Source: an uncultured Ruminococcus sp. (GTDB taxonomy: Bacteria > Bacillota > Clostridia > Oscillospirales > Acutalibacteraceae). From it: a stretch of DNA of 64,000 bases. Of this stretch, positions 1 to 64,000 are shown piece after piece. The notes beneath the pieces are model-generated. The model did not search any database. It worked only from the letters and a program-made list of their open reading frames with translations, and was not told where the DNA came from. The stretch covers positions 27,442 through 91,441 of the forward strand of contig CACYPV010000010.1 of the NCBI GenBank assembly GCA_902776375.1. Direction: 5' to 3'. Both the position numbers and the translations under genes were made by a program. The stretch's first letter is position 1, and each line of letters begins with the position of its first letter.

Positions 1-330
1 GATATGAAGCGAGCACACGTTGGTATGGACAAGCTTCATTTCAAGCTCGAGCGGAACATCCTTAAATTCGCCGTAAGCGCCGAAGCCCGCGTTGTTTATA
101 AGGAAATCTATTTTTTCGTCCTGCAAATGCTCGTACAGGTCATAGGCGTCCTGCTCGCGCGACAAATCTATGGTAATGACGCGCACGTTTACATTGCTCA
201 GTTCATCTTTAAGCGCGTTCAGCTTGTCGGTGCTGCGGGCGGCAATTATCAGATCCCACCCGCGCGAAGCAAGTATGCGCGCAAATTCTTTGCCTATTCC
301 CGAGCTTGCGCCCGTGATAAGTGCTTTCAT
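1..330 (-). CDS. SDR-family oxidoreductase, N-terminal part
   Basis: An open frame of 110 codons runs off the left edge of the window. The protein opens MKALITGASSGIGKEFARIL, the glycine-rich TGxxxGIG motif that binds NAD(P) in classical short-chain dehydrogenases. About residue 77 it has FLINNAGFGAYGEF, the family NNAG motif. The catalytic Ser-Tyr-Lys part lies outside the window, so the substrate cannot be guessed. An in-frame ATG four codons earlier (342) is equally possible, since neither start has a clear Shine-Dalgarno. A perfect 8-bp hairpin (343-359) sits directly upstream. Confidence 0.85.
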   Translation of the reverse strand, partial: MKALITGASSGIGKEFARILASRGWDLIIAARSTDKLNALKDELSNVNVRVITIDLSREQDAYDLYEHLQDEKIDFLINNAGFGAYGEFKDVPLELEMKLVHTNVCSLHI

Positions 331-499
331 ATTAATCCACATGCCGGTGCGGCACCGGCACAAATAGAGATGAAAACGGAAGCCGCTAAATTTTCCGTTT
401 TCAGTTGACAATAATTTATCTTGATTTTAGGCTCACTTAGGTGGGTCTTGTTTTGGTGTTCAACAGGCTAAAATGCCTGTTTTTTACTTTTTCACACTA

Positions 500-1129
500 T
501 CACTCCTTTTCCGCCACAGCGCACAGGCGGCTCGTACCGCTCTTGGTGTGGGTGCGGATATTCTGATATCCGGCGCGCTGCAGCATTTCGGTTATTTCCT
601 CACGGCTGACCGCCTTGATGTTCAGCCTTTCCTCGACCTTCTTCCAGCGGTCGGGGTCGTTATCGTCTTTTAGCATCTCAAACACCAGCAAAAGCCTTCC
701 GCCGCGGCGCAGAGTGCGTTTTATCTCGATCAGGTCGTTGAGCTTGTCAGGCCAGAAATAATAGGTTTCGACCGCCGTCACGAGGTCAAAGCTTTCGTTC
801 TCGAACGGAAGCTCGGACACGCTCGCCTTGCGGATGTCCGCCTTGCCGCAGAGGACGTTTTTCTTATTCGCTTTAAGCGACTTTTGAACGCACAGGTCGG
901 AATAATCTATGCCGTATACCTTGCCGCTGCCCACCTTGCCGCAGAGCTTAGCGACGGTCTTTCCCCCGCCGCAGCCCACGTCGAGCACGCGGTAGCCGTT
1001 TTCGAATTTGATATAGTCAAGCGCCCAGTCGGTCATGTCGCTGTGACCCTTGTTCATGGAGCGGATCATAAGCCTGCCCCAAAAGCCCTCGGGCTTAACT
1101 GCGTTTTCGGTCAATTTGTGATACTTCAT
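500..1129 (-). CDS. Class I SAM-dependent methyltransferase
   Basis: A protein of 209 residues with the Rossmann methyltransferase core: motif I VLDVGCGGG (residues 48-56), an acidic residue at the end of the next strand (GIDYSD), then LVTAVETYYFWPD and a post-motif RGGRLLLV. The fold resembles UbiE/Methyltransf_11 enzymes, which methylate small molecules, but nothing identifies the acceptor. The ATG at 1129 is chosen because GGAG lies seven bases upstream. A longer reading to 1168 would pass through a repeat element. It probably stands alone, separated from the next gene by that repeat. Confidence 0.8.
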   Translation of the reverse strand: MKYHKLTENAVKPEGFWGRLMIRSMNKGHSDMTDWALDYIKFENGYRVLDVGCGGGKTVAKLCGKVGSGKVYGIDYSDLCVQKSLKANKKNVLCGKADIRKASVSELPFENESFDLVTAVETYYFWPDKLNDLIEIKRTLRRGGRLLLVFEMLKDDNDPDRWKKVEERLNIKAVSREEITEMLQRAGYQNIRTHTKSGTSRLCAVAEKE

Positions 1130-1147
1130 AAATAACTCCGTTTTTTT

Positions 1148-1234
1148 AGTGTAAAGTGAACAGTGCAAAATCGGGTGAGGGCGAAGCCCTCCGTTAACTT
1201 TGAACTTTTCACTTTGAACTTTGAACTATTTCAC
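1148..1234. repeat. Composite intergenic repeat (type II core)
   Basis: Short units (AAAGTGAACAGTGCAAA) lie left of a GC-rich hairpin, GAGGGCGAAGCCCTC. Related units in the opposite orientation (CTTTGAACTTTTCAC) lie to the right. Read on the minus strand, the core continues CACCCGATTTTGC, like the other type II cores. The right flank runs into the amidohydrolase gene and encodes its last residues and stop. Confidence 0.7.
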
Positions 1235-2042
1235 TTTTTATTCCAAACAATCTCTGCGCGTTTTTATACATCAGGTTGTCGTAATCCTCTTTGCTTATCA
1301 GGTCTTTCAGCTCGTTGAAGTAGCCCTGACAGAACGAGCGCTGACCCGCGCGGTTATACAGCATATGATCCTTGCCGTCTATCGGGTTGTCGGTGCCGAA
1401 CAGTATCTTTTCGCTGCCGCATTTTTTGATGGCTCGGACAGTCGTTTCATAAGACACCCAAGTGGTGTCGCCGTATAGGTTGGGAAGCTTTGCGATAAGC
1501 TCCATAGCCTCATTGCAGTCGCTGTCGAGATCCATGTGCACCGCGACAAAATCGATATCCGGATGCGCCTTGGCGGCGTTGTAAAGGTACAAGGTTCTCG
1601 CCTTTTCGATGTTGCCCGTGTGCGAAACGACGGGCAGCCCAAAGCGGCGCGCAAGCTCGTAAACCGGCTCCAGCTTAGGCTCGTCGGGAGCGGTCTCGGA
1701 ACGGTACGGGTGTATCTTGATACCGTAGATATAACGGCGGTTTTTCTCGATAAGTCTGCACAACCGCTCGTTGGGAACGCAGCGGTCGATCTGCAGCCAC
1801 AGCAGCGCGCCCAGCTTGTCCGGATGCCGCTTGGCGGCGCGGATGGTCTTTTTGCACACGCGGTACTGCGTTCTGCGCAGAGGCCACGGCAGACGCTTGC
1901 CCTCGCTGTAGTATTCGGTGCTTTCGATGCTGCTGACGAGCGAAAAGTCAACGCCGTAGCGCTCCATTGAGTAAAGCACCTTGCGCACGCTTAGGTTGAG
2001 GATCAAAAGATTGCCGATGTGTGCGTGAGAGTCAATTATCAT
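1209..2042 (-). CDS. Amidohydrolase-family (TIM-barrel) metal-dependent hydrolase
   Basis: A 277-residue protein of the amidohydrolase_2/TatD-like superfamily. Metal-binding residues are visible in order: DSHAH (H6, H8), KIHP (H111), SHTGN (H141), AVHMD (H169) and FGTDNP (D218). The substrate is unknown; relatives are hydrolases or decarboxylases. The start overlaps the end of the upstream patatin-like gene by 11 bases, so the two are probably co-transcribed and translationally coupled. The C-terminal residues EIVQSSK and the stop come from repeat DNA, so the ancestral protein probably ended differently. Confidence 0.8.
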   Translation of the reverse strand: MIIDSHAHIGNLLILNLSVRKVLYSMERYGVDFSLVSSIESTEYYSEGKRLPWPLRRTQYRVCKKTIRAAKRHPDKLGALLWLQIDRCVPNERLCRLIEKNRRYIYGIKIHPYRSETAPDEPKLEPVYELARRFGLPVVSHTGNIEKARTLYLYNAAKAHPDIDFVAVHMDLDSDCNEAMELIAKLPNLYGDTTWVSYETTVRAIKKCGSEKILFGTDNPIDGKDHMLYNRAGQRSFCQGYFNELKDLISKEDYDNLMYKNAQRLFGIKSEIVQSSK

Positions 2043-2892
2043 TTGCCAAAAAGCCTCTTATCTCCTCGAGTTTTTTCATGGCAGCCTGCCTGCCGAGGTC
2101 GTATGTCTTTTGTATCTTTTCGGGGTCGTGCTCTATCCTGCCGATATCAAGCGGAGCATCGGGGCAGATAACAAGCGCCTTGCCCGCCTTTTCGCGCCCG
2201 AAAACATATTTGCGCTGCTCGTTGTACATCAGGTGGCGATTGGCGACGGCTTTTATCATCTTGGGGTATTTCTTTAAGCTTCGGCGGAACAGCCACATCT
2301 TTGACGCGGGCTTTTTAACATAGTCGCGCGGACGGGTGAGCACCACGATATTGCGCTCGTATAAGCCCTCGGCAAACCTCAACGGGATGGAATCGGTCAC
2401 TCCCCCGTCAAGGTATTTGTGCCCGTCGAGCTCTACCGGACGCGACACCAGCGGCATGGAAGCCGAGGCGCGGATCCACTCGTAGCAGTCGTCGTCGACC
2501 GAATCGACCCGCTTGTAATGCGGCAGACCTGTTTCGATATCGGAAACGACCAGGTAAAACTTCATAGGGTTCTTTTCAAACGCCTCTATATCGAACGGGT
2601 CGAGCCTTTCGGGGATATCGTGATAGCAAAACTGCGCCCCGAACAAGTCGCCCGTTTTGCCCAGCGAGCGGAACGAGCAGTACTTTGGCTCCTTGCAGTA
2701 TTTCAGGTTGTAGCGCAGCGCGCGTCCGGGCTGGTTCGATTTGTAGTTGCAGCCGAATGCTGCGCCTGCCGACACGCCCGTAAGCGCCGGAAAGGTAAAG
2801 CCGTTTTCCATGAGGACGTCGATAACGCCGGCGGAAAACAGTCCGCGCATGGCGCCGCCCTCAAGCACAAGCCCTGTGTTATTGTCAGTCAT
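2032..2892 (-). CDS. Patatin-like phospholipase family protein
   Basis: A 286-residue protein with all patatin signatures: the oxyanion loop EGGAMRG (11-17), the nucleophile elbow GVSAG with Ser41, and the catalytic Asp162 in LDGGVTDS. These enzymes use a Ser-Asp dyad to hydrolyse acyl esters of lipids. No signal peptide is seen, so it is probably cytoplasmic or peripheral to the membrane, as in the bacterial RssA/YjjU-type group. It is the first gene of a pair with the amidohydrolase. Confidence 0.88.
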   Translation of the reverse strand: MTDNNTGLVLEGGAMRGLFSAGVIDVLMENGFTFPALTGVSAGAAFGCNYKSNQPGRALRYNLKYCKEPKYCSFRSLGKTGDLFGAQFCYHDIPERLDPFDIEAFEKNPMKFYLVVSDIETGLPHYKRVDSVDDDCYEWIRASASMPLVSRPVELDGHKYLDGGVTDSIPLRFAEGLYERNIVVLTRPRDYVKKPASKMWLFRRSLKKYPKMIKAVANRHLMYNEQRKYVFGREKAGKALVICPDAPLDIGRIEHDPEKIQKTYDLGRQAAMKKLEEIRGFLANDN

Positions 2893-2908
2893 ATCATCAT
2901 CTCTTTTT

Positions 2909-3020
2909 TAGTTATTAGCGTGATCAGGTATTAGCGTGATTAGGTATTAGCGAGATCAGGTTTTAGCGTGATTAGTTTCTAGTACCTAGTACCTAATACC
3001 TAATACCTAGTACCTAATCC
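2909..3020. repeat. Tandem 16-bp repeat followed by 7-8-bp repeats
   Basis: Four copies of a 16-bp unit (TATTAGCGTGATCAGG and variants) occupy 2913-2976. After them come seven-to-eight-base units of the TACCTAG/TACCTAA type up to 3020. The last unit supplies the TAG stop of the MutS-family gene. No GC-rich core is present at this copy. Confidence 0.85.
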
Positions 3021-4711
3021 GCTCTGCTCTTTATATGATCCTTTATCTGGTCAAAGGTCACGCCGTATTTTATCGCGATGTCCTTGGCATAGCTCACGCC
3101 CTGCGGCGGCATGACTGCGACCTTGAAGCTTCTTTCGCCGTGCTGAACGCCCGTTACAAGGCTTTCCACGCGGCTGTCGCCCTTGACGCCGTTGTTCAGC
3201 TCGTCAAGGCTGCGCGCGAGCTCGTGCATATGGGTGTTGAAAATGCAGCGCACGCCCAGATAGCGCATCGCCTTTACAACGTCCTTAGCTATGAATAAGC
3301 CCTCGGCTACGCTGGTGGTCGCGAGGCTCTCGTTCAGCAGCATGAAGCTGCGCGGAGTCGCCGCCTCGAATATCTCCGAAAGGCGCTTGCTCTCCTCGCC
3401 CAGCCTGCCCAGATCGACGGTGTCGTTCTCGTCGGCGGGAAAATGCGTGAACATGTTGTCGCAGGGGCTTATCTTCGCGCTCGCCGCAGGCACATAAATG
3501 CCCCACTGAGCAAGCATCATCGCAAGCCCCACAGCCTGTGTGAAGATGGTCTTGCCGCCACGGTTAGGTCCCGTCAGGATATAAATGCGGCGCTCGTCGT
3601 CAAAGTCGATATCGTTGGTGATTATGTTGATATCATCGCCCTTTACGTTGTTGATAGCGAGCTTCAGATTATATATTTCTTTAAAAGAACAATTTCTGTC
3701 ATCCGGCGGCAAAATCTCCGCCTTGCAAACGGGCATGCCCTTTGCGATTATTTTGTCGATAAGCTCAGCCCAGCGCACGTAGAAGATGATCTCGGGCATC
3801 AGACCGATGAGCATGTAGCCGCTGATGTTTACATAGCGCTTGAGCGTTGACTTGATGTCGTCGCAGGTCTTTTTCATAATGCTTGTCACGGGCTTGGTTA
3901 TCGCGTTTGAGATAGAGTCGGTGCCGGTCGCCGTAGTCTCGATAGCGATATCGTTCGAAACCGCGCTTTTCTGATAGCCGCCGATCTTGTACTCGGTGGT
4001 GATCGGGTTGGCGGCGTGAAAATGCTTCATTCCGCTGGTGTCGGTGCCCTCGTGCAAGCCGTCCTGCCTGTTGGCGAAGTTCATAAAGCGCTTCATAAGT
4101 CCAGCGTCGACGAACGGAGCGTCGTTGAGCGAGATTACCCCCGCCGCCTTCGGGCGCAACATGTCGTCGAGGTTCACGCCGATAGTTATGCTTTTCACGC
4201 GGCGAGCCTGCTCCATCGTTTCGTCGATGTCAGCCTTGAGCTGTGGAAATCCGCTTTCACGGTCGATGTCGGTCACGATCTGGCGCAGGGTCTTCATGCC
4301 CTCGGAATGAACGTCGAGCTCCTCAAGCGTTTTCTTTATCATGGTTATGCAGCTCACGTACTCGTCGATCTCGCGCAGGCGGTTTATGAGCGACCACAGC
4401 GAGGGTCCCTCCTGATCCTTCTGAAAGCGCGCCACGTCCTTCAAATCGGCGAGCCGCGCCACAAGATCCTCCATAGCGGAGCGCAGCTTCGGGAAACGCA
4501 AAAAGTCCTCGAACACGTCGCAGCGCCACTTGATGACCTCGGGATCGTCGGTGACCTGAGTCATAAGGTTGTACATGTGCTCGCGTTCGTTGCGGTGGTC
4601 GGTCAGATTGTCAAGCAAAAAATCGATCGACAGGTCGTTTATAGACTCTGCGGTCAGTTGGTTGGTTTTATGTTCTTTTACCACAGGGAACAATAAGCTG
4701 AAATCTTCCAT
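3014..4711 (-). CDS. MutS-family ATPase lacking the mismatch-recognition domain
   Basis: A 565-residue protein whose C-terminal third is a MutS domain V ATPase: Walker A GPNRGGKT (381-388), Walker-B-like FMLLNES (456-462) and FNTHMHELA near residue 492. The first 350 residues are helical, like MutS core and clamp domains. There is no N-terminal domain I with the mismatch-probing Phe-x-Glu and no C-terminal Smr nuclease. That matches stand-alone MutS-related proteins of Clostridia, whose role is not defined. The Walker B position carries Asn instead of the usual Asp. Confidence 0.8.
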   Translation of the reverse strand: MEDFSLLFPVVKEHKTNQLTAESINDLSIDFLLDNLTDHRNEREHMYNLMTQVTDDPEVIKWRCDVFEDFLRFPKLRSAMEDLVARLADLKDVARFQKDQEGPSLWSLINRLREIDEYVSCITMIKKTLEELDVHSEGMKTLRQIVTDIDRESGFPQLKADIDETMEQARRVKSITIGVNLDDMLRPKAAGVISLNDAPFVDAGLMKRFMNFANRQDGLHEGTDTSGMKHFHAANPITTEYKIGGYQKSAVSNDIAIETTATGTDSISNAITKPVTSIMKKTCDDIKSTLKRYVNISGYMLIGLMPEIIFYVRWAELIDKIIAKGMPVCKAEILPPDDRNCSFKEIYNLKLAINNVKGDDINIITNDIDFDDERRIYILTGPNRGGKTIFTQAVGLAMMLAQWGIYVPAASAKISPCDNMFTHFPADENDTVDLGRLGEESKRLSEIFEAATPRSFMLLNESLATTSVAEGLFIAKDVVKAMRYLGVRCIFNTHMHELARSLDELNNGVKGDSRVESLVTGVQHGERSFKVAVMPPQGVSYAKDIAIKYGVTFDQIKDHIKSRAD

Positions 4712-4719
4712 AATAACCT

Positions 4720-5523
4720 CTAGCTGAAAAACTTATAGATCCTGTCCTTGTAATCGGGCGCCTCGTCAAATACACAGTGCCCGTATTTTTCATCGTACAT
4801 ATACAACTCGCAGTTGCCGCCGAGCTTCTCGGCTATCTCAACAGAGCCCTCGGCTGTCAGCACCCTGTCCGCCTTTGCGCCGATCACCAGCACGGGACAC
4901 TTTATATTATCAAGCTCGTCGTAAACGCTCAGGGTATCGCAGGACTTGCCCAAAATGATGAATCTGTTGAAATCCTCCTGCGTCACGTCCCTATGGGCTA
5001 GCCTTATGAACCGCCCGAACATTTCAGCGAACTCTTTGCTGTAAAGCACGTCGATAAAGCTGTCGCAAAACGCGTTTATGTCGCCTTTTTCGGCAAGCGC
5101 GACCCAGGTTTTCATCACTTTTTCGGCGGTGGGGTTGAGCCTTGCGCAGGTCGAAGCCAAAAGCAATTTGCCCACAAGCTCAGGGTGCCGCGCGGCGATG
5201 TACATAGCTATCATGCCGCCCTGCGACGCGCCCATAAGACAGACGTTTTTCAGCCCCAAAGCGGTCAGCGCTTCGGCGGTGTCCTCGGCGAGCTGCTCAA
5301 CGGTATAATTCTCTGAAAGAAATTTAGTTCTGTCAAAGCAGTAAACGGTGAACTCATCGCTGAACATGCGGTAAGCGGAAGCCACGCCCTCGGCGTTATT
5401 CAGGATACTTTTAACGCTCAGCCCCGAGAGCATGACGAAGATCTTCTCTCCCCTGCCGAAGGTAAAATAATCCATTTCGTTGTTCTTGAGCCTGACCGTC
5501 GCGCGCTTTACCATGATCGCCAT
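4720..5523 (-). CDS. Alpha/beta-fold hydrolase
   Basis: A 267-residue single-domain hydrolase. The nucleophile elbow is GASQGG with Ser100, the acid is probably D219 in IGAKAD, and the base H249 in KYGHCVFDE. The lid region (about 125-190) is helical. The substrate is unknown; such proteins act on esters, thioesters or peptides. It ends eight bases before the MutS-family gene and may form a two-gene unit with it. An internal ATG at residue 4 is an alternative start. Confidence 0.8.
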   Translation of the reverse strand: MAIMVKRATVRLKNNEMDYFTFGRGEKIFVMLSGLSVKSILNNAEGVASAYRMFSDEFTVYCFDRTKFLSENYTVEQLAEDTAEALTALGLKNVCLMGASQGGMIAMYIAARHPELVGKLLLASTCARLNPTAEKVMKTWVALAEKGDINAFCDSFIDVLYSKEFAEMFGRFIRLAHRDVTQEDFNRFIILGKSCDTLSVYDELDNIKCPVLVIGAKADRVLTAEGSVEIAEKLGGNCELYMYDEKYGHCVFDEAPDYKDRIYKFFS

Positions 5524-5624
5524 ACTTTCACTTACCTTTGTTTCAATATATAGGAATATTATAACAGCTTTTTTGGCTTTTGTCTATGCGAAATATGAAA
5601 ACAAATCATCACTTTTCCCAACAT

Positions 5625-5658
5625 AAAACGGCGAGGCTTATATTTCAAAGCTTCGCCG
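5625..5658 (-). terminator. Rho-independent terminator of the lipoprotein gene
   Basis: Read on the minus strand, CGGCGAAGCTTTG pairs with the CGCCG-containing arm across an AT-rich loop and is followed by TTTTATG. It lies just past the lipoprotein stop. On the plus strand the hairpin is also followed by five T, so it may work both ways. Confidence 0.65.
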
Positions 5659-5672
5659 GATTTTTACTGTAT

Positions 5673-6434
5673 TCAATACCCGTAGCGACCTATAAATGCG
5701 TCCCAGCCGTCGGATTGTACCTCGCTCCAATCGTACGTTTTGAGTTCGTTTTTCGGCTTTCTGTAATGCGCGGATTCATCCGACTGCGTGGTGCAAGCCA
5801 TGTAAACGTCATAGAGAGTTTGGTTGCTGATAGTCGTGTTGCCGTTGCCGCTGTCGTCATAGGTCGTATCCACTACCTTCTCGCTGACGATCTTTCCGTC
5901 CTGCAGTCCGGAATACACAACGACCGATTCTTTGGCGAAGCTGTCGCTGCGGAATATACCGTGATACTTTTCGTTGTCACTGTAAAAGCTCGCTCTTCCG
6001 CCGATATCGCCCGAGTGAACGACCATTCCGTCATATACGGTATAGACCGACAGTCCCATTCGCGCGCCCCAATACCCCAAAATGAGCTCGGGTATGCCGT
6101 CCATGTCAAAGTCGTGGAGAGCAAAGGGCGTGTCCGCTTTTATGGGAGAAGTCGTATCGCCCCAGATAAGCGGCTCGGCGTTCTCGGTGACGTAGCTGTA
6201 GTACATCGCAGACCAATCGGGCTGCGGCTCCGTCGGCTCCTCGGTAACCACCTCGGTGACCTCCTCGGTCGTTATCTCCGTGATTGCTTCCGTTGCGGGC
6301 TCGGTTGCGGGCTCGGTTTTAGCCTCTGTCGCCGATTCGGCTTTTGACGAAGCCAAGGACGAGCCGCCGTTTGAGCATCCGACCAACGCGACAGGAATGA
6401 CGCCAGCAAGCAATAATGCCAAAATTATTTTCAT
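5673..6434 (-). CDS. Secreted lipoprotein with Thr/Glu-rich linker
   Basis: A 253-residue protein with a lipoprotein signal peptide: positive start, hydrophobic stretch and lipobox ALVGC, lipidated Cys at about residue 20. A low-complexity linker (about 33-73) rich in TEPATE and EEVTE follows. The globular part begins at DWSAMYYSYV and contains LHDFDMDGIPELIL, an FG-GAP/VCBS-like calcium loop often seen in Clostridia lipoproteins. Function is unknown; it is predicted to sit on the outer face of the membrane. The AGGAGG-like ribosome site is well placed. Confidence 0.75.
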   Translation of the reverse strand: MKIILALLLAGVIPVALVGCSNGGSSLASSKAESATEAKTEPATEPATEAITEITTEEVTEVVTEEPTEPQPDWSAMYYSYVTENAEPLIWGDTTSPIKADTPFALHDFDMDGIPELILGYWGARMGLSVYTVYDGMVVHSGDIGGRASFYSDNEKYHGIFRSDSFAKESVVVYSGLQDGKIVSEKVVDTTYDDSGNGNTTISNQTLYDVYMACTTQSDESAHYRKPKNELKTYDWSEVQSDGWDAFIGRYGY

Positions 6435-6495
6435 TTGTATCCTCCTTATCCAAAAAAGCTTTTTCTATCTCATTTTTCACAGCTTTTGTTTTCAG

Positions 6496-6540
6496 TTATA
6501 CACTCTTTTTGCAAACCAATGCCACGCTCTCGACATGGGT
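6496..6540 (-). pseudogene. Displaced original 3' end of rlmD (attachment-site remnant)
   Basis: Translated on the minus strand this stretch reads TTHVESVALVCKKSV and then a stop. That is the characteristic end of RlmD/RumA-type methyltransferases (compare TAHVESACLMSRKK at the end of the intact rlmD 2.1 kb away). It has no gene body: the frame upstream enters the island. It is read as the native 3' end of rlmD, cut off when the island inserted. Confidence 0.7.
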
Positions 6541-6623
6541 CGTAGCAACGAAAATGATGTCATAGTCACAAGGCAGTTCTTGGAGTAGACCGCCTGTAAT
6601 AATGACAAATAATCTTATTAGGT

Positions 6624-8369
6624 TTACTCTATTTCATCATCTGAATCATCATCTTCGACTTCAATATCAACTTCATCTTCTCCCACTTCTCTAAATACTA
6701 CACCAATATCAGCAAACCTTTTTTTGTATTCATTTGCTCTATTTTGTATAAACGTAGTATAGTCTTCATCAAATAAAGCGTTGTATGAGTCGGCATTAAT
6801 AACATGACACTTCAGTTTTGCCTTTATCTCATTTTCAGATAAACCAATATTATTAATTATATTAGTCATATATTCATTGGTTCTTCTGTCTTTAATGCGA
6901 ATATTAGTGTCTTTTATTAACCAAGTTATATTAAAAACAGAGTTTATCATTTCTGCATTACTTGTTTCATAAGTTGCTTTTGGGAAAATATGATGCAAAT
7001 AACATGGCTTAATTGTTTCTCCGATTCCAACTTGTCGATCATCATAAAAGTCCTTTGGCTTACAACTGTTTAACACGCATAGTATAGCTTTACCAAACGC
7101 ACTATTCTTCTTATAGCCAATAATCCCATTCGTATTCCAATCAACACCACGCTGAATCATAGCTGGCATTTTATCATTTGAAATCCATTGATTTAGCACC
7201 TTAAAATCTTCATTAATCTTTGCATTAGTTCCTTCAGTGTACCTAGCGGCAAGCGCAGTTGTAAAGAAATACTTTTTTAATTTTTTCTTTACTATAGCTT
7301 GTTTCTCAGAATTCATTGATTTGAATTTCGTTCTTGCTAATACTGCCGCTACTATTGTTACTAAAGGAGTATATGGTAATATAGATAAGTTTTTCTTTGT
7401 ACCCGCACCATAATCATCAAAAATATCAAGAGTGTTCTCAATGCCATCAATAGCGTCATCCCAATAATCTGTAATATCTTGTGATTCTAATTCTTTAGGC
7501 AAAGAATTAGCGTTAGGCGACTTATTAGCTAATAGCGCAATAACTTGAAGCACAGAAGTTGGATCCTTAGCTAATAGTGTTTTAACATAGTTTGTGGAAT
7601 CAGACGCTTTATTAACAAGTTCCTTTAAGTTTATATTCTGTGGCATAAACACTGCTACACATATATCAAAAACGGATAGTTTTAATCCTGTAGTATTGAT
7701 CGTCTGAAAGACTTTACAAACAGACTCCATTGAAGAATTAATTGGTAATTCGACAACCGGGAACTCATAATCAAGTATAGAACTTATAATACCATCGAAA
7801 TCATATGACAAAAAATCGCAGATTTCTGTCTTGCTAGAATCACTACGAGCGCCTTTAACATATATTTTAATTTGATTTCTCATTGTATCTCTATCTTTTA
7901 GAAACGAAAGAGGAAACAAGCCTTTAGGTATTTCTGTAAAAGGAGAATTATTATGCCGCTTATGAACGATAAGAGTTTCGAAATCAAAATCTGTTTCACC
8001 GCTCTTATACTTATTCATTAATTCAAGATAATCAATATAATAAGTATGGCTTCCTAAGTTCATAAATACAGAAAAACAGGATGTCATTCTTTGCTGTCCA
8101 TCAAGAACTAACATTTCGGGTTTCTCAGTGAATTTTTCTTTATTTGCATAACTAAACTCTTTATTTGGGATTAAAGGTTTATCACCATCAACTTTTAAAA
8201 ACAATAAAGAGCCAGCGGGATACTCATGCTGTATAGAGTTTATTAGAGACTTAATCTTACTTGGATTCCATTTAAAATCACGCTGAAAACATGGAAGCTG
8301 ATACTTTCCGGTTGAAATTGACTTAATAAAATCTTTAATTTTAATCTTGTATGGTTGAAAAGTTGACAT
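6624..8369 (-). CDS. DUF262/DUF1524 GmrSD-like restriction protein
   Basis: About 581 residues. The N-terminal DUF262 domain shows FQRDFKWNPSKIKSL (30-44) and LVLDGQQRMTS (90-99), the hallmark motifs of the ParB-like, nucleotide-using GmrS half. FQTINTTGLKLS (223-234) is also family-typical. The C-terminal DUF1524 domain has YLHHIFPK (459-466) and a downstream Asn/Lys motif, an HNH-like nuclease as in GmrD. Such single-chain proteins act as type IV restriction or other phage-defence enzymes. The tail is acidic (EVEDDDSDDEIE). The second ATG (8369) is chosen because AGGAGG overlaps the first. Its AT-rich composition suggests transfer. Confidence 0.85.
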   Translation of the reverse strand: MSTFQPYKIKIKDFIKSISTGKYQLPCFQRDFKWNPSKIKSLINSIQHEYPAGSLLFLKVDGDKPLIPNKEFSYANKEKFTEKPEMLVLDGQQRMTSCFSVFMNLGSHTYYIDYLELMNKYKSGETDFDFETLIVHKRHNNSPFTEIPKGLFPLSFLKDRDTMRNQIKIYVKGARSDSSKTEICDFLSYDFDGIISSILDYEFPVVELPINSSMESVCKVFQTINTTGLKLSVFDICVAVFMPQNINLKELVNKASDSTNYVKTLLAKDPTSVLQVIALLANKSPNANSLPKELESQDITDYWDDAIDGIENTLDIFDDYGAGTKKNLSILPYTPLVTIVAAVLARTKFKSMNSEKQAIVKKKLKKYFFTTALAARYTEGTNAKINEDFKVLNQWISNDKMPAMIQRGVDWNTNGIIGYKKNSAFGKAILCVLNSCKPKDFYDDRQVGIGETIKPCYLHHIFPKATYETSNAEMINSVFNITWLIKDTNIRIKDRRTNEYMTNIINNIGLSENEIKAKLKCHVINADSYNALFDEDYTTFIQNRANEYKKRFADIGVVFREVGEDEVDIEVEDDDSDDEIE

Positions 8370-8394
8370 GTTCATCCTCCTAAATTAATCAGTA

Positions 8395-8435
8395 TATTTC
8401 AGTATACTATAATACTATATAATCAATAATAAAAT
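8395..8435. promoter_or_regulatory. AT-rich promoter/operator region of the DUF262 gene
   Basis: Palindromic AGTATACT (8401-8408) and further AGTAT/ATACT half-sites crowd the expected promoter of the DUF262 gene. A TATACT -10 on the minus strand lies within the palindrome. This would suit binding of a dimeric repressor, but no regulator is encoded in the island and the exact -35 is unclear. Confidence 0.35.
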
Positions 8436-8458
8436 GGCAATAGATTCGACAAAAATAA

Positions 8459-8548
8459 TGACATAATTTTTATAACACAACCTACCCCTGACATCATTTT
8501 TCTAACACAACTCTGCCCTTTTATCATAAATCCAACACAACCTCATAT
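8459..8548. repeat. Three 30-bp iterons at the island end
   Basis: Three units with an exact 30-bp period (8459-8488, 8489-8518, 8519-8548) share the core AACACAAC and similar TGACAT-ATTTTT left parts; the third is more diverged. They lie about 100 bases inside the 13-bp boundary repeat, where arm-type recombinase sites of integrative elements are usually found. Confidence 0.75.
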
Positions 8549-8615
8549 CACACAGTAATGTATGAAAGCGTATTTTTGAATGAAAACGAGATACAGTCAA
8601 AGTGTCAAAAACGCC

Positions 8616-9986
8616 TTAGTTATGCGGTTTTTTGCGAGACATCAAGCACGCGCTCTCGACATGCGCTGTTCTCGGGAACATGTCCACGGGGGTGACTTCC
8701 TCTGTTTTGTAGCCGATCTCGGCAAAGGTTTTCAGATCTCTCGCCAAGGTCGCGGGGTCGCAGGAAACGTAGACCACGCGCTCGGGCGCCATCTTGCCTA
8801 TGGTGCGGACAAGCTCTTCGCCGCAGCCCTTGCGCGGCGGGTCGAGCACCACTACGTCGGGGCGCACACCCTCGCTCTCGAGCCTTGCGGCAGCCTCGGG
8901 CGCGTCGGCACACATGAACCGCGCGTTGCATATACTGTTAACCGCGGCGTTGTTTTCCGCGTCGCGCACTGCGTCCTCGATTATCTCAACGCCGATAAGC
9001 TTTTTGCAGTCCCTCGCCATGCTCAGCCCTATGGTGCCGGTGCCGCAGTAGAGGTCGAGCAGGGTCTCCTCCCCTGTCAGCGCGGCGTATTCGCGCGCCT
9101 TATTGTAAAGCGTCTCGGCTTGTGCGCGGTTGACCTGCCAGAACGAGAACGGAGATATCTTGAATTTCAAGCCGCAAAGCACGTCGGTGATATATCCGCT
9201 GCCGTAGATGACGCGGTTTTTTGCGCCGAGGATAACATTTGTATTTTCTCTATTAGAATTAATAACGACGGTTTTCAGGTTCGGCAAGCCCTCGCGAAGC
9301 ATTTTCAGCAGGATATCCTCCTGCTTCAAGCCGTTGCCGTTGACGACATAACAGACCATCAGCTCGTTCGTCACCTCGCCCAACCTGATATACAGGTGGC
9401 GCAGCCTGCCCTTGCCGGTCGCTTCATCGTAAACGTCGTTGTCGGTTTTTTCCATGAATTCGCGCGTGATACGCATAACGTCGGCAAAGCATTCCGGTTG
9501 CAAAAGGCAGTCGTCACAGTCGATTATCCTGTGGCTGTGCAGCGCGTAAAAGCCCATGCAAAGCCCGCCCTCGCGCGAAAGCCCCACCGGAAGCTGCGCC
9601 TTGTTGCGGTAGCGCAGCGCCCTGTCGCTGCCGATTATCGGCATGACCGGAGCGTCAAGTCCGCCGATGCGTGAAACGGCGTCCGTGACCTTTTGCCGCT
9701 TTATCTCACATTCTTCTTTATAAGAAATATGCCGCCATACGCAGCCGCCGCATTTGCTGAAATACGGGCAGTCGGGCGCGACCCTCGACGGCGCGGGTTT
9801 TATGATTTTTTCGATTTTTCCGAACGCGTAGGATTTTTTGACCTTGAGTATACGCACGTCAAGCTCGTCGCCGACAGCGGAGAGCGGCACGAACACCGCC
9901 ATGCCCTCATCGGTTTTTCCCACGCCGCTGCCCTCCGCGGTTGCTGAGGTTATCGTGAGCGGAACTATATCATTTTTCTTCAACAT
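8616..9986 (-). CDS. rlmD: 23S rRNA (uracil-C5)-methyltransferase, RlmD/RumA type
   Basis: A 456-residue RumA-family enzyme that makes m5U in RNA. It has an N-terminal TRAM domain (1-60), [4Fe-4S] cysteines C73, C79, C82 and C160, SAM motif DLYCGTGTIG (311-320), DPPRKGC (382-388) and the catalytic Cys409 in YVSCDPATL. The end VDMFPRTAHVESACLMSRKK is typical, but its last dozen residues are probably contributed by the inserted island. Without structural evidence the paralogue specificity (position 1939 or 747) is uncertain. It has its own promoter at 10039-10067. Confidence 0.9.
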   Translation of the reverse strand: MLKKNDIVPLTITSATAEGSGVGKTDEGMAVFVPLSAVGDELDVRILKVKKSYAFGKIEKIIKPAPSRVAPDCPYFSKCGGCVWRHISYKEECEIKRQKVTDAVSRIGGLDAPVMPIIGSDRALRYRNKAQLPVGLSREGGLCMGFYALHSHRIIDCDDCLLQPECFADVMRITREFMEKTDNDVYDEATGKGRLRHLYIRLGEVTNELMVCYVVNGNGLKQEDILLKMLREGLPNLKTVVINSNRENTNVILGAKNRVIYGSGYITDVLCGLKFKISPFSFWQVNRAQAETLYNKAREYAALTGEETLLDLYCGTGTIGLSMARDCKKLIGVEIIEDAVRDAENNAAVNSICNARFMCADAPEAAARLESEGVRPDVVVLDPPRKGCGEELVRTIGKMAPERVVYVSCDPATLARDLKTFAEIGYKTEEVTPVDMFPRTAHVESACLMSRKKPHN

Positions 9987-10038
9987 GCTAAATTCCTTTT
10001 TAGAATTATTTTTACTGACTTGCTTGTTATCTGTCTAT

Positions 10039-10067
10039 ATTTTACCATTATATACTGCATTTGGCAA
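10039..10067 (-). promoter_or_regulatory. Sigma-A-type promoter of rlmD
   Basis: On the minus strand TTGCCA and TAAAAT are separated by 17 bases and lie about 50 bases upstream of the rlmD start. Each hexamer matches five of six consensus positions. Confidence 0.6.
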
Positions 10068-10213
10068 TAAAAGAGGTGCAAAATTAGGTATTTATTTTTT
10101 GTCGAAATTGGAATATAATATTAGTTGATGATTGATAGTGTAGGGTTGAAAAACTGCGAAATACACTATTCAAAGTAAATAGTTTACCATTCACTAAAAA
10201 GGGGTGCGTATTT

Positions 10214-11602
10214 GTGGATTACGACAAGCTTTTGAACGAGATCAAAAGAATACATTTCATAGGCATCGGCGGCAGCGGCATGTGCCCCATCGCCGAGATA
10301 TTGATGAGCGAGGGCTTTGAGATTTCGGGCTCCGACATGAACGAGGGCGAAACGCTCGACAAAATGAAGGGCTACGGCATTCCCGTTTACATGGGTCACG
10401 CGGCTGAAAACATCAATGGCGCCGAGCTGGTAGTTTACTCGGCGGCGGTAAAGGAGACGAATCCCGAGCGTCGGGCGGCTGTTGAGCAGGGCATCCCCTG
10501 CATTGAGCGCAGCGTTATGCTGGGCGTTGTTACGCGCCGCTACAAGCGCAGCATCGCGGTATCCGGCACGCATGGAAAGACCTCTACCACGGCGATGCTC
10601 TCGCAGATTTTGATAGGCAGCGGCTTCGACCCCTCGGCTATCATCGGCGGCAAGCTGCCCTTTATCGGCGGCAACAGCTATGTGGGTCAGAGCGATATCA
10701 TCGTATGCGAGGCGTGCGAGTACGTCGACACCTTCCTCGAGCTGAACCCCTTTATTTCGATTATTCTTAACGTCGACGCCGACCACCTCGATTACTTCAA
10801 GAATCTGGATAACATTAAAAAGTCCTTTAACAAATTCGCAAAGCAAACAACGGGTCTGCTTGTAGTCAACGGCGACGACGAGAACACGCTTGACAGCGTT
10901 AGGGACGTCGACCTTGAAAAGATCACCTTCGGCTTCGGCGAAAACTGCGATTACCGCGCCGAAAACGTCAGCGCCGACAAGGGTGTTCACGAGCAGTACG
11001 ACCTTTACAACAATGGCGAAAAGCTGTGCAATATCAAGCTTATCGTGCCCGGCAAGCACAACGTTTACAACTCTTTGGCGGCAGCCGCGACCGCGCATTA
11101 TCTGGGCGCGACTCCTGCCGAGATCAGCGAGAACCTGCACAAATTCGGCGGAGTTCACCGCCGCTTTGAGATACTCGGCACGCCCTGCGGCATCACCGTA
11201 GCGGACGACTTTGCCCACCACCCCACCGAGCTCACCGCAACCCTCAACGCCGCTATGAAGATGGGCTTTAGAAAGGTTTGGGCTGTTTTCCAGCCGCACA
11301 CCTTCTCGCGCACCGCTATGCTGCTTGACGACTTCGCCAAGGCGCTCAGCATTCCCGACGTCGCGATCATCTCTGAGATCCTGCCCGTTCGCGAGACCAA
11401 CACCTACAACATCTATTCGCGCGATCTGGGCGCTAAGGTGCCCGGCTCCGTTTGCCTCGACACCTTTGAAGAGATCACCGACTACGTGTGCGAGAACGCC
11501 AAGGAGGGCGACCTGATACTCACAATGGGCGGCGGCAACGTGTACATGTGCGCCAACAAGATATTAAAGCAGCTTCAGTTTATGGAAGAAAACAAGAATT
11601 AG
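10214..11602 (+). CDS. murC: UDP-N-acetylmuramate--L-alanine ligase
   Basis: A 462-residue Mur ligase that adds L-alanine to UDP-MurNAc in cytoplasmic peptidoglycan precursor synthesis. The N-terminal UDP-binding domain has FIGIGGSGM (16-24). The ATP-binding loop VSGTHGKTSTTA is near residue 115, the central domain has NVDADHLDYF, and the C-terminal domain has DDFAHHPTEL. It starts with GTG behind AAGGGG nine bases upstream. It stands alone here, opposite to htrA, not inside a cell-division cluster. Confidence 0.93.
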   Translation: MDYDKLLNEIKRIHFIGIGGSGMCPIAEILMSEGFEISGSDMNEGETLDKMKGYGIPVYMGHAAENINGAELVVYSAAVKETNPERRAAVEQGIPCIERSVMLGVVTRRYKRSIAVSGTHGKTSTTAMLSQILIGSGFDPSAIIGGKLPFIGGNSYVGQSDIIVCEACEYVDTFLELNPFISIILNVDADHLDYFKNLDNIKKSFNKFAKQTTGLLVVNGDDENTLDSVRDVDLEKITFGFGENCDYRAENVSADKGVHEQYDLYNNGEKLCNIKLIVPGKHNVYNSLAAAATAHYLGATPAEISENLHKFGGVHRRFEILGTPCGITVADDFAHHPTELTATLNAAMKMGFRKVWAVFQPHTFSRTAMLLDDFAKALSIPDVAIISEILPVRETNTYNIYSRDLGAKVPGSVCLDTFEEITDYVCENAKEGDLILTMGGGNVYMCANKILKQLQFMEENKN

Positions 11603-11605
11603 TTT

Positions 11606-11650
11606 TAGCTGTCACTGTTAATTGTTAATCGTTAATTGTTAATTGTAAAA
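11606..11650. repeat. Tandem TTAATTG repeat after murC
   Basis: Four to five copies of a seven-to-eight-base unit (GTTAATT, one variant GTTAATC) begin a few bases past the murC stop. This is the same class of short repeat found at other gene ends in the window, here without a GC-rich core of either type. Confidence 0.7.
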
Positions 11651-11656
11651 TATGCG

Positions 11657-11694
11657 CAACAGCGCCCCGAGGTTTTAGCCCCGGGGCGTTGTTG
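11657..11694. terminator. Hairpin between convergent murC and htrA
   Basis: CAACAGCGCCCCG pairs with CGGGGCGTTGTTG across a short loop. It lies between two convergent genes, where a shared terminator is expected. Neither side has a strong T run, so terminator activity is uncertain. Confidence 0.45.
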
Positions 11695-11736
11695 TTATAA
11701 GGAGATCATTTATGAAAATGGGAGAAAGCTTAGTTA

Positions 11737-13380
11737 TTACCAATCAAGAAGATGCTTCCAAAGACTGTCGATGGAATTGTAATCGTCTCTGTTATCCTCC
11801 TGAGTGTTGGGCTTGGCTGACGGAACATACTCGGTGAGCTCAAGCCGGATATCCTGAGTCCTGCCTGAACGCAGTACGGTAAAGGTCACGGTGTCGCCCA
11901 CCTTGCTCTTGTCAAGCGCCTTTGAGATGTCGGATTCCGTTGAGACCTCGGTGCCGTTCACCGCGGTTATCAGGTCGCCGGAAAGGAAGCCCGCGCTCTC
12001 TGCGTTGGAACCCTTGTCGACAGAAAGGACGTATACGCCGAGCTGATTTACGTTGTAATAGAACGCGGTGTCGTATGAGCTGATGTCAACGAACTGCATA
12101 CCCGTGTCGATCTTGCCGGTAACGTAGCCGTAATCCTTCAAGTCCTTGATAATGTTGACAACGTTGTTGATCGGGATAGCGAAGGCGATACCCTCTACCT
12201 CGGTCGCGCTGTCCTTAGCGTTTACTATGCCCACGAGCTCGCCGTTTGCATTGAACAGACCGCCGCCCGAGTTGCCGGGGCTGATCTGCGCGTTGGTCTG
12301 GAGCAGGGTGAGGTTTTTGTTTTCGATAGTTACCTCACGTGCCAGCGCGCTGATGATACCGTCGGTAACGGTGCCGCCGAGTGTGCCAAGCGGGTTGCCG
12401 ATAGCGATAACATAGTCGCCTACGACAAGGTTGCTGCTGTTGCCGAAGGTCGCCGCCTGAAGACCTGTCGCGTCCACTTTGAGCAGCGCGATATCATTGT
12501 CCTCGTCACTGCCGATGAGCTTAGCGTCGTAGGTCGTTGTGCCGTCGCGCAGGGTAACGGTGATCTTGCTGGCGTCGTCGATAACGTGGTGGTTGGTGAT
12601 AATATAACCGTCCTCCGAGATTATCACGCCCGAGCCCGCGCCCTTAGTGACGTACTGCTGAGAGAAGCCGCCGGATTTGGTAGCCTCGGTCGCTATCTCA
12701 ACAACGCTGTTCGCGGTCTGCTTTACGATATCCGAGGTCGTCGTCGCGCCGGAGCCCGAGGTAGAAACAGCGGGCTTTGAGGCGGAAACGTTCTTGCCGT
12801 CGGTCGCCTTGCTAAAGACGTCCTGAGTAGCCGAGGTCTGCTCGCTGCCCGAGTTTGACAGCTTGCTTGCGACGAAGCCACCGCCGAATCCCAGCGCCGT
12901 CGAGCCCAGAAGAGCGACCGCGAGCATTGCGGCTACAAAGCCCTTTGAAGCTGCCTTTGGAGAACTGCCGGCTTTGGCTGCCTTGGGAGCCGTCGCTGCT
13001 TGCGCGCTCTGAGCGCCGTACTGCTGCGACCACTGTGAACCGGTCTGCGCCTCAGGCTGCGAGTAATCCTCGTAAGGGTTGGCGTCTTGCTGAGTGCCGT
13101 AGGCGTTGTCGTAATAACTGCCGTTATTTGACATATCGGTCGAAAACGCGTCGTCGTAGTTGTTGGGGTTGTGGGAAGCGTCGCGGTTGTTGCCGTTTAT
13201 ATATGAATAGTGGTACTCGCCGTCGGCATAGTTGCGTTCGGGGTTCCACTCGTATGAGCTTTCGACCGCTACCTCCTCGGTCCTTGCGGTATCATCCGCG
13301 TAGTTATCGCGGATGTTTTCGGTTTCACCTATATTCTCGGATCCGCCGAAGTTTTCGTTATCAAAATAATGGTCTGACAT
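11737..13380 (-). CDS. htrA: HtrA/DegP-like membrane-anchored serine protease
   Basis: A 547-residue trypsin-like protease with a C-terminal PDZ domain. A long, polar, acidic and tyrosine-rich N-terminal region (1-145) precedes one transmembrane helix (about 148-172), so the protease faces outside. The triad is H265 (ITNHHVID), D296 (DEDNDIALL) and S371 (PGNSGGG). PDZ spans about 430-525. These enzymes degrade or fold misfolded envelope proteins. The start at 13380 is chosen for AAGGAGG eight bases upstream; the open frame extends further to 13512 without a ribosome site. Confidence 0.9.
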   Translation of the reverse strand: MSDHYFDNENFGGSENIGETENIRDNYADDTARTEEVAVESSYEWNPERNYADGEYHYSYINGNNRDASHNPNNYDDAFSTDMSNNGSYYDNAYGTQQDANPYEDYSQPEAQTGSQWSQQYGAQSAQAATAPKAAKAGSSPKAASKGFVAAMLAVALLGSTALGFGGGFVASKLSNSGSEQTSATQDVFSKATDGKNVSASKPAVSTSGSGATTTSDIVKQTANSVVEIATEATKSGGFSQQYVTKGAGSGVIISEDGYIITNHHVIDDASKITVTLRDGTTTYDAKLIGSDEDNDIALLKVDATGLQAATFGNSSNLVVGDYVIAIGNPLGTLGGTVTDGIISALAREVTIENKNLTLLQTNAQISPGNSGGGLFNANGELVGIVNAKDSATEVEGIAFAIPINNVVNIIKDLKDYGYVTGKIDTGMQFVDISSYDTAFYYNVNQLGVYVLSVDKGSNAESAGFLSGDLITAVNGTEVSTESDISKALDKSKVGDTVTFTVLRSGRTQDIRLELTEYVPSAKPNTQEDNRDDYNSIDSLWKHLLDW

Positions 13381-13644
13381 TATTATTCCTCCTTCTTTTC
13401 TTGCGGAAGTGTTTTTGTTTTTTGATGTTGTACACATAATAATACCCCAAAGTGAAAACTGTATGAAATGAAGATGAAAAAAAGAGGATTTTTCTTGAAT
13501 ATTATTTGACAAAACGGGTTTTTGCGCGGTTTATTTTAATAATATAATGTAATAAGCCTTTTTCATGATCATCAACGCGGCGCGGCTTTGCTTCACGGGC
13601 GCACAAAGACCTTTATATACAGTGTTTACTGTACCGCCAAACGG
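13381..13644. other. Divergent intergenic region between htrA and acn
   Basis: AT-rich spacer holding the htrA ribosome site and probably its promoter. No -10/-35 pair for htrA is convincing. A TTGACA at 13506-13511 on the plus strand lacks a good -10. No further gene or RNA was recognised. Confidence 0.5.
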
Positions 13645-13673
13645 TTGACTTTCCTTTAGGATTGTTATATAAT
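13645..13673 (+). promoter_or_regulatory. Near-consensus sigma-A promoter of acn-icd-rex
   Basis: TTGACT (13645-13650), a 17-base spacer and a perfect TATAAT (13668-13673), about 50 bases upstream of the aconitase ATG. It is among the best promoters in the window, which suits an operon held down by a repressor. Confidence 0.85.
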
Positions 13674-13679
13674 TAACGA
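13662..13679 (+). promoter_or_regulatory. Rex-type operator overlapping the -10
   Basis: TTGTTATATAATTAACGA matches 12 of the 14 fixed positions of the Rex consensus TTGTTAANNNNTTAACAA and covers the -10 hexamer. Rex is encoded by the third gene of this operon, so autoregulation by NADH/NAD+ is inferred. Confidence 0.7.
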
Positions 13680-13723
13680 GAAAGCTTCTATATAAAAAGC
13701 GAAAAAAAACAGGAGGAATCACA

Positions 13724-15655
13724 ATGGGATACACAATTGCGCAAAAAATCATTAAAGAGCATCTTGTGTCGGGCGAAATGACCGTCGGAACCGACGTCGG
13801 TCTTAAAATCGACCAGACCCTGACTCAGGACGCTACAGGCACAATGGCTTACATCGAGTACGAGGCGATGGGGATCCCCCGCGTCAAAACCGAAAAGAGC
13901 GTTGCCTACATAGACCACAACACACTTCAAACCGGCTTTGAGAACGCCGACGACCACCGCTTTATACAGTCCGTCTGCAAAAAGCACGGCATTTATTTCT
14001 CTCGCCCCGGCAACGGAATTTGCCACCAAGTACACCTTGAACGCTTCGGCAAGCCCGGCAAGACCCTTATCGGCTCCGACAGCCACACCCCCACCGGCGG
14101 CGGTATCGGCATGCTCGCTATCGGCGCGGGCGGTCTGGACGTAGCCGTAGCTATGGGCGGCGGCGCATACTATATCACCATGCCCAAGATGGTTCGCGTA
14201 AACCTCACCGGCAAGCTCAGCCCGTGGGTTTCCGCCAAGGATATCATCCTCGCTGTGCTGCGCGTTATGAGCGTTAAGGGCGGCGTGGGCAAAATAGTCG
14301 AGTACGGCGGCGAGGGCGTAAAGACCCTGAGCGTGCCCGAAAGAGCTACCATCACCAACATGGGCGCCGAGCTGGGCGCCACCACCTCTATCTTCCCCTC
14401 CGACGAGACCACACGCGCCTTCCTTAAGGCTCAGGACAGAGAAGAGGATTATGTTGAGCTGAGCGCAGACGCAGACGCGGTTTACGACGAGGTTATCGAA
14501 ATCGACCTCAGCGAGCTTGAGCCGCTTGCAGCTTGTCCGCACTCCCCCGACAACATCAAGACAATAAAAGAGCTTGAGGGCAAGACGGTCGATCAGGTTT
14601 GCATCGGCTCCTGCACCAATTCAAGCTATCTCGATATGATGCGCGTCGCGCACATTTTAAAGGGCAAAAAGGTTGCCGACAACGTTTCGCTCGCCATCGC
14701 CCCCGGCAGCAAGCAGGTGTTCAACATGCTGGCGCTCAACGGAGCACTCGGCGACATGATCGCGGCCGGCGCGCGTATCCTCGAAAGCGCCTGCGGCCCC
14801 TGCATCGGAATGGGTCAGTCCCCGAACAGCAAGGGCGTTTCGCTGCGCACCTTCAACCGCAACTTCGAGGGCAGAAGCGGCACAGCCGACGGACAGATCT
14901 ATCTTGTATCTCCCGAAACCGCGGCGGTCTCCGCGCTCGCCGGCGTGTTCACCGACCCGAGATGTCTCGGCGAGGCGGCTGATATAGCAATGCCCGAAAA
15001 ATTCCTTATCAACGACAACATGGTCATCGACCCCGCTCCCGTTGAGGAGATGGACAGCGTTGAGATCCTGCGCGGCCCCAACATCAAGGAATATCCCAAG
15101 ACAAGTCCGCTCACCGACAGCATCGAGGCTTCATGCTCGCTCAAGGTCGGCGACAATATCACCACCGATCACATCATGCCCGCGGGCGCAAAGATCCTGC
15201 CCCTGCGCTCCAATATTCCGAAAATCTCCGAGCACTGCTTCACCGTATGCGACACCGAATTCCCGGCAAGGGCTAAGGCTCTGGGCAAGAGCGTTATCGT
15301 CGGCGGCGAAAACTACGGACAGGGCTCGTCCCGTGAGCACGCGGCGCTTGCTCCGCTCTACCTCGGCGTTAAGGCTGTGCTGGTAAAGAGCTTCGCGCGT
15401 ATCCACAAGAGCAACCTCATCAACGCCGGCATCCTGCCCCTCACCTTCAAGGACGCATCCGATTACGACAAGATCAAGCTCGGCGACATGCTCTCGCTGC
15501 CCAATGTAAAGGATGAGATCGCGGCGGCTGAGGACGTAACCGTAGTTAACGAAACCACCGGCGAAAGCTTTAAGGCGGAATGTGAGCTGTCCGACAGAAC
15601 AAGAGCGATAATCATCGCGGGCGGACTGCTTGACTATACAAAGGAGAACAGCTAA
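13724..15655 (+). CDS. acn: Aconitate hydratase
   Basis: A 643-residue monomeric [4Fe-4S] aconitase that interconverts citrate and isocitrate. Cluster ligands are visible in IGSCTNSSY and [10 protein letters not shown]. Substrate-site motifs include [11 protein letters not shown] near residue 118 and [15 protein letters not shown] near residue 525. The length fits the shorter clostridial/mitochondrial-like type rather than AcnA of enteric bacteria. Its TAA overlaps the icd ATG by one base, so the two are translationally coupled. Confidence 0.93.
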
Positions 15656-16863
15656 TGGACAAGATTCAAATGAAAACGCCGCTCGTCGAGATGGACGGCG
15701 ACGAGATGACCAGAGTTATCTGGCAGCAGCTCAAGGATATTTTGATAACTCCCTATGTGGATCTGAAAACCGAATACTATGATCTGGGTCTTAAAATGCG
15801 CAACGACACGAACGACCAGATCACCATTGACAGCGCCAACGCTACCAAAAAATACGGCGTTGCGGTCAAGTGCGCTACCATCACGCCCAACGCGGCAAGA
15901 ATGACCGAGTACAACTTAAAGAGCATGTGGAAGTCGCCGAACGGCACTATCAGAGCTATCCTCGACGGCACCGTTTTCCGCAGCCCGATACTCGTCAAGG
16001 GCATCATCCCCTACATCCCCACTTGGAAAAAGCCCATCTGCATTGCGCGTCACGCTTACGGCGACGTTTACAAGAACACCGAAATGCGCGTTGAGGCGGG
16101 CAGCAAGGCGGAGCTTTGCGTAACCAAGCCCGACGGCACCGAGGAGCGCAGCACTATTTTTGACTTTACCACCGACGGCGTTATCCAGGGCATGCACAAC
16201 CTTGACAAGAGTATTTCGTCCTTTGCGAGAAGCTGCTTCAACTACGCGCTCGATCAGAAGCTTGACGTGTGGTTCGCAACAAAGGACACCATCAGCAAGA
16301 TCTACGACCACCGTTTCAAGGATATCTTTGCCGAGATATTCGAGAACGAGTACAAGGATAAATTCGACGACGCGGGCATCGAGTTCTTCTACACCCTTAT
16401 CGACGACGCTGTAGCGCGCGTAATCCGCAGTGAGGGCGGCTACATGTGGGCGTGCAAGAACTACGACGGCGACGTTATGAGCGACATGATCGCGACCGCC
16501 TTCGGTTCGCTCGCCATGATGACCAGCGTGCTGGTATCCCCCGACGGCATATACGAGTACGAGGCGGCGCACGGCACCGTTCAGCGCCACTATTACAAGT
16601 ACCTCAAGGGCGAAGAGACCTCTACCAACTCCGTAGCGACTATCTTCGCGTGGACAGGCGCGCTGAGAAAGCGCGGCGAGCTCGACAAGCTGCCCGACCT
16701 TATGGCGTTTGCCGACAAGCTTGAAAAGGCTACCATACAAACCATCGAGGACGGCGTAATGACGGGCGACCTCTATTTGATCTCCACACTGCCCAACAAG
16801 CAGAAGGTCAGCACCGAAGCGTTCCTCAACGCCATTAACGAGCGTTTGGCAGCAATGCTATAA
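15655..16863 (+). CDS. icd: Isocitrate dehydrogenase (NADP+, eukaryote-like dimeric type)
   Basis: A 402-residue enzyme oxidising isocitrate to 2-oxoglutarate. The start [13 protein letters not shown], substrate loop [16 protein letters not shown] and metal ligands in YKNYDGD-like and DD motifs match the homodimeric subfamily II shared with eukaryotes. With aconitase it makes the oxidative branch to 2-oxoglutarate and glutamate; no full TCA cycle is implied. Confidence 0.92.
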
Positions 16864-16894
16864 TCATCTACGACAACAAAGGAGTTAAGACGTA

Positions 16895-17536
16895 ATGTCT
16901 AAGAACGACAACATCTCGATGTTGGTTATCAGGCGGCTGCCGCGCTATTACCGCTTTTTGTCCGAGCTTGAAGAGCAGCACACAGAGCGCATTTCCTCAA
17001 ACAAGCTAGCTCAAATAATGAACGTCACCGCCTCGCAGGTCAGGCAGGATCTAAACTGCTTCGGCGGCTTCGGTCAGCAGGGCTACGGCTACAGCGTCAG
17101 CCAGCTTAAAGAGGAGATAAGCAACATCCTCGGGCTGAACCACGGCTACAAGGCGATCCTTATCGGCGCGGGCAACTTCGGCACGGCGGTGGCAAAGCAC
17201 CTCGATTTTAAAAAGCTGGGCTTCGAGCTGGTCGGCGGCTTCGAGATAGACCGCGAAAAGTTCGGCGAAACGCTGGGCGATATCGTTATCCGCGACGAGG
17301 CGGAGCTCGAGAGCTTTTGCACCGAGAATCATGTTGACGCGGCTTTTCTCTGCGTGCCCCGCCAGAATGTTGAAAGCACGCTGGAGCGGCTTTACCGCCT
17401 GGGAATAAAATGTTATTGGAATTTCAGCCACTACGACATCTCCGCCAAATACAACGACACTGTGGTTGAAAACGTACATCTCAGCGACAACCTTATGACC
17501 CTCTGCTACCGCATGACTAACAGAGGAGAGCAATGA
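16895..17536 (+). CDS. rex: Redox-sensing transcriptional repressor Rex
   Basis: A 213-residue repressor. The N-terminal winged helix (1-80) has SNKLAQIMNVTASQVRQDL. The C-terminal Rossmann domain has LIGAGNFGTAVA (about 88-99) for NADH. NADH binding releases it from DNA, de-repressing fermentation and redox genes. It is the last gene of acn-icd-rex, with AAGGAG ten bases upstream. The operator in front of acn suggests it regulates its own operon; the hydrogenase promoters show no clear Rex site. Confidence 0.93.
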   Translation: MSKNDNISMLVIRRLPRYYRFLSELEEQHTERISSNKLAQIMNVTASQVRQDLNCFGGFGQQGYGYSVSQLKEEISNILGLNHGYKAILIGAGNFGTAVAKHLDFKKLGFELVGGFEIDREKFGETLGDIVIRDEAELESFCTENHVDAAFLCVPRQNVESTLERLYRLGIKCYWNFSHYDISAKYNDTVVENVHLSDNLMTLCYRMTNRGEQ

Positions 17537-17572
17537 ATCAAAAGTTGAGAGTTTAGATTTTATAGTTTTTTC

Positions 17573-17617
17573 GGGAACGCCGGTATTGCAGCCGGCGTTT
17601 CCTTTTTGTCAATTACA
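17573..17617 (+). terminator. Rho-independent terminator after rex
   Basis: GGAACGCCGG and CCGGCGTTTCC form a ten-base stem with an eight-base loop followed by TTTTT. It closes the acn-icd-rex transcript. Confidence 0.9.
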
Positions 17618-17662
17618 GCAAAAAAACTCTTCAAATAGCCAAAAAGTAATGAAATTTACAAA

Positions 17663-17691
17663 TTGCATTGTCAGCGATTCAGTGATATAAT
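17663..17691 (+). promoter_or_regulatory. Sigma-A promoter of typA
   Basis: TTGCAT, a 17-base spacer and TATAAT, ending about 45 bases before the typA start. Confidence 0.7.
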
Positions 17692-17737
17692 TAGCATGTA
17701 AAATTATGTTATTCTAAAATGAATCGGAGTAATTAAA

Positions 17738-19564
17738 ATGGATGTCAGAGAAAACCTGAGAAATATTGCGATCATCGCTCACGTTGACCACGGCAAGACC
17801 ACGCTTGTCGATCAGCTTCTGCGTCAAAGCGGAGTGTTCCGCGAAAACGAGGCGGTCGAGGAGCGCGTTATGGACTCAAACGATCTGGAACGCGAGCGCG
17901 GTATCACTATCCTTTCAAAGCCCACAGCCGTAATGTACAACGGCACCAAGATCAATATCGTAGACACGCCCGGGCACGCTGACTTCGGCGGCGAGGTCGA
18001 GCGTATCCTTCAAATGGTCGACGGCGTAGTTCTGCTTGTCGACGCCTTTGAGGGCTGTATGCCTCAGACCCGCTTCGTGCTGAAAAAAGCCCTCGCTCTG
18101 GGCAAAAAGCCCCTTGTTGTGCTCAACAAGATCGACCGTCCCGGCGCGCGTCCCGAAGAAGTCGTAGACGAAGTTCTCGACCTCTTTATCGAGCTGGGCG
18201 CCGACGAGTCGCAGCTTGAATTCCCCGTTATCTACGCCTCGGCGCGCGACGGCTACGCTGTCACCGATCACACCGAAAAGGGAACCGACATGACTCCGCT
18301 GTTCGAGGCAATCATAAACGAGATCCCCGCGCCCAAGGGCGAGCTCGACGGCGGCTTGCAGATACTCATCTCAAATATCGACGCGGACAGCTACGTCGGC
18401 AGGATCGGCGTAGGCAGGGTCGAGCGCGGCAGGGTCAAGAACGGTCAGTCCGTCACCCTCTGCCACACCGACGGCACCACCAAGGTTGTCAAGATCGGCA
18501 AGCTGTATCAGTTCGAGGGCTTGAAGCGCATCGAGTGCGAAGAGGCGGCTTTGGGCGATCTCGTATGCATAAGCGGCATACAGGATATCAACATCGGCGA
18601 AACGCTCTGCGCAAACGACAATGTTGAGCCCCTCCCCTTTGTCAAGATCGACGAGCCGACCGTCACGATGAATTTCATGGTAAACAACTCACCCTTCGCG
18701 GGCAGAGAGGGCAAATACGTGACCTCGCGCAACATCCGCGACAGGCTGTTCAAAGAGACGGAAACCAATATCGCCCTGCGCGTTGAGGAAACCGACAGTG
18801 CCGACACCTTCAAGGTCTCGGGCAGAGGCGAGCTGCACCTTTCTATTTTGATCGAAACGATGCGCCGCCAGAATTACGAGTTCCAGGTTTCACGCCCTGA
18901 GGTCATCACCAAGACCATCGACGGCAAGCTCTGCGAGCCTATGGAGTACCTTATAGTCGAGGTGCCCGACAACTATGTGGGCGCCGTTATGGAAAAGCTC
19001 GGCTCGCGCAAGGCTGAGCTGATAAACATGGGCGCGCGCTTCGGCGGCGTTACTCACATCGAGTTCCGTATCCCCGCCAGAGGACTTATGGGCTACCGCC
19101 CCGAGTTTCTCACCGACACCAACGGCAACGGAATAATGAACCACGTTTTCGACGGCTACGAGCCGTTCAAAGGCGAGATCGTCACACGTCACCAGGGCTC
19201 GCTAATCGCCTTTGAGACCGGCGACTCCGTGACCTACGGTCTGTACGCCGCTCAGGAGCGCGGCAGGCTGTTCATCGGCGCGGGCACTCCCGTGTACGAG
19301 GGCATGATAGTCGGCGCAAGCCCCAAGGCTGAGGACATCACCGTAAACGTCTGCAAAAAGAAGCACATCACCAACACCCGCGCATCGGGCAGCGACGACG
19401 CGCTCAAGCTGACTCCGCCGACGATAATGTCGCTGGAGCAGTGTCTTGAGTTCATCGCGGACGATGAGCTTGTTGAAGTGACGCCCGAAAACATCCGTAT
19501 GCGCAAGCGCATCCTCTCTAAGGAACAGCGCATGAAGCAGCAGTTCAGAAATAAGAAAAGCTAA
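17738..19564 (+). CDS. typA: Translational GTPase TypA/BipA
   Basis: A 608-residue EF-G-like GTPase that binds the ribosome and is needed under stress and for large-subunit maturation. G motifs are [10 protein letters not shown] (15-24), RGITI near 54, [12 protein letters not shown] near 75 and NKIDRP near 129. Domains II, III, V and the unique C-terminal domain follow at normal length. It has its own promoter and no operon partners. Confidence 0.95.
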
Positions 19565-19572
19565 TATTATTC

Positions 19573-19750
19573 CAATTGACAATTTACAATTTACAATTGA
19601 CAATTGCGGGCGGGACACCCGCACCCGATCTGTATTAATGCGGTGCGTGCGCTTTGCGCAGAAAGCTTTATATCAAAGCACGCATTATTATAGATCCGGA
19701 GCGGAGCGACCCTAAATTGTCAATTTTCCATTGTCAACTTTCCATTATAA
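19573..19750. repeat. Composite intergenic repeat (type II core)
   Basis: Left flank: ATTGACA/ATTTACA units. Core: GCGGGCGGGACACCCGC followed by ACCCGATCTGTATTAATGCG, then a long imperfect inverted repeat (GATCTGTATTAATGCG against CGCATTATTATAGATC). Right flank: AATTGTCAATTTTCC units in the opposite orientation. The right flank runs up to the start codon of the exonuclease. Confidence 0.8.
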
Positions 19751-19754
19751 TACT

Positions 19755-20615
19755 ATGCATTATGTTATATTAGATCTGGAGTGGAACAGCGCTTACAGCA
19801 AAACCACTCACCAATTTGTAAATGAAATAATCGAGTTCGGCGCCGTCAAGGTCGACAGCGACTTTAATGAGGTCGGCGAGTTTTCCCGCCTTATCGCGCC
19901 GCGCGTCAAGAAGAAGCTCAACGGCAGAGTAAAACAGCTTACGCACCTCACCAACGAGGACGTCGCCGACGGCGGCAGCTTCCTTTCGGTGGCGTCAAGC
20001 TTCGGCAGCTTTGTCGACGGCGCGGTCATTATGACCTGGGGCACCAGCGACATCCACGCGCTTATCGAAAACTACTCGTTCTACACGGGCAGCAGGCGTA
20101 TCCCCTTCCTTACCGCCTACTGCGACCTTCAGGAATACTGCGAGCGCGCGATCGACCGCTACGACGAGGGCAACCAGATCGGTCTTGGCAGATTTGCCGA
20201 GCTTATCGGCGTTGAGTTTTCCGAGGATGAGCAGCACCGCGCAACGGCGGACGCTGTGCTCAGCCTTAAAATACTAAAGAAGGTCATGGGCAATTATCCG
20301 CTTGAAAAGTGTATTCTAAAGGCGGACTGCGAGGCGTTTTACGACCGCATGCTCTTTAAGAACCACTTTATCACCGACCTGAGCTCGCCAGACATCGACC
20401 GCAGTCAGATGAAGTTCGTATGCGAAAGCTGCGGCAAGCAGGCAAAGCGCGTTAAGCGCTGGAAGCTGCACAACAAAAGCTTCAGCTCCGACTTTTACTG
20501 CAAGTCCTGCGACGAACGCTTTACCGGCAGAGTGTCGTTCAAAAAGCGTTACGACGGAGTAAAGGTGAACAAGCGCATTGTCGCGCCGCGACCGCAAGAA
20601 GCCAAAAAGGAATGA
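19755..20615 (+). CDS. DEDD-family 3'-5' exonuclease with C-terminal zinc ribbon
   Basis: A 286-residue RNase T/DNA-polymerase-III-epsilon-like exonuclease. The metal residues lie in VILDLEWN (D7, E9), TWGTSDIHAL and the HRATADA motif near residue 170. The last 70 residues carry CESCGK and CKSCDE, two CxxC pairs of a zinc ribbon that may bind nucleic acid. Whether it trims RNA or DNA is not evident. The start at 19755 gives the normal family N-terminus, but no Shine-Dalgarno precedes it because a repeat abuts the gene. Confidence 0.82.
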   Translation: MHYVILDLEWNSAYSKTTHQFVNEIIEFGAVKVDSDFNEVGEFSRLIAPRVKKKLNGRVKQLTHLTNEDVADGGSFLSVASSFGSFVDGAVIMTWGTSDIHALIENYSFYTGSRRIPFLTAYCDLQEYCERAIDRYDEGNQIGLGRFAELIGVEFSEDEQHRATADAVLSLKILKKVMGNYPLEKCILKADCEAFYDRMLFKNHFITDLSSPDIDRSQMKFVCESCGKQAKRVKRWKLHNKSFSSDFYCKSCDERFTGRVSFKKRYDGVKVNKRIVAPRPQEAKKE

Positions 20616-20631
20616 CCCTGAATAAACGAAC

Positions 20632-20660
20632 AAGCCTTCTCCACTGCGGAGAAGGCTTTT
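20632..20660 (+). terminator. Rho-independent terminator after the exonuclease gene
   Basis: AAGCCTTCTCC and GGAGAAGGCTT form an 11-base stem with a five-base loop, followed by TTTTG. It lies between convergent genes and may also help end comF transcription. Confidence 0.85.
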
Positions 20661-20675
20661 GTGTTGCGATATATA

Positions 20676-21314
20676 CTACGACGGGGTAACGCACACCACG
20701 GCGCAGCTCACGTTACCGCACCCTGCTTTCTTCAACATTTCCGCGCACTGCCCTATCGTGTTGCCGGTCGTCATTATGTCGTCGATCAGCAAGATCTTTT
20801 TGTTCTTCACAACAGATTTATCGATGACCCGATAAACGCCCTTTACGTTCTCAAAGCGCAGTGAACGGCTCAGGGTGTGCTGCGGTTTGTTTTTCTTATA
20901 CTTTTCCAAAAGCTCCGCGCACGGTATGCCCGTCAGCTTTGAAAGCTCCTTTGCCAGCAAGGCGGCATGGTTAAAGCCTTCCCTTCTCAGCTTCTTTTTA
21001 TGCATGGGCACAAAGGTCACGTAATCGAAGGACGTCAGGTCATAAACGTCCAAAACCGCGTATAGCAAAAGCAGCGCGAGCGGGCGGGCGTAATACTTCT
21101 TCTTGCCGAACTTAAAGCATTTTACGGCGTAGGCGTATTCGTCGATATAAAGCAACGGTGCGCAGCAAGGCACGCCGCCCATAATGAATTCCTCGTAAAC
21201 AACGCCGGGCAGCTTGCTTTTGCAGCTGTCGCAGAAATCCTTTTCAGCCGGGATCACCTCGCGGCAAAACGGGCAGCGCTTTGGAAACAGCGCCGATATA
21301 ATACGGTTTTTCAT
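20676..21314 (-). CDS. ComF-family phosphoribosyltransferase-like protein
   Basis: A 212-residue ComF protein. The N-terminal zinc finger has CPFC and CDSC pairs (about 13-34). The C-terminal type I PRTase fold has ILLIDDIMTTGNT, the PRPP-binding loop. ComFC homologues help internalise single-stranded DNA in natural transformation, although no other competence gene is in the window. Length and domain order are normal. Confidence 0.88.
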   Translation of the reverse strand: MKNRIISALFPKRCPFCREVIPAEKDFCDSCKSKLPGVVYEEFIMGGVPCCAPLLYIDEYAYAVKCFKFGKKKYYARPLALLLLYAVLDVYDLTSFDYVTFVPMHKKKLRREGFNHAALLAKELSKLTGIPCAELLEKYKKNKPQHTLSRSLRFENVKGVYRVIDKSVVKNKKILLIDDIMTTGNTIGQCAEMLKKAGCGNVSCAVVCVTPS

Positions 21315-21375
21315 AATGGTTCACAGGTGCAAAAAAGGAGTGTGCAAAACTGCACACCCCTGTTTTTGTTTTAAA

Positions 21376-22434
21376 TTAATACTGTCTTCTCTTTCTTGCA
21401 AGGAAGAATACGCCGATAGCCGCGATCATAACGCCGCCGATGATGAAGTAAACAGTAGTGTCCTCACCGGAGGTAACGGAACCGGTGCTGGTGCCGCCGG
21501 AGCTGCCGCCGTAGGTGGTGCCGCCTGTGCTGCCGCCTGTGGTGTTGCCTGTGGTGTTGCCGCCGTCCTGGTTGTTGCCGCCCTGGTTGCCGCCTTGGTT
21601 GCCGCCGTCCTGGCTGCCACTGTCGCTGAGAGTAGACTTGGAAGCGTCCCAATCAAGCTTAGCGCCTGCGTCGGTAGCCTTCTTTACCTGCGCTTCAACC
21701 TGAGACTTGCTCAGACCGAGCTTACCGGCGATATCGTCGATAGTCTGCTGCTCGTTTTTGCCGTTGAACTTGGTAGCGTTCTTGATACTGGAAGCATCAG
21801 TGGTGCTGATAAACTTGTAGAATACGGATTCATTGTTCTCGCCGGGCCAATAAGCGTCGCCGATGAGGTTACCGATAGAGGTAATGCAAATGGGGTTGCC
21901 GTTCTTGCCGCTCTGCCACTTAACGATAAAGCTTGACTTGTTGGAGTCAACAGCATTCTCTACTGTGCCGCCGGGGCAATATGCTGTGTCGCCGTAGTTG
22001 TCGGTGGTGATGATAAGGTCGCAGGTCTGTACACCCCAGTCAGCTGTAAAGATACAGTTGTAAGGACCGCCGCTGCCGAGATCAAAACCGGCGCTGCCGA
22101 GGTCGAAGGACCAAATTCCGTCGCCCTCATCGGTCATGAAACCCTTTTTGGAGCCCCATGTGATGAGCTGGGTGCCTGTGGTGTGATCGTTAAGGAAGAA
22201 AGTGATCTTCTTGAAGTTTTTCCAATCAGCGGGAACCTTGAATTTAACTACCTTGCCTGCGCTTGTAGTTTCGGAACCTTCTTCCGCACCTACAGAAGAA
22301 TCGTCAGCCGCAGCAACAACTGAATCATCAGCCGCAGCAACAGCTTCTTCGTTCTCCGCAGCAGTTGCAGCGATAGCCGCGGTGCTGCCGATAAGCATAG
22401 CAGCGATTGCAATGCTTGCTATTTTCTTGAACAT
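21376..22434 (-). CDS. Secreted, membrane-anchored protein with possible starch-binding module
   Basis: A 352-residue surface protein. A signal peptide (1-26, ending AIAATAA) is followed by a beta-rich domain with ITFFLNDHTTG, GIWSFDLGSAGFDLG and YWPGENNESVFYKF, resembling CBM26-like or starch-adherence modules of Ruminococcus; this similarity is inferred. A helical segment (about 222-255) and a Gly/Asn/Thr-rich linker (about 270-325) lead to a C-terminal transmembrane helix and KRR. There is no LPXTG. It has its own promoter and AGGAGG site. Confidence 0.7.
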   Translation of the reverse strand: MFKKIASIAIAAMLIGSTAAIAATAAENEEAVAAADDSVVAAADDSSVGAEEGSETTSAGKVVKFKVPADWKNFKKITFFLNDHTTGTQLITWGSKKGFMTDEGDGIWSFDLGSAGFDLGSGGPYNCIFTADWGVQTCDLIITTDNYGDTAYCPGGTVENAVDSNKSSFIVKWQSGKNGNPICITSIGNLIGDAYWPGENNESVFYKFISTTDASSIKNATKFNGKNEQQTIDDIAGKLGLSKSQVEAQVKKATDAGAKLDWDASKSTLSDSGSQDGGNQGGNQGGNNQDGGNTTGNTTGGSTGGTTYGGSSGGTSTGSVTSGEDTTVYFIIGGVMIAAIGVFFLARKRRQY

Positions 22435-22470
22435 TTGTAACTCCTCCTAAATTGTCCATAGTCCGAGAAC

Positions 22471-22498
22471 ATTATATCTCAGTAAAATAATTATACAA
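22471..22498 (-). promoter_or_regulatory. Sigma-A promoter of the surface-protein gene
   Basis: On the minus strand TTGTAT, a 16-base spacer and TATAAT lie about 40 bases upstream of the start. Confidence 0.65.
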
Positions 22499-22646
22499 TA
22501 AATAATTTAAAACTTCAATACTTTTTTAAATTATTTTTCTGCCGGAATTCACAAGAAAATTATGTTAATTTTGTGTCAAATCTACAACTTATTCATATAG
22601 AATGACCGTTTCTCCCGTATTATTCCGGAATCAAAATTTCGCTTGA

Positions 22647-25280
<2,634 letters not shown>

Positions 25281-25385
25281 TTTTGATTACTCCTTTTTTT
25301 AGCGCGCCTTTGGATAAGTTTATTTAATCTAAAAAATATATTAACGGCGCATCATAGATTGATTTATATCAAAGCTTTTATTATC

Positions 25386-25455
25386 TAAACTTATATCTTA
25401 TTACTTAAAACTTATTACTTATAACTTATTACTTATAACTCACTAGCCGCTAGCC
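25386..25455. repeat. Tandem ACTTATA-type repeat
   Basis: Repeated TTACTTATAACTTA units run into GCCGCTA units. No GC-rich core. The last unit supplies the TAG stop of the U32 gene, which reads leftward into the repeat. It lies downstream of that gene and upstream of alaS. Confidence 0.75.
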
Positions 25456-26676
25456 GCTGACATCCCGTTTCCTCCTGATCACCGAGCCCGCCGGAACAGC
25501 CCTGTCGGCTTTCAGCGTGAGTATCTCCATCGGGTGGGGCGCGCTATCAACGCTCTCCCCCGCCTCATTTTCAAGGCTGAGGCACTTTATCAAAAACGGG
25601 AATCCGTCGGGCGGCAGCACGTCGAGCGTATCGCCGACCCAAAACTTGTTGCGCTGAGAGATGACCGAGGTCGTATCATCTACGCTCTTTTCGCAGAACG
25701 CCACGTTGTCGTAGTGGCGGATATAACCGCCGCTCTGCGTCTCCTGCCCCGGCTCCGTGCCGAAGTAAAAGCCCGTGCTGTAAGCGCGGTGGCTTATCTT
25801 TTCGAGCTCCTCCTTCATCCACGGCTCAACCGTGAACGGGTCGCCCTGCTCAAAATAAGCGTCGAGCGCCTTGCGGTACGCGTTGGTGGTGACGGCGGTG
25901 TAGTAGGCGGTTTTCGCCCTGCCCTCGATTTTAAAGCTTGAAACGCCCGCCTTGACAAGCTCGGGGATATGCTCGATCATGCACATATCGCGCGAATTAT
26001 ACAGGAAAGTGCCTTGGCTGTCCTCCTCGACCGGGAAGAACTGCCCGTCGCGGGTCTCCTCAAAAAGGTGGTACTTCCAGCGGCAGGGCTGCGCGCAGTC
26101 GCCGTGGTTGGCATCGCGCCCTGTGAGATAGCTTGAAATAAGGCACCTGCCCGAGAACGAAACGCACATAGCGCCGTGCACGAAGCACTCGATCTCGAGC
26201 TCCTTAGGCGCCTTCGCGCGTATCTCGGCGATCTCGTCAAGCGGTATCTCGCGCGCCATGACGACCCTTGAAGCGCCCAAATCATACAGCGCCTTGGCGG
26301 CGGCGTAATTGGTGACGCCCGCCTGAGTAGACACGTGCCGCGCAACCTTGGGCGCGTAGCGCTTAGCCATTTCAAAAACGCCCATGTCGGCTATTATCAG
26401 CGCGTCGACGCCGCAGTCCTGCGCCATCATAAGGAAGTCCGGCAGCGCGGCGAGCTCGCCGTTGCGCGGAAGGATGTTGCAGGTGAGATGGATTTTTTTG
26501 TTCATGGAATGTGCCAGCTCACACGCCGCTTTGAGCTCATTATCGTCAAAGTTTTTCGGCGCGGAGCGCATTCCAAAGCTTTTTCCGGCAAGAAACACCG
26601 CGTCCGCCCCGAAGCTCAGGGCAGAACGCAGGCATTCCCAATCTCCCGCAGGAGATAATATTTCAGGTTTTTTCAT
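25450..26676 (-). CDS. U32-family protein (TrhP/YegQ-like)
   Basis: About 408 residues, matching the peptidase U32 family. Members are now known to act in tRNA or rRNA hydroxylation (TrhP, RlhA) and ubiquinone hydroxylation rather than proteolysis. The start KKPEILSPAGDWE, HGAMCVSFSGRC and GDCAQPCRW with conserved cysteines (possible [4Fe-4S] ligands), and FKIEGRAK are diagnostic. ATG 26676 gives the canonical start; a GTG at 26691 overlapping mltG is the alternative. It follows mltG with overlap, so they share a transcript. Confidence 0.82.
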   Translation of the reverse strand: MKKPEILSPAGDWECLRSALSFGADAVFLAGKSFGMRSAPKNFDDNELKAACELAHSMNKKIHLTCNILPRNGELAALPDFLMMAQDCGVDALIIADMGVFEMAKRYAPKVARHVSTQAGVTNYAAAKALYDLGASRVVMAREIPLDEIAEIRAKAPKELEIECFVHGAMCVSFSGRCLISSYLTGRDANHGDCAQPCRWKYHLFEETRDGQFFPVEEDSQGTFLYNSRDMCMIEHIPELVKAGVSSFKIEGRAKTAYYTAVTTNAYRKALDAYFEQGDPFTVEPWMKEELEKISHRAYSTGFYFGTEPGQETQSGGYIRHYDNVAFCEKSVDDTTSVISQRNKFWVGDTLDVLPPDGFPFLIKCLSLENEAGESVDSAPHPMEILTLKADRAVPAGSVIRRKRDVSG

Positions 26677-26687
26677 CTTTATCAGCG

Positions 26688-28022
26688 TCACTTCTTAATA
26701 AGCTCCAGATTCGCTTCGTGCTCGTAGATAGTCGTGCCGTAATACGGCGTTCCGTCCTTATCGTGGCAGAAGTAGTAGTAGCTGGTAGCGGGAGGCAGCA
26801 GCGCCGCCTTTACAGCCTCGTTGCCGGGGTTGCAGATGGGTCCCGGGGGAAGTCCTTCTATGGTGTAAGTATCGTACTTGCTCTTGTAGTTCTTGCTAGC
26901 CGTTGCCGGTAACGCCTCGGCGGAACGGTAGGGATAGTACTTTGTGGAGTCGAGGCTGAGGTAATCAACGCCCATGTCGACGTCCGCTTCCAGACGATTG
27001 TGCAGGATGGAGGAGATGATGTACATATCGTCCTTGTTAGCCGCCTCCGCCTGAATGATTGACGCGATAGTCAATACCTGATCGAGGTTGTATGGCGAAT
27101 TGGTCTTGCTGATCATCTTATGGATAGAGTACATCTTATCGTAACCGTCGAACACCTGCTTGTGATAAAGCTTGCTTTCAAAGTTGTTCAGGAACTTGTA
27201 TATGATACTGATCGGTTCGTCGTACTGATAAAAAATGTATTTATCGGGATACAGGTAGCCCTCGAGCTTATAGTAGCGGTTCGCTGCGTTTTTGATATCC
27301 TTGATAAAGTCAAAGTCCTCGTCAAACTTGTCGGACGAACACAAATCGAGGAATTCCTGCTTATTCTCCGCGGCAAGCGCCTTGTCGGATATTAGCTGAT
27401 CGGCTATTTCAAGGACGTTCATACCCTCGATGATAGTCACCTCAACGGTATCGGTACGGCTGGAATTACCGGTGAGATTTGAAAGGATCGCCTGATAATC
27501 CATGTCCTTGCGCAGCTCGTAAGTACCCTGATTGAATTTATCGGATTTTGTAAGCTCGGCGAACTTTTTGAAGTAGGTGCCCTCTTTGATAACGCCGCTG
27601 CTAACAAGCAGATCGGTCACGGTATCAAGCGAAGCTTTGTCGGGGATCTTTACAGATACCACGGTGTCGTCGGTGCGGTTGATCGCCAGCAGATCGTTCA
27701 TACCGGTCACGACGTACGCCGAAACCATTGCGCCCACCAGCAAAATGGAAACGAGCCACATGATGCGGAAGATACGCCTGTTGCGCTTGTTGCGCTTTTT
27801 CAGCTCACGCTTTTGGGCGCGCTCGCGCTTCTTCTGCGATTTTTTGGACTCGCGGGCGATCTGCTCTTTTACGTCCTGTCCGCTGAAGGAGTTTATAACC
27901 TGCTTTTCGTCGCCGGCAGGCGGAGCGCCCAAAGCGTCCTCGGAAATATTCAGATGAAAGTTTTCGGCTTTTTTGCGCCGCTGCTCGTCAAAGCTTTTGC
28001 GGTCAATGTTGTTATTATCCAT
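26688..28022 (-). CDS. mltG: Endolytic transglycosylase MltG (YceG-like)
   Basis: A 444-residue membrane protein that cuts nascent peptidoglycan strands. A charged cytoplasmic region rich in Lys/Arg (20-85) leads to one transmembrane helix (about 87-110). An extracellular LysM-like part follows, then the YceG catalytic domain with LEGYLYPDKYIF, IASIIQAEA and GLPPGPICNPG. The N-terminal tail is longer than in E. coli. Possible operon: cyclo-ligase, mltG, U32. Confidence 0.9.
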   Translation of the reverse strand: MDNNNIDRKSFDEQRRKKAENFHLNISEDALGAPPAGDEKQVINSFSGQDVKEQIARESKKSQKKRERAQKRELKKRNKRNRRIFRIMWLVSILLVGAMVSAYVVTGMNDLLAINRTDDTVVSVKIPDKASLDTVTDLLVSSGVIKEGTYFKKFAELTKSDKFNQGTYELRKDMDYQAILSNLTGNSSRTDTVEVTIIEGMNVLEIADQLISDKALAAENKQEFLDLCSSDKFDEDFDFIKDIKNAANRYYKLEGYLYPDKYIFYQYDEPISIIYKFLNNFESKLYHKQVFDGYDKMYSIHKMISKTNSPYNLDQVLTIASIIQAEAANKDDMYIISSILHNRLEADVDMGVDYLSLDSTKYYPYRSAEALPATASKNYKSKYDTYTIEGLPPGPICNPGNEAVKAALLPPATSYYYFCHDKDGTPYYGTTIYEHEANLELIKK

Positions 28023-28033
28023 TCATAAACCTC

Positions 28034-28618
28034 TTATTTCATTCGATTGATAAACTTTTCTGTTACCAGAATATCCGTATGTCTGTCGTGATTGCCGCGT
28101 GGAAGCTGCTTTTCGGTGTACTTTGAAAAGCAAATGCCCGCGGTCGTTCCCTTGAATTCATTCAGGAAACGGTCGTAATAGCCCTTGCCGAAGCCCACGC
28201 GGTAGCCCTCTAAATCAAAGCACAGCCCGGGAACGATGCAAAGCCCGCGCGAACGGTCGGTGATCTTTTCGCATTTTTCGGGGTCGGGCTCCATAAGCGA
28301 GAACGTGCCGCGCTCCAAATCATCAAACGAGCTTATTTTGTAAAAATCCATCATGCCCGATTTGTTAAGGCAGCGCGGAACGGCAACAAGCTTTCCGCTT
28401 TCGAGCGCGTCGGCTATTATTCCGTGCGTGTCGCACTCGATCGGCGAGGAAACAAATATAAACAGGGTATCGCAGGCCTTATACTCATCCATGTCCAGCA
28501 CCCTTTGCGTAAGCGCTTTATCGAGCTTCGCCTTCACGTCGGGCGGACATTCCTCTCTGAGCTTGCGGTAACGCGCCCTCAGCCTGCGTTTTTCCTCTCT
28601 AACGTTGATCAGAAACAT
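28034..28618 (-). CDS. 5-formyltetrahydrofolate cyclo-ligase
   Basis: A 194-residue enzyme that converts 5-formyl-THF to 5,10-methenyl-THF using ATP. The substrate and nucleotide motif GFGKGYYDRFL is near residue 140 and the N-terminal RARYRKLREECPP helix is typical. Its start overlaps the end of the DJ-1-like gene, so it belongs to the same transcript. Confidence 0.9.
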   Translation of the reverse strand: MFLINVREEKRRLRARYRKLREECPPDVKAKLDKALTQRVLDMDEYKACDTLFIFVSSPIECDTHGIIADALESGKLVAVPRCLNKSGMMDFYKISSFDDLERGTFSLMEPDPEKCEKITDRSRGLCIVPGLCFDLEGYRVGFGKGYYDRFLNEFKGTTAGICFSKYTEKQLPRGNHDRHTDILVTEKFINRMK

Positions 28619-29148
28619 TGCATATCACTCAGCACCTTGTCGGCGTTCGTCTTACCCAAGGCGTAGCTTACGATAGCATGACCGAACTCGATGGCGCAGC
28701 CCGCGCCCTTTGAGGTGATAACGTTGCCGTCGGTCTCAACGTGTGCGCCGGTATGGATAGCGCCGTCAAGCGCTTTTTCAAAGCCGGGGAAGCAGGTGGC
28801 GCGTCTGTCGACAAGCAGACCCATTTCGCCGAATATGGAAGGCGCCGCGCAGATGGAAGCTACGAGCTTGCCGTTCTCATAGCAGCGCTTTACGCACTCG
28901 ATGACCTTCCCGTTCTTCTTGAGGTTGAGCGTGCCGGGCATTCCTCCGGGAAGGATCGCGCCGTCGACGTCATCAAACGAAACGTCGTCGATAGCGACGT
29001 CGGACTGAACGCAGACGCCGTTGGAGCTTTGCACCGAAGCTCCCGTAACACCCACGGTCTTTACGTCAAGACCGGCGCGGCGCATAACGTCCAGCGGCGC
29101 CATAGCCTCGGTTATCTCGAAGCCGTTCGCCAAAAACAAATAATACAT
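28609..29148 (-). CDS. DJ-1/PfpI-family protein
   Basis: About 179 residues with the DJ-1 fold. The nucleophile elbow SICAAPSIFGE holds the conserved Cys, and the N-terminal FLANGFEITEAMAPLDVMRRAG matches YajL/ThiJ-type members. Related proteins are proposed glyoxalases, chaperones or redox sensors; the role here is open. ATG 29148 is preferred for GGAAAGG upstream; an earlier ATG at 29166 lacks a ribosome site. Confidence 0.85.
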   Translation of the reverse strand: MYYLFLANGFEITEAMAPLDVMRRAGLDVKTVGVTGASVQSSNGVCVQSDVAIDDVSFDDVDGAILPGGMPGTLNLKKNGKVIECVKRCYENGKLVASICAAPSIFGEMGLLVDRRATCFPGFEKALDGAIHTGAHVETDGNVITSKGAGCAIEFGHAIVSYALGKTNADKVLSDMQCF

Positions 29149-29171
29149 ATTATCATACCTTTCCAAATGAT

Positions 29172-29966
29172 TTATTGTAACGTCAATCCGATATATACAT
29201 CGTTTATGCTTTCGCTGCCGTTGAGCGGCTTTATCATTCCGCAGCGCTGAGGCTCGCAGCCCTCAAAGTCCGGATTCAACGCGCTGCCGGTAAGCGTGAA
29301 CCGCCTTATCCCCTCGGCGTACAGCGAGGTTTTTAATTCTTTAATGGAATCATATATTGCGTAAAAGACCTCGGCGTTGTCATCGTCGCTTTCGTAAAGA
29401 GCGAAAACCCGGCGGTTTTTCAAAGCCTTGGCGCCGTAGCAGCCGTAATATTCCTCGGCAAATTTGATGAAGTTATTATTCCACAAAAGAAATTTATCTG
29501 TATTGCAGCTTTGCAGTTGCCGCAAATCGGGCTCTCCGCCGCGGTTTTCTCCGCTAACGGCAGAAAACTCGCTTCGGCAAACCGAACAGCCCTCAGTATA
29601 ACCAAGCCGCGCGTAAAAGCGGTAAAGCCCTTCGTTGGCGGGCGTGAGCACGGAATAACAGTCGCCGCGCTTTTCCGCATCATCCAGCGCGTAGCCTATC
29701 AACGCGGACATTATGCCGCGCCGCCTGTGTTCGGGCAGGGTCGCCGCGCCGCAAAGGTAATGCGCGGGCTTGCCGCAAAGAGTGCAGTCGATAAGATACA
29801 CAGCGGCTATTATCGTTTCATCCTCAACGGCAGCGTAGCCGTGAAGGTGAGGTAAATTTCTTTCAAAGAATAATCTTGCGGCTTCTTCCTTTTCGTCAAA
29901 GCAGCGCAGCCAAAGGCTTATTAGCCGCTCTGTTTCGCCGCTTTGCGTTTTACGGTAAGTTATCAT
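29172..29966 (-). CDS. GNAT-family acetyltransferase
   Basis: A 264-residue protein with an N-terminal GNAT domain: AATLPEHRRRGIMSALIGYAL (the acetyl-CoA loop) and YRFYARLGYTEG. The C-terminal 110 residues may be the sterol-carrier-like half of Eis-type GNATs, but similarity is weak by eye. It overlaps the DUF2156 gene by four bases. Confidence 0.75.
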   Translation of the reverse strand: MITYRKTQSGETERLISLWLRCFDEKEEAARLFFERNLPHLHGYAAVEDETIIAAVYLIDCTLCGKPAHYLCGAATLPEHRRRGIMSALIGYALDDAEKRGDCYSVLTPANEGLYRFYARLGYTEGCSVCRSEFSAVSGENRGGEPDLRQLQSCNTDKFLLWNNNFIKFAEEYYGCYGAKALKNRRVFALYESDDDNAEVFYAIYDSIKELKTSLYAEGIRRFTLTGSALNPDFEGCEPQRCGMIKPLNGSESINDVYIGLTLQ

Positions 29967-30847
29967 TTTGTGAACGCAGAAAATCTGTCGTAGATGATTG
30001 TAGGATTATAGGAAAGCTTAGCCTTGCGCAGACCCTCAAGCTCCATATCCTCTTCCCTGTTTATGTAGGTGTAGCCGGTGAGCGTTTTGGCAAATTCGTT
30101 GTTGATCACCGCGTAAACGCCGTCGTACTCGCGCAGCGCCTTTTCAAACATAACGTCAAAGCAGACGGGCGAGATCGCGCAGCCCATTGTCATTGCGACG
30201 GGCTTTCCGTCCACCGTGAGCACAGCGCCATGCAGACCGAGCTCGTCAAAACATTCGCACGCTTTTTTTATCACCTTGTACTCGCCGTTATCGCGCGGAT
30301 CCTCGCCGTTTTCGGCGCACCAATCGGCTGCGACTTTTAAAGCTAAATCAAGATTGCTTTTTTCGAGGGTGATAAACCGCGCGTCGTCGCCGTATGTGCG
30401 GTAAAACTTTGAAATATGGTTGCGCTTGGCGTGATACTTTTTGCCCGCGAGCGTGGCAAGATCGCGCGAAAGATATATGTAATCCTGATTGCCTTCCTCG
30501 CGCTTATAATCAAAGCGGTCGGGAAACAGGGCTTCAAGCTCGTCGCGCTCGGCTTTGGTCATGTAGGCTATCCTCGCGGCTTGTCCGCGCTCTGCGGCGT
30601 CGGCAAAAACAGCCTCTAAAGCCGCCCTGACGTTTTTTCCGTGCGGCATGCAATAGCCCCAGACCCGCAGCTCGTCGCGGAAATACGCCTTGACGATGGT
30701 GTCGTCAAGAACCACCGCGCGCAGCATGTATTCCTCGTTCCAAAGGTAGGCGTTCACAAAATTGCTTTCGCAGCCTATAGCGTCGGCGCTGTAGTAAGCT
30801 CGGTATTCTTCGATTTTTCCCTTCTCAATAGGTTTAAAATCTATCAT
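29963..30847 (-). CDS. DUF2156-family protein (lysyl-PG-synthase C-terminal-like)
   Basis: A 294-residue protein of the DUF2156/COG4866 family, which has a tandem GNAT-like fold related to the aminoacyl-transfer domain of MprF. Markers are AKRNHISKFYR near residue 142 and TYINREEDMELEGLRKAK near the C-terminus. It has no transmembrane helices, so it is not a flippase-linked MprF. The substrate is unknown. It overlaps neighbours on both sides, between tmk and the GNAT gene. Confidence 0.75.
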   Translation of the reverse strand: MIDFKPIEKGKIEEYRAYYSADAIGCESNFVNAYLWNEEYMLRAVVLDDTIVKAYFRDELRVWGYCMPHGKNVRAALEAVFADAAERGQAARIAYMTKAERDELEALFPDRFDYKREEGNQDYIYLSRDLATLAGKKYHAKRNHISKFYRTYGDDARFITLEKSNLDLALKVAADWCAENGEDPRDNGEYKVIKKACECFDELGLHGAVLTVDGKPVAMTMGCAISPVCFDVMFEKALREYDGVYAVINNEFAKTLTGYTYINREEDMELEGLRKAKLSYNPTIIYDRFSAFTK

Positions 30848-31509
30848 AAAACTGTTTGTACCAAATCATAAATATCCGCCGCTATCTCGTCTATCGGCTT
30901 TATTTCGCCGCCGCGGCAGCAGTCGAGCAGCTTCCAGCCGCATTTTTCGGCGGCGTACAGCGCGCTTTCACGGCAGGAGAGCAAAAAGCCGAGGTCGCTT
31001 TCGTGCAGGTCTTTTTTGCTGTTGTCGCCGCTGTAGCGCTTTTCCATGAGCTTTTGCGAGACGTCGGGGTCAACGTCAAGGTAGATGACCATGTCGGGGC
31101 GCGGCAGTCCGAGCTTGTCATATTCAAAGTCAGCCGCCCAGTCTATAAAGCCGTCGCGTTCATTCTCGGCGACCTTCGCCATTTGGTAGATGATGTTCGA
31201 GGTGCAGTAGCGGTCGCAAAGCAGGATCGTTCCGTTTCCGCAGTCGCGCTTCCAGTCGCTCAGATACCCCGCCGCGCGGTCAACGGCGTAAAACGCCGAG
31301 GCAGCGTAGGCGTTGACGTCGCCGGGCTTGCTGCCGAACTCGCCGCCGAGGTACATCTTAACAAGCGCCGAGCTGGGGCTGTCATAATCGGGAAATTCAA
31401 GTTTTCTGACGGTGTGCCCAAGCGCTTTTAGCTTGTCGGCAAGGATCTTAGCCTGCGTAGCTTTACCCGAACCGTCGAGTCCTTCAATAACGATCAATTT
31501 CGATTTCAT
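30844..31509 (-). CDS. tmk: Thymidylate kinase
   Basis: A 221-residue kinase that phosphorylates dTMP to dTDP. P-loop GLDGSGKATQAK (about 9-20), the DR motif in LLCDRYCTSN and a C-terminal lid are visible. It may act on other deoxynucleotides. ATG 31509 is chosen because the family begins directly with KLIVIEG. It leads a run of overlapping genes: tmk, DUF2156, GNAT, DJ-1, cyclo-ligase. Confidence 0.85.
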   Translation of the reverse strand: MKSKLIVIEGLDGSGKATQAKILADKLKALGHTVRKLEFPDYDSPSSALVKMYLGGEFGSKPGDVNAYAASAFYAVDRAAGYLSDWKRDCGNGTILLCDRYCTSNIIYQMAKVAENERDGFIDWAADFEYDKLGLPRPDMVIYLDVDPDVSQKLMEKRYSGDNSKKDLHESDLGFLLSCRESALYAAEKCGWKLLDCCRGGEIKPIDEIAADIYDLVQTVL

Positions 31510-31639
31510 CACAAACGTCTTTCCGGAAAAAGAGTCAATAAACAACCCTATTTATCCATTTTACATAGTTATAGTTATTATAGCATTTCCCGATCGTTTT
31601 TTCAAGAGCAAAATGCTTTTTTAGTAGAAAGTTGGAGAT

Positions 31640-31678
31640 AAAAAAAGAGCGCCTGTTCTTTTGCGAACAAAGCGCTCT
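31640..31678 (-). terminator. Rho-independent terminator of the ABC operon
   Basis: On the minus strand AGAGCGC and GCGCTCT with an inner TTGTTC/GAACA stem are followed by TTTTTTT. Confidence 0.85.
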
Positions 31679-31684
31679 GAAATA

Positions 31685-32494
31685 TTAATCCGAATATTGA
31701 TTGAACCTTGACAGGAATGCCTGAGTTCTGGGGCTTTGCGGGTTTTCGATGACCTGCTGCGGAGTGCCCTCCTCCTCGATAACGCCGTCAGCCATAAAGA
31801 TGACCTTGTCGGCAACGTCGCGCGCGAAGCTGATCTCGTGGGTCACGACGATCATGGTGCTGTCGGAACTTTTAAGTCCCCTTATAACGTTTAGCACCTC
31901 GCCTGTGAGCTCGGGGTCGAGCGCCGAGGTCGGCTCGTCAAAGCAGAGCACGTCGGGATTCAGCGCCAAAGCGCGGGCAATAGCCACACGCTGCTGCTGA
32001 CCGCCGCTGAGGTTGCAGGGGTATTCGTCGCGCTTTTCGGTAAGCCCGACCTTTTTGAGAAGCTGTTCTGCCTCGCGGTTTATCAGCTCGACCGCTTCCT
32101 TATAGGTGGAAGCGCCCATGTAATCGCCGTTCTGCTTGATCTTCTCCTTGGCAAGCAGCTTGGGAGCGAGGATCAGGTTTTCAAATACGGTGTACTGCGG
32201 GAACAGGTTGAACTGCTGAAAAACCATGCCGAAGTGAAGGCGGTTTTTTCGGATCTCGTTATCCTTCTTCTTGGAGGGGTCGTCGCCGTCAAACAACACG
32301 TCGCCGCCCACGGAGATAACGCCCTTCTGCGGTGTTTCCAGAAAATTGATGCAGCGCAGCAAGGTGGTCTTGCCGGAGCCCGAGGATCCGATTATCGCAA
32401 GCACCTCACCCTTTTCGAGCGAGAAGCCGATATTTTTCAGCACCTCGGTTTTGCCGAAGCTTTTCTGAATATTCTTTACCTCTAAAAATGCCAT
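31685..32494 (-). CDS. Amino-acid ABC transporter ATP-binding protein
   Basis: A 269-residue GlnQ/HisP-type ATPase: Walker A GSSGSGKTTLL (about 36-46), signature LSGGQQQR, Walker B VLCFDEPTSALD and the H-loop VTHE. Two short insertions (about 73-83 and 117-132) relative to GlnQ are Lys-rich. It energises import of a polar amino acid of unknown identity. Last gene of a three-gene operon. Confidence 0.9.
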   Translation of the reverse strand: MAFLEVKNIQKSFGKTEVLKNIGFSLEKGEVLAIIGSSGSGKTTLLRCINFLETPQKGVISVGGDVLFDGDDPSKKKDNEIRKNRLHFGMVFQQFNLFPQYTVFENLILAPKLLAKEKIKQNGDYMGASTYKEAVELINREAEQLLKKVGLTEKRDEYPCNLSGGQQQRVAIARALALNPDVLCFDEPTSALDPELTGEVLNVIRGLKSSDSTMIVVTHEISFARDVADKVIFMADGVIEEEGTPQQVIENPQSPRTQAFLSRFNQYSD

Positions 32495-32505
32495 ACTTCC
32501 GCCCC

Positions 32506-33156
32506 CTAACCTTTATAGAAATCGAGCTTTCTCTCGACAAAGCGGAATAGGATCGTGAGCAATCCGCAGAAAAGCAGGAAGAACGCGCCGGTGTAGAACA
32601 CAGGCCAGATAAGACCCTGAACTCTGAAATCGTTGGCGTATTTCAGGATATCCTCGACCAGAATGAAGTTTGCGAGCGAAGTATCCTTAACGAGCGTGAT
32701 TATCTCATTGCTCATGGGCGCCACGATGCGCTTGATGACCTGCAAAAGCACGACCTTGAAAAAGATCTGGCTTTTCTTCATGCCGAGCACATAGCCCGCC
32801 TCGTACTGTCCCTTGGGGATGCCCTCGATACCGCCGCGGTAGATTTCGGAAAAATAGGCGGCGTAGTTGATTATAAACGCTATGACCGCCGCCGTCATGC
32901 GGTCCTCTATCCTGAACGCGCCCTCTGTAATCATGGGCGGGATATAGTACACCACAAAAAGCTGCAGCAAAAGCGGGGTTCCGCGGATGATCCACACAAA
33001 AGTCCTGCACAGCGCTTTAAGCGGGAAAAAAGGCGACATTGAGCCGAAGGATATTATAAGTCCCAACGGCAGCGCACCCAAAAGCGTTATGCCGAACAAA
33101 TAACAATTTGCTTTAAAACCCTCGAAAAGCTGGAGGGTGATGCTCCAAAAATCCAT
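32506..33156 (-). CDS. Amino-acid ABC transporter permease
   Basis: A 216-residue HisM/GlnP-type permease with about five membrane helices and the EAA loop (YRGGIEGIPKGQYEAGYVLG, about 106-125). Second gene of the operon, three bases after the binding protein. Confidence 0.9.
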   Translation of the reverse strand: MDFWSITLQLFEGFKANCYLFGITLLGALPLGLIISFGSMSPFFPLKALCRTFVWIIRGTPLLLQLFVVYYIPPMITEGAFRIEDRMTAAVIAFIINYAAYFSEIYRGGIEGIPKGQYEAGYVLGMKKSQIFFKVVLLQVIKRIVAPMSNEIITLVKDTSLANFILVEDILKYANDFRVQGLIWPVFYTGAFFLLFCGLLTILFRFVERKLDFYKG

Positions 33157-33158
33157 GC

Positions 33159-33965
33159 TTATTTAGCCTTGAGAAGAAGCATGTCGGTCAGGTTGTACTT
33201 GTCGGCGATCTCCTTGAGCTTGCCGCTGTCGGCGACCTTCTGCATAGCCTCGTTGACCTTCTCGGTGGTGTTGCTGTCCTTTCTGAAAGCTGCGCCGTAC
33301 TGCTCGGGAGCAAAGGACTTGGACTCGATTATAGCAAGATCGGAATAATCGGAATCGGGTCTGATGGAACCCTTAGCCATGATGAAGTCGATGATGGCGA
33401 TATCGGATGTACCCGCCTTGACCTCCATAAGAGACATAGCCTGAGATTTGCCGGAAACATATTTAGCTTCCTTGAAGAACTCGTCGCCCTGTGCAACTTC
33501 CTCGCCTGCGGAGCCTGCCTCGGCAATAACGCTTGCGCCCTTTACGCCCTCGGCGGTCGCATACTGCTCAACCTTGTCCTTCTTAACTACCATTACCTGC
33601 TTGTTCTCCATGTAAGGAGTGGAGATGCTCATGTTTTGCTTTCTTTCGTCGGTGATAGTCATGCCGTTCCAAATGCAGTCGATAGTCTTTGATTTAAGCT
33701 CGACTTCTTTGGAATCCCAGTTGATCTCCTGGAATTTAGCCTTTACGCCCAGCTCCTCGCAGACAGCCTGCGCGAATTCGGTCTCGAAACCGGTCATTTC
33801 ACCGTTAGCGTCCTTGAAGTTCATCGGCTCAAACAGGGTCATACCTATGACCATTTCGCCTTTGTCCTTGATGTAATCCCAGTCGGTCTTGTTTGAGCTT
33901 CCGCAGCCGACCAGCATCAATGCCGCGAACACGCAGACCATTACTAATGCCAATACTTTTTTCAT
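33159..33965 (-). CDS. Amino-acid ABC transporter substrate-binding lipoprotein
   Basis: About 268 residues. Signal peptide with lipobox LMLVGC (Cys about 21) and an SBP_bac_3 fold (GMTLFEPMNFKDANGEMTGF, DCIWNGMTI, IAIIDFIMAKG). It captures the substrate outside the cell. ATG 33965 is selected for GGAGG upstream. First gene of the operon, with a promoter at 34018-34046. Confidence 0.9.
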   Translation of the reverse strand: MKKVLALVMVCVFAALMLVGCGSSNKTDWDYIKDKGEMVIGMTLFEPMNFKDANGEMTGFETEFAQAVCEELGVKAKFQEINWDSKEVELKSKTIDCIWNGMTITDERKQNMSISTPYMENKQVMVVKKDKVEQYATAEGVKGASVIAEAGSAGEEVAQGDEFFKEAKYVSGKSQAMSLMEVKAGTSDIAIIDFIMAKGSIRPDSDYSDLAIIESKSFAPEQYGAAFRKDSNTTEKVNEAMQKVADSGKLKEIADKYNLTDMLLLKAK

Positions 33966-34017
33966 TGTTTTTTCCTCCGTTTTTTTAAATTGCGTACAAA
34001 ATACGCACAGCAAGTTT

Positions 34018-34046
34018 ATTATACATTATCACATTACTAAAGTAAA
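34018..34046 (-). promoter_or_regulatory. Sigma-A promoter of the ABC operon
   Basis: On the minus strand TTTACT, a 17-base spacer and TATAAT. A small hairpin (TGCGTA/TACGCA) follows in the leader before the ribosome site. Confidence 0.7.
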
Positions 34047-34090
34047 GTGTTTTTTTGAAAAACTTGCCTATTTAGCAAATATTTTCACAC

Positions 34091-34122
34091 AAAAAAAGAA
34101 GCCGGCTCAAAATGAACCGGCT
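34091..34122 (-). terminator. Rho-independent terminator of the amylase gene
   Basis: On the minus strand AGCCGG and CCGGCT pair around TTCATTTTGAG and are followed by TTCTTTTTTT. Confidence 0.85.
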
Positions 34123-34142
34123 CCGATAAACAGTGTATTTGA

Positions 34143-36539
34143 TTATTTAAGGTATGTAGTGCTGGTGTCGCCGATAGCTCCGTTGATTCCGGTAAAGCCG
34201 GAAGCGCAGCATACGTATACGCGCATGTTAGCAGCGCCGAGAGTAGAAACGGTGAGCGTGCCGTTGGTAACGGTCTTGCGGTCGCCGGTAACGGCGTCGA
34301 TGTACAGACCGTTGGGCAGGCTCTTGAAGGTAGCGCCGCCCGAGATAGCAACGCAAGCGAGGCTGTCGGTGCTGTCGTCGGTGTAACGGCGGATGTAAGC
34401 CATGTTGCCGCCCGTTACGTAGGTTGAAGAGTTGGTGTACTGACCCTTTTGCAGCGCGGGGATAGCGCGGCGGATCTTGTTGAGCTTGATGAGGTGCTGT
34501 GAAAGCGTGGATTCAAGCGTGCTCTTCACTGTGCCGGAAGCGGTGTATTCGCCGAAGTCGGACGTGTCTACGTCGCCCTCAAGGTAGTCGCCGAAGTAAG
34601 CTCTGCCTGAATTCTCAAGCGAGATAAGCGTGCCCTTATCTATCAGCTCGCCCTTCTTGAACTCGACCTCAGATCCGTAGTAAATGCAAGGAATACCGCG
34701 GAAGGTGAACATCAGGTCAAGGTTCTCAGCCCAAGCCTGAGTGCCGCCCTGGAAGCGAGTGAACTCGTCGGGCTGTTCGGGAGAGTAGTCGTGCGAATCA
34801 ACGTACATAACATTGTATGTGGCGTCGTTGTAGTACTTGTCGGAGCTCAATGCCACGCCGTAAGCGTTGCTTGCGCTGCCGAACATTCTGTGCATCGTAA
34901 AGTCGATGGCCTCCATGCCCGAAGCTCTGCTGCGGTCGGGAGTGTGATAGGTCAAGCCGTTAAGGAAGGCGTTCTGCGAAGTGGGCTGAGCGCTGGGATC
35001 GTCTTCCTGCTTGTAGTGATCAAACGTCAGGTTCATATTGTCGTTGATCTCCTCCACGGAGGTTCCCCAGTTCCAGCTGTTTGCCCACTTGGAATTGCTT
35101 TCTTTCCAAGTATAATAGGGAGCGGACTCCTCAGCGTGACCGCGGTACCAAACCTGGGTATAGCGGGTGCAGATCTCGCCGAACATCAGGAAGTTGGGCT
35201 TGCCTGCAGCGGCAGCGGCGTCCATAAGCTGCTGGTTGAACATCAGGTTAAGAACAACGCGCGGAACGTGGCGAACGGTGTCAACGCGGAAGCCGTCGAC
35301 TCCGCGGGCGATATATTCGCCGTAGGTGTCGGTGATGTACTCGGCAACAGCGGGGTTCTCGGTGTTGAGGTCAACACAGTCGCCCGCGATCTGCGCGAAC
35401 TTCGTAGTCCAGTCGTCGTAGTTGGGGTTCTGGAAATAGCCCGAGTGATAGTAGTTGTTCGGGTTATATATCTCGCTGGTTGACATTTTTGTCATTTCGT
35501 AATCCTTAGCCTCGGGAATACCCGTGGTTCCGTTGCCCAGGTTGCCGGGATAGGTCACGTTTTTCATAAGGTTGAGTCTCTGCTGGTACTGGATGCCGGG
35601 CTGCTGAGCCCAATACTGCTCGGCAGAAGTGAGACCGTAGGTGTTGAGCAGGTAATCGGTGGGGATCATGCAATCCTCAAGATTGCCCAAATTTTTGGTT
35701 GTGTCCTTTGTGAACAGCGGGCAGAAGTGGCTTTCGCCGAAGTTGCCGGTGTGCTGAAGAACAACGTCCTGATAGATCTTCATGCCCTTTTCGTGTACGG
35801 CACGGATAAGATCATCAAAATCGAAGTCGTCGCTCTCATAGCGGGCGTCTACGGTGGCGAAATCCATTGCGTGGTAGCCGTGGTAGTCATAGCCCGAAGC
35901 GTTGGTAACGACAGGAGTTACCCAAATGGCGTTGAAGCCCAGCGCCTTGATATAGTCGAGCTTGTCGGCAAGACCCTTGAAGTCGCCGCGCCATGCGGGG
36001 TCGCTGTCGGGGTTGTTCGCTACGGAGTCATCCCAGCAGTGAACATTGTTGCCGGTGTCGCCGTCGTAAAAACGGGTGGTCATTACGAAGTAAAGGGTAT
36101 CTTCACGGGGGTCAAGGCTCTCGGTGGGGTCTAACTCGTCGGGATTGTACTTTGACCATCTGCCATTGCTGAAATACCAATCTGTAGATGCGCTTGTGAT
36201 CTTTTGCTCCTTGGAGTACTGATTGCCCTGAGCGTCGGTTACAAGAACGTTGACCTTGCTGATATTACGAACGGTGTAGTTGAACCAATCGCCGGAGGAA
36301 ACCATTTTTTCGCCCGGATAAGACTGCGACATAGCGCTGTTTGTGGGAAGCGAGTTCCACAGGTAAAGATAAGGCTGCGAAAGCCCGTCCTGCCTAACGT
36401 GGATAACGATGTTGGTAACGGGGTCTGCGGCGACCGCTTCGTCGGTTTTGACCTCGGCGGCTGAGCCTGCGATAGCTCCGACAGTCGTTAGCATCACAAG
36501 GGCAAGAATGATTGCAAGCGCTTTTTTAATTCTTGTCAT
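34143..36539 (-). CDS. Secreted GH13 alpha-amylase with N-terminal starch-binding module
   Basis: A 798-residue secreted enzyme that cleaves alpha-1,4-glucosidic bonds of starch. Signal peptide (1-28), a CBM26-like module (about 40-130: VIHVRQDGLS, YPGEKM, WYFSNGRWSKY), then a GH13 barrel. Catalytic residues are D420 (GFRVD), E455 (MFGE) and D584 (VDSHD). A C-terminal beta domain (about 700-790) closes it. It has no dockerin of its own, unlike the upstream gene. It starts 11 bases after that gene and is co-transcribed with it. Confidence 0.92.
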   Translation of the reverse strand: MTRIKKALAIILALVMLTTVGAIAGSAAEVKTDEAVAADPVTNIVIHVRQDGLSQPYLYLWNSLPTNSAMSQSYPGEKMVSSGDWFNYTVRNISKVNVLVTDAQGNQYSKEQKITSASTDWYFSNGRWSKYNPDELDPTESLDPREDTLYFVMTTRFYDGDTGNNVHCWDDSVANNPDSDPAWRGDFKGLADKLDYIKALGFNAIWVTPVVTNASGYDYHGYHAMDFATVDARYESDDFDFDDLIRAVHEKGMKIYQDVVLQHTGNFGESHFCPLFTKDTTKNLGNLEDCMIPTDYLLNTYGLTSAEQYWAQQPGIQYQQRLNLMKNVTYPGNLGNGTTGIPEAKDYEMTKMSTSEIYNPNNYYHSGYFQNPNYDDWTTKFAQIAGDCVDLNTENPAVAEYITDTYGEYIARGVDGFRVDTVRHVPRVVLNLMFNQQLMDAAAAAGKPNFLMFGEICTRYTQVWYRGHAEESAPYYTWKESNSKWANSWNWGTSVEEINDNMNLTFDHYKQEDDPSAQPTSQNAFLNGLTYHTPDRSRASGMEAIDFTMHRMFGSASNAYGVALSSDKYYNDATYNVMYVDSHDYSPEQPDEFTRFQGGTQAWAENLDLMFTFRGIPCIYYGSEVEFKKGELIDKGTLISLENSGRAYFGDYLEGDVDTSDFGEYTASGTVKSTLESTLSQHLIKLNKIRRAIPALQKGQYTNSSTYVTGGNMAYIRRYTDDSTDSLACVAISGGATFKSLPNGLYIDAVTGDRKTVTNGTLTVSTLGAANMRVYVCCASGFTGINGAIGDTSTTYLK

Positions 36540-36550
36540 ATCATTTCCTC

Positions 36551-38170
36551 CTAACTAAGCTTCGCGATCTTACGCTGCAGAGACGTAACGTCACGAAGGG
36601 TGATCTTTCCGTCACCTGTGAGGTCTCCGAGTGCAAGAGGCACGGGGTAGTTGGCATATTCGGCAAGATTCATCTGAATGTAAGTAGCGTCCTTGATATT
36701 GACCTTGCCGTCCATGTTGACGTCGCCGAGCTCATAGCCTGCGTAAGGATCGACCGTAGCCTGTGTAGCCTCGGTAGCCTCGGTAGCCTGAGTCTGCTCG
36801 GTGGGCTCGGTGGGCTCGGTGGGCTCGGTGGGCTCAGTGGGTTCGGTGGGTTCGGTGGGGATATCGCCTGACGTTGAAGTGACCGTGAAGCTCTTGGTTA
36901 CGGTCGTATTGTCAGAAGCCTGAACAGATACCTCAATAGTATATTTACCCTCTTTGGTGGGAGTAAAGGCATAGGTGCTGTTGAGAGTGTAGTACGGGGT
37001 GTTCTTTACGTTTGAGGGATCGGTGATTGTGTACTTGTAGAAAAGAAGGTTGGTGCCGGTCTGTCCGCCGCCTGCGGTGACGTTGATAGTGGCTGTCTGA
37101 CCCTTCTTTACATAGCTGTTCGCTGCGGGTGTGACCTTTTTGATGATAGGCGTCGCAACGCCGGAATCGCTTGCTACGCTCAGCGTCAGTGTGCGGGAAT
37201 TCTCGTTACCTGCGGTGTCCTTAAAATCAAAGGTAACTGTGTATTCGCCTGCTGTTGCGGGAGTCCATACCGTGCTGCTGCCTGAGGCAAAGTCGCGGAT
37301 AGTGGTTCCGTTCACGCTGAATTTGTACTTTACGGTTCCTTCGCTGCTCACGGCTTCAGCCGCAAGGGTGACGTCCATGCCGGCGTAGATGCCGGTAGCG
37401 GGATCTGCGGTGTACGACCTGACGACAAGCGGGCTGGTATCATAAATAGACCACGATTTGCTCTGGTTGTCGTAGATGCAGCCGTTTTGAGCAGTGAGGT
37501 CGTCTGTCTGACCGCCGCTGCCGTTGAAAATGCATTTGGCGTAGACTGTTGATGAGGTGTACATCCAAACATCCTCGCCTACATTGGTCATGGGTTCGCC
37601 CGGCCAGTCCTTATTCTGGTTGCCGGCGCCGCCGCTGCCGTTCCACATATAGCAGTTCGGGTTTGACCAGTTTGCTGAGTTTTTGAGGTACACGGTGATA
37701 CCGTCGCCCAGAGGCGTTGTGGGAGTAGTGGGTGTGGTGGGTGTGGTGGGTGTAGTGGGCGTTGTAGGATTGGTTGCTCCGCTGTCGTAAACCGACCATG
37801 AACCTGTGCTTTGATTCGAAGTCAAATCGCAAATATAGCCATTGTAGTTCGAATAGCTAAGGTTACTGGTCTGGTTTCCGTCGCCGCTGCCGCCGTTGTT
37901 GAAGATGATCATGTTATAATCACCCGTAACGGTGTACGAATAGACGCCGCTTTCGCTTGTGGCAGTCATTTCGACGCCGGGCCAGTTGCCGTTGTTGCCT
38001 AAGCCGTCTTTCCACATGTAGCAATAGATCTTGCTCCAGCTTGCGGGCTTACGGGCGTAAACAACGTCGCCGTTCGCGGCGTTTGCCGTGAAGGTCAGGG
38101 CAAACAACGAACACAGCAACAGAGCCGCGCATAGAACAACGCTGATGATTTTGTGCTTGCTCTTGTTCAT
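36551..38170 (-). CDS. Dockerin protein with two starch-binding (CBM26-like) modules
   Basis: 539 residues: signal peptide (1-31), CBM26-like module 1 (33-128), (PTT)n linker (134-153), module 2 (158-245), two Ig-like domains (about 250-335 and 340-432), a TEP-rich linker (438-472) and a type I dockerin (480-539). The dockerin has two calcium repeats, GDVNMDGKVNIKDAT and GDLTGDGKITLRDVT. There is no catalytic domain. It should dock starch-binding modules onto a cohesin scaffold outside the cell, as in R. bromii amylosomes. Start 38170 has AAAGGAGG upstream. Confidence 0.9.
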   Translation of the reverse strand: MNKSKHKIISVVLCAALLLCSLFALTFTANAANGDVVYARKPASWSKIYCYMWKDGLGNNGNWPGVEMTATSESGVYSYTVTGDYNMIIFNNGGSGDGNQTSNLSYSNYNGYICDLTSNQSTGSWSVYDSGATNPTTPTTPTTPTTPTTPTTPLGDGITVYLKNSANWSNPNCYMWNGSGGAGNQNKDWPGEPMTNVGEDVWMYTSSTVYAKCIFNGSGGQTDDLTAQNGCIYDNQSKSWSIYDTSPLVVRSYTADPATGIYAGMDVTLAAEAVSSEGTVKYKFSVNGTTIRDFASGSSTVWTPATAGEYTVTFDFKDTAGNENSRTLTLSVASDSGVATPIIKKVTPAANSYVKKGQTATINVTAGGGQTGTNLLFYKYTITDPSNVKNTPYYTLNSTYAFTPTKEGKYTIEVSVQASDNTTVTKSFTVTSTSGDIPTEPTEPTEPTEPTEPTEPTEQTQATEATEATQATVDPYAGYELGDVNMDGKVNIKDATYIQMNLAEYANYPVPLALGDLTGDGKITLRDVTSLQRKIAKLS

Positions 38171-38195
38171 AATGACATTCCTCCTTTTATTATTT

Positions 38196-38219
38196 GGGGG
38201 AGAAAGGACAACCTCCCCC
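38196..38219 (-). promoter_or_regulatory. Leader hairpin before the dockerin gene
   Basis: A perfect seven-base GGGGGAG/CTCCCCC stem lies in the 5' leader, about ten bases before the ribosome site, without a T run on the transcript strand. It may protect or regulate the mRNA. Confidence 0.45.
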
Positions 38220-38325
38220 ATTTTGCTTTATATCATACATTATTTCGCAATTGTTATTTTTCTTTATTAGAATTTATTATTTTTTCCCCTGCCAAAAATC
38301 GCCGCGTATTTTTGTGCACTTTTTC

Positions 38326-38370
38326 CAAAAAAAATAAGAGATGTGCAGAGCCTTAAAGCAATGCACATCT
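38326..38370 (-). terminator. Rho-independent terminator of spoVM
   Basis: On the minus strand AGATGTGCA and TGCACATCT form a nine-base stem followed by CTTATTTTTTTT, 24 bases after the spoVM stop. Confidence 0.85.
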
Positions 38371-38393
38371 CAACAAGTCTTTTAGTTATCAGA

Positions 38394-38483
38394 TCATACT
38401 GTTTGCTTTATTTTTTTGATACCAAAGAGCTTTCTAAGCACTCCCGAAATGAACCTCGGATTTTCTATAAGTACTACTTTCAT
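38394..38483 (-). CDS. spoVM: SpoVM-like small amphipathic sporulation protein
   Basis: A 29-residue gene beginning MKVVLIENPRFISGVLRK. Compared with B. subtilis SpoVM (26 residues) it keeps Pro9, Phe11, Gly14, Arg17 and Gly21, the pattern of the amphipathic helix that recognises the curved forespore membrane and anchors SpoIVA. It ends in a basic tail. GGAGG lies seven bases upstream and a strong terminator follows, which supports a real gene. It is preceded by a small membrane protein, from whose stop it is three bases away. Confidence 0.78.
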   Translation of the reverse strand: MKVVLIENPRFISGVLRKLFGIKKIKQTV

Positions 38484-38486
38484 GGC

Positions 38487-38630
38487 TTACCTCCGAAAAC
38501 AAGATATACTTACTATAACCAGCGCTGCCGCCGCGACTGCCAGCGTCCATTTTGCAGGCAGAAGCGTGGCGACAAGCAGCCCCGCGCCGAAAAACACCGC
38601 GGGCTTTATTTTTTGTTTGCGGCACCTCAT
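38487..38630 (-). CDS. Small single-span membrane protein upstream of spoVM
   Basis: 47 residues: basic start MRCRKQKIKPA, a hydrophobic stretch (about 11-43) and a basic end CFRR. The start has AAAGGGTGA upstream, and a TATACAAT -10-like box lies about 20 bases before the start. Function unknown. Its tight spacing with spoVM suggests a shared transcript, possibly under a sporulation sigma factor. Confidence 0.6.
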   Translation of the reverse strand: MRCRKQKIKPAVFFGAGLLVATLLPAKWTLAVAAAALVIVSISCFRR

Positions 38631-38674
38631 CGCATCACCCTTTATCATTGTATACGACAACGCGCAATGTGTGC

Positions 38675-38703
38675 TTGAATTTTTCGGGATTCTATATTAT
38701 TAT
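38675..38703 (+). promoter_or_regulatory. Sigma-A promoter of the pseudouridine synthase gene
   Basis: TTGAAT, a 17-base spacer and TATTAT, about 20 bases before the start. Confidence 0.65.
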
Positions 38704-38721
38704 AGAAACGGCGGTGATAAC

Positions 38722-39669
38722 ATGAGGACACTCACTATCAAAAAGAACGACGCGAACCAGCGGCTCGACAAGTTTTTGCAAAAGCGCTTTCCCACCATGC
38801 CCAAGCCGATGATGTATATGTACATCCGCAAAAAGTGCGTTAAGCTGAACGGCAAAAAATGCGATATTTCGGATAAGCTGAGCGAGGGCGACGTGCTGAC
38901 CTTTTATATAAAGGATGAGTTTTTTGAAGCCGAAAGCGAAAAAACCTACGAGTTTTTGAAGGCTCCCGAAAAGCTGGATATCGTCTACGAGGACGAAAAC
39001 ATCCTGCTCATAGACAAAAAGCCCGGCGTTATAGTACACCAGGACAAGAGCTACCATTTTGACTCGCTTGTCGCAAGGGTGCAGCATTATCTGTACAGCA
39101 AGGGCGAATACGACCCCGAGGAGGAAAAAGCCTTCTCCCCCGCGCTGGTCAACCGCATAGACCGCAACACTGGCGGCATGGTCATAGCGGCGAAAAACGC
39201 CGAAAGCCTGCGCGTACTCAACCAAAAAATGAAGTCCCGCGAGCTCGAAAAATACTACCTTTGCCTGCTATGCGGCAAGCCGAAGCAAAGCGAAGGCGTA
39301 CTGCGCGGCTACATGGTAAAAAACGAGAGCAAAAACAAGGTAACGGTGTTCCGGCACCCCGTTGAGGGCGGCAAAGAGATGATAACAAAGTACCGCGTGC
39401 TCGGCTCTAAAGGGAAATACGCCCTTGCCGAGATCGAGCTGATGACCGGCAGGACGCACCAGATACGCGCGCACATGGCGTCGATCGGCTGTCCGCTTGC
39501 CGGAGACACAAAGTACGGCGCGCCCGCGGGTGACTTCCCCTATCAGGCGCTTTACAGCTACAAGCTTATATTCAGCTTCACCTCAGACTCGGGAATATTG
39601 GAATACCTGAACGGAAAAGAGTTTGAGATCGACCGCAAAAAAATTTGGTTTTCAAAATACATGCTATAA
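38722..39669 (+). CDS. RluC/RluD-family pseudouridine synthase
   Basis: 315 residues. An N-terminal S4 RNA-binding domain (about 1-65, RLDKFLQKRFP) is followed by a PseudoU_synth_2 domain with the catalytic Asp in VNRIDRNTGGM. GRTHQIRAHMASIGCPLAGD is the family C-terminal motif. It isomerises uridines in rRNA or tRNA; the exact site is unknown. The ATG at 38722, with GGCGGTGA upstream, gives the standard start; the longer open frame upstream runs through the antisense of the spoVM region. Confidence 0.9.
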   Translation: MRTLTIKKNDANQRLDKFLQKRFPTMPKPMMYMYIRKKCVKLNGKKCDISDKLSEGDVLTFYIKDEFFEAESEKTYEFLKAPEKLDIVYEDENILLIDKKPGVIVHQDKSYHFDSLVARVQHYLYSKGEYDPEEEKAFSPALVNRIDRNTGGMVIAAKNAESLRVLNQKMKSRELEKYYLCLLCGKPKQSEGVLRGYMVKNESKNKVTVFRHPVEGGKEMITKYRVLGSKGKYALAEIELMTGRTHQIRAHMASIGCPLAGDTKYGAPAGDFPYQALYSYKLIFSFTSDSGILEYLNGKEFEIDRKKIWFSKYML

Positions 39670-39675
39670 AAATTT

Positions 39676-39715
39676 CAGCCGCACGGAATAATACCGCGCG
39701 GCTGTTTTTATTTTT
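39676..39715. terminator. Bidirectional terminator between convergent genes
   Basis: CAGCCGCACGG and CCGCGCGGCTG pair around AATAATA. T-rich runs occur on both sides, so both the pseudouridine synthase and cdaR can end here. Confidence 0.85.
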
Positions 39716-40967
39716 GGGTAATGGTTATATTCGCTTGATAGGTTCCGTATGCCCAGCAGCTTGTGCTGCCCTCGAAGCGGAAGGTGACGGGCATTTCGAC
39801 CGAACCTGTTTTGCCGGATGAATTAGAAGTGTCTATGACCGCGGTTATCTGCTTTGCGGTCATCTTGTCAAGATCGTCCTTATAGCCTATGACCGTCACG
39901 TCTACGCTCTTTGAGGTGACCTTATAGGTGTATTGATCGGACAAGCCCTCAACTACGAATTTACCTACAGTGAAGGTCTTTGAGCTGAGCTGACTGAGGT
40001 CGAGCGTGACCTTTGCCGTGGTGTAGTTGTTGATACTCTTGCAGCTTTCCGGAATAACTATGCCCAGATTATCAAAATCGATCTTCTCGTTCTTGATGCC
40101 GGAGAAGTCGATCGGCTCGAGCTTCACGGATTCGAGCTTGCCGATAGTATCGGTCGGACCCGCAAGCTGGATCTCGGGGGGCGTTATGGTTATCATGTCA
40201 TTGGTGATCTCAAGTCCCTCGGGCTTATTCTGGAACACAGCCTCCACGGGCACGGTCTTTTCAGGCAGCACCGTGACCGACGCCTTGACAGATTCAACGC
40301 TCAAGCTGAGCGTTTTCTGCGACAGCTCGTTGTTATTTTCGTCGTACAGGTGCAGAGCGGCGTCCGTCTCAACAGATTTGCTAAGCTTGTTGGGAACGGT
40401 AGCGACTGCCTTGACCTTTTTGATTTTCAGCACCTCGGTCTGAGGTCCCGATATCTTGACCGAATTGACCGAAAGCGAGGTCGAGCCGTAGTAGCCGTCC
40501 TCCAAATAAAAGACTACGCCGTCCTGTATCTGGAAATCGCTCTCTTTATAATAGTCCACCGTAACGGTGATGCTGGTCGGCGAAACGCTGTTTATCTCAA
40601 AATTACTTCTTGACGAGCGCTTGGTAGCCGAAACCGGAAGCGTGACGTTGCTGTCGGGAGAATTTATAGAGCCTGCGGCAGCGGTGACTGTGATGTCGTT
40701 TTCATTCAGGAGCCCCAGCACCGTGCGGTTGCCCGTAACGGTGACCGAAGCCTTTGCTTCACCCGATGGGAAGACCTGAAGCCCCAGATCGCGCGATTCC
40801 TCGGAAAGCTCCATTTGGATAGGGATGTCGCGGATGGTGAACGTGGTATTTACGCTTGTTGAATTAAAGCTCATATATATCCATATTATCAAAGATATCA
40901 CGAGCGCGAAAATAAATATCACATAGTTCTTTTGCATCAGGCGTTGGAAAAGGGATTGTTTCTTCAT
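39708..40967 (-). CDS. cdaR: CdaR, YbbR-domain regulator of diadenylate cyclase
   Basis: 419 residues. One N-terminal membrane helix (about 13-33) and four extracellular YbbR-type beta repeats. CdaR partners modulate CdaA activity from outside the membrane. It directly follows cdaA with a one-base overlap (stop/start), the usual arrangement in Firmicutes. In many genomes glmM follows; here it does not. Confidence 0.9.
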   Translation of the reverse strand: MKKQSLFQRLMQKNYVIFIFALVISLIIWIYMSFNSTSVNTTFTIRDIPIQMELSEESRDLGLQVFPSGEAKASVTVTGNRTVLGLLNENDITVTAAAGSINSPDSNVTLPVSATKRSSRSNFEINSVSPTSITVTVDYYKESDFQIQDGVVFYLEDGYYGSTSLSVNSVKISGPQTEVLKIKKVKAVATVPNKLSKSVETDAALHLYDENNNELSQKTLSLSVESVKASVTVLPEKTVPVEAVFQNKPEGLEITNDMITITPPEIQLAGPTDTIGKLESVKLEPIDFSGIKNEKIDFDNLGIVIPESCKSINNYTTAKVTLDLSQLSSKTFTVGKFVVEGLSDQYTYKVTSKSVDVTVIGYKDDLDKMTAKQITAVIDTSNSSGKTGSVEMPVTFRFEGSTSCWAYGTYQANITITQK

Positions 40968-41827
40968 TACTTCTTCCTCCCCTTCCTAAGCCTGCGGTAC
41001 TTGCTCTCTTCCTCCTCGATCTCATCAAGAAGGAGGGCGTTGAGCCGCTTAATAAGCTTGTCGCGTGTAAGGTCACGCTCAAGCTGACCCTCAACGGCAA
41101 GGGAGATAACGCCTGTTTCCTCGCTGACTACCAGCACTACGGCGTCGCTCTGCTCGGAGATGCCCAGCGCGGCGCGGTGGCGGGTGCCCAAATTGATGTC
41201 AACGTTTTTGTTGCCCGTGAGCGGAAGTATGCAGCCCGCGGCAAAAAGCTTGCCGTCGCGGATGATACCGGCTCCGTCGTGCAGCGGCGCCTTGTTGAAG
41301 AAAATATTGCCGAACAGCGCCACCGAGGTCTCGGCGTCTACTATGGTGCCTGTGGAAGCGATATCCGACAGCATGGTTTCGCGTTCAAACACGATAAGCG
41401 CGCCTGTGCGCGAGCGCGAGAAGATAACAGAGGTGTCGGCGGCGTCGATGATAGATTTTCTTACCGCCTTTTCCAATTCATCGCTCCTGCCGTAATTGGA
41501 CAGAACGCGGATATACTTCCGCCAGTTTTTGGTTCTGCCCATCTGTTCAAGCGCCTTGCGTATCTCGGGCTGGAATATCACCACGATAATGATTACCGAA
41601 GCCTCAAAGAACAACCGCAGCAGCGTAGAGAGCATCACCAAATTGAAAATGGAGGACAGAATATATGCTGCAAGCAGGAACATCAAGCCTTTTAAAAGCT
41701 GTACCGCTCTGGTTTCGCGTATAAGCTTCAATAATCCGAATATGATCAGCGCGATGGCTAAAATATCAACAACATCGCGAAACTGTATAGTCTTGATGAT
41801 AGACCAAAGATTATCAAAAAATTCCAT
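40967..41827 (-). CDS. cdaA: Diadenylate cyclase CdaA
   Basis: 286 residues. Three N-terminal membrane helices (about 20-90) precede the DAC domain, which has PLHDGAGII and GTRHRAA, the DGA and RHR catalytic motifs. It makes cyclic di-AMP from two ATP, controlling potassium, osmolyte and wall homeostasis. First gene of cdaA-cdaR. Confidence 0.95.
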   Translation of the reverse strand: MEFFDNLWSIIKTIQFRDVVDILAIALIIFGLLKLIRETRAVQLLKGLMFLLAAYILSSIFNLVMLSTLLRLFFEASVIIIVVIFQPEIRKALEQMGRTKNWRKYIRVLSNYGRSDELEKAVRKSIIDAADTSVIFSRSRTGALIVFERETMLSDIASTGTIVDAETSVALFGNIFFNKAPLHDGAGIIRDGKLFAAGCILPLTGNKNVDINLGTRHRAALGISEQSDAVVLVVSEETGVISLAVEGQLERDLTRDKLIKRLNALLLDEIEEEESKYRRLRKGRKK

Positions 41828-41845
41828 ATCCTGCCCCCTTTCCGG

Positions 41846-42012
41846 ATTAATGAATATTGAATACTGAATAATGAATAAAGAATAATGAAGGGTGGGCTCC
41901 GCCCACGCCCGATTTATATTGATGCTAAATCAATTACGCATTACGCATTACGAATTACGAATTCCCTAATACCTAATACCTAATACCTAGTACCTAGTGC
42001 CTAGCATCTAAA
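41846..42012. repeat. Composite intergenic repeat (type II core)
   Basis: TGAATA-type units lie left. The core (41891-41927) is GGTGGGCTCCGCCCAC followed by GCCCGATTTATATTGATGC. Right come ACGCATT/ACGAATT units, then TACCTAA/TACCTAG units. It lies upstream of cdaA and downstream of the cysteine-desulfurase-like gene. Confidence 0.8.
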
Positions 42013-42029
42013 AATTATTTTACCACATT

Positions 42030-43202
42030 TTATTCCTTAATTGCAACCTTTTTTGGAAGAAGATTTGTAATTTTCTTAACGGAATTTAAAAAATATTCGA
42101 TTTGAGCGGGCTTTGTATAGGCTGAAACCACCGCGCGGACGGTTCCCTGCCCAGTTGTGCCGTACGCTTTATGCGCGAGAGGAGCGCAGTGCAGCCCCGC
42201 GCGAACGGCTATATTAAAACGTCTGTCAAGCATTTCGGCTACGCTTTCGCTGTCGTGCTCGCCTATATTAAATGAAATGACAGGCGCGTGGGTGTCCGTT
42301 TGGGGCGGCAGAGTGTACAGCGTCACGTCCTTGATGGAAGCAAGTCCGTTATACAACATGCGCGCCTTGGCGGTCTCGTCGCGGAATATTCTTTCCTCTC
42401 CCCTGCGCCGCACAAAATCTATCCCTGCGGACAGCCCGGCAATACCTGGCAGATTCGGCGTGCCGCTTTCATATTTATCGGGCAGCGCGTCGGGCTGTTC
42501 AAGGCTTGACGACATGCTGCCCGTGCCGCCTTGGATAAGGCTGTCGGGAAGCGTATTTGAGTTGATAGCCAAAATGCCCGTTCCCATCGGGCCGTAAAGC
42601 CCCTTATGCCCTGCGGTGCAGAGAAAATCTATACCGCTCTCCTTCATGTTTACCGGAACAACGCCGGCTGTCTGAGCCGCGTCGACGCAAAACAGGATGT
42701 TGTAAATGCGGCACAGCGCCGCGATGCGCTCGATTGGCGGCATAACGCCGAACACATTCGAAGCCGCCGTGCATATCACCAGCTTTGTGTTGCCCCTGAT
42801 AGCGTTGCGGAAGCTTTGCAGCGTAGCCTCGTCGTCGTTTTCAAACACCTCGGCTATAGAATAGCTGACTCCGCTTTGCTTCATGCTTTCGAGCGGACGC
42901 GCTACGGCGTTGTGTTCAAGCGATGAAATGACCGCGTGGTCGCCCTTTTTGAGCAGCCCCTTGACGACGATGTTGAGCGCCGTGGTGCAGTTAACGGTAA
43001 AAATTATATTTTCGGGGTCGCCCGCGCCGAACAGCCCGGCGGCTTTCTTTCTGCACCCGTAAATTATCTCGGAAGCTTTGAGCGACATTTTGTGCCCGCC
43101 GCGCCCGGGGTTCGCGCCGTGATCTCTCATGGCTGAATTTACCGCGTAGATCACCTCGGGCGGCTTGGGAAAGGTGGTGGCGCCGTTGTCAAAATAGATC
43201 AC
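42030..43202 (-). CDS. Cysteine desulfurase-like class V aminotransferase
   Basis: 390 residues. PLP-enzyme features: YFDNGATTFPKP start, SSLEHNAVARP, VDAAQTAG and the PLP lysine in TAGHKGL near residue 196. The C-terminal loop RAGLHCAPLAHKA carries the candidate catalytic Cys. It would release sulfur or selenium from cysteine or selenocysteine. Its start overlaps the DUF3343 gene by four bases, a known pairing. Confidence 0.88.
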   Translation of the reverse strand: MIYFDNGATTFPKPPEVIYAVNSAMRDHGANPGRGGHKMSLKASEIIYGCRKKAAGLFGAGDPENIIFTVNCTTALNIVVKGLLKKGDHAVISSLEHNAVARPLESMKQSGVSYSIAEVFENDDEATLQSFRNAIRGNTKLVICTAASNVFGVMPPIERIAALCRIYNILFCVDAAQTAGVVPVNMKESGIDFLCTAGHKGLYGPMGTGILAINSNTLPDSLIQGGTGSMSSSLEQPDALPDKYESGTPNLPGIAGLSAGIDFVRRRGEERIFRDETAKARMLYNGLASIKDVTLYTLPPQTDTHAPVISFNIGEHDSESVAEMLDRRFNIAVRAGLHCAPLAHKAYGTTGQGTVRAVVSAYTKPAQIEYFLNSVKKITNLLPKKVAIKE

Positions 43203-43423
43203 CTGCCGTCACCCGCAAATATCCCCTTGTAGGGAAGGTTCTTCATTTGAAGCAGCTCCACGGCGCGCGTAAAGCTTTTGGGCACCGACAGGCTGTATCC
43301 GCAGGAACCCCTGCGCAGGTTTGCCGGAGTGCGTATAAGCCGCGCGGAAATGCCGTTTTGCCGCAGCATATCCTTTGCCTTCATAGCGTTGGTCATTGAG
43401 GCAAAGGCGATGATATTCTCCAT
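43199..43423 (-). CDS. DUF3343 putative Se/S carrier protein
   Basis: 74 residues matching DUF3343: FASMTNAMKAKDMLRQNGI start and a GSCGYSLSVP motif with one conserved Cys. The family is annotated as a putative sulfur/selenium carrier and often lies beside a desulfurase, as here. Function not proven. Confidence 0.75.
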   Translation of the reverse strand: MENIIAFASMTNAMKAKDMLRQNGISARLIRTPANLRRGSCGYSLSVPKSFTRAVELLQMKNLPYKGIFAGDGR

Positions 43424-43474
43424 TTTTTCACCTCGTATTTTGATTGTATTCCTACGCTATATACTATGTTAGGC

Positions 43475-43505
43475 AAAAAAAGAGGTGTGCCTCGCGCACA
43501 CCTCA
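43475..43505 (-). terminator. Rho-independent terminator of dapB
   Basis: On the minus strand GAGGTGTGC and GCACACCTC stem followed by TTTTTTTGCC. Confidence 0.85.
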
Positions 43506-43517
43506 TAATTAAAATAA

Positions 43518-44282
43518 TTAAGCGAATTTGTCAGCCAACAGGTCGGTCATGCTGTACATGCCCGCCTTTTTGTCGGCGAGGAACGCCGCCGCGTTGACAG
43601 AGCCAACGGCGAAAACTTCCTTTGACTGCGCCTGATGCGAAACGGTGACGACCTCGTCGTGACCCGCGAAGATGACCTCGTGCTCGCCCACGATAGTGCC
43701 GCCGCGAACCGAATGGATGCCGATCTCGTTCTTCGAGCGTCTTTTGCGGTAAGCGTGCCTGTCATAGACATACTGGGGCTCTTCTTCAAGCGTCTGCGAA
43801 ATGCCGTCCGCGATCATCAGAGCCGTTCCGCTGGGAGCGTCTACCTTTAGGTTGTGGTGCTTTTCGACGATCTCGATGTCAAAGCTTGAACCCAACACCC
43901 TTGCAGCCTGTTTGGAAAGCTCGATAAGCAGGTTGATGCCAAGCGACATATTTCCCGAAAAGAATATTGCGATGTTCTCAGAGGCTTTATTTATCTGCTC
44001 GATCTGCTCCTGCGAATAGCCCGTGGTGCAGATGACGCAGGGAACGCCGTGCTCCAGCGCGAAGCCGAGCATGCCGTCGAGCGCGGCGGGATTTGAAAAA
44101 TCGATTATCACGTCGGGCTTCTCTTTTGCCTCGTCAAAGCTCTTGTAAACGGGAAAATCCCTTTTGTTTGTGCCGAAAGCGTCAACGCCGAAAAGCGTCT
44201 CGCAATTATCTCTGCTGTCAACAGCGTCGGCGACATAGCCGCCCATCTTTCCGTTGCAGCCCACTATTGCGACCTTTACCAT
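43518..44282 (-). CDS. dapB: 4-hydroxy-tetrahydrodipicolinate reductase
   Basis: 254 residues. NAD(P) motif VGCNGKMG near residue 7, EKHHNLKVDAPSGTAL for catalysis and substrate, normal length. It reduces HTPA in the DAP/lysine pathway. ATG 44282 is chosen for GGAAGTG upstream. Third of asd-dapA-dapB. Confidence 0.95.
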   Translation of the reverse strand: MVKVAIVGCNGKMGGYVADAVDSRDNCETLFGVDAFGTNKRDFPVYKSFDEAKEKPDVIIDFSNPAALDGMLGFALEHGVPCVICTTGYSQEQIEQINKASENIAIFFSGNMSLGINLLIELSKQAARVLGSSFDIEIVEKHHNLKVDAPSGTALMIADGISQTLEEEPQYVYDRHAYRKRRSKNEIGIHSVRGGTIVGEHEVIFAGHDEVVTVSHQAQSKEVFAVGSVNAAAFLADKKAGMYSMTDLLADKFA

Positions 44283-44325
44283 ATTTTCACTTCCTTTTTC
44301 CTGTATAAGAATCAGAGTTAAGCGG

Positions 44326-44364
44326 AAACTCACTTAACTCTCAACTCTTAGCTCTTAATTCTTA
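44326..44364. repeat. Short tandem repeat at the dapA stop
   Basis: Minus-strand units TTAAGAGC/TAAGAGT/TGAGAGT begin within the last codons of dapA and supply its TAA. No core. Confidence 0.65.
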
Positions 44365-45260
44365 GCGTACTTATCAAGAAGATCGTACTTAGCAAGACAA
44401 TCCTTAAGGTTGTGATATCCCGCAACGCTCATGGGAACGAGCGGCAGTCTGCACTCGCCGGCGTCAAAGCCGAACAGGTTCATAGCCGTCTTGATGGGGA
44501 TAGGATTGACGTCGCTGAACATGATGTTCATCAGCTCGATATAGTGGAAATGCATTTTCTGCGCCGCGATGAAATCGTTATCGAGGCAGAGCTGACAGAT
44601 CTCGTGCATCTCTGAAGGACAGATGTTCGCGAACACCGAGATAACGCCCAGCGCGCCCAGTGACATGAAGGGCACGGTCTGATCGTCGTTGCCCGAGTAG
44701 ATGTCGAGCTTGTCGCCGCAGAGCGAGCGGATGAGCGCGACCTGAGAGATATCGCCGCTGGCTTCCTTAGCCGCAACGATATTGGGGTGCTTGCAAAGCT
44801 CGGCGTAGGTCTTGGGCTGGATGTTGCAGCCTGTACGCGAGGGAACGTTGTAAAGGATTATCGGCAGCTCGACCGAATCGGCGATAACATTGAAATGCTT
44901 TACCAAGCCCGCCTGTGAAGTCTTGTTGTAATAAGGTGTGACAGTCAGAAGGGCGTCGATGCCGTACTTCTGAGCCGCCTGTGACAGCATAACGGCGGTG
45001 GAAGTGTCATTGCTGCCGGTGCCGGCGATGACGGGGATCCTGCCGTTGATTTTTTCGGCGACAAACGAAAGCACCTCGCAGTGCTCCTTCTCAGAGAGAG
45101 TCGCCGCCTCGCCTGTGGTGCCGCAGGCGATAATAGCGTCGGTTTTATTTGCGACGTGGAACTCCAGTAAATCAGCAAGAGCCGGATAATTAACCGAACC
45201 GTCTGAATTCATGGGAGTAATAAGTGCCACGCCGGAACCTGTAAAAATGTGGTTTGCCAT
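44355..45260 (-). CDS. dapA: 4-hydroxy-tetrahydrodipicolinate synthase
   Basis: 301 residues with the DapA barrel. GVALITPMN near the start, YNVPSRTG and the Schiff-base lysine in VAAKEASGD. It condenses pyruvate with aspartate semialdehyde. Separated from asd by a composite repeat. Confidence 0.95.
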   Translation of the reverse strand: MANHIFTGSGVALITPMNSDGSVNYPALADLLEFHVANKTDAIIACGTTGEAATLSEKEHCEVLSFVAEKINGRIPVIAGTGSNDTSTAVMLSQAAQKYGIDALLTVTPYYNKTSQAGLVKHFNVIADSVELPIILYNVPSRTGCNIQPKTYAELCKHPNIVAAKEASGDISQVALIRSLCGDKLDIYSGNDDQTVPFMSLGALGVISVFANICPSEMHEICQLCLDNDFIAAQKMHFHYIELMNIMFSDVNPIPIKTAMNLFGFDAGECRLPLVPMSVAGYHNLKDCLAKYDLLDKYAKN

Positions 45261-45276
45261 AATACGCCTCCATATT

Positions 45277-45500
45277 TATAATTAACAATTTACAATTTAG
45301 GTGTTAGGTACTAGGTATTAGGGGCTGTGTAGGGGCGGACCCGTGTGTCCGCCCGAAACGTCGCATTATTCTGCGGGCGCACACTTGGGTGCGCCCCTAC
45401 GTAATACAACCAATGTTCCGCTAATTTAATTCCGAATTCCGAATTCCGAATTCCGCATTATCTAGCATCTAGCCTCTAGCATCTAGCCTCCAGCCTCTAA
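45277..45500. repeat. Composite intergenic repeat (type I core)
   Basis: AATTTAC and TTAGGTA units lead to the core (45329-45400), GTAGGGGCGGAC to GTGCGCCCCTAC, with the CGTCGCATTATTCTG centre. A tail ACGTAATACAAC, CAATGTTCCGCTAA follows, then AATTCCG and CTAGCCT/CTAGCAT units up to the asd stop. Confidence 0.85.
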
Positions 45501-45501
45501 C

Positions 45502-46587
45502 TCAGTCCATATATCCTTCCGCGCAAAGGAGCTCGGCGAGCAGTACAGCGCCGCCGGCTGCGCCTCTTAAGGTGTTGTGGGACATGCAGACGAATTTGTA
45601 GTCGTACTGGGTGTCCTCTCTGAGTCTGCCTACGGAGACAGCCATGCCGTTTTCAAGATTCCTCTCGGAATTGATCTGCGGACGGTCGGGCTCGGTGAAG
45701 TAGTGCAGGAAGTGCTTGGGCGCGCTGGGAAGCTCAAGCTCCTGAGCTCTGCCCTTGTAGTTTTCCCAAATATTGATGATCTCGTCAACGGTGGGCTTTT
45801 TCACGCCGTCCTTGAAGGACATGAACACCGCCGCGGTGTGACCGTCCGAAACGGGCACGCGCAGGCACTGAGAGGTGATCGCTATATCGTCGGTGAGCTT
45901 GATCTCGTCGCCGTCGATGCTGCCCCAGATCTTGAGCGGCTCGCGCTCGGACTTTTCTTCCTCACCGCCGATGTACGGGATGAGGTTGTCGACCATTTCA
46001 GGCCATGTCTTAAATGTCTTGCCCGCGCCGGAAATAGCCTGATATGTGCAGGCGAGCACTTTGTTCACGCCCAGAGCCTTAAGGGGATGGATGGCGGGAA
46101 CGTAGCTCTGCAATGAGCAGTTTGATTTGACCGCGACGAAGCCGCGCTTGGTGCCGAGGCGCTTTCTCTGAGCCTCGATGATCTTGATGTGATCGGCGTT
46201 GATCTCGGGGATGACCATGGGAACGTCGGGAGTAAAGCGATGAGCCGAGTTGTTTGAAACGATCGGGCACTCAGCCTTAGCGTATCTCTCCTCAAGAGCC
46301 TTTATCTCGTCCTTTTTCATGTTGACCGCGCAGAAGCAGAAGTCTACCTGAGCGGCGACATCCTCGACCTTCTCGGCGTCCATGATGACCATATCCTTAT
46401 ATTTTTCGGGGAGCGGGGTCGCCATGTGCCATCTGCCGTCCACTACGTCGCCGTATTTTTTGCCGGCGCTTCTTGCGCTTGCGGCAAGCACCTTGACCTC
46501 AAACCAGGGGTGGTTTTCAAGCAAAAGCGCAAAGCGCTGACCTACCATGCCGGTAGCTCCGATGATTCCTACATTGTACTTTCTCAC
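45502..46587 (-). CDS. asd: Aspartate-semialdehyde dehydrogenase
   Basis: 361 residues of the archaeal/fungal-type Asd. NADP motif GATGMVGQRFA (9-19) and catalytic Cys in KSNCSLQS near residue 156. It makes aspartate semialdehyde for DAP/lysine, threonine and methionine. GTG start with GGAGG seven bases upstream; the start overlaps the TGA of a possible 13-residue leader peptide. A structured leader and strong promoter precede it. Confidence 0.93.
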   Translation of the reverse strand: MRKYNVGIIGATGMVGQRFALLLENHPWFEVKVLAASARSAGKKYGDVVDGRWHMATPLPEKYKDMVIMDAEKVEDVAAQVDFCFCAVNMKKDEIKALEERYAKAECPIVSNNSAHRFTPDVPMVIPEINADHIKIIEAQRKRLGTKRGFVAVKSNCSLQSYVPAIHPLKALGVNKVLACTYQAISGAGKTFKTWPEMVDNLIPYIGGEEEKSEREPLKIWGSIDGDEIKLTDDIAITSQCLRVPVSDGHTAAVFMSFKDGVKKPTVDEIINIWENYKGRAQELELPSAPKHFLHYFTEPDRPQINSERNLENGMAVSVGRLREDTQYDYKFVCMSHNTLRGAAGGAVLLAELLCAEGYMD

Positions 46588-46625
46588 TGTGATTCCTCCA
46601 ATTTAAACTTTTTCAGAATAAACAT
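46584..46625 (-). CDS. Possible leader peptide of asd
   Basis: ATG at 46625 opens a 13-codon frame, MFILKKFKLEESQ, whose TGA overlaps the asd GTG. Three of 13 residues are Lys, notable before a lysine-pathway gene. The ribosome site is weak, so translation is uncertain. Confidence 0.3.
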   Translation of the reverse strand: MFILKKFKLEESQ

Positions 46626-46735
46626 TTTTTAAAAAACGGTTGCCTTATTTCCAAAAATATACTATGATAGATAATACTGAACGCAAAAAGCTGCGCGCAA
46701 CCGCAAAATATAGAGTGATTTCCAAATTACCCTAC
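46626..46735 (-). promoter_or_regulatory. Structured leader of asd (attenuator candidate)
   Basis: The transcript between promoter and leader peptide can form ATATAG/CTATAT, then CGGTTGC/GCAACCG followed directly by TTTTTT, like a long-loop terminator. TTTGGAAAT occurs twice. It does not match the lysine riboswitch or T-box by eye. Confidence 0.5.
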
Positions 46736-46740
46736 TATAT

Positions 46741-46769
46741 ACTATATCATTTCAAAAGAACATTGTCAA
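46741..46769 (-). promoter_or_regulatory. Sigma-A promoter of asd
   Basis: On the minus strand a perfect TTGACA, a 17-base spacer and TATAGT. Confidence 0.85.
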
Positions 46770-46786
46770 TTATTTTGCACAGTGTA

Positions 46787-46814
46787 TTTCAAATTTGTAA
46801 CCCGATGATATAAT
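46787..46814 (+). promoter_or_regulatory. Sigma-A-like promoter of queA
   Basis: TTTCAA, a 16-base spacer and TATAAT, about 30 bases before queA; divergent from the asd promoter. Confidence 0.5.
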
Positions 46815-46842
46815 ATGTTTCTGTCAGCAAAGGATGAAAAAT

Positions 46843-47868
46843 ATGAAAACAAGCGATTTTTATTACGACCTTCCAAAGGAGCTTATTGCGCAAACTCCCG
46901 TCGAGCCGCGCGACAGCTCGCGCCTGCTGGTGCTTGACCGCAGCAGCGGCGAGGTCGAGCATAAGCATTTTTACGATATAATAGATCACCTGCACGAGGG
47001 CGACCTGCTGGTGGCGAACGATTCGCGTGTCCTGCCCGCGAGGATATACGGCGTAAAGGACGGAACCGGGGCAAGGGTGGAATTTCTGCTGCTAAGGCAG
47101 ATAAGCGGCAACCGCTGGGAGACCCTTTGCAAGCCGGGCAAGAAGGCGCGTGAGGGCGCGAGGTTCAGCTTCGGCGACGGCATACTGACCGCGACCGTAG
47201 CCGAGGTGAAGGACGACGGCAACCGTGTAGTTGACTTTGACTGCGACGAAAGCTTTTTCGCGACGCTCGACAAAATCGGGCAAATGCCCCTTCCCCCTTA
47301 CATCACCGAGGAGCTGAAAGACAAGGAGCGCTACCAGACGGTCTACAGCCACGAGCTCGGCTCGGCGGCGGCGCCCACTGCGGGGCTGCACTTCACCGAG
47401 GAGCTGATGGACAGGATACGCGCAAAGGGCGTAAAGATCGCCTATGTCACGCTTCACGTGGGCCTGGGCACCTTCCGCCCCGTCAAGGTCGAGGACGTCA
47501 CAAAACACAAAATGCACAGCGAGCACTACGAGATCCCCGAGGAGACCGCGCGGCTGATAAACGAAACCAAGCGAAACGGCGGCAGAGTCATAGCCGTCGG
47601 CACCACCTCCTGCCGCACTTTAGAGAGCGTCGCGACCAACCTCGGCGAGATAAGACCCTGCGAGGGCTTCACCGACATATTCATCTACCCCGGCTATGAG
47701 TTCAAGGTGCTCGACGGGCTCATCACCAACTTCCACCTCCCCGAAAGCACGCTTATCATGCTGGTATCGGCATTCGCGGGCTACGACAACGTGATGAACG
47801 CCTATCAAATTGCCGTAAAAGAAAAATACAGATTTTTCAGCTTCGGCGATTGTATGTGTATCTTATGA
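46843..47868 (+). CDS. queA: S-adenosylmethionine:tRNA ribosyltransferase-isomerase
   Basis: 341 residues. It builds epoxyqueuosine from preQ1 on t[22 protein letters not shown] start, DSRVLPAR and [10 protein letters not shown] are diagnostic. The ATG at 46843 is preferred since AAAGG abuts the earlier one (46834). Normally followed by tgt; here a toxin-antitoxin pair intervenes. Confidence 0.95.
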
Positions 47869-47889
47869 ATATTTTATGCGCATAATATA

Positions 47890-47918
47890 TTGACAACTCT
47901 ACATAATAGCTATATAAT
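47890..47918 (+). promoter_or_regulatory. Consensus promoter of the toxin-antitoxin pair
   Basis: TTGACA, a 17-base spacer and TATAAT, both perfect, about 30 bases before the antitoxin start. Confidence 0.9.
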
Positions 47919-47925
47919 ATAGTTA
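47907..47925 (+). promoter_or_regulatory. Operator palindrome over the TA promoter
   Basis: TAGCTATATAATATAGTTA is a near-perfect palindrome covering the -10. It suits autorepression by the RelB-like antitoxin. Confidence 0.6.
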
Positions 47926-47947
47926 TAAACAACAAGGAGCTGATATT

Positions 47948-48223
47948 ATGGCAAAAGTAAGTACTAATGTAAGCATAGATGCAGATATCAAAAAACAGGC
48001 TCAGGAGCTTTTTGCAGAGCTGGGTATGGATTTGTCTACAGCGATCAATATTTTTATTCGTCAAGCTTTAAGGCAACACTCCATTCCTTTTGAAATCACT
48101 GCCGACGATCCTAATAAAGAAACAAGAGAAGCTATCGCAGAAGTCCGGCGCATGAAAAAAGACCCCACTATCGGCAAGGCGTATGATGATGTTGATGATA
48201 TGTTTGAGGAGTTGCTCTCATGA
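47948..48223 (+). CDS. RelB/DinJ-family antitoxin
   Basis: 91 residues with a ribbon-helix-helix start (STNVSIDADIKKQAQELFAE) and a disordered acidic C-terminal part that should wrap the toxin. AAGGAG lies upstream. It overlaps the toxin gene by four bases. Confidence 0.88.
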   Translation: MAKVSTNVSIDADIKKQAQELFAELGMDLSTAINIFIRQALRQHSIPFEITADDPNKETREAIAEVRRMKKDPTIGKAYDDVDDMFEELLS

Positions 48224-48495
48224 AATATCGTCCAAAGCCAACTTCAAGATTTCAAAAGGACTTAAAGCGCATACAAAAACGCGGTTATCAGATCCAACTC
48301 ATCAAAGAAGTCGTACGCAAGCTTTCCGACGGAGAGGCGCTTGAGGCAAAATATAAAGACCATCCGCTGTCCGGCGATTATGCAGGCTGCCGTGAATGTC
48401 ATATCACGCCCGACTGGCTTCTGATATACGAAATCTATGAAGATGAATTGATATTATATCTGACCCGAACCGGCACCCACAGCGATTTATTTTAA
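48220..48495 (+). CDS. YafQ/RelE-family mRNA interferase toxin
   Basis: 91 residues. RelE fold with FQKDLKRIQKRG, HPLSGDYAGCRECHITPDWLL and RTGTHSDLF, where the His/Asp and terminal His fit YafQ-type ribosome-dependent RNases. It would cut mRNA on the ribosome when freed from the antitoxin. Codon use is more AT-rich than in queA and tgt. Confidence 0.88.
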   Translation: MKYRPKPTSRFQKDLKRIQKRGYQIQLIKEVVRKLSDGEALEAKYKDHPLSGDYAGCRECHITPDWLLIYEIYEDELILYLTRTGTHSDLF

Positions 48496-48521
48496 GCGGC
48501 GTTGCACTGCGCCGCTTTTAT
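48494..48521 (+). terminator. Terminator after the toxin gene
   Basis: AAGCGGCG and CGCCGCTT stem with short loop, then TTTTAT. Confidence 0.75.
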
Positions 48522-48572
48522 CCTGCTTACGCGAATCATCGGGGTCGCGTTGTTTATTTCTTAGGAGGAATT

Positions 48573-49703
48573 ATGTTCAAGCTTTTAAAAACCGAAAACA
48601 AGGCGCGGCGCGGTGAATTTATCACTCCGCACGGCACTGTACAGACGCCCGCGTTTATGAACGTGGCTACCTGCGGCGCTATCAAGGGCGCTGTGTCGGC
48701 GCTTGATCTTAAAGACATCAAATGTCAGGTGCAGCTTTGCAACACCTATCACCTGCACCTGCGCCCGGGCGACCAAACCGTAAAGGCGCTCGGCGGTCTG
48801 CACCGCTTCACGCGCTGGGATGGTCCCATTCTGACCGACAGCGGCGGCTTTCAGGTGTTTTCGCTCGCCAAGCTGCGCAACATCAAGGAGGAGGGCGTGA
48901 CCTTCAACTCCCACATCGACGGCAGGAAGATCTTCATGGGGCCCGAGGAGAGCATGACGATACAGTCGAACCTCGGCTCGACCATCGCGATGGCGTTCGA
49001 CGAGTGCGTTGAGAATCCGGCTGAATACGGCTACGCCAAGGACAGCGTAGCGCGCACCACCCGGTGGCTGAAGCGCTGTATGACCAAAATGGCTGAGCTT
49101 AATTCTTTAGAAGAAACAATCAACAAAGAGCAAATGCTGTTCGGTATAAACCAAGGGGCTACCTTCCCCGACCTGCGTATCGCTCACATGCAGGAGATCG
49201 CCGAGCTCGACCTCGACGGCTACGCGATAGGCGGCTTGGCTGTGGGCGAGCCGACCGAGGTTATGTACGATATCATCGAGCAGGTCGAGCCTCACGCGCC
49301 GCGCGACAAAATACGCTATCTGATGGGCGTAGGCACCCCCGTTAATATTCTGGAAGCGGTGCACCGCGGAATCGACCTTTTCGACTGCGTTATGCCCAGC
49401 CGCAACGCGCGGCACGGTCAGCTGTTTACCCGGGACGGCGTGCGCAACCTGAACAACGCGAAATACGCGCTCGACCCCGCCCCTATCGACGAGCACTGCG
49501 ACTGCCCCGTTTGCCGCAACTTTTCACGCGCGTATGTGCGCCACCTGCTGAAAAGCGGCGAAATGCTGGGCATGAGGCTGGCTGTGATGCACAACCTTTG
49601 GTTCTACAACACGCTTATGGAAACCATCCGCCAAAAGCTCGACGAGGGCGTTTTTGAGGATTTTTATGCAAAACAGCGAGAAATATTAGGCGTTAGGATT
49701 TGA
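48573..49703 (+). CDS. tgt: tRNA-guanine transglycosylase
   Basis: 376 residues. Exchanges G34 for preQ1 in tRNAs. LTDSGGFQVFSL with the catalytic Asp region, ALDECVENP-like loop and the zinc site CDCPVCRNF..H near the C-terminus are present. AGGAGG lies upstream. Works with queA, from which it is separated by the TA pair. Confidence 0.95.
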   Translation: MFKLLKTENKARRGEFITPHGTVQTPAFMNVATCGAIKGAVSALDLKDIKCQVQLCNTYHLHLRPGDQTVKALGGLHRFTRWDGPILTDSGGFQVFSLAKLRNIKEEGVTFNSHIDGRKIFMGPEESMTIQSNLGSTIAMAFDECVENPAEYGYAKDSVARTTRWLKRCMTKMAELNSLEETINKEQMLFGINQGATFPDLRIAHMQEIAELDLDGYAIGGLAVGEPTEVMYDIIEQVEPHAPRDKIRYLMGVGTPVNILEAVHRGIDLFDCVMPSRNARHGQLFTRDGVRNLNNAKYALDPAPIDEHCDCPVCRNFSRAYVRHLLKSGEMLGMRLAVMHNLWFYNTLMETIRQKLDEGVFEDFYAKQREILGVRI

Positions 49704-49720
49704 TTTGTTAAAAAAAACAC

Positions 49721-49749
49721 TTGCAACCTGTGAATAAAACTGCTATAAT
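49721..49749 (+). promoter_or_regulatory. Sigma-A promoter of yajC
   Basis: TTGCAA, a 17-base spacer and TATAAT, about 55 bases before yajC. Confidence 0.75.
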
Positions 49750-49803
49750 ACTAAATGTTGTGTAAAAAACAATAAGTTTGAAATAAATACGGAGGTATGT
49801 ATA

Positions 49804-50160
49804 ATGAACGGCGGATTAATCGGTATGATCGCCATATACGCGGTGATCATCGGTCTGGTTTATTTGTTCCTGCTCAGACCAAACTCAAAGAAGAAAAAAG
49901 AAGAAGCTGCAATGCGCAACAACCTTGAGATCGGCGACGAGGTAACCACTATCGGCGGTATCGTCGGCAGAGTAGTCGCTATCAAGGACGAAGAGGACGC
50001 GCTCATCATCGAGACCGGCTCTGACAGAGTTAAGATGAAATTCAGAAAATGGTGCATTTCTTCCGTTGACACAGTTAAGGAGCAGCCTGCTGCCGCGACC
50101 GAAAAGAAGGGTCTGTTCGGCTTCGGCAAGAAGAAAAAAGAAGAAAATACCGAAAACTAA
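49804..50160 (+). CDS. yajC: YajC, Sec translocon accessory subunit
   Basis: 118 residues. One membrane helix (about 5-24) and the conserved LLRPNSKKKKE, LEIGDEVTTIGGIVGRV. C-terminal Lys-rich tail. Associates with SecDF at the translocon. secD/secF do not follow in this window. Confidence 0.9.
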   Translation: MNGGLIGMIAIYAVIIGLVYLFLLRPNSKKKKEEAAMRNNLEIGDEVTTIGGIVGRVVAIKDEEDALIIETGSDRVKMKFRKWCISSVDTVKEQPAAATEKKGLFGFGKKKKEENTEN

Positions 50161-50220
50161 ATAACATAATCAAGATTACCCTCGAATATACTTGAACAGT
50201 ATGATTCGGGGGGATTTTTT

Positions 50221-50595
50221 ATGTCCGATAAAAAGAAGTTTATCAGGTCTGTCGCAATAGGTCTGCTTGTCGGGATGGCGGCAAGCGTTCTGCTGATTTG
50301 TCTGCTGTCGGCGATACTCAGCAAAAGCGGGCTGCTGCCGAATGAAGTCATCGACTGGATAACGGCGGCGACGCTAGCCGCAGGCGCGCTCGCGGGCGGC
50401 TTCACCGCGGCAAAGCTAAACAGGGGTGCGGGGCTGATAGCCGGAGCCGCGGCGGGAGCGGCGATGCTTTTTACGCTCGTGCTGGCGGCAGCGCTAAGGG
50501 GCGAGGCGGATTTCACCCTGCTCTTCCCCATCAAGCTAGCAGCGACCCTGGTGGGAGCCTCCGCCGGCGGAATCCTGGCAGTCAGGGGGAGTTAG
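50221..50595 (+). CDS. TIGR04086-like four-helix membrane protein
   Basis: 124 residues, four predicted membrane helices with Gly/Ala-rich spans. It resembles the TIGR04086 family, which sits after yajC and before SCIFF-peptide genes in Clostridia. Function unknown. Its TAG stop lies in the repeat that follows. Confidence 0.7.
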   Translation: MSDKKKFIRSVAIGLLVGMAASVLLICLLSAILSKSGLLPNEVIDWITAATLAAGALAGGFTAAKLNRGAGLIAGAAAGAAMLFTLVLAAALRGEADFTLLFPIKLAATLVGASAGGILAVRGS

Positions 50596-51362
50596 AGGCT
50601 AGAAGCTAGAGGCTAGAAGCTAGAGGCTAGAGGCTAGATGAACTAGCAGAAACGTTGGTTGAAATATGTGACAATGCTGAAAAAGAAAGCCTCCCCCATT
50701 ACTTGTCATGGGGGAGGTGTCAGCGGAGCTGACGGAGGGGGCAGAGTTCTCCGATAGCGCCACGTTTTGCTAAGACAGCAAGCATTAGTCGGCAATAAGC
50801 TTTCTAACTAACCTTTGGATAGAGGAAGCGTCTACCCCCTCCGTCACGGCGACACAAATGTTTAACATTTAGGTAGTCCTTCCTCTATTATTCAACCATT
50901 GTATTAAGCTGAAACTCTGCACTCAGTCGCCGTGCCACCTCCCCCGTAACAAGTGACGGTGGAGGCTTCGCTTAAAGGCTTCTAGCTTCTAGCCTCTAGC
51001 CTCTAAACCGCAAACCTCCTATATACTTAAAAAAATTACATACTTTTATATATTTTTTTCAGTTTTGTAAAAGTCCTATAAAAAACATCTACAAACCTCT
51101 ACAAGCTTAATTATCCGCATATGTAAGCCATTTTTTTATGTAGAGGTTTTTGTTTTATACATCTACTAACCTCTACAAAAACATTTTTGAAGACGCACAC
51201 ATGGGTGCGCCCCTACGTAGTGTAATCAACGTATCTGCTAAGCACGCACCAATACAAAATGGGTGTGGGCGGAGCCCACCCTTCACTGTTAATTGTAGAT
51301 TGTTAATTGTAGATTTGAAACAACTTTGCACTTTTCACTTTGAACTTTGAACTAAAAAAGCG
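50592..51362. repeat. Repeat-rich gene-free region (types I and II, plus a MITE)
   Basis: Contains AGAGGCT/AGAAGCT units (50592-50637) and their inverse (50974-51008), flanking a MITE. It also has a solo type I right arm and tail (51192-51240), an inverted type II core (51241-51281), and AATTGTA and CTTTGAA units to 51357. The stretch 51009-51185 is AT-rich with no recognised gene. Confidence 0.75.
50689..50966. mobile_element. MITE-like element with long terminal inverted repeats
   Basis: GCCTCCCCCATTACTTGTCA at the left matches the inverse of GTAACAAGTGACGGTGGAGG at the right, and the match extends about 55 bases inward. Internal hairpins include AAATGTTTAACATTT and AGAGGAAG/CTTCCTCT. No coding sequence, so it would be moved in trans. 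Similar GGGGGAGG elements are common in gut Clostridia. Confidence 0.75.
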
Positions 51363-51427
51363 CCCGTTCAAACGAACGAAGCGCTTTTTGATTATTCAAT
51401 TAATATCAGTCTGACAACTGCCGGCGC

Positions 51428-53170
51428 TTAAACGCCCTTTGCTCTTACTACATAAGAGGTGTGGAGCAGCTCGTGCGCCTTGTGGGAACCGGGCTCGCCG
51501 AGGAATTCCTCGTAGATAGCCTTGATTTCGGGGTTGTCGTGAGACTTTCTGTAGGGCAGGTTAACGTCGTCCTCGTAGAGCGCCTTAGCTCTGAGCGCCT
51601 TAAGGTCAACGAAGTTCCTTACATGACCGGGCTGGATGGGCTGTCCGCCGCCGTTTACACAGCCGCCGGGGCAGCACATGATCTCAACGAAGTGGTAATC
51701 AGCCTCGCCCGCGCGGATCTTGTCAAGGATGACAGCCGCGTTTTTAAGACCGGAGCATACGGCGACCTTAACGGTCATGCCGGCTACGTCGTAGGTGGCC
51801 TCCTTGATGCCGTCGGTGCCGCGAACCTCGTTGTACTCGATCTGCTTGAGGTCTTCGCCTGTCAGAACATCGGCAACGGTTCTGAGCGCGGCTTCCATAA
51901 CACCGCCGGTCGCGCCGAAGATGGTGCCGGCGCCGGAGCCGATAGCCATGATGGGATCAAATGAGCTGTCCTCGAGAGCGGTAAACTGGATGCCCGCCTT
52001 CTTGATCATCTTGGCAAGCTCTCTGGTGGTGATGGAGATATCGTTGTCCTGCATACCGTCGTGACCCTGATCGTCGCGCTTGATCTCGAACTTCTTGGCT
52101 ACGCAGGGCATTACGGATACGACCACGATGTCCTTGGGGTCGATGCCCGCCTTCTCGGCGTAGTAGGACTTGATCATAGCGCCCTGCATCTGCTGGGGTG
52201 ACTTACAGGTGGAGAGGTGCGGGATGAGGTCGGGATAATAATGCTCACAGAACTTAATCCAGCCGGGTGAGCAGGAGGTGATCATCGGCAGAACGCCGCC
52301 GTTCTGAACGCGCTGGATGAACTCGGTGCCCTCTTCCATGATGGTGAGGTCGGCGCCGAAGTTGGTGTCGAACACCTTGTCAAAGCCGAGCTTTTTGAGC
52401 GCGGTGACCATTTTGCCGGTAACATTGGTGCCGATGGGCATGTCGAAGCATTCGCCCAAGGTAGCGCGGATGGAGGGAGCGGTGTGGACGACAACGTGCT
52501 TGGTGGGGTCTGCGATAGCCTCGAAGACCTTGTCGGTGTCGTCGCGCTCAACAAGCGCGCCTGTGGGGCAAACAACGGTGCACTGACCGCAGCTGATGCA
52601 GGAAACGTCGCCCAGATCCTTCTCGAACGCGCAGGAGATCTCGGTGTCGAAACCGCGGTTGTTGGCGCCGATAACGGATACGAACTGGTTTTTACAAGCA
52701 GCCACGCAGCGGCGGCAAAGGATGCACTTGTTGTTGTTGCGAACAAGGTGCAGAGTGGAGTGATCCTCCTCGTAGTGGGTCTCCTCGCCCTCAAACTTCT
52801 TCTCATCAACGCCGTACTCAAGGCAGAGCTGCTGCAGCTCGCAGTTGGTGCTTCTGGGGCAGCTGAGGCACTTCTTGTCGTGGTTGGAAAGAAGCAGCTC
52901 GAGGTTCATTTTTCTGTATTTCTGAATTTGGGGAGTGTTTGTAAAGATTTCGGTGCCCTCGCGGTCGATGGGATATACGCAGGCAGCGACTAAGCTGCGC
53001 GCGCCCTTGACCTCGCAGAGGCACATACGGCATGCGCCGATCTCGTTGATTTCTTTCAGAAAGCATAAGGTCGGGATTTTAATGCCGAATTTGTGGCAGG
53101 CTTCCAGGATAGTTGTATTTTTCTCAACCTGATAGTCTTTGCCGTTGATTTTGATATTCAACATTTCCAT
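51428..53170 (-). CDS. hydA: [FeFe]-hydrogenase catalytic subunit (bifurcating type)
   Basis: 580 residues. [2Fe-2S] domain (1-80), His-Cys cluster (about 93-110), two [4Fe-4S] clusters (149-205) and H-cluster motifs TSCSPGW (C300), MPCVAKK (C356) and EIMCCPGGCVNGGG (C499, C500, C504). With HydB and HydC it makes H2 from NADH plus reduced ferredoxin in the cytoplasm. Last gene of the operon. Confidence 0.95.
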   Translation of the reverse strand: MEMLNIKINGKDYQVEKNTTILEACHKFGIKIPTLCFLKEINEIGACRMCLCEVKGARSLVAACVYPIDREGTEIFTNTPQIQKYRKMNLELLLSNHDKKCLSCPRSTNCELQQLCLEYGVDEKKFEGEETHYEEDHSTLHLVRNNNKCILCRRCVAACKNQFVSVIGANNRGFDTEISCAFEKDLGDVSCISCGQCTVVCPTGALVERDDTDKVFEAIADPTKHVVVHTAPSIRATLGECFDMPIGTNVTGKMVTALKKLGFDKVFDTNFGADLTIMEEGTEFIQRVQNGGVLPMITSCSPGWIKFCEHYYPDLIPHLSTCKSPQQMQGAMIKSYYAEKAGIDPKDIVVVSVMPCVAKKFEIKRDDQGHDGMQDNDISITTRELAKMIKKAGIQFTALEDSSFDPIMAIGSGAGTIFGATGGVMEAALRTVADVLTGEDLKQIEYNEVRGTDGIKEATYDVAGMTVKVAVCSGLKNAAVILDKIRAGEADYHFVEIMCCPGGCVNGGGQPIQPGHVRNFVDLKALRAKALYEDDVNLPYRKSHDNPEIKAIYEEFLGEPGSHKAHELLHTSYVVRAKGV

Positions 53171-53187
53171 TATATTCTCTCCTTTCC

Positions 53188-54996
53188 TTAAGCCTTATAT
53201 ATAGCCTTAAACTTACATGTAGCCATGCAGGCGCCGCACTTGATACACTTCTTGGGATCGATCTCCAGAGCGGGACGTCTCTTTCCGGGAGCGGTGTAGT
53301 CGGTGACGGAGATAGCCTGAGTCGGGCACTTTCTGGCGCAGAGGCCGCAGCCGGCGCACTTTTCTCTGTCGATCCTGTATTCGAGCAGATCCTTACATAC
53401 GCCCGCGGGACACTTTTTGTCGCGGATATGTGCGATGTACTCGTCACGGAAGTAACGGAGGGTGGAAAGCACGGGGTTGGGAGCGGTCTGTCCGAGGCCG
53501 CACAGGGAGTTGGCTTTGATGAAGTTGCACAGCTCTTCCATCTCGTCGAGCATTTCCATGGTGCCCTGACCCTTGGTGATCTTGTCGAGCATTTCGAGCA
53601 GGCGCTTGGTGCCGATACGGCAGGGAGTACATTTACCGCAGCTTTCGTCAACGGTGAATTCAAGGAAGAACTTGGCGACGTCGACCATGCAGTTGTCCTC
53701 GTCCATAACGATGAGGCCGCCGGAGCCCATCATTGAGCCGATGGCGAGCAGGTTGTCGTAGTCGATCGGGATATCCAGATGCTCCTCGGGGATGCAGCCG
53801 CCGGAGGGGCCGCCGGTCTGAGCAGCCTTGAACTTTTTGCCGTTGGGGATGCCGCCGCCGATCTCAAATACGATCTCGCGCAGGGTGGTGCCCATGGGGA
53901 TCTCGACCAGACCGGTGTGGTTGATCTTGCCGCCGAGCGCGAATACCTTGGTACCCTTGCTCTTCTCGGTGCCCATTGAAGCGAACCATTCGGGACCTTT
54001 GAGGATGATCTGAGCTATATTTGCGTAAGTCTCAACGTTGTTGAGGATGGTGGGCTTTTGATACAGACCCTTTACAGCCGGGAACGGAGGACGGGGTCTG
54101 GGCTCGCCGCGCTTGCCCTCGATAGAGGTCATAAGAGCGGTCTCCTCGCCGCAAACGAAGGCGCCTGCGCCGAGACGGAGCTCCATGTCGAAGTTGAAGC
54201 CGGTGCCGAAGATGTCTTCGCCGAGCAGGCCGTACTCGCGAGCCTGATCGATAGCGATCTGCAGACGCTTAACGGCGATGGGATACTCTGCGCGGACGTA
54301 AACGCGGCCCTTGGAAGCGCCGATAGCGTAGCCGGCGATAGCCATTGCCTCGATAAGGGAGTGCGGGTCGCCCTCAAGTACGGAACGATCCATGAACGCG
54401 CCGGGGTCGCCCTCGTCGGCGTTGCAGCAGACGTACTTTTGATCCGCCTGATTGCCGGCGGCGAATTTCCACTTAAGACCGGTCGGGAAGCCCGCGCCGC
54501 CTCTGCCGCGCAGTCCGGAATCGAGGATGCACTGGATGACTTCCTCGGGAGTCATTTCGGTGAGAACCTTGCCCAGAGCGGCGTAACCGTCGCGGGCAAT
54601 GTAATCGTCGATCTTCTCGGGATCGATAACGCCGCAGTTGCGCAGCGCGACACGCTTTTGCTTAGCGTAGAAAGCGGTCTTGTTGAGCGACTTGATGGTG
54701 TCGTCCACAACAGTCTCCTGATACAGCAGACGGGTGACGATCCTGCCCTTTAAAAGGTGCTCTTCAACTATCTCGGGGATATCCTCGATCTTTACCATTG
54801 AATAGAAGCTGCCCTCGGGGTAAACTACCATGATGGGACCCAGCGCGCAAAGACCGAAGCAACCGGTGGTGATGACGTTTACTTCCTTTTCAAGTCCCTT
54901 AGCCGCGATTTCTTCTTTCAGCTTTTCAGCGATCTGCAAGCTGTTTGACGAGGTACAGCCGGTACCGCCGCAAACAAGCACATTAGAACGATACAT
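53188..54996 (-). CDS. hydB: NuoF-like flavin subunit of the hydrogenase
   Basis: 602 residues. An N-terminal thioredoxin-like [2Fe-2S] domain, GLRGRGGAGFPTGLKW (FMN/NADH), SLBB, ESCGKCTPCRIG, and two C-terminal ferredoxin motifs CAGCGLCARKCP and CIKCGACMATC. It is the electron-bifurcating subunit that binds NADH. Confidence 0.95.
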   Translation of the reverse strand: MYRSNVLVCGGTGCTSSNSLQIAEKLKEEIAAKGLEKEVNVITTGCFGLCALGPIMVVYPEGSFYSMVKIEDIPEIVEEHLLKGRIVTRLLYQETVVDDTIKSLNKTAFYAKQKRVALRNCGVIDPEKIDDYIARDGYAALGKVLTEMTPEEVIQCILDSGLRGRGGAGFPTGLKWKFAAGNQADQKYVCCNADEGDPGAFMDRSVLEGDPHSLIEAMAIAGYAIGASKGRVYVRAEYPIAVKRLQIAIDQAREYGLLGEDIFGTGFNFDMELRLGAGAFVCGEETALMTSIEGKRGEPRPRPPFPAVKGLYQKPTILNNVETYANIAQIILKGPEWFASMGTEKSKGTKVFALGGKINHTGLVEIPMGTTLREIVFEIGGGIPNGKKFKAAQTGGPSGGCIPEEHLDIPIDYDNLLAIGSMMGSGGLIVMDEDNCMVDVAKFFLEFTVDESCGKCTPCRIGTKRLLEMLDKITKGQGTMEMLDEMEELCNFIKANSLCGLGQTAPNPVLSTLRYFRDEYIAHIRDKKCPAGVCKDLLEYRIDREKCAGCGLCARKCPTQAISVTDYTAPGKRRPALEIDPKKCIKCGACMATCKFKAIYKA

Positions 54997-55009
54997 TCAG
55001 TGACCTCCT

Positions 55010-55384
55010 TTATTTATCCATCGCCCCGATGGTGAACTCGGTGACAACGTTCTTGTTTACAAGATGATCGTTGACTATTCTTGCAACCTTTTCGGGGGTC
55101 ATTTTAACATAAGTTACTTTTTCCTGTCCGGGGATCTCTACCTCAACGACGGGCTCATACTGGCAAATGCCGATGCAGCCGGTCTGGGTAACAACGATAT
55201 CCTCCTGCAGTCCGCGCTTTGCGATCTCCTCGGTGAATGCGTTGAGTACGGGTCTTGCGCCCGCGGCGATACCGCAGGTAGCCATGCCGACCAAAACGCG
55301 CGCGGCGTTAGGATTCTCTTTTCTTAAAGCGACATTAGCCTTAGCTCTGTCTCTTATAGCCTGTAATTCGGCTAACGATTTCAT
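55010..55384 (-). CDS. [2Fe-2S] ferredoxin domain protein
   Basis: 124 residues of thioredoxin-like ferredoxin with MATCGIAAGA and TGCIGICQYEP cysteines. It resembles small accessory subunits found in clostridial hydrogenase operons. ATG 55384 overlaps the TGA of the upstream ATPase gene and has GGAGG. Confidence 0.88.
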   Translation of the reverse strand: MKSLAELQAIRDRAKANVALRKENPNAARVLVGMATCGIAAGARPVLNAFTEEIAKRGLQEDIVVTQTGCIGICQYEPVVEVEIPGQEKVTYVKMTPEKVARIVNDHLVNKNVVTEFTIGAMDK

Positions 55385-55935
55385 AATTCTGCACCTCCGC
55401 AAATATTTTCAGTTTGTTCTTTCAAAAATTCTTCTATCCATTCAATGACGTCCGGGGTGTCAAGGCTAACGCCCTGAAGCACCTCGCGCAGCTCCCTTGT
55501 GTCAAGCGTGAACGAACCCTTGTCGTTCGACCGCGTGAACACGAAGTCGATATCGGGATTGCAGCGTATTAAAATGGATACCGTGGAATTGATGTCCCCC
55601 AGCGGGGTCATGTCCACGTGGCTCTTTACGTAGCTCGCCTGTGTTTTGGTGCCGCGGCCGACTTGGGACTCGATGTTGAAGCTCCCGCCCGTCTGCTCGG
55701 CAGACATCTTGAAAAGCGGGACGCCCAGCCCGACCTTGCGGGTGGTGCGTGTGGTAAAAAACGGGTCGATGACCTGCTTTACCTGCTCCTCCGTCATGCC
55801 GCAGCCGTTGTCGCTGATGGTGATGGTGAGCAAGTCGTCCTTATCGCTTTCCTCCACCGTGATGTACACAAGCGACGCCTCCGCCCTGACTGAATTCTGG
55901 GCGACGTCCATTACGTTAAGCGATAACTCACGCAT
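55381..55935 (-). CDS. GHKL-type ATPase inside the hydrogenase operon
   Basis: 184 residues. HATPase_c motifs DVAQNSVRA (N box), ISDNGCGM (G1) and KVGLGVPL, followed by a partial extra domain. No kinase phosphoacceptor. It overlaps hydC by eight bases. Role unknown; likely regulatory. Confidence 0.82.
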   Translation of the reverse strand: MRELSLNVMDVAQNSVRAEASLVYITVEESDKDDLLTITISDNGCGMTEEQVKQVIDPFFTTRTTRKVGLGVPLFKMSAEQTGGSFNIESQVGRGTKTQASYVKSHVDMTPLGDINSTVSILIRCNPDIDFVFTRSNDKGSFTLDTRELREVLQGVSLDTPDVIEWIEEFLKEQTENICGGAEL

Positions 55936-56428
55936 CCTTGTACTTTTCCAGAATGCCCGGAACGTCGGCAACGGTCAGTCTGCCGTAAACCTCGTCGTTG
56001 ACGGTGAGAACGGGCGCGAGACCGCAGGCGCCGATGCAGCGGCAAGCCGTCAGCGAGAATTTACCGTCGGGGGTACATTCCTCAGCCTCGATGCCGAGCA
56101 GCTCGGAGAGCTTGTTGAGAATGTCGCCGGAGCCCTTTACGTAGCAAGCTGTGCCAAGGCAAACCGAGATGTTGTATTTGCCCTTTGGTGACAGAGCGAA
56201 CTGAGAATAGAAGGTCGACACGCCGTAAACCTCCTCGAGCGGAACGCCCAAGCCCTCTGCTACCATTGTCTGAACCTCGATAGGCAGGTATCCGTAGATC
56301 TCCTGCGCCTCCTGAAGCACGGGCATTACCGCGCCGGGGTCGTCGATGTTCTTCGCGATGACCTCTTTCAGCTTTGCCTCCTGCTCAGGTGTGCCCGAAA
56401 ACGGGATACTGCTGATCTTTTTTTGCAT
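55928..56428 (-). CDS. hydC: NuoE-like [2Fe-2S] subunit of the hydrogenase
   Basis: 166 residues. Helical N-terminus and a thioredoxin-like [2Fe-2S] domain with CLGTACYVKG and CRCIGACGLAP. First gene of the operon. Confidence 0.93.
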   Translation of the reverse strand: MQKKISSIPFSGTPEQEAKLKEVIAKNIDDPGAVMPVLQEAQEIYGYLPIEVQTMVAEGLGVPLEEVYGVSTFYSQFALSPKGKYNISVCLGTACYVKGSGDILNKLSELLGIEAEECTPDGKFSLTACRCIGACGLAPVLTVNDEVYGRLTVADVPGILEKYKDA

Positions 56429-56508
56429 AGTTTTTCCTCCCTGATTAGAATTGTCATTACCGATAAAAAAACATTACATTCAAGTAAAGTCATATTTACT
56501 CATTAAGC

Positions 56509-56537
56509 ATTATAACATAGAAAAAGCAAAAAGTCCA
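56509..56537 (-). promoter_or_regulatory. Promoter of the hydrogenase operon
   Basis: On the minus strand TGGACT, a 17-base spacer and TATAAT, 80 bases before hydC. No clear Rex site overlaps it. Confidence 0.7.
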
Positions 56538-56738
56538 CTATAGTTTTTGGAATTTTTATCAAAAAATGTAAAAAAACAAAAGTTTATTATATTGACTGCA
56601 TGTATTTTTCATATTAAACGGCTTGCAAAAGACAAAAACACACAAAAATCAGCCGAAGCCGCCCCCGCGCGACACGCCGTTGCGTCAATATGGGGCAACC
56701 TTCGACCGATTCAAATCATATGTTTTTGCCAAACAAAT
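56538..56738. other. AT-rich spacer between the two hydrogenase operons
   Basis: Holds upstream promoter DNA for hydC; no gene, repeat or strong terminator is evident for the PHP gene that ends at 56739. Confidence 0.5.
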
Positions 56739-57449
56739 TTATTTGTCCAAACTCTCCAACACGCTTTGGGCGGTCAGGGCGTCGAGCTCGATAAAATTTT
56801 CCGCCTCGCGCATGTTTTCAAGATAATGCGCGTCGGAGCTTGTGACGATATTCATGCCGTTGAGGATAGGGTGCATTTTTTTCAGTGCGCCGAGCTTTGA
56901 CTTGTCGGCAAGTTCAGCCGTTTTGAAGCCGCAGCTCTCGTCTATCTCGCCCAGCACCGAAAGGATAGACAGGCTGTCGCGGTCGATGTGCGCGGGATAG
57001 CAAATGCCGCCGAACTCCTTTACCTTGTTATAAGCGTTCATTATGCTTATGTCCGTGGCGGGCAAAAGCAGGTGCTCTATCTCCCCCGTTTCCTCGTCGT
57101 TCTTGTTCATAATGACCTGCCTGCCGTATATCTCGGCGCGGTTCCTTACTTTGATACGGCGCTTGTCCACATAATCGTTCCACGCGAGCGCCTTTTCCAG
57201 ATCGGGAAACAGGCAGACGGCGTGGATATCCTCGCTGGTGGTGAGCTCCATGCCGGGGATGACGAGCAGCCCTATTTCCCTGCCGACAGCCATCGCCGCC
57301 TCGCAGTTGAGCGAGGTGTTGTGGTCGGTCAGGGCGATAACATCCAGCCCCAGCAGCTTTGCCATGTTCACAAGGTTGTTGGGGGTCATGTCCATATCGC
57401 CGCAGGGCGAAAGGCACGAGTGGATATGCAGGTCGTAAAAATACTTCAT
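56739..57449 (-). CDS. PHP-domain phosphoesterase
   Basis: 236 residues with HIHSCLSPCGDMD, LTDHNTSLN and SDAHYLENM metal motifs. Probable metal-dependent phosphatase or nuclease of the YciV/PolX-PHP type. It starts three bases after the DRTGG gene and is the last gene of the regulatory operon. Confidence 0.88.
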   Translation of the reverse strand: MKYFYDLHIHSCLSPCGDMDMTPNNLVNMAKLLGLDVIALTDHNTSLNCEAAMAVGREIGLLVIPGMELTTSEDIHAVCLFPDLEKALAWNDYVDKRRIKVRNRAEIYGRQVIMNKNDEETGEIEHLLLPATDISIMNAYNKVKEFGGICYPAHIDRDSLSILSVLGEIDESCGFKTAELADKSKLGALKKMHPILNGMNIVTSSDAHYLENMREAENFIELDALTAQSVLESLDK

Positions 57450-57452
57450 AGC

Positions 57453-57782
57453 TTACGCGAGCAGCTTGCTTATCCTGACCGCAAGGCTGTAGCTGTTTTC
57501 CTCGGTCAGCAGTATGGTGACGTCCATCATCTCAGCCTTTTTCTTGGCGTCGGCGTCAAGAGCGGCGTTCTCAACAAGGATGATGCAGCTTACGTCGGCA
57601 AGCGTCGCGACGGCTATAGAGTTGATGTTGCCCATAACGGTGAGCCAAGCGGAATCGGCAGGCGCTCTGCCCATGACCCAGCTCAGCAGATCGCCGATGT
57701 AGCAGTCGGTCACCTCGCGGTCGACGTCGCCCTCGACGAGGGTTTTTAAATTCAGTTCGTCAATTAGGTTTTGTACTGTCAT
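57453..57782 (-). CDS. DRTGG-domain protein
   Basis: 109 residues resembling DRTGG regulatory domains (as in CBS/DRTGG proteins); paralogue of 59800-60147. Cytoplasmic, likely a ligand-sensing partner. Composite repeat lies upstream. Confidence 0.75.
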   Translation of the reverse strand: MTVQNLIDELNLKTLVEGDVDREVTDCYIGDLLSWVMGRAPADSAWLTVMGNINSIAVATLADVSCIILVENAALDADAKKKAEMMDVTILLTEENSYSLAVRISKLLA

Positions 57783-57789
57783 AGTTGTT

Positions 57790-58033
57790 CCTCGGTACTA
57801 GGTATTAGGTACTAGGTATTAGGGGCTAGTGGCTAGATGCTAGATGCTAGATTAGGTATTAGGTATTAGGTATCAGGTATTAGAGTTGGTGTAGGGGCGG
57901 ACCCGTGTGTCCGCCCGAAAACGTCGCATTATTCTGCGGGCGCACACACGGGTGCGCCCCTACGTAATACAATCAACGTTTCTGCTGATTCATCCAGCCT
58001 CTAGCTTCTAGCCTCTAGCTTCTAGCTTCTAAA
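57790..58033. repeat. Composite intergenic repeat (type I core)
   Basis: TTAGGTA/CTAGATG units, a near-perfect type I core (57891-57963), the tail ACGTAATACAATCAACG then TTTCTGCTGA, and CTAGCTT/CTAGCCT units up to the group-B-like hydrogenase stop, whose TAG is part of a unit. Confidence 0.85.
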
Positions 58034-59303
58034 TGGTTCCTTTAAGCTGGTCGTATACGTTTTGTATTTTGGCGCGGAGCTTGAAGATGCAGTCGGTCTC
58101 CTTTGCCTTGCCGCGGACGATGTCCTCCGCCAGAGCGCGGCAGGTGGGCGCGCCGCAGGAGCCGCAGTCGAGGTGCGGCAGCCCTTTGTAGATGTCCTCC
58201 ATCTGCGACATCATCTCCATAGCCTTTGAGATATCCTTGTCCAGGCGGAAGATGTCGGCGTCGTAGGTGAGCTCGTTTTCCCAGAGCATTTGCGTGAGCT
58301 GGCCTTCCTCGAGGTGATTCAGCGAGACGGGCAGGAACTTGCGGAGCTTTTGTATGCGCGCCTGAGCGACATAGGGGTTCTCGACGTTCAGCACGCCGCC
58401 CACGCAGCCGCCTGAGCAGGCGTTCAGCTCGATGAAATCCACGCCTCTTATATGCTCGTCCTCGAGCTCCTCGAGCACGCGGATGACGTTTTCTATGCCG
58501 TCGGCGGCAAGGTACTTATCGCCCAGCATCGCGGCGGATTCGCCGCCGGAGGTCGCCCAGCCAATGCCCATGAGTCCGGACTGTCCCAGCGGCTCGACCT
58601 CAGTGAGGTGATCCATTATCTGGGTGAGCTCGGGGTAGATCTTAGACACGGCAATAGCGCCGTCGCACTCGGAGTGCGCGGTGTAGTTGGGCGAATGTAT
58701 TTCCGTCACCTTTGCGGGGCAGGGCGTGATGAAGAACACGCCTACCTTGCTTTTTGGCAGCCCCGTTTTTTCCATAGCCTCTTGCTTTGCCACGCGCGCG
58801 GCGACCTCGATGGGCGCCATGAGCGGCATGACGTTGTCGCAAAGCTCGGGGAAACGTATCCTTATCAGCCTAACCACGGCGGGACAGGCTGAGCTGATGA
58901 TCGGTTTATTCAGCTTGTTTTCTTTTATGAGCCTGCGCGTCGCTTCCGATACCAGCTCGGCGGCGCGGCTCACCTCGAACACATCGTCAAAGCCCAGCCT
59001 TTTAAGGCCGGTGAGGACAACGTCGATGCTGTCGAGGTTATTGAATTGTCCGAACAGCGCGGGCGCGGGGATGGCTACGGTGTATTCAAAGTCCCGTATC
59101 TCTTCAAGCTTTGAGCTGTTCGCCTTTTTGGCGTGGTGCGGACAAATGCGTATACATTCGCCGCAGTCGATACAGCGCTCGGAGAGGATCTTTGCCTTGC
59201 CGTCGTGCACGCGGATAGCCTCGGTGGGACAGCGTTTCAGGCAGTTGGTACAGCCGCAGCAGCGGTCGGCGTCGAGCTGAACGGAGTGAAAATATTTTTC
59301 CAT
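58029..59303 (-). CDS. Group-B-like [FeFe]-hydrogenase with C-terminal Fe-S domain
   Basis: 424 residues. Two ferredoxin motifs (15-25, 44-54), H-cluster-like motifs SSACPAV (C140), TPCPAKV (C195) and NACSGGCVGG (C296, C300), and a C-terminal CGSCGAPTC..C Fe4S domain. L1 and L3 differ from HydA (no CCP, no GGG), as in group B or sensory enzymes. Probably a slow or sensory hydrogenase. Confidence 0.85.
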   Translation of the reverse strand: MEKYFHSVQLDADRCCGCTNCLKRCPTEAIRVHDGKAKILSERCIDCGECIRICPHHAKKANSSKLEEIRDFEYTVAIPAPALFGQFNNLDSIDVVLTGLKRLGFDDVFEVSRAAELVSEATRRLIKENKLNKPIISSACPAVVRLIRIRFPELCDNVMPLMAPIEVAARVAKQEAMEKTGLPKSKVGVFFITPCPAKVTEIHSPNYTAHSECDGAIAVSKIYPELTQIMDHLTEVEPLGQSGLMGIGWATSGGESAAMLGDKYLAADGIENVIRVLEELEDEHIRGVDFIELNACSGGCVGGVLNVENPYVAQARIQKLRKFLPVSLNHLEEGQLTQMLWENELTYDADIFRLDKDISKAMEMMSQMEDIYKGLPHLDCGSCGAPTCRALAEDIVRGKAKETDCIFKLRAKIQNVYDQLKGTI

Positions 59304-59329
59304 TGCATATTACTCCCGGATGAGTGGAA

Positions 59330-59380
59330 AGTTATCTAATAACTTATTACATATAACTTATTACTTATAACTTACTAGCC
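59330..59380. repeat. Tandem ACTTATA-type repeat
   Basis: TTACTTATAACTTA units as at 25386, overlapping the stop of the anti-sigma-like ATPase (TAG). Confidence 0.7.
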
Positions 59381-59803
59381 ACTTACTTTGATAGTCAAAT
59401 ACAGATTTGTTCCCACGCCGATGGTGGTTTCTATGCGCATTTCGTCGCTGTATTTTTTGATGTTGGGCAGACCCATGCCCGCGCCGAAGCCAAGGCTGCG
59501 CACGTTGTCGGGCGCGGTTGAAAAGCCCTCCTGCATCGCCTTTTCAACGTCGGGTATACCGGGGCCGTGGTCGGACAGAAGTATCTCGATCCTGTCGGGG
59601 TAGATATCAACGTCGCAAAAGCCGCCGTCGGCGTGGATCACCATGTTGATCTCAGCCTCGTACATGGCTATGGCTGTGCGCCTTATCGCGTCGGGGTTGA
59701 AGCCCAGCGATTTAAGACGCTTTTTGACCGCGCCGCTCGCCTCGCCCGCACGCGTGAAATCCTCGCCCGACACCTCGTAGTGAAGATGTATAGCGTTGCT
59801 CAT
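59375..59803 (-). CDS. GHKL ATPase, anti-sigma/RsbT-like
   Basis: 142 residues. Motifs MYEAEINMVIHA (N box), LSDHGPGIPD (G1) and LGFGAGMGLPNIKK (G2), like SpoIIAB/RsbW/RsbT. ATG 59803, with GGGAGG upstream, overlaps the DRTGG gene end. Confidence 0.87.
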   Translation of the reverse strand: MSNAIHLHYEVSGEDFTRAGEASGAVKKRLKSLGFNPDAIRRTAIAMYEAEINMVIHADGGFCDVDIYPDRIEILLSDHGPGIPDVEKAMQEGFSTAPDNVRSLGFGAGMGLPNIKKYSDEMRIETTIGVGTNLYLTIKVSG

Positions 59804-60147
59804 ACCTTTGTTCCTCCCGACAGGCCGCCGGCGTAAAGTCTTCCGCACGCGGTGAACATTCTGTAGCGGGTCTTGATAAGGGTTATGCCCCTTTGCTCCG
59901 CAAGGCGGATGATGGAATCGTCGGGCACCTTGCCGCGCACGAATACTATGCACGCCATGTCCATCATTTCGGCGGTGCGCACCACCTGAGGATTGACAAG
60001 GCCTGTGAGCAGCACGGACTGATCCTTGACGAACGCCAGAACGTCGCTCATCATGTCTGAGCCGCAGGCGGTCTTGATCTCCTGCTCGAGGTCGCCCTCG
60101 CAGATTATCTCGCCCTCAAGAATGTCGATGATATCTTTAACAATCAT
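59800..60147 (-). CDS. DRTGG-domain protein
   Basis: 115 residues. Resembles DRTGG regulatory domains (EMMDMACIVFVRGKVPDD). First gene of the second operon, with GGAGAG upstream. Confidence 0.78.
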   Translation of the reverse strand: MIVKDIIDILEGEIICEGDLEQEIKTACGSDMMSDVLAFVKDQSVLLTGLVNPQVVRTAEMMDMACIVFVRGKVPDDSIIRLAEQRGITLIKTRYRMFTACGRLYAGGLSGGTKV

Positions 60148-60167
60148 TTCGGAACTCTCCTTTTATA

Positions 60168-60325
60168 TAGTTATTTAGGTATTAGGTATTAGGTATCAGG
60201 GATTAGGATTTAGTGGTTAGGGTACGCCCTAAAACGTCGCGGTATTCCACGGGCGCACACATGGGTGCGCCCCTACGTACTACCAGAAACGTTTCTGCTA
60301 ATACCTCTAGCCTCTAGCCTCTAAA
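60168..60325. repeat. Composite repeat (degenerate type I core) in a 5' leader
   Basis: TTAGGTA units, degenerate core (60220-60275), tail ACGTACTACCAG, AAACGTTTCTGCTAA, then CTAGCCT units. Lies between the promoter at 60340 and the DRTGG start, so in the transcript leader. Confidence 0.75.
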
Positions 60326-60339
60326 AAATATACATTGTT

Positions 60340-60368
60340 ATTATAGCATATATATTATACTAATTCAA
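60340..60368 (-). promoter_or_regulatory. Promoter of the group-B-like hydrogenase operon
   Basis: On the minus strand TTGAAT, a 17-base spacer and TATAAT, about 190 bases before the first gene. Confidence 0.75.
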
Positions 60369-60512
60369 TATTGATTTCTATACAATATTTTTGGTTATTT
60401 TTGTGATAAATGATACCGCACAAGTAGATTGCAGAATTATGAGATTATCTGGCTAAAATTGCAGAATATTGTTCTTTGACAAGATATTAACGGGTAAAAC
60501 AAGTATTCACGG
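60369..60512. other. AT-rich spacer between divergent promoters
   Basis: No gene or known motif seen between the divergent promoters of the hydrogenase operon and glgX. Confidence 0.5.
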
Positions 60513-60541
60513 TTGAAAAACAGGTCAGAATATGTTATAGT
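60513..60541 (+). promoter_or_regulatory. Sigma-A promoter of glgX
   Basis: TTGAAA, a 17-base spacer and TATAGT, about 40 bases before glgX. Confidence 0.75.
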
Positions 60542-60578
60542 TAATTTATATACTCTGTGATCTGGAGGGATTATTTAT

Positions 60579-62669
60579 ATGTTGAGGGACTTAAAGCCCA
60601 CTGACATTATTTGCGGTTACAACGTTCGTCCCGGATACTATGATATGGAGGGCGCTACGCCTGTGCGCGGCGGCGTGAATTTCACGATAAGCTCGGTTTA
60701 CGCCACGGCTTGTACCCTGCTGCTGTTCGCGCCCGGAGCCAGAACTCCGTATGTAAGGCTGCCTTTCCCCGATTCTTACCGTATAGGCAACACCTACTCG
60801 ATGATAGTATTCGGTCTGGAGATCGATAAATTTGAATACGCTTATTCCATAGACGGTCCCTACGACCCCAAAAAGGGACTGATATTTGACAAGACAAAAT
60901 ACATCCTCGACCCCTACGCCAAGGCGGTCACGGGTCAGAGCGGCTGGGGCGTGCCTCAGCAGGATCAGTGCGTCTACAAGGCGAGGGTGGTGTTCAACGA
61001 CTACGACTGGGGCAACTTCAAGACCAATCCCCTGCCGCTTGAGGAGCTTATCATCTATGAGCTTCACGTCAGAGGCTTTACGATGGACGAAAGCTCGGGC
61101 GTTGAGAACCGAGGCACCTTTGCGGGCATACGAGAGAAGATACCTTACCTTAAAGAGCTGGGTATCAATGCTGTAGAGCTTATGCCTATTTTCGAGTTTG
61201 ACGAAATGGGCGCGCACCGCAACTTCGAGGGCGAAAAGCTCTATGACTACTGGGGCTACAACACCGTGGGCTTCTTTGCGCCGAACACGAGCTACGAGTC
61301 CGCGCGCGGTCACAAGCACCACCGCGAAGGCACCGAGCTGAAGGAGCTTATCCGCGACCTCAAGACCAACGGTATAGAGGTCATTTTGGACGTGGTGTTC
61401 AACCACACCGCCGAGGGCAACGAGCTGGGACCCTTCTTCTCGTTCAAGGGTATCGACAACAACATCTACTACATGCTGACGCCCGACGGAAAGTATTACA
61501 ATTTCAGCGGCTGCGGCAACGTGCTCAACTGCAACCACCCGATAGTGCGCAACTTCATCAAGGCTTGTCTGCGCTACTGGGTGACCGAATACAAGATAGA
61601 CGGCTTCCGCTTTGACCTTGCGTCCATTCTGGGACGAAACGAGGACGGCACGCCCATGGATCAGCCTCCGCTGCTCAAAAGCCTTGCGTTCGACCCCATT
61701 CTCGGTCACACCAAGCTTATCGCCGAGGCGTGGGATGCGGGCGGACTGTATCAGGTAGGCAGCTTCCCGTCATGGAACCGCTGGGCTGAGTGGAACGGCA
61801 AGTACCGCGACGACATGCGCCGCTTCCTGAAGGGCGACAGCGATTTGGCGTGGGCTGCGACTCACCGCCTTACCGGCTCAAAGGACCTGTACGACCCCTC
61901 GTACCGCGGCAACTGCGCCAGCGTGAATTTCATCACCTGTCACGACGGCTTCACGCTTTGGGACATGTACTCTTACAACCATAAGCACAACTATAAAAAC
62001 GGCTGGAACAACACCGACGGCGCAGACGACAACAACAGCTGGAACTGCGGCTTTGAGGGCGAGACCGACGACCCGCAGATAGACGCGCTGAGAAGGAAGC
62101 TCGTAAAGAACGCCTTTGCCTCGCTGATGTGCAGCCGCGGCGCGGCGCTGTTCCTCGCGGGCGACGAGTTCTGCAACACGCAGTTCGGCAACAACAACGC
62201 CTACTGTCAGGACAACATAACCTCGTGGCTGGACTGGACGCGCAAGGACAAGTACAACGACGTATTCGAGTTCTTCAAGTACATGATCGACTTCCGCAAG
62301 CGCTTTAAGGTCATCACCAAAAACCGCCGCGAGAGCGACTGCACCCTGCCGCCCGAGAGCCTTCATTCGCAGAGGCCGTGGCAGACCGACTTCGGCGCTC
62401 ATTCGCGCTATGTGGGCGTTATGTACGCCGGCGCGTCGAGCATTCCGCTTGTGGACGAGATAGTTTACTTCGGCATAAACGCGCACTGGGAGCCTGCGGA
62501 CGTTGAGCTTCCGGGACTGCCCGAAAACTACATTTGGACGCTTTATGTGGACACCGGCAGAGAGCCCGAGCACGTGATCTGCGAGCACGACAATATAACG
62601 CTTAAAGACCGCAAAATAAGATTAGAGGGCAGAACGGTAATGATAGCCGTAGCCCACAGGATAGGATAA
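60579..62669 (+). CDS. glgX: Glycogen debranching enzyme, GlgX/isoamylase type
   Basis: 696 residues. N-terminal CBM48 (about 10-115) and a GH13_11 barrel with ELHVRGFTMDESSG, FRFDLASILG (nucleophile Asp), LIAEAWDAGG (acid Glu) and FITCHDGFTL (Asp). Cleaves alpha-1,6 branches of glycogen or limit dextrins inside the cell. TGGAGGG ribosome site. Confidence 0.93.
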   Translation: MLRDLKPTDIICGYNVRPGYYDMEGATPVRGGVNFTISSVYATACTLLLFAPGARTPYVRLPFPDSYRIGNTYSMIVFGLEIDKFEYAYSIDGPYDPKKGLIFDKTKYILDPYAKAVTGQSGWGVPQQDQCVYKARVVFNDYDWGNFKTNPLPLEELIIYELHVRGFTMDESSGVENRGTFAGIREKIPYLKELGINAVELMPIFEFDEMGAHRNFEGEKLYDYWGYNTVGFFAPNTSYESARGHKHHREGTELKELIRDLKTNGIEVILDVVFNHTAEGNELGPFFSFKGIDNNIYYMLTPDGKYYNFSGCGNVLNCNHPIVRNFIKACLRYWVTEYKIDGFRFDLASILGRNEDGTPMDQPPLLKSLAFDPILGHTKLIAEAWDAGGLYQVGSFPSWNRWAEWNGKYRDDMRRFLKGDSDLAWAATHRLTGSKDLYDPSYRGNCASVNFITCHDGFTLWDMYSYNHKHNYKNGWNNTDGADDNNSWNCGFEGETDDPQIDALRRKLVKNAFASLMCSRGAALFLAGDEFCNTQFGNNNAYCQDNITSWLDWTRKDKYNDVFEFFKYMIDFRKRFKVITKNRRESDCTLPPESLHSQRPWQTDFGAHSRYVGVMYAGASSIPLVDEIVYFGINAHWEPADVELPGLPENYIWTLYVDTGREPEHVICEHDNITLKDRKIRLEGRTVMIAVAHRIG

Positions 62670-62677
62670 AAAAATTC

Positions 62678-62712
62678 AGGGTCAGCCATCTGCTTGGCTG
62701 ACCCTTTCTTTT
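62678..62712 (+). terminator. Strong terminator after glgX
   Basis: AGGGTCAGCCA and TGGCTGACCCT form an 11-base stem, then TTCTTTT. Confidence 0.92.
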
Positions 62713-62745
62713 GCTTTATTATCTTTTCGCAAATTGCAATAGCAA

Positions 62746-63982
62746 GTTGCAACAAATTTTGAGTCTGTAGTAGATCGCCGCGAGTTTTTCGAGGGAGGAG
62801 CGTAGCGACGAGCGAGGAAAACTCGCGGCGACGCGGCTCACGCGGCAGCATATATGGCAGCATATATGCGGTCGAGTTCCTGCTCGAACAGCTCCTCCGG
62901 GGTTCTGTAGCCCAGAATCTTTCTCGGCAGACTGTTGATCTTATCCGCAAAGTAGAGAATGTCATCAGCGCTGTAGTCATCAATACTTTTGCCTTTCGGT
63001 ATGAATCTGCGCAGCATTTTGTTATGACACTCGTTAGTTCCTTTCTCATATGACGAATACGGATGGGTGAAATAGACGGCTATACCTTTTGATTCCACCT
63101 GAGAGAGATTTGCAAATTCAGATCCATTATCACCGGTAATACTTTTGAATACTTCATTGTATTTCTCTCCGAACTGATCAATCAGATGGGATAGAGCTTC
63201 ATCTATCGCTTCGGCTGAGTGATCCCTTACCTTGATCCAGATGGACTCTCTGAGTTTGCGCTCGACTATGGTCATCACCTGTGATTCGCCTTCGGCCTTC
63301 CTACCGATCACGCTGTCGATTTCCCAGTGCCCGAACTCTTCTCTGGTATCCACTGTGTCAGGACGCTGTTCAATACTATTGCCGAGTTTTCGCTTGTTTT
63401 CTCTATCTTTTTTGGATTTAGTCTTTCTCGAAAGCTTTTCAGGCAAATCAATGTTCCTGATTTTAAGCAGACCTAAATCAACATAGTTATACAGAGTTTT
63501 GGTGCACACCATTTCTTTATGGGAATACAGTCCATTAGCTTTTGCGTATCCCACGGCGGCATCAAGCGACCATCCATCATCGAAAAACTGATTTTCAACA
63601 TATCTGAGAAAATTCGCTGTTTCAAGGCAACGGTAATTACGGCAGCTATTCTTGCGGTGTTCAAGGTATACTTCCTCGCCTTTGTCAGCCTTGTATCTGG
63701 CTACCTTGCCGTTGTATAGATATACGGTACCGCGGTTAATCTCGTTTTTGATTGTGTTGTATGGTCTGCCGAGACTTTTGGCAATTGTGTAAATTGTCCA
63801 CTTATCCTCGTTGAATCGCACTTCAATTATGTGTCGCTCTTCTGAGGTCAGGTGTTGATATTTCTTGTGTTTCGTGCTACAATTGGGATTGTCCATAGTG
63901 ATGATTCCTTTCGAATTGGTGTCTGCAAACTCAATTCTACTACAGAATCGTCCCTATGGGCTATTTATTTTATTGTTGCAAC
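62746..63982. mobile_element. IS30-family insertion sequence
   Basis: About 1.24 kb. GTTGCAACAA ends lie in inverse orientation at both sides, each followed inward by TCTGTAGTAG at unequal distances. A long inverted repeat (CGCCGCGAGTTTT/AAAACTCGCGGCG, about 62770-62832) follows the transposase gene. Boundaries are approximate; target-site repeats were not resolved. Confidence 0.75.
62838..63896 (-). CDS. IS30-family transposase
   Basis: 352 residues. N-terminal HTH (YQHLTSEERHIIEVRFNE) and an rve catalytic core with DDE residues in WEIDSVIGR, ITGDNGSEFA and YEKGTNECHNKM. Full length, apparently intact. Confidence 0.94.
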   Translation of the reverse strand: MDNPNCSTKHKKYQHLTSEERHIIEVRFNEDKWTIYTIAKSLGRPYNTIKNEINRGTVYLYNGKVARYKADKGEEVYLEHRKNSCRNYRCLETANFLRYVENQFFDDGWSLDAAVGYAKANGLYSHKEMVCTKTLYNYVDLGLLKIRNIDLPEKLSRKTKSKKDRENKRKLGNSIEQRPDTVDTREEFGHWEIDSVIGRKAEGESQVMTIVERKLRESIWIKVRDHSAEAIDEALSHLIDQFGEKYNEVFKSITGDNGSEFANLSQVESKGIAVYFTHPYSSYEKGTNECHNKMLRRFIPKGKSIDDYSADDILYFADKINSLPRKILGYRTPEELFEQELDRIYAAIYAAA

Positions 63983-64000
63983 CTCATTTTACAATGCGCC

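What the first reader, a model, noticed from the sequence alone, without database searches (positions are those of the whole stretch)
1148..60325. Family of composite intergenic repeats with two core types
At least twelve intergenic sites hold short (7-8 base) tandem units. Many of these sites enclose one of two GC-rich palindromic cores, with flanking units inverted on the other side. The unit sequence differs from site to site (CTAGCCT, TAGGTAT, TTAATTG, TTTGAAC, ACTTATA) but the architecture is constant. This suggests a defined element or repair-generated structure rather than random microsatellites.
Basis: seen in the sequence. Interest (0 to 1): 0.75.

Follow-up and report, generated by a model that had tools for sequence, protein, structure and literature searches.

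The report
Palindromes with inverted seven-base repeat arms
Gaps between genes in this bacterium hold small DNA hairpin elements whose two arms are rows of seven-base repeats facing each other; in related species the arms change length in whole repeats and in one case the middle has flipped over, which offers a handle on why seven-base repeats are common in some bacteria.

Summary
In 464 kb of this genome, 85 of 99 intergenic tandem arrays have a 7-base period; without the window and one stretch placed over known repeats, 56 of 68. Neighbouring arrays face each other (39 inverted, 5 direct, 16 tied). Many enclose GC-rich palindromes, of more than two kinds. Core 1 is an inverted pair of GTAG-tagged REPs (a REPIN). 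No RAYT transposase was found here, but a congener carries one beside REPs of the same type. Core 2 is another hairpin element; 24 of 25 of its ends carry a heptamer array in fixed phase. REPINs nest inside armed elements in two other species. In the asd-dapA gap 27 of 29 congeners lack everything, arms included. Between two close congeners, 14 scored orthologous sites give 3 unchanged in length, 4 differing by exactly 14 bases and 7 rearranged, one a clean in-place inversion of the core. Arms at one site share their word more than chance but not their unit order. I read these as hairpin insertions remodelled by replication template switching; why the step is seven stays open.

The parts
1149..1237 (.). 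Composite: array AGTGTAAAGTGAACAGTGCAAA, core-2 hairpin GGGTGAGGGCGAAGCCCTCC, array (AACTTTG)n
2908..3018 (.). Array of 16-base units containing TTAGGTA, then (CTAGTAC/CTAATAC)n; no core seen
11616..11646 (.). Array (TGTTAAT)n, no core seen
19573..19606 (.). Left arm (CAATTGA/CAATTTA)n of a complete core-2 element
19608..19714 (.). Core 2: GGGCGGGACACCCGCACCCGATCTGTATTAATGC ... GATCCGGAGCGGAGCGACCCTA
19715..19746 (.). Right arm (AATTGTC)n, inverted copy of the left-arm word
25388..25458 (.). Arrays (ACTTATA/ACTTATT)n and (CTAGCCG)n, no core seen
41848..41889 (.). Array (GAATAAT)n next to a core-2 half
41890..41925 (.). Core-2 half: GGGTGGGCTCCGCCCACGCCCGATTTATATTGATGC
41932..42004 (.). Arrays (AATTACG)n then (CTAATAC/CTAGTAC)n
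44333..44364 (.). Array (CTTAACT)n, no core seen
45297..45322 (.). Left arm (TTAGGTA)n, last TAG 7 bases before GTAG
45329..45400 (.). Core 1: GTAG-tagged REP pair in inverted orientation, in the asd-dapA gap
   Evidence: gap 244 bp here, 15-47 bp in 27 of 29 congeners
45428..45499 (.). Right arrays (AATTCCG)n then (CTAGCAT/CTAGCCT)n
50593..50638 (.). Left arm (CTAGAGG/CTAGAAG)n
50981..51005 (.). Right arm (CTAGCTT/CTAGCCT)n, same word inverted, 342 bp away
51191..51216 (-). Single core-1 REP
51261..51282 (.). Core-2 half: GGGTGTGGGCGGAGCCCACCCT
51287..51353 (.). Arrays (TGTTAAT/TGTAGAT)n and (ACTTTGC/ACTTTGA)n
57794..57883 (.). Left arrays (GGTACTA/GGTATTA/CTAGATG)n
57891..57963 (.). Core 1: GTAG-tagged REP pair
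   Evidence: element folds arm to arm, z -7.4
57996..58031 (.). Right arm (AGCCTCT/AGCTTCT)n
59339..59374 (.). Array (ATAACTT/ATTACTT)n, no core seen
60164..60207 (.). Left arm (TTAGGTA)n
60220..60276 (.). Core 1 with a decayed left REP and an intact right REP
60304..60323 (.). Right arm (CCTCTAG)n

Best explanation
These are composite hairpin insertions. One layer is a GTAG-tagged REP pair (core 1, a REPIN) of the kind thought to be spread by RAYT transposases. A second layer is a class of hairpin-core elements (core 2 and its relatives in congeners) whose ends are inverted arrays of 7-base units; REPINs and other palindromes nest inside or beside them. Shown: period 7, inverted arms, fixed phase to the core, one empty site in 27 of 29 congeners, shared words between arms, 14-base length steps, and one in-place core inversion. 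Inferred: insertion as single-stranded hairpin DNA by a RAYT-type HUH enzyme that this genome has lost or never had; later remodelling of arms and core by template switching and slippage when the replication fork meets the hairpin. Not explained: why the step is seven, and how both arms come to share a word without sharing unit order.
For: Period: 85 of 99 intergenic arrays at period 7/14/21, or 56 of 68 without the window and one placed stretch. Orientation: 39 inverted / 5 direct / 16 tied here; in two congeners 19/2/0 and 8/0/1. Arm words match within a site more than after shuffling partners: this genome 2.38 vs 3.02 differences, p=0.0001; G012 1.10 vs 2.40, no shuffle of 20,000; G017 1.44 vs 2.59, p=0.0004. 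Phase: the array's last TAG lies exactly 7 bases before GTAG in 14 of the 16 core-1 copies with an array, of 19 examined; 24 of 25 core-2 ends found by their hairpins are followed at +3 by in-phase xAxTxTx words (that word form was read off the same ends). Empty site: asd-dapA gap 244 bp here, 15-47 bp in 27 of the 29 congeners whose locus was returned, 104 bp with an array but no core in one, 137 bp in one. RAYT link: a congener's RAYT, above the family cut-off, has two GTAGGGGCGCAC REP pairs beside its 3' end. Nesting: REPIN inside armed elements in G068 and in one of three armed elements of Agathobaculum butyriciproducens. Turnover: 14 scored orthologous G012/G017 sites. Inversion: 99.2% over 130 nt reversed against 83.3% over 36 nt direct, flanks in the same orientation. 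Two elements tested against shuffles fold arm to arm, z -7.4 and -7.9; of six window composites folded as RNA, five pair arm with arm at least in part.
Against: No RAYT or Y1 transposase found in this genome (98.9% complete). No target duplication seen; breakpoints at asd-dapA could not be fixed because the congeners are too diverged. Unit order does not match between arms (unit-shuffled arms score at least as well in 400, 377 and 395 of 400 shuffles), so in-register copying of one arm from the other is not supported. In this genome neighbouring units are less alike than shuffled (967 vs 903, sd 21), against one-unit slippage. Only one clean inversion was found, between two fragmented draft assemblies. 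In RAYT-bearing G068, 12 of 19 distinct REP places seen have no heptamer array within 350 bases, so arms are not part of the REPIN itself. One window composite, 41848-42004, does not fold arm to arm. In Okeania and Amazonocrinis heptamer arrays are common but not biased to inverted (4 vs 5 and 2 vs 2). The arm-word agreement could also reflect separate element lineages, each with its own word.
Confidence: 0.55

Rival explanations
1. The armed elements are non-autonomous transposons in their own right: the heptamer arms are the terminal inverted repeats recognised by a dedicated, still unidentified transposase, and arms plus core move as one unit.
For: Arms are at 24 of 25 core-2 ends in fixed phase; the same core (91% identical) with different words sits at two neighbouring sites in G012; the whole composite is absent from the asd-dapA gap in 27 of 29 congeners.
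Against: Words differ between copies of the same core, which is odd for a protein recognition site; no target duplication seen; no transposase was found with core 2, though none was searched for systematically; at one orthologous site an arm is replaced while the core stays.
Confidence: 0.2
2. Ordinary slippage microsatellites and unrelated palindromes that simply pile up in intergenic DNA, where neither does harm.
For: Both are intergenic; across phyla, arrays of periods 8, 10, 11, 13, 16 and 17 are enriched near GTAG REPs about as much as heptamers (17 near vs 62 far, against 20 vs 86 for period 7/14/21; tallied).
Against: Period almost only 7; inverted orientation; exact spacing to GTAG; same word in both arms; genome-wide vocabulary with fixed variable positions.
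Confidence: 0.12
3. Selected RNA or DNA hairpins: transcript ends, insulators or stabilisers kept for function, with the arms as an easily adjusted stem.
For: Strong folds (z -7.4 and -7.9); at one orthologous site a stem differs with pairing kept (GTGGGC/GCCCAC against GCGGAC/GTCCGC, by reading); fewer in divergent gaps (5 of 43) than in convergent (12 of 41), not significant (p=0.10 and 0.21 against the rest).
Against: Absent from the asd-dapA gap in 27 of 29 congeners; turnover is fast; no Rfam family reached its gathering score.
Confidence: 0.08

Closest known systems
GTAG-tagged REPs / REPINs and their RAYT transposases (PMC3733652; PMC6006769)
   Same: Core 1 has the GTAG tag, a GC-rich stem, inverted pairs, more copies than chance and intergenic position; a congener has a RAYT next to such REPs.
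   Different: Flanked by inverted heptamer arrays at a fixed distance; no RAYT found in the host; the part of PMC3733652 that I read lists GTAG repeats for Proteobacteria, Cyanobacteria, Chloroflexi and the PVC group, not for Clostridia.
Heptameric simple repeats of Xanthomonas and Nostoc (PMC4692102)
   Same: Seven-base units, intergenic, variable copy number; in Xanthomonas 70 and 75 cases of two nearby arrays in convergent orientation.
   Different: One G-rich word per group; in the section and passages I read no palindromic core, nesting or core inversion is described, and the authors generally found no link to mobile elements.
TAACTGA repeats of marine Beggiatoaceae (PMC4679880)
   Same: Intergenic seven-base direct repeats in many sets.
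   Different: One word, direct orientation, one inverted case only, read there as a possible regulatory signal (abstract opening and passages seen).
Short tandemly repeated repetitive (STRR) sequences of heterocystous cyanobacteria (recalled; the term occurs in papers listed)
   Same: Seven-base units between genes (recalled).
   Different: Described as direct arrays (recalled); of three cyanobacteria sampled here two show no inverted bias and Nostoc 4 against 2.
REP pairs set in long palindromes in Anabaena variabilis (PMC3733652, section on association with other repeats)
   Same: A REP dimer nested inside a longer palindrome.
   Different: The outer palindrome there is a consensus sequence, not tandem heptamers.

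Membership tests
GTAG REP / REPIN (core 1) | GTAG at the foot of a GC-rich hairpin | tested here: met
   Read in core-1 copies
GTAG REP / REPIN (core 1) | Two REPs in inverted orientation as a unit | tested here: met
   Repeated plus/minus pairs with starts about 63-66 bases apart; single REPs also occur
GTAG REP / REPIN (core 1) | Many copies, more than chance | tested here: met
   85 GTAGGGGCG against 32 for the reversed pattern
GTAG REP / REPIN (core 1) | Cognate RAYT gene in the same genome | tested here: not met
   No match for PF01797 or NF047646 at E<=0.001 in a 98.9% complete draft. PMC3733652 notes that REPtrons may be lost, so this lowers the claim of present activity, not the sequence type
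GTAG REP / REPIN (core 1) | RAYT flanked by the same REP type in a relative | tested here: met
   G068 RAYT above cut-off with two GTAGGGGCGCAC pairs next to it
GTAG REP / REPIN (core 1) | Mobilised by the RAYT | not testable with these tools
   Needs biochemistry or a mobility assay
Bacterial heptameric simple repeats | Seven-base tandem units, mainly intergenic | tested here: met
   85 of 99 intergenic arrays against 8 of 65 coding arrays of period 7 or 14
Bacterial heptameric simple repeats | Length changes in whole units | tested here: met
   4 of 14 scored orthologous sites differ by exactly 14 bases
MITE (armed elements) | Terminal inverted repeats | tested here: met
   Inverted arms sharing a word, though the word varies between copies
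MITE (armed elements) | Target site duplication | tested here: inconclusive
   None visible at asd-dapA; breakpoints not fixed
MITE (armed elements) | Related full-length transposon supplying the transposase | not tested
   No search was made for a larger armed element

The most novel reading that the evidence does not exclude
The armed elements are a distinct class of self-remodelling, invertible DNA: an enzyme or replication step that works in units of seven (or fourteen) bases builds and rebuilds both arms of a hairpin, and the arms let the core flip in place. That would be the source of the heptamer excess seen in several bacterial groups.
Probability: 0.15. Interest if true: 0.87.

Novelty: new variant of a known kind. 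Interest (0 to 1): 0.64.

Why it matters
Heptamer arrays were noted as over-abundant in bacteria, with a suggestion that the step reflects the DNA length held by the polymerase active site (passage in PMC4692102). Tying them to hairpin elements with fast arm turnover and a core inversion gives a place to test that. It also documents GTAG REPs with a RAYT in Clostridia-like genomes and shows a second layer around them. A named strain with the same architecture (Agathobaculum butyriciproducens DSM 100391) makes experiments possible.

Tried and rejected
Rfam: no match in the window at gathering scores. RAYT as resident mobiliser: no hit in the host. The PF01797 loci of relatives: 8 of the 10 translated look like IS200-type TnpA (type recalled, by reading), and 1 of the 11 loci printed has a period-7/14 array; the script stopped at L061, so L062 was not seen at all. 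Cross-phylum link of heptamers with GTAG REPs: 20 arrays in 71.5 kb near against 86 in 799 kb far, but arrays of other non-triplet periods rise as much, so I claim no specific link. Cross-phylum orientation around 119 REP loci: 14 inverted, 10 direct, 2 tied of 26 pairs; with words within one mismatch 8 against 2. Stretches of ten other genomes, chosen by position: heptamers dominate intergenic arrays in Nostoc calcicola (22 of 38), Amazonocrinis (17 of 26), Okeania (38 of 57), Agathobaculum (7 of 9), Petroclostridium (4 of 6), R. flavefaciens MA2007 (4 of 4), not in a Dehalococcoidia (5 of 26), Oligosphaera (0 of 11) or Dysgonomonas (1 of 2); Desulfotruncus gave only 8 kb and no array. In-register copying between arms and one-unit slippage: tested, not supported. 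Gene-orientation preference: not significant. A first core-2 arm test had only 4 pairs and was inconclusive (p=0.17). A pooled test on 16 congener stretches gave 4 inverted, 4 direct, 1 tied of 9 pairs. One search used a pattern with a wrong spacer length, a mistake of mine; its zeros mean nothing, and one search replaced it (core 1 in 21 of 100 genus genomes). Orthologous-site scoring: searches returned 17 distinct sites; I dropped three by eye (a weak array at L495:18234, one in coding sequence at L494:16334, one without a heptamer at L553:19355). Of the 14 kept, L138:16488 has one flank at only 75.6% identity. The class given to each site was judged by eye.

Literature: searches, each a capped list. 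None of the titles or abstract openings shown described heptamer arms around REP-like cores; only openly licensed papers are held, so this is weak evidence of novelty. Seen: PMC3733652 (abstract, outline, two of four parts of Results, RAYT section), PMC4692102 (passages and one section), PMC4679880 and PMC6006769 (passages); all others as listings only.
Full report
What is there. The window is part of a 2.6-Mb draft genome in 76 contigs, 98.9% complete. No call names the organism; its genes (an [FeFe] hydrogenase of group A6, and a weak, below-cut-off match to anti-sigma F) suggest an anaerobic, Clostridia-like bacterium (inference). Intergenic gaps hold tandem arrays of seven-base units. In 464 kb, the window and 20 stretches, 99 intergenic arrays score 50 or more, and 85 have period 7, 14 or 21; of 65 coding arrays 45 are multiples of three. 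The window was picked for this finding and one stretch covers hits I knew; without both the count is 56 of 68.

Vocabulary. Arrays draw on a small set of words shared by many sites: CTAGC[C/T/A]T (111 units, 21 arrays), CTAATAC/CTAGTAC (113 units, 22 arrays), AATTGAC, GAATAGT, [A/C]ATT[A/C]CG, CTTAT[T/A]A and others. In the commonest words variation sits at one or a few fixed positions and recurs at independent sites. Random local slippage from site-specific seeds would not give this.

Orientation and phase. In 864 kb of this genome neighbouring arrays 15-350 bases apart are inverted in 39 cases, direct in 5, undecided in 16; random pairs split evenly. In the window and the first 19 stretches alone the count is 14, 1 and 6. 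The arms are locked to the cores: of 19 core-1 copies examined, 16 have an array and in 14 its last TAG lies exactly 7 bases before GTAG; 24 of 25 core-2 ends are followed three bases later by in-phase words of the form xAxTxTx, a form I had read off the same ends.

Core 1. The core reads GTAG-GGGCGGAC-CCGTGT-GTCCGCCC, a spacer of about 20, then an inverted GTAG-GGGCGCAC hairpin: an inverted pair of GTAG-tagged REPs. The nine-base start occurs 85 times in the genome, its reversed control 32 times. REPs of this kind are thought to be moved by RAYT transposases (PMC3733652, PMC6006769). This genome has no match for either transposase family tried. In the genus, 32 of 60 genomes have some match to the RAYT family and one, G068, exceeds the curated cut-off; beside the 3' end of that gene lie two GTAGGGGCGCAC pairs. 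Core 1 itself is found in 21 of 100 genus genomes.

Core 2 and relatives. Core 2 has hairpins next to the arms (such as GGGCGGGACACCCGC or CGGAGCGAAGCGACCC) and inner tails such as CGATTTGTATT; where both ends were seen the arms mostly carry related words. In the congener G012 the same plan appears with other words (GAGTTAG/GAGTGAG, GGTTAAC). In G068 the arms (AGTGTGG) enclose a different hairpin, and in several copies a REPIN sits in the centre. One of three armed elements in Agathobaculum butyriciproducens shows arms, inner sequence and a REPIN in the middle. So REPINs nest in armed elements. They also occur without arms: in G068, 12 of 19 distinct REP places seen have no array within 350 bases (30 of 36 hits had loci).

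Empty sites. Between asd and dapA the gap is 244 bases here. Of the 29 congeners whose locus was returned (60 genomes searched, own included), 27 have 15-47 bases, one has 104 with an array but no core, and one has 137 with no array that I could see. At other window sites few congeners could be compared: the composite is lacking in 4 of 4 at 41829-42014, 1 of 2 at 57783-58045, 1 of 2 at 59298-59400 and 1 of 1 at 60148-60580; G012 holds a composite of its own at the two mixed sites.

Turnover. G012 and G017 are 96.7% identical over 3.3 kb at one locus and 88.7-97.6% over the aligned blocks. At 14 scored orthologous sites, 3 are unchanged in length, 4 differ by exactly 14 bases, and 7 are rearranged. 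Examples: at one site the core is nearly identical and the right arm similar, but the left arm differs in length and word; at another the arms are nearly identical but one hairpin is different, with its stem still paired; at a third the core is reversed in place, 99.2% identical over 130 bases when flipped, with flanks unchanged. A fourth site looks reversed and strongly diverged (79.1% over 86 bases flipped). The assemblies are fragmented drafts, so the inversion needs long reads.

Arms in concert, but not in register. Arm words at one site agree more than arms of different sites in all three genomes tested; separate element lineages, each with its own word, could also give this. The order of variant units in one arm is not mirrored in the other, and neighbouring units are not more alike than shuffled ones; in this genome they are less alike. 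All four pure length differences are 14, not 7, which would fit an alternating two-word unit in some arrays.

Reading. Two elements tested against shuffles fold arm to arm (z -7.4 here, -7.9 in G012); five of six window composites do so at least in part, 41848-42004 does not. I propose that such elements enter as hairpin DNA, the REPIN part by RAYT-type action, and that replication past the hairpin then changes arm length and can flip the core by template switching. The first part rests on the congener's RAYT and on general knowledge of REPs; the second on turnover and one clean inversion. Neither explains why the step is seven.

Range. Heptamers dominate intergenic arrays in several other genomes sampled by position, among them three cyanobacteria and Agathobaculum, but not in all. 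A clear inverted bias was seen only in this genus, plus 3 of 3 pairs in Agathobaculum; Okeania and Amazonocrinis showed none and Nostoc 4 against 2. I therefore limit the claim of inverted arms to this genus and some other Clostridia.

Noticed in passing
window 50593-51005: Arms CTAGAGG / CTAGCCT enclose about 340 bases that include GAAAGCCTCCCCC...GGGGGAGG, another palindromic repeat; similar text is seen in L447.
   Followed up: no
L004, L006, L010, L022: A third palindromic repeat, around TGTCATYCTGAGCG and GAAGGATCCCC, is chained to core-1 REPs; it resembles the CGTC/TGTC REP class of PMC3733652 by reading only.
   Followed up: no
window 2908-2975: Array of 16-base units (TTAGGTATTAGCGTGA) beside a heptamer array, a longer step built from the same word.
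   Followed up: no
L402 (G004), G064:C8:19996-20024, G035:C39:863-888: GTAG REP sequences lie within or overlap RAYT-family matches in congeners.
   Followed up: partly
L039, L378, L392: Recurrent small armed elements AAATTAC ... ATGACAA with only 27-36 bases between arms, a further core type.
   Followed up: no
G114 (Okeania), G112 (Nostoc calcicola), G116 (R. flavefaciens MA2007): GTAGGGGCG occurs 860, 440 and 147 times against reversed controls of 27, 65 and 2.
   Followed up: partly
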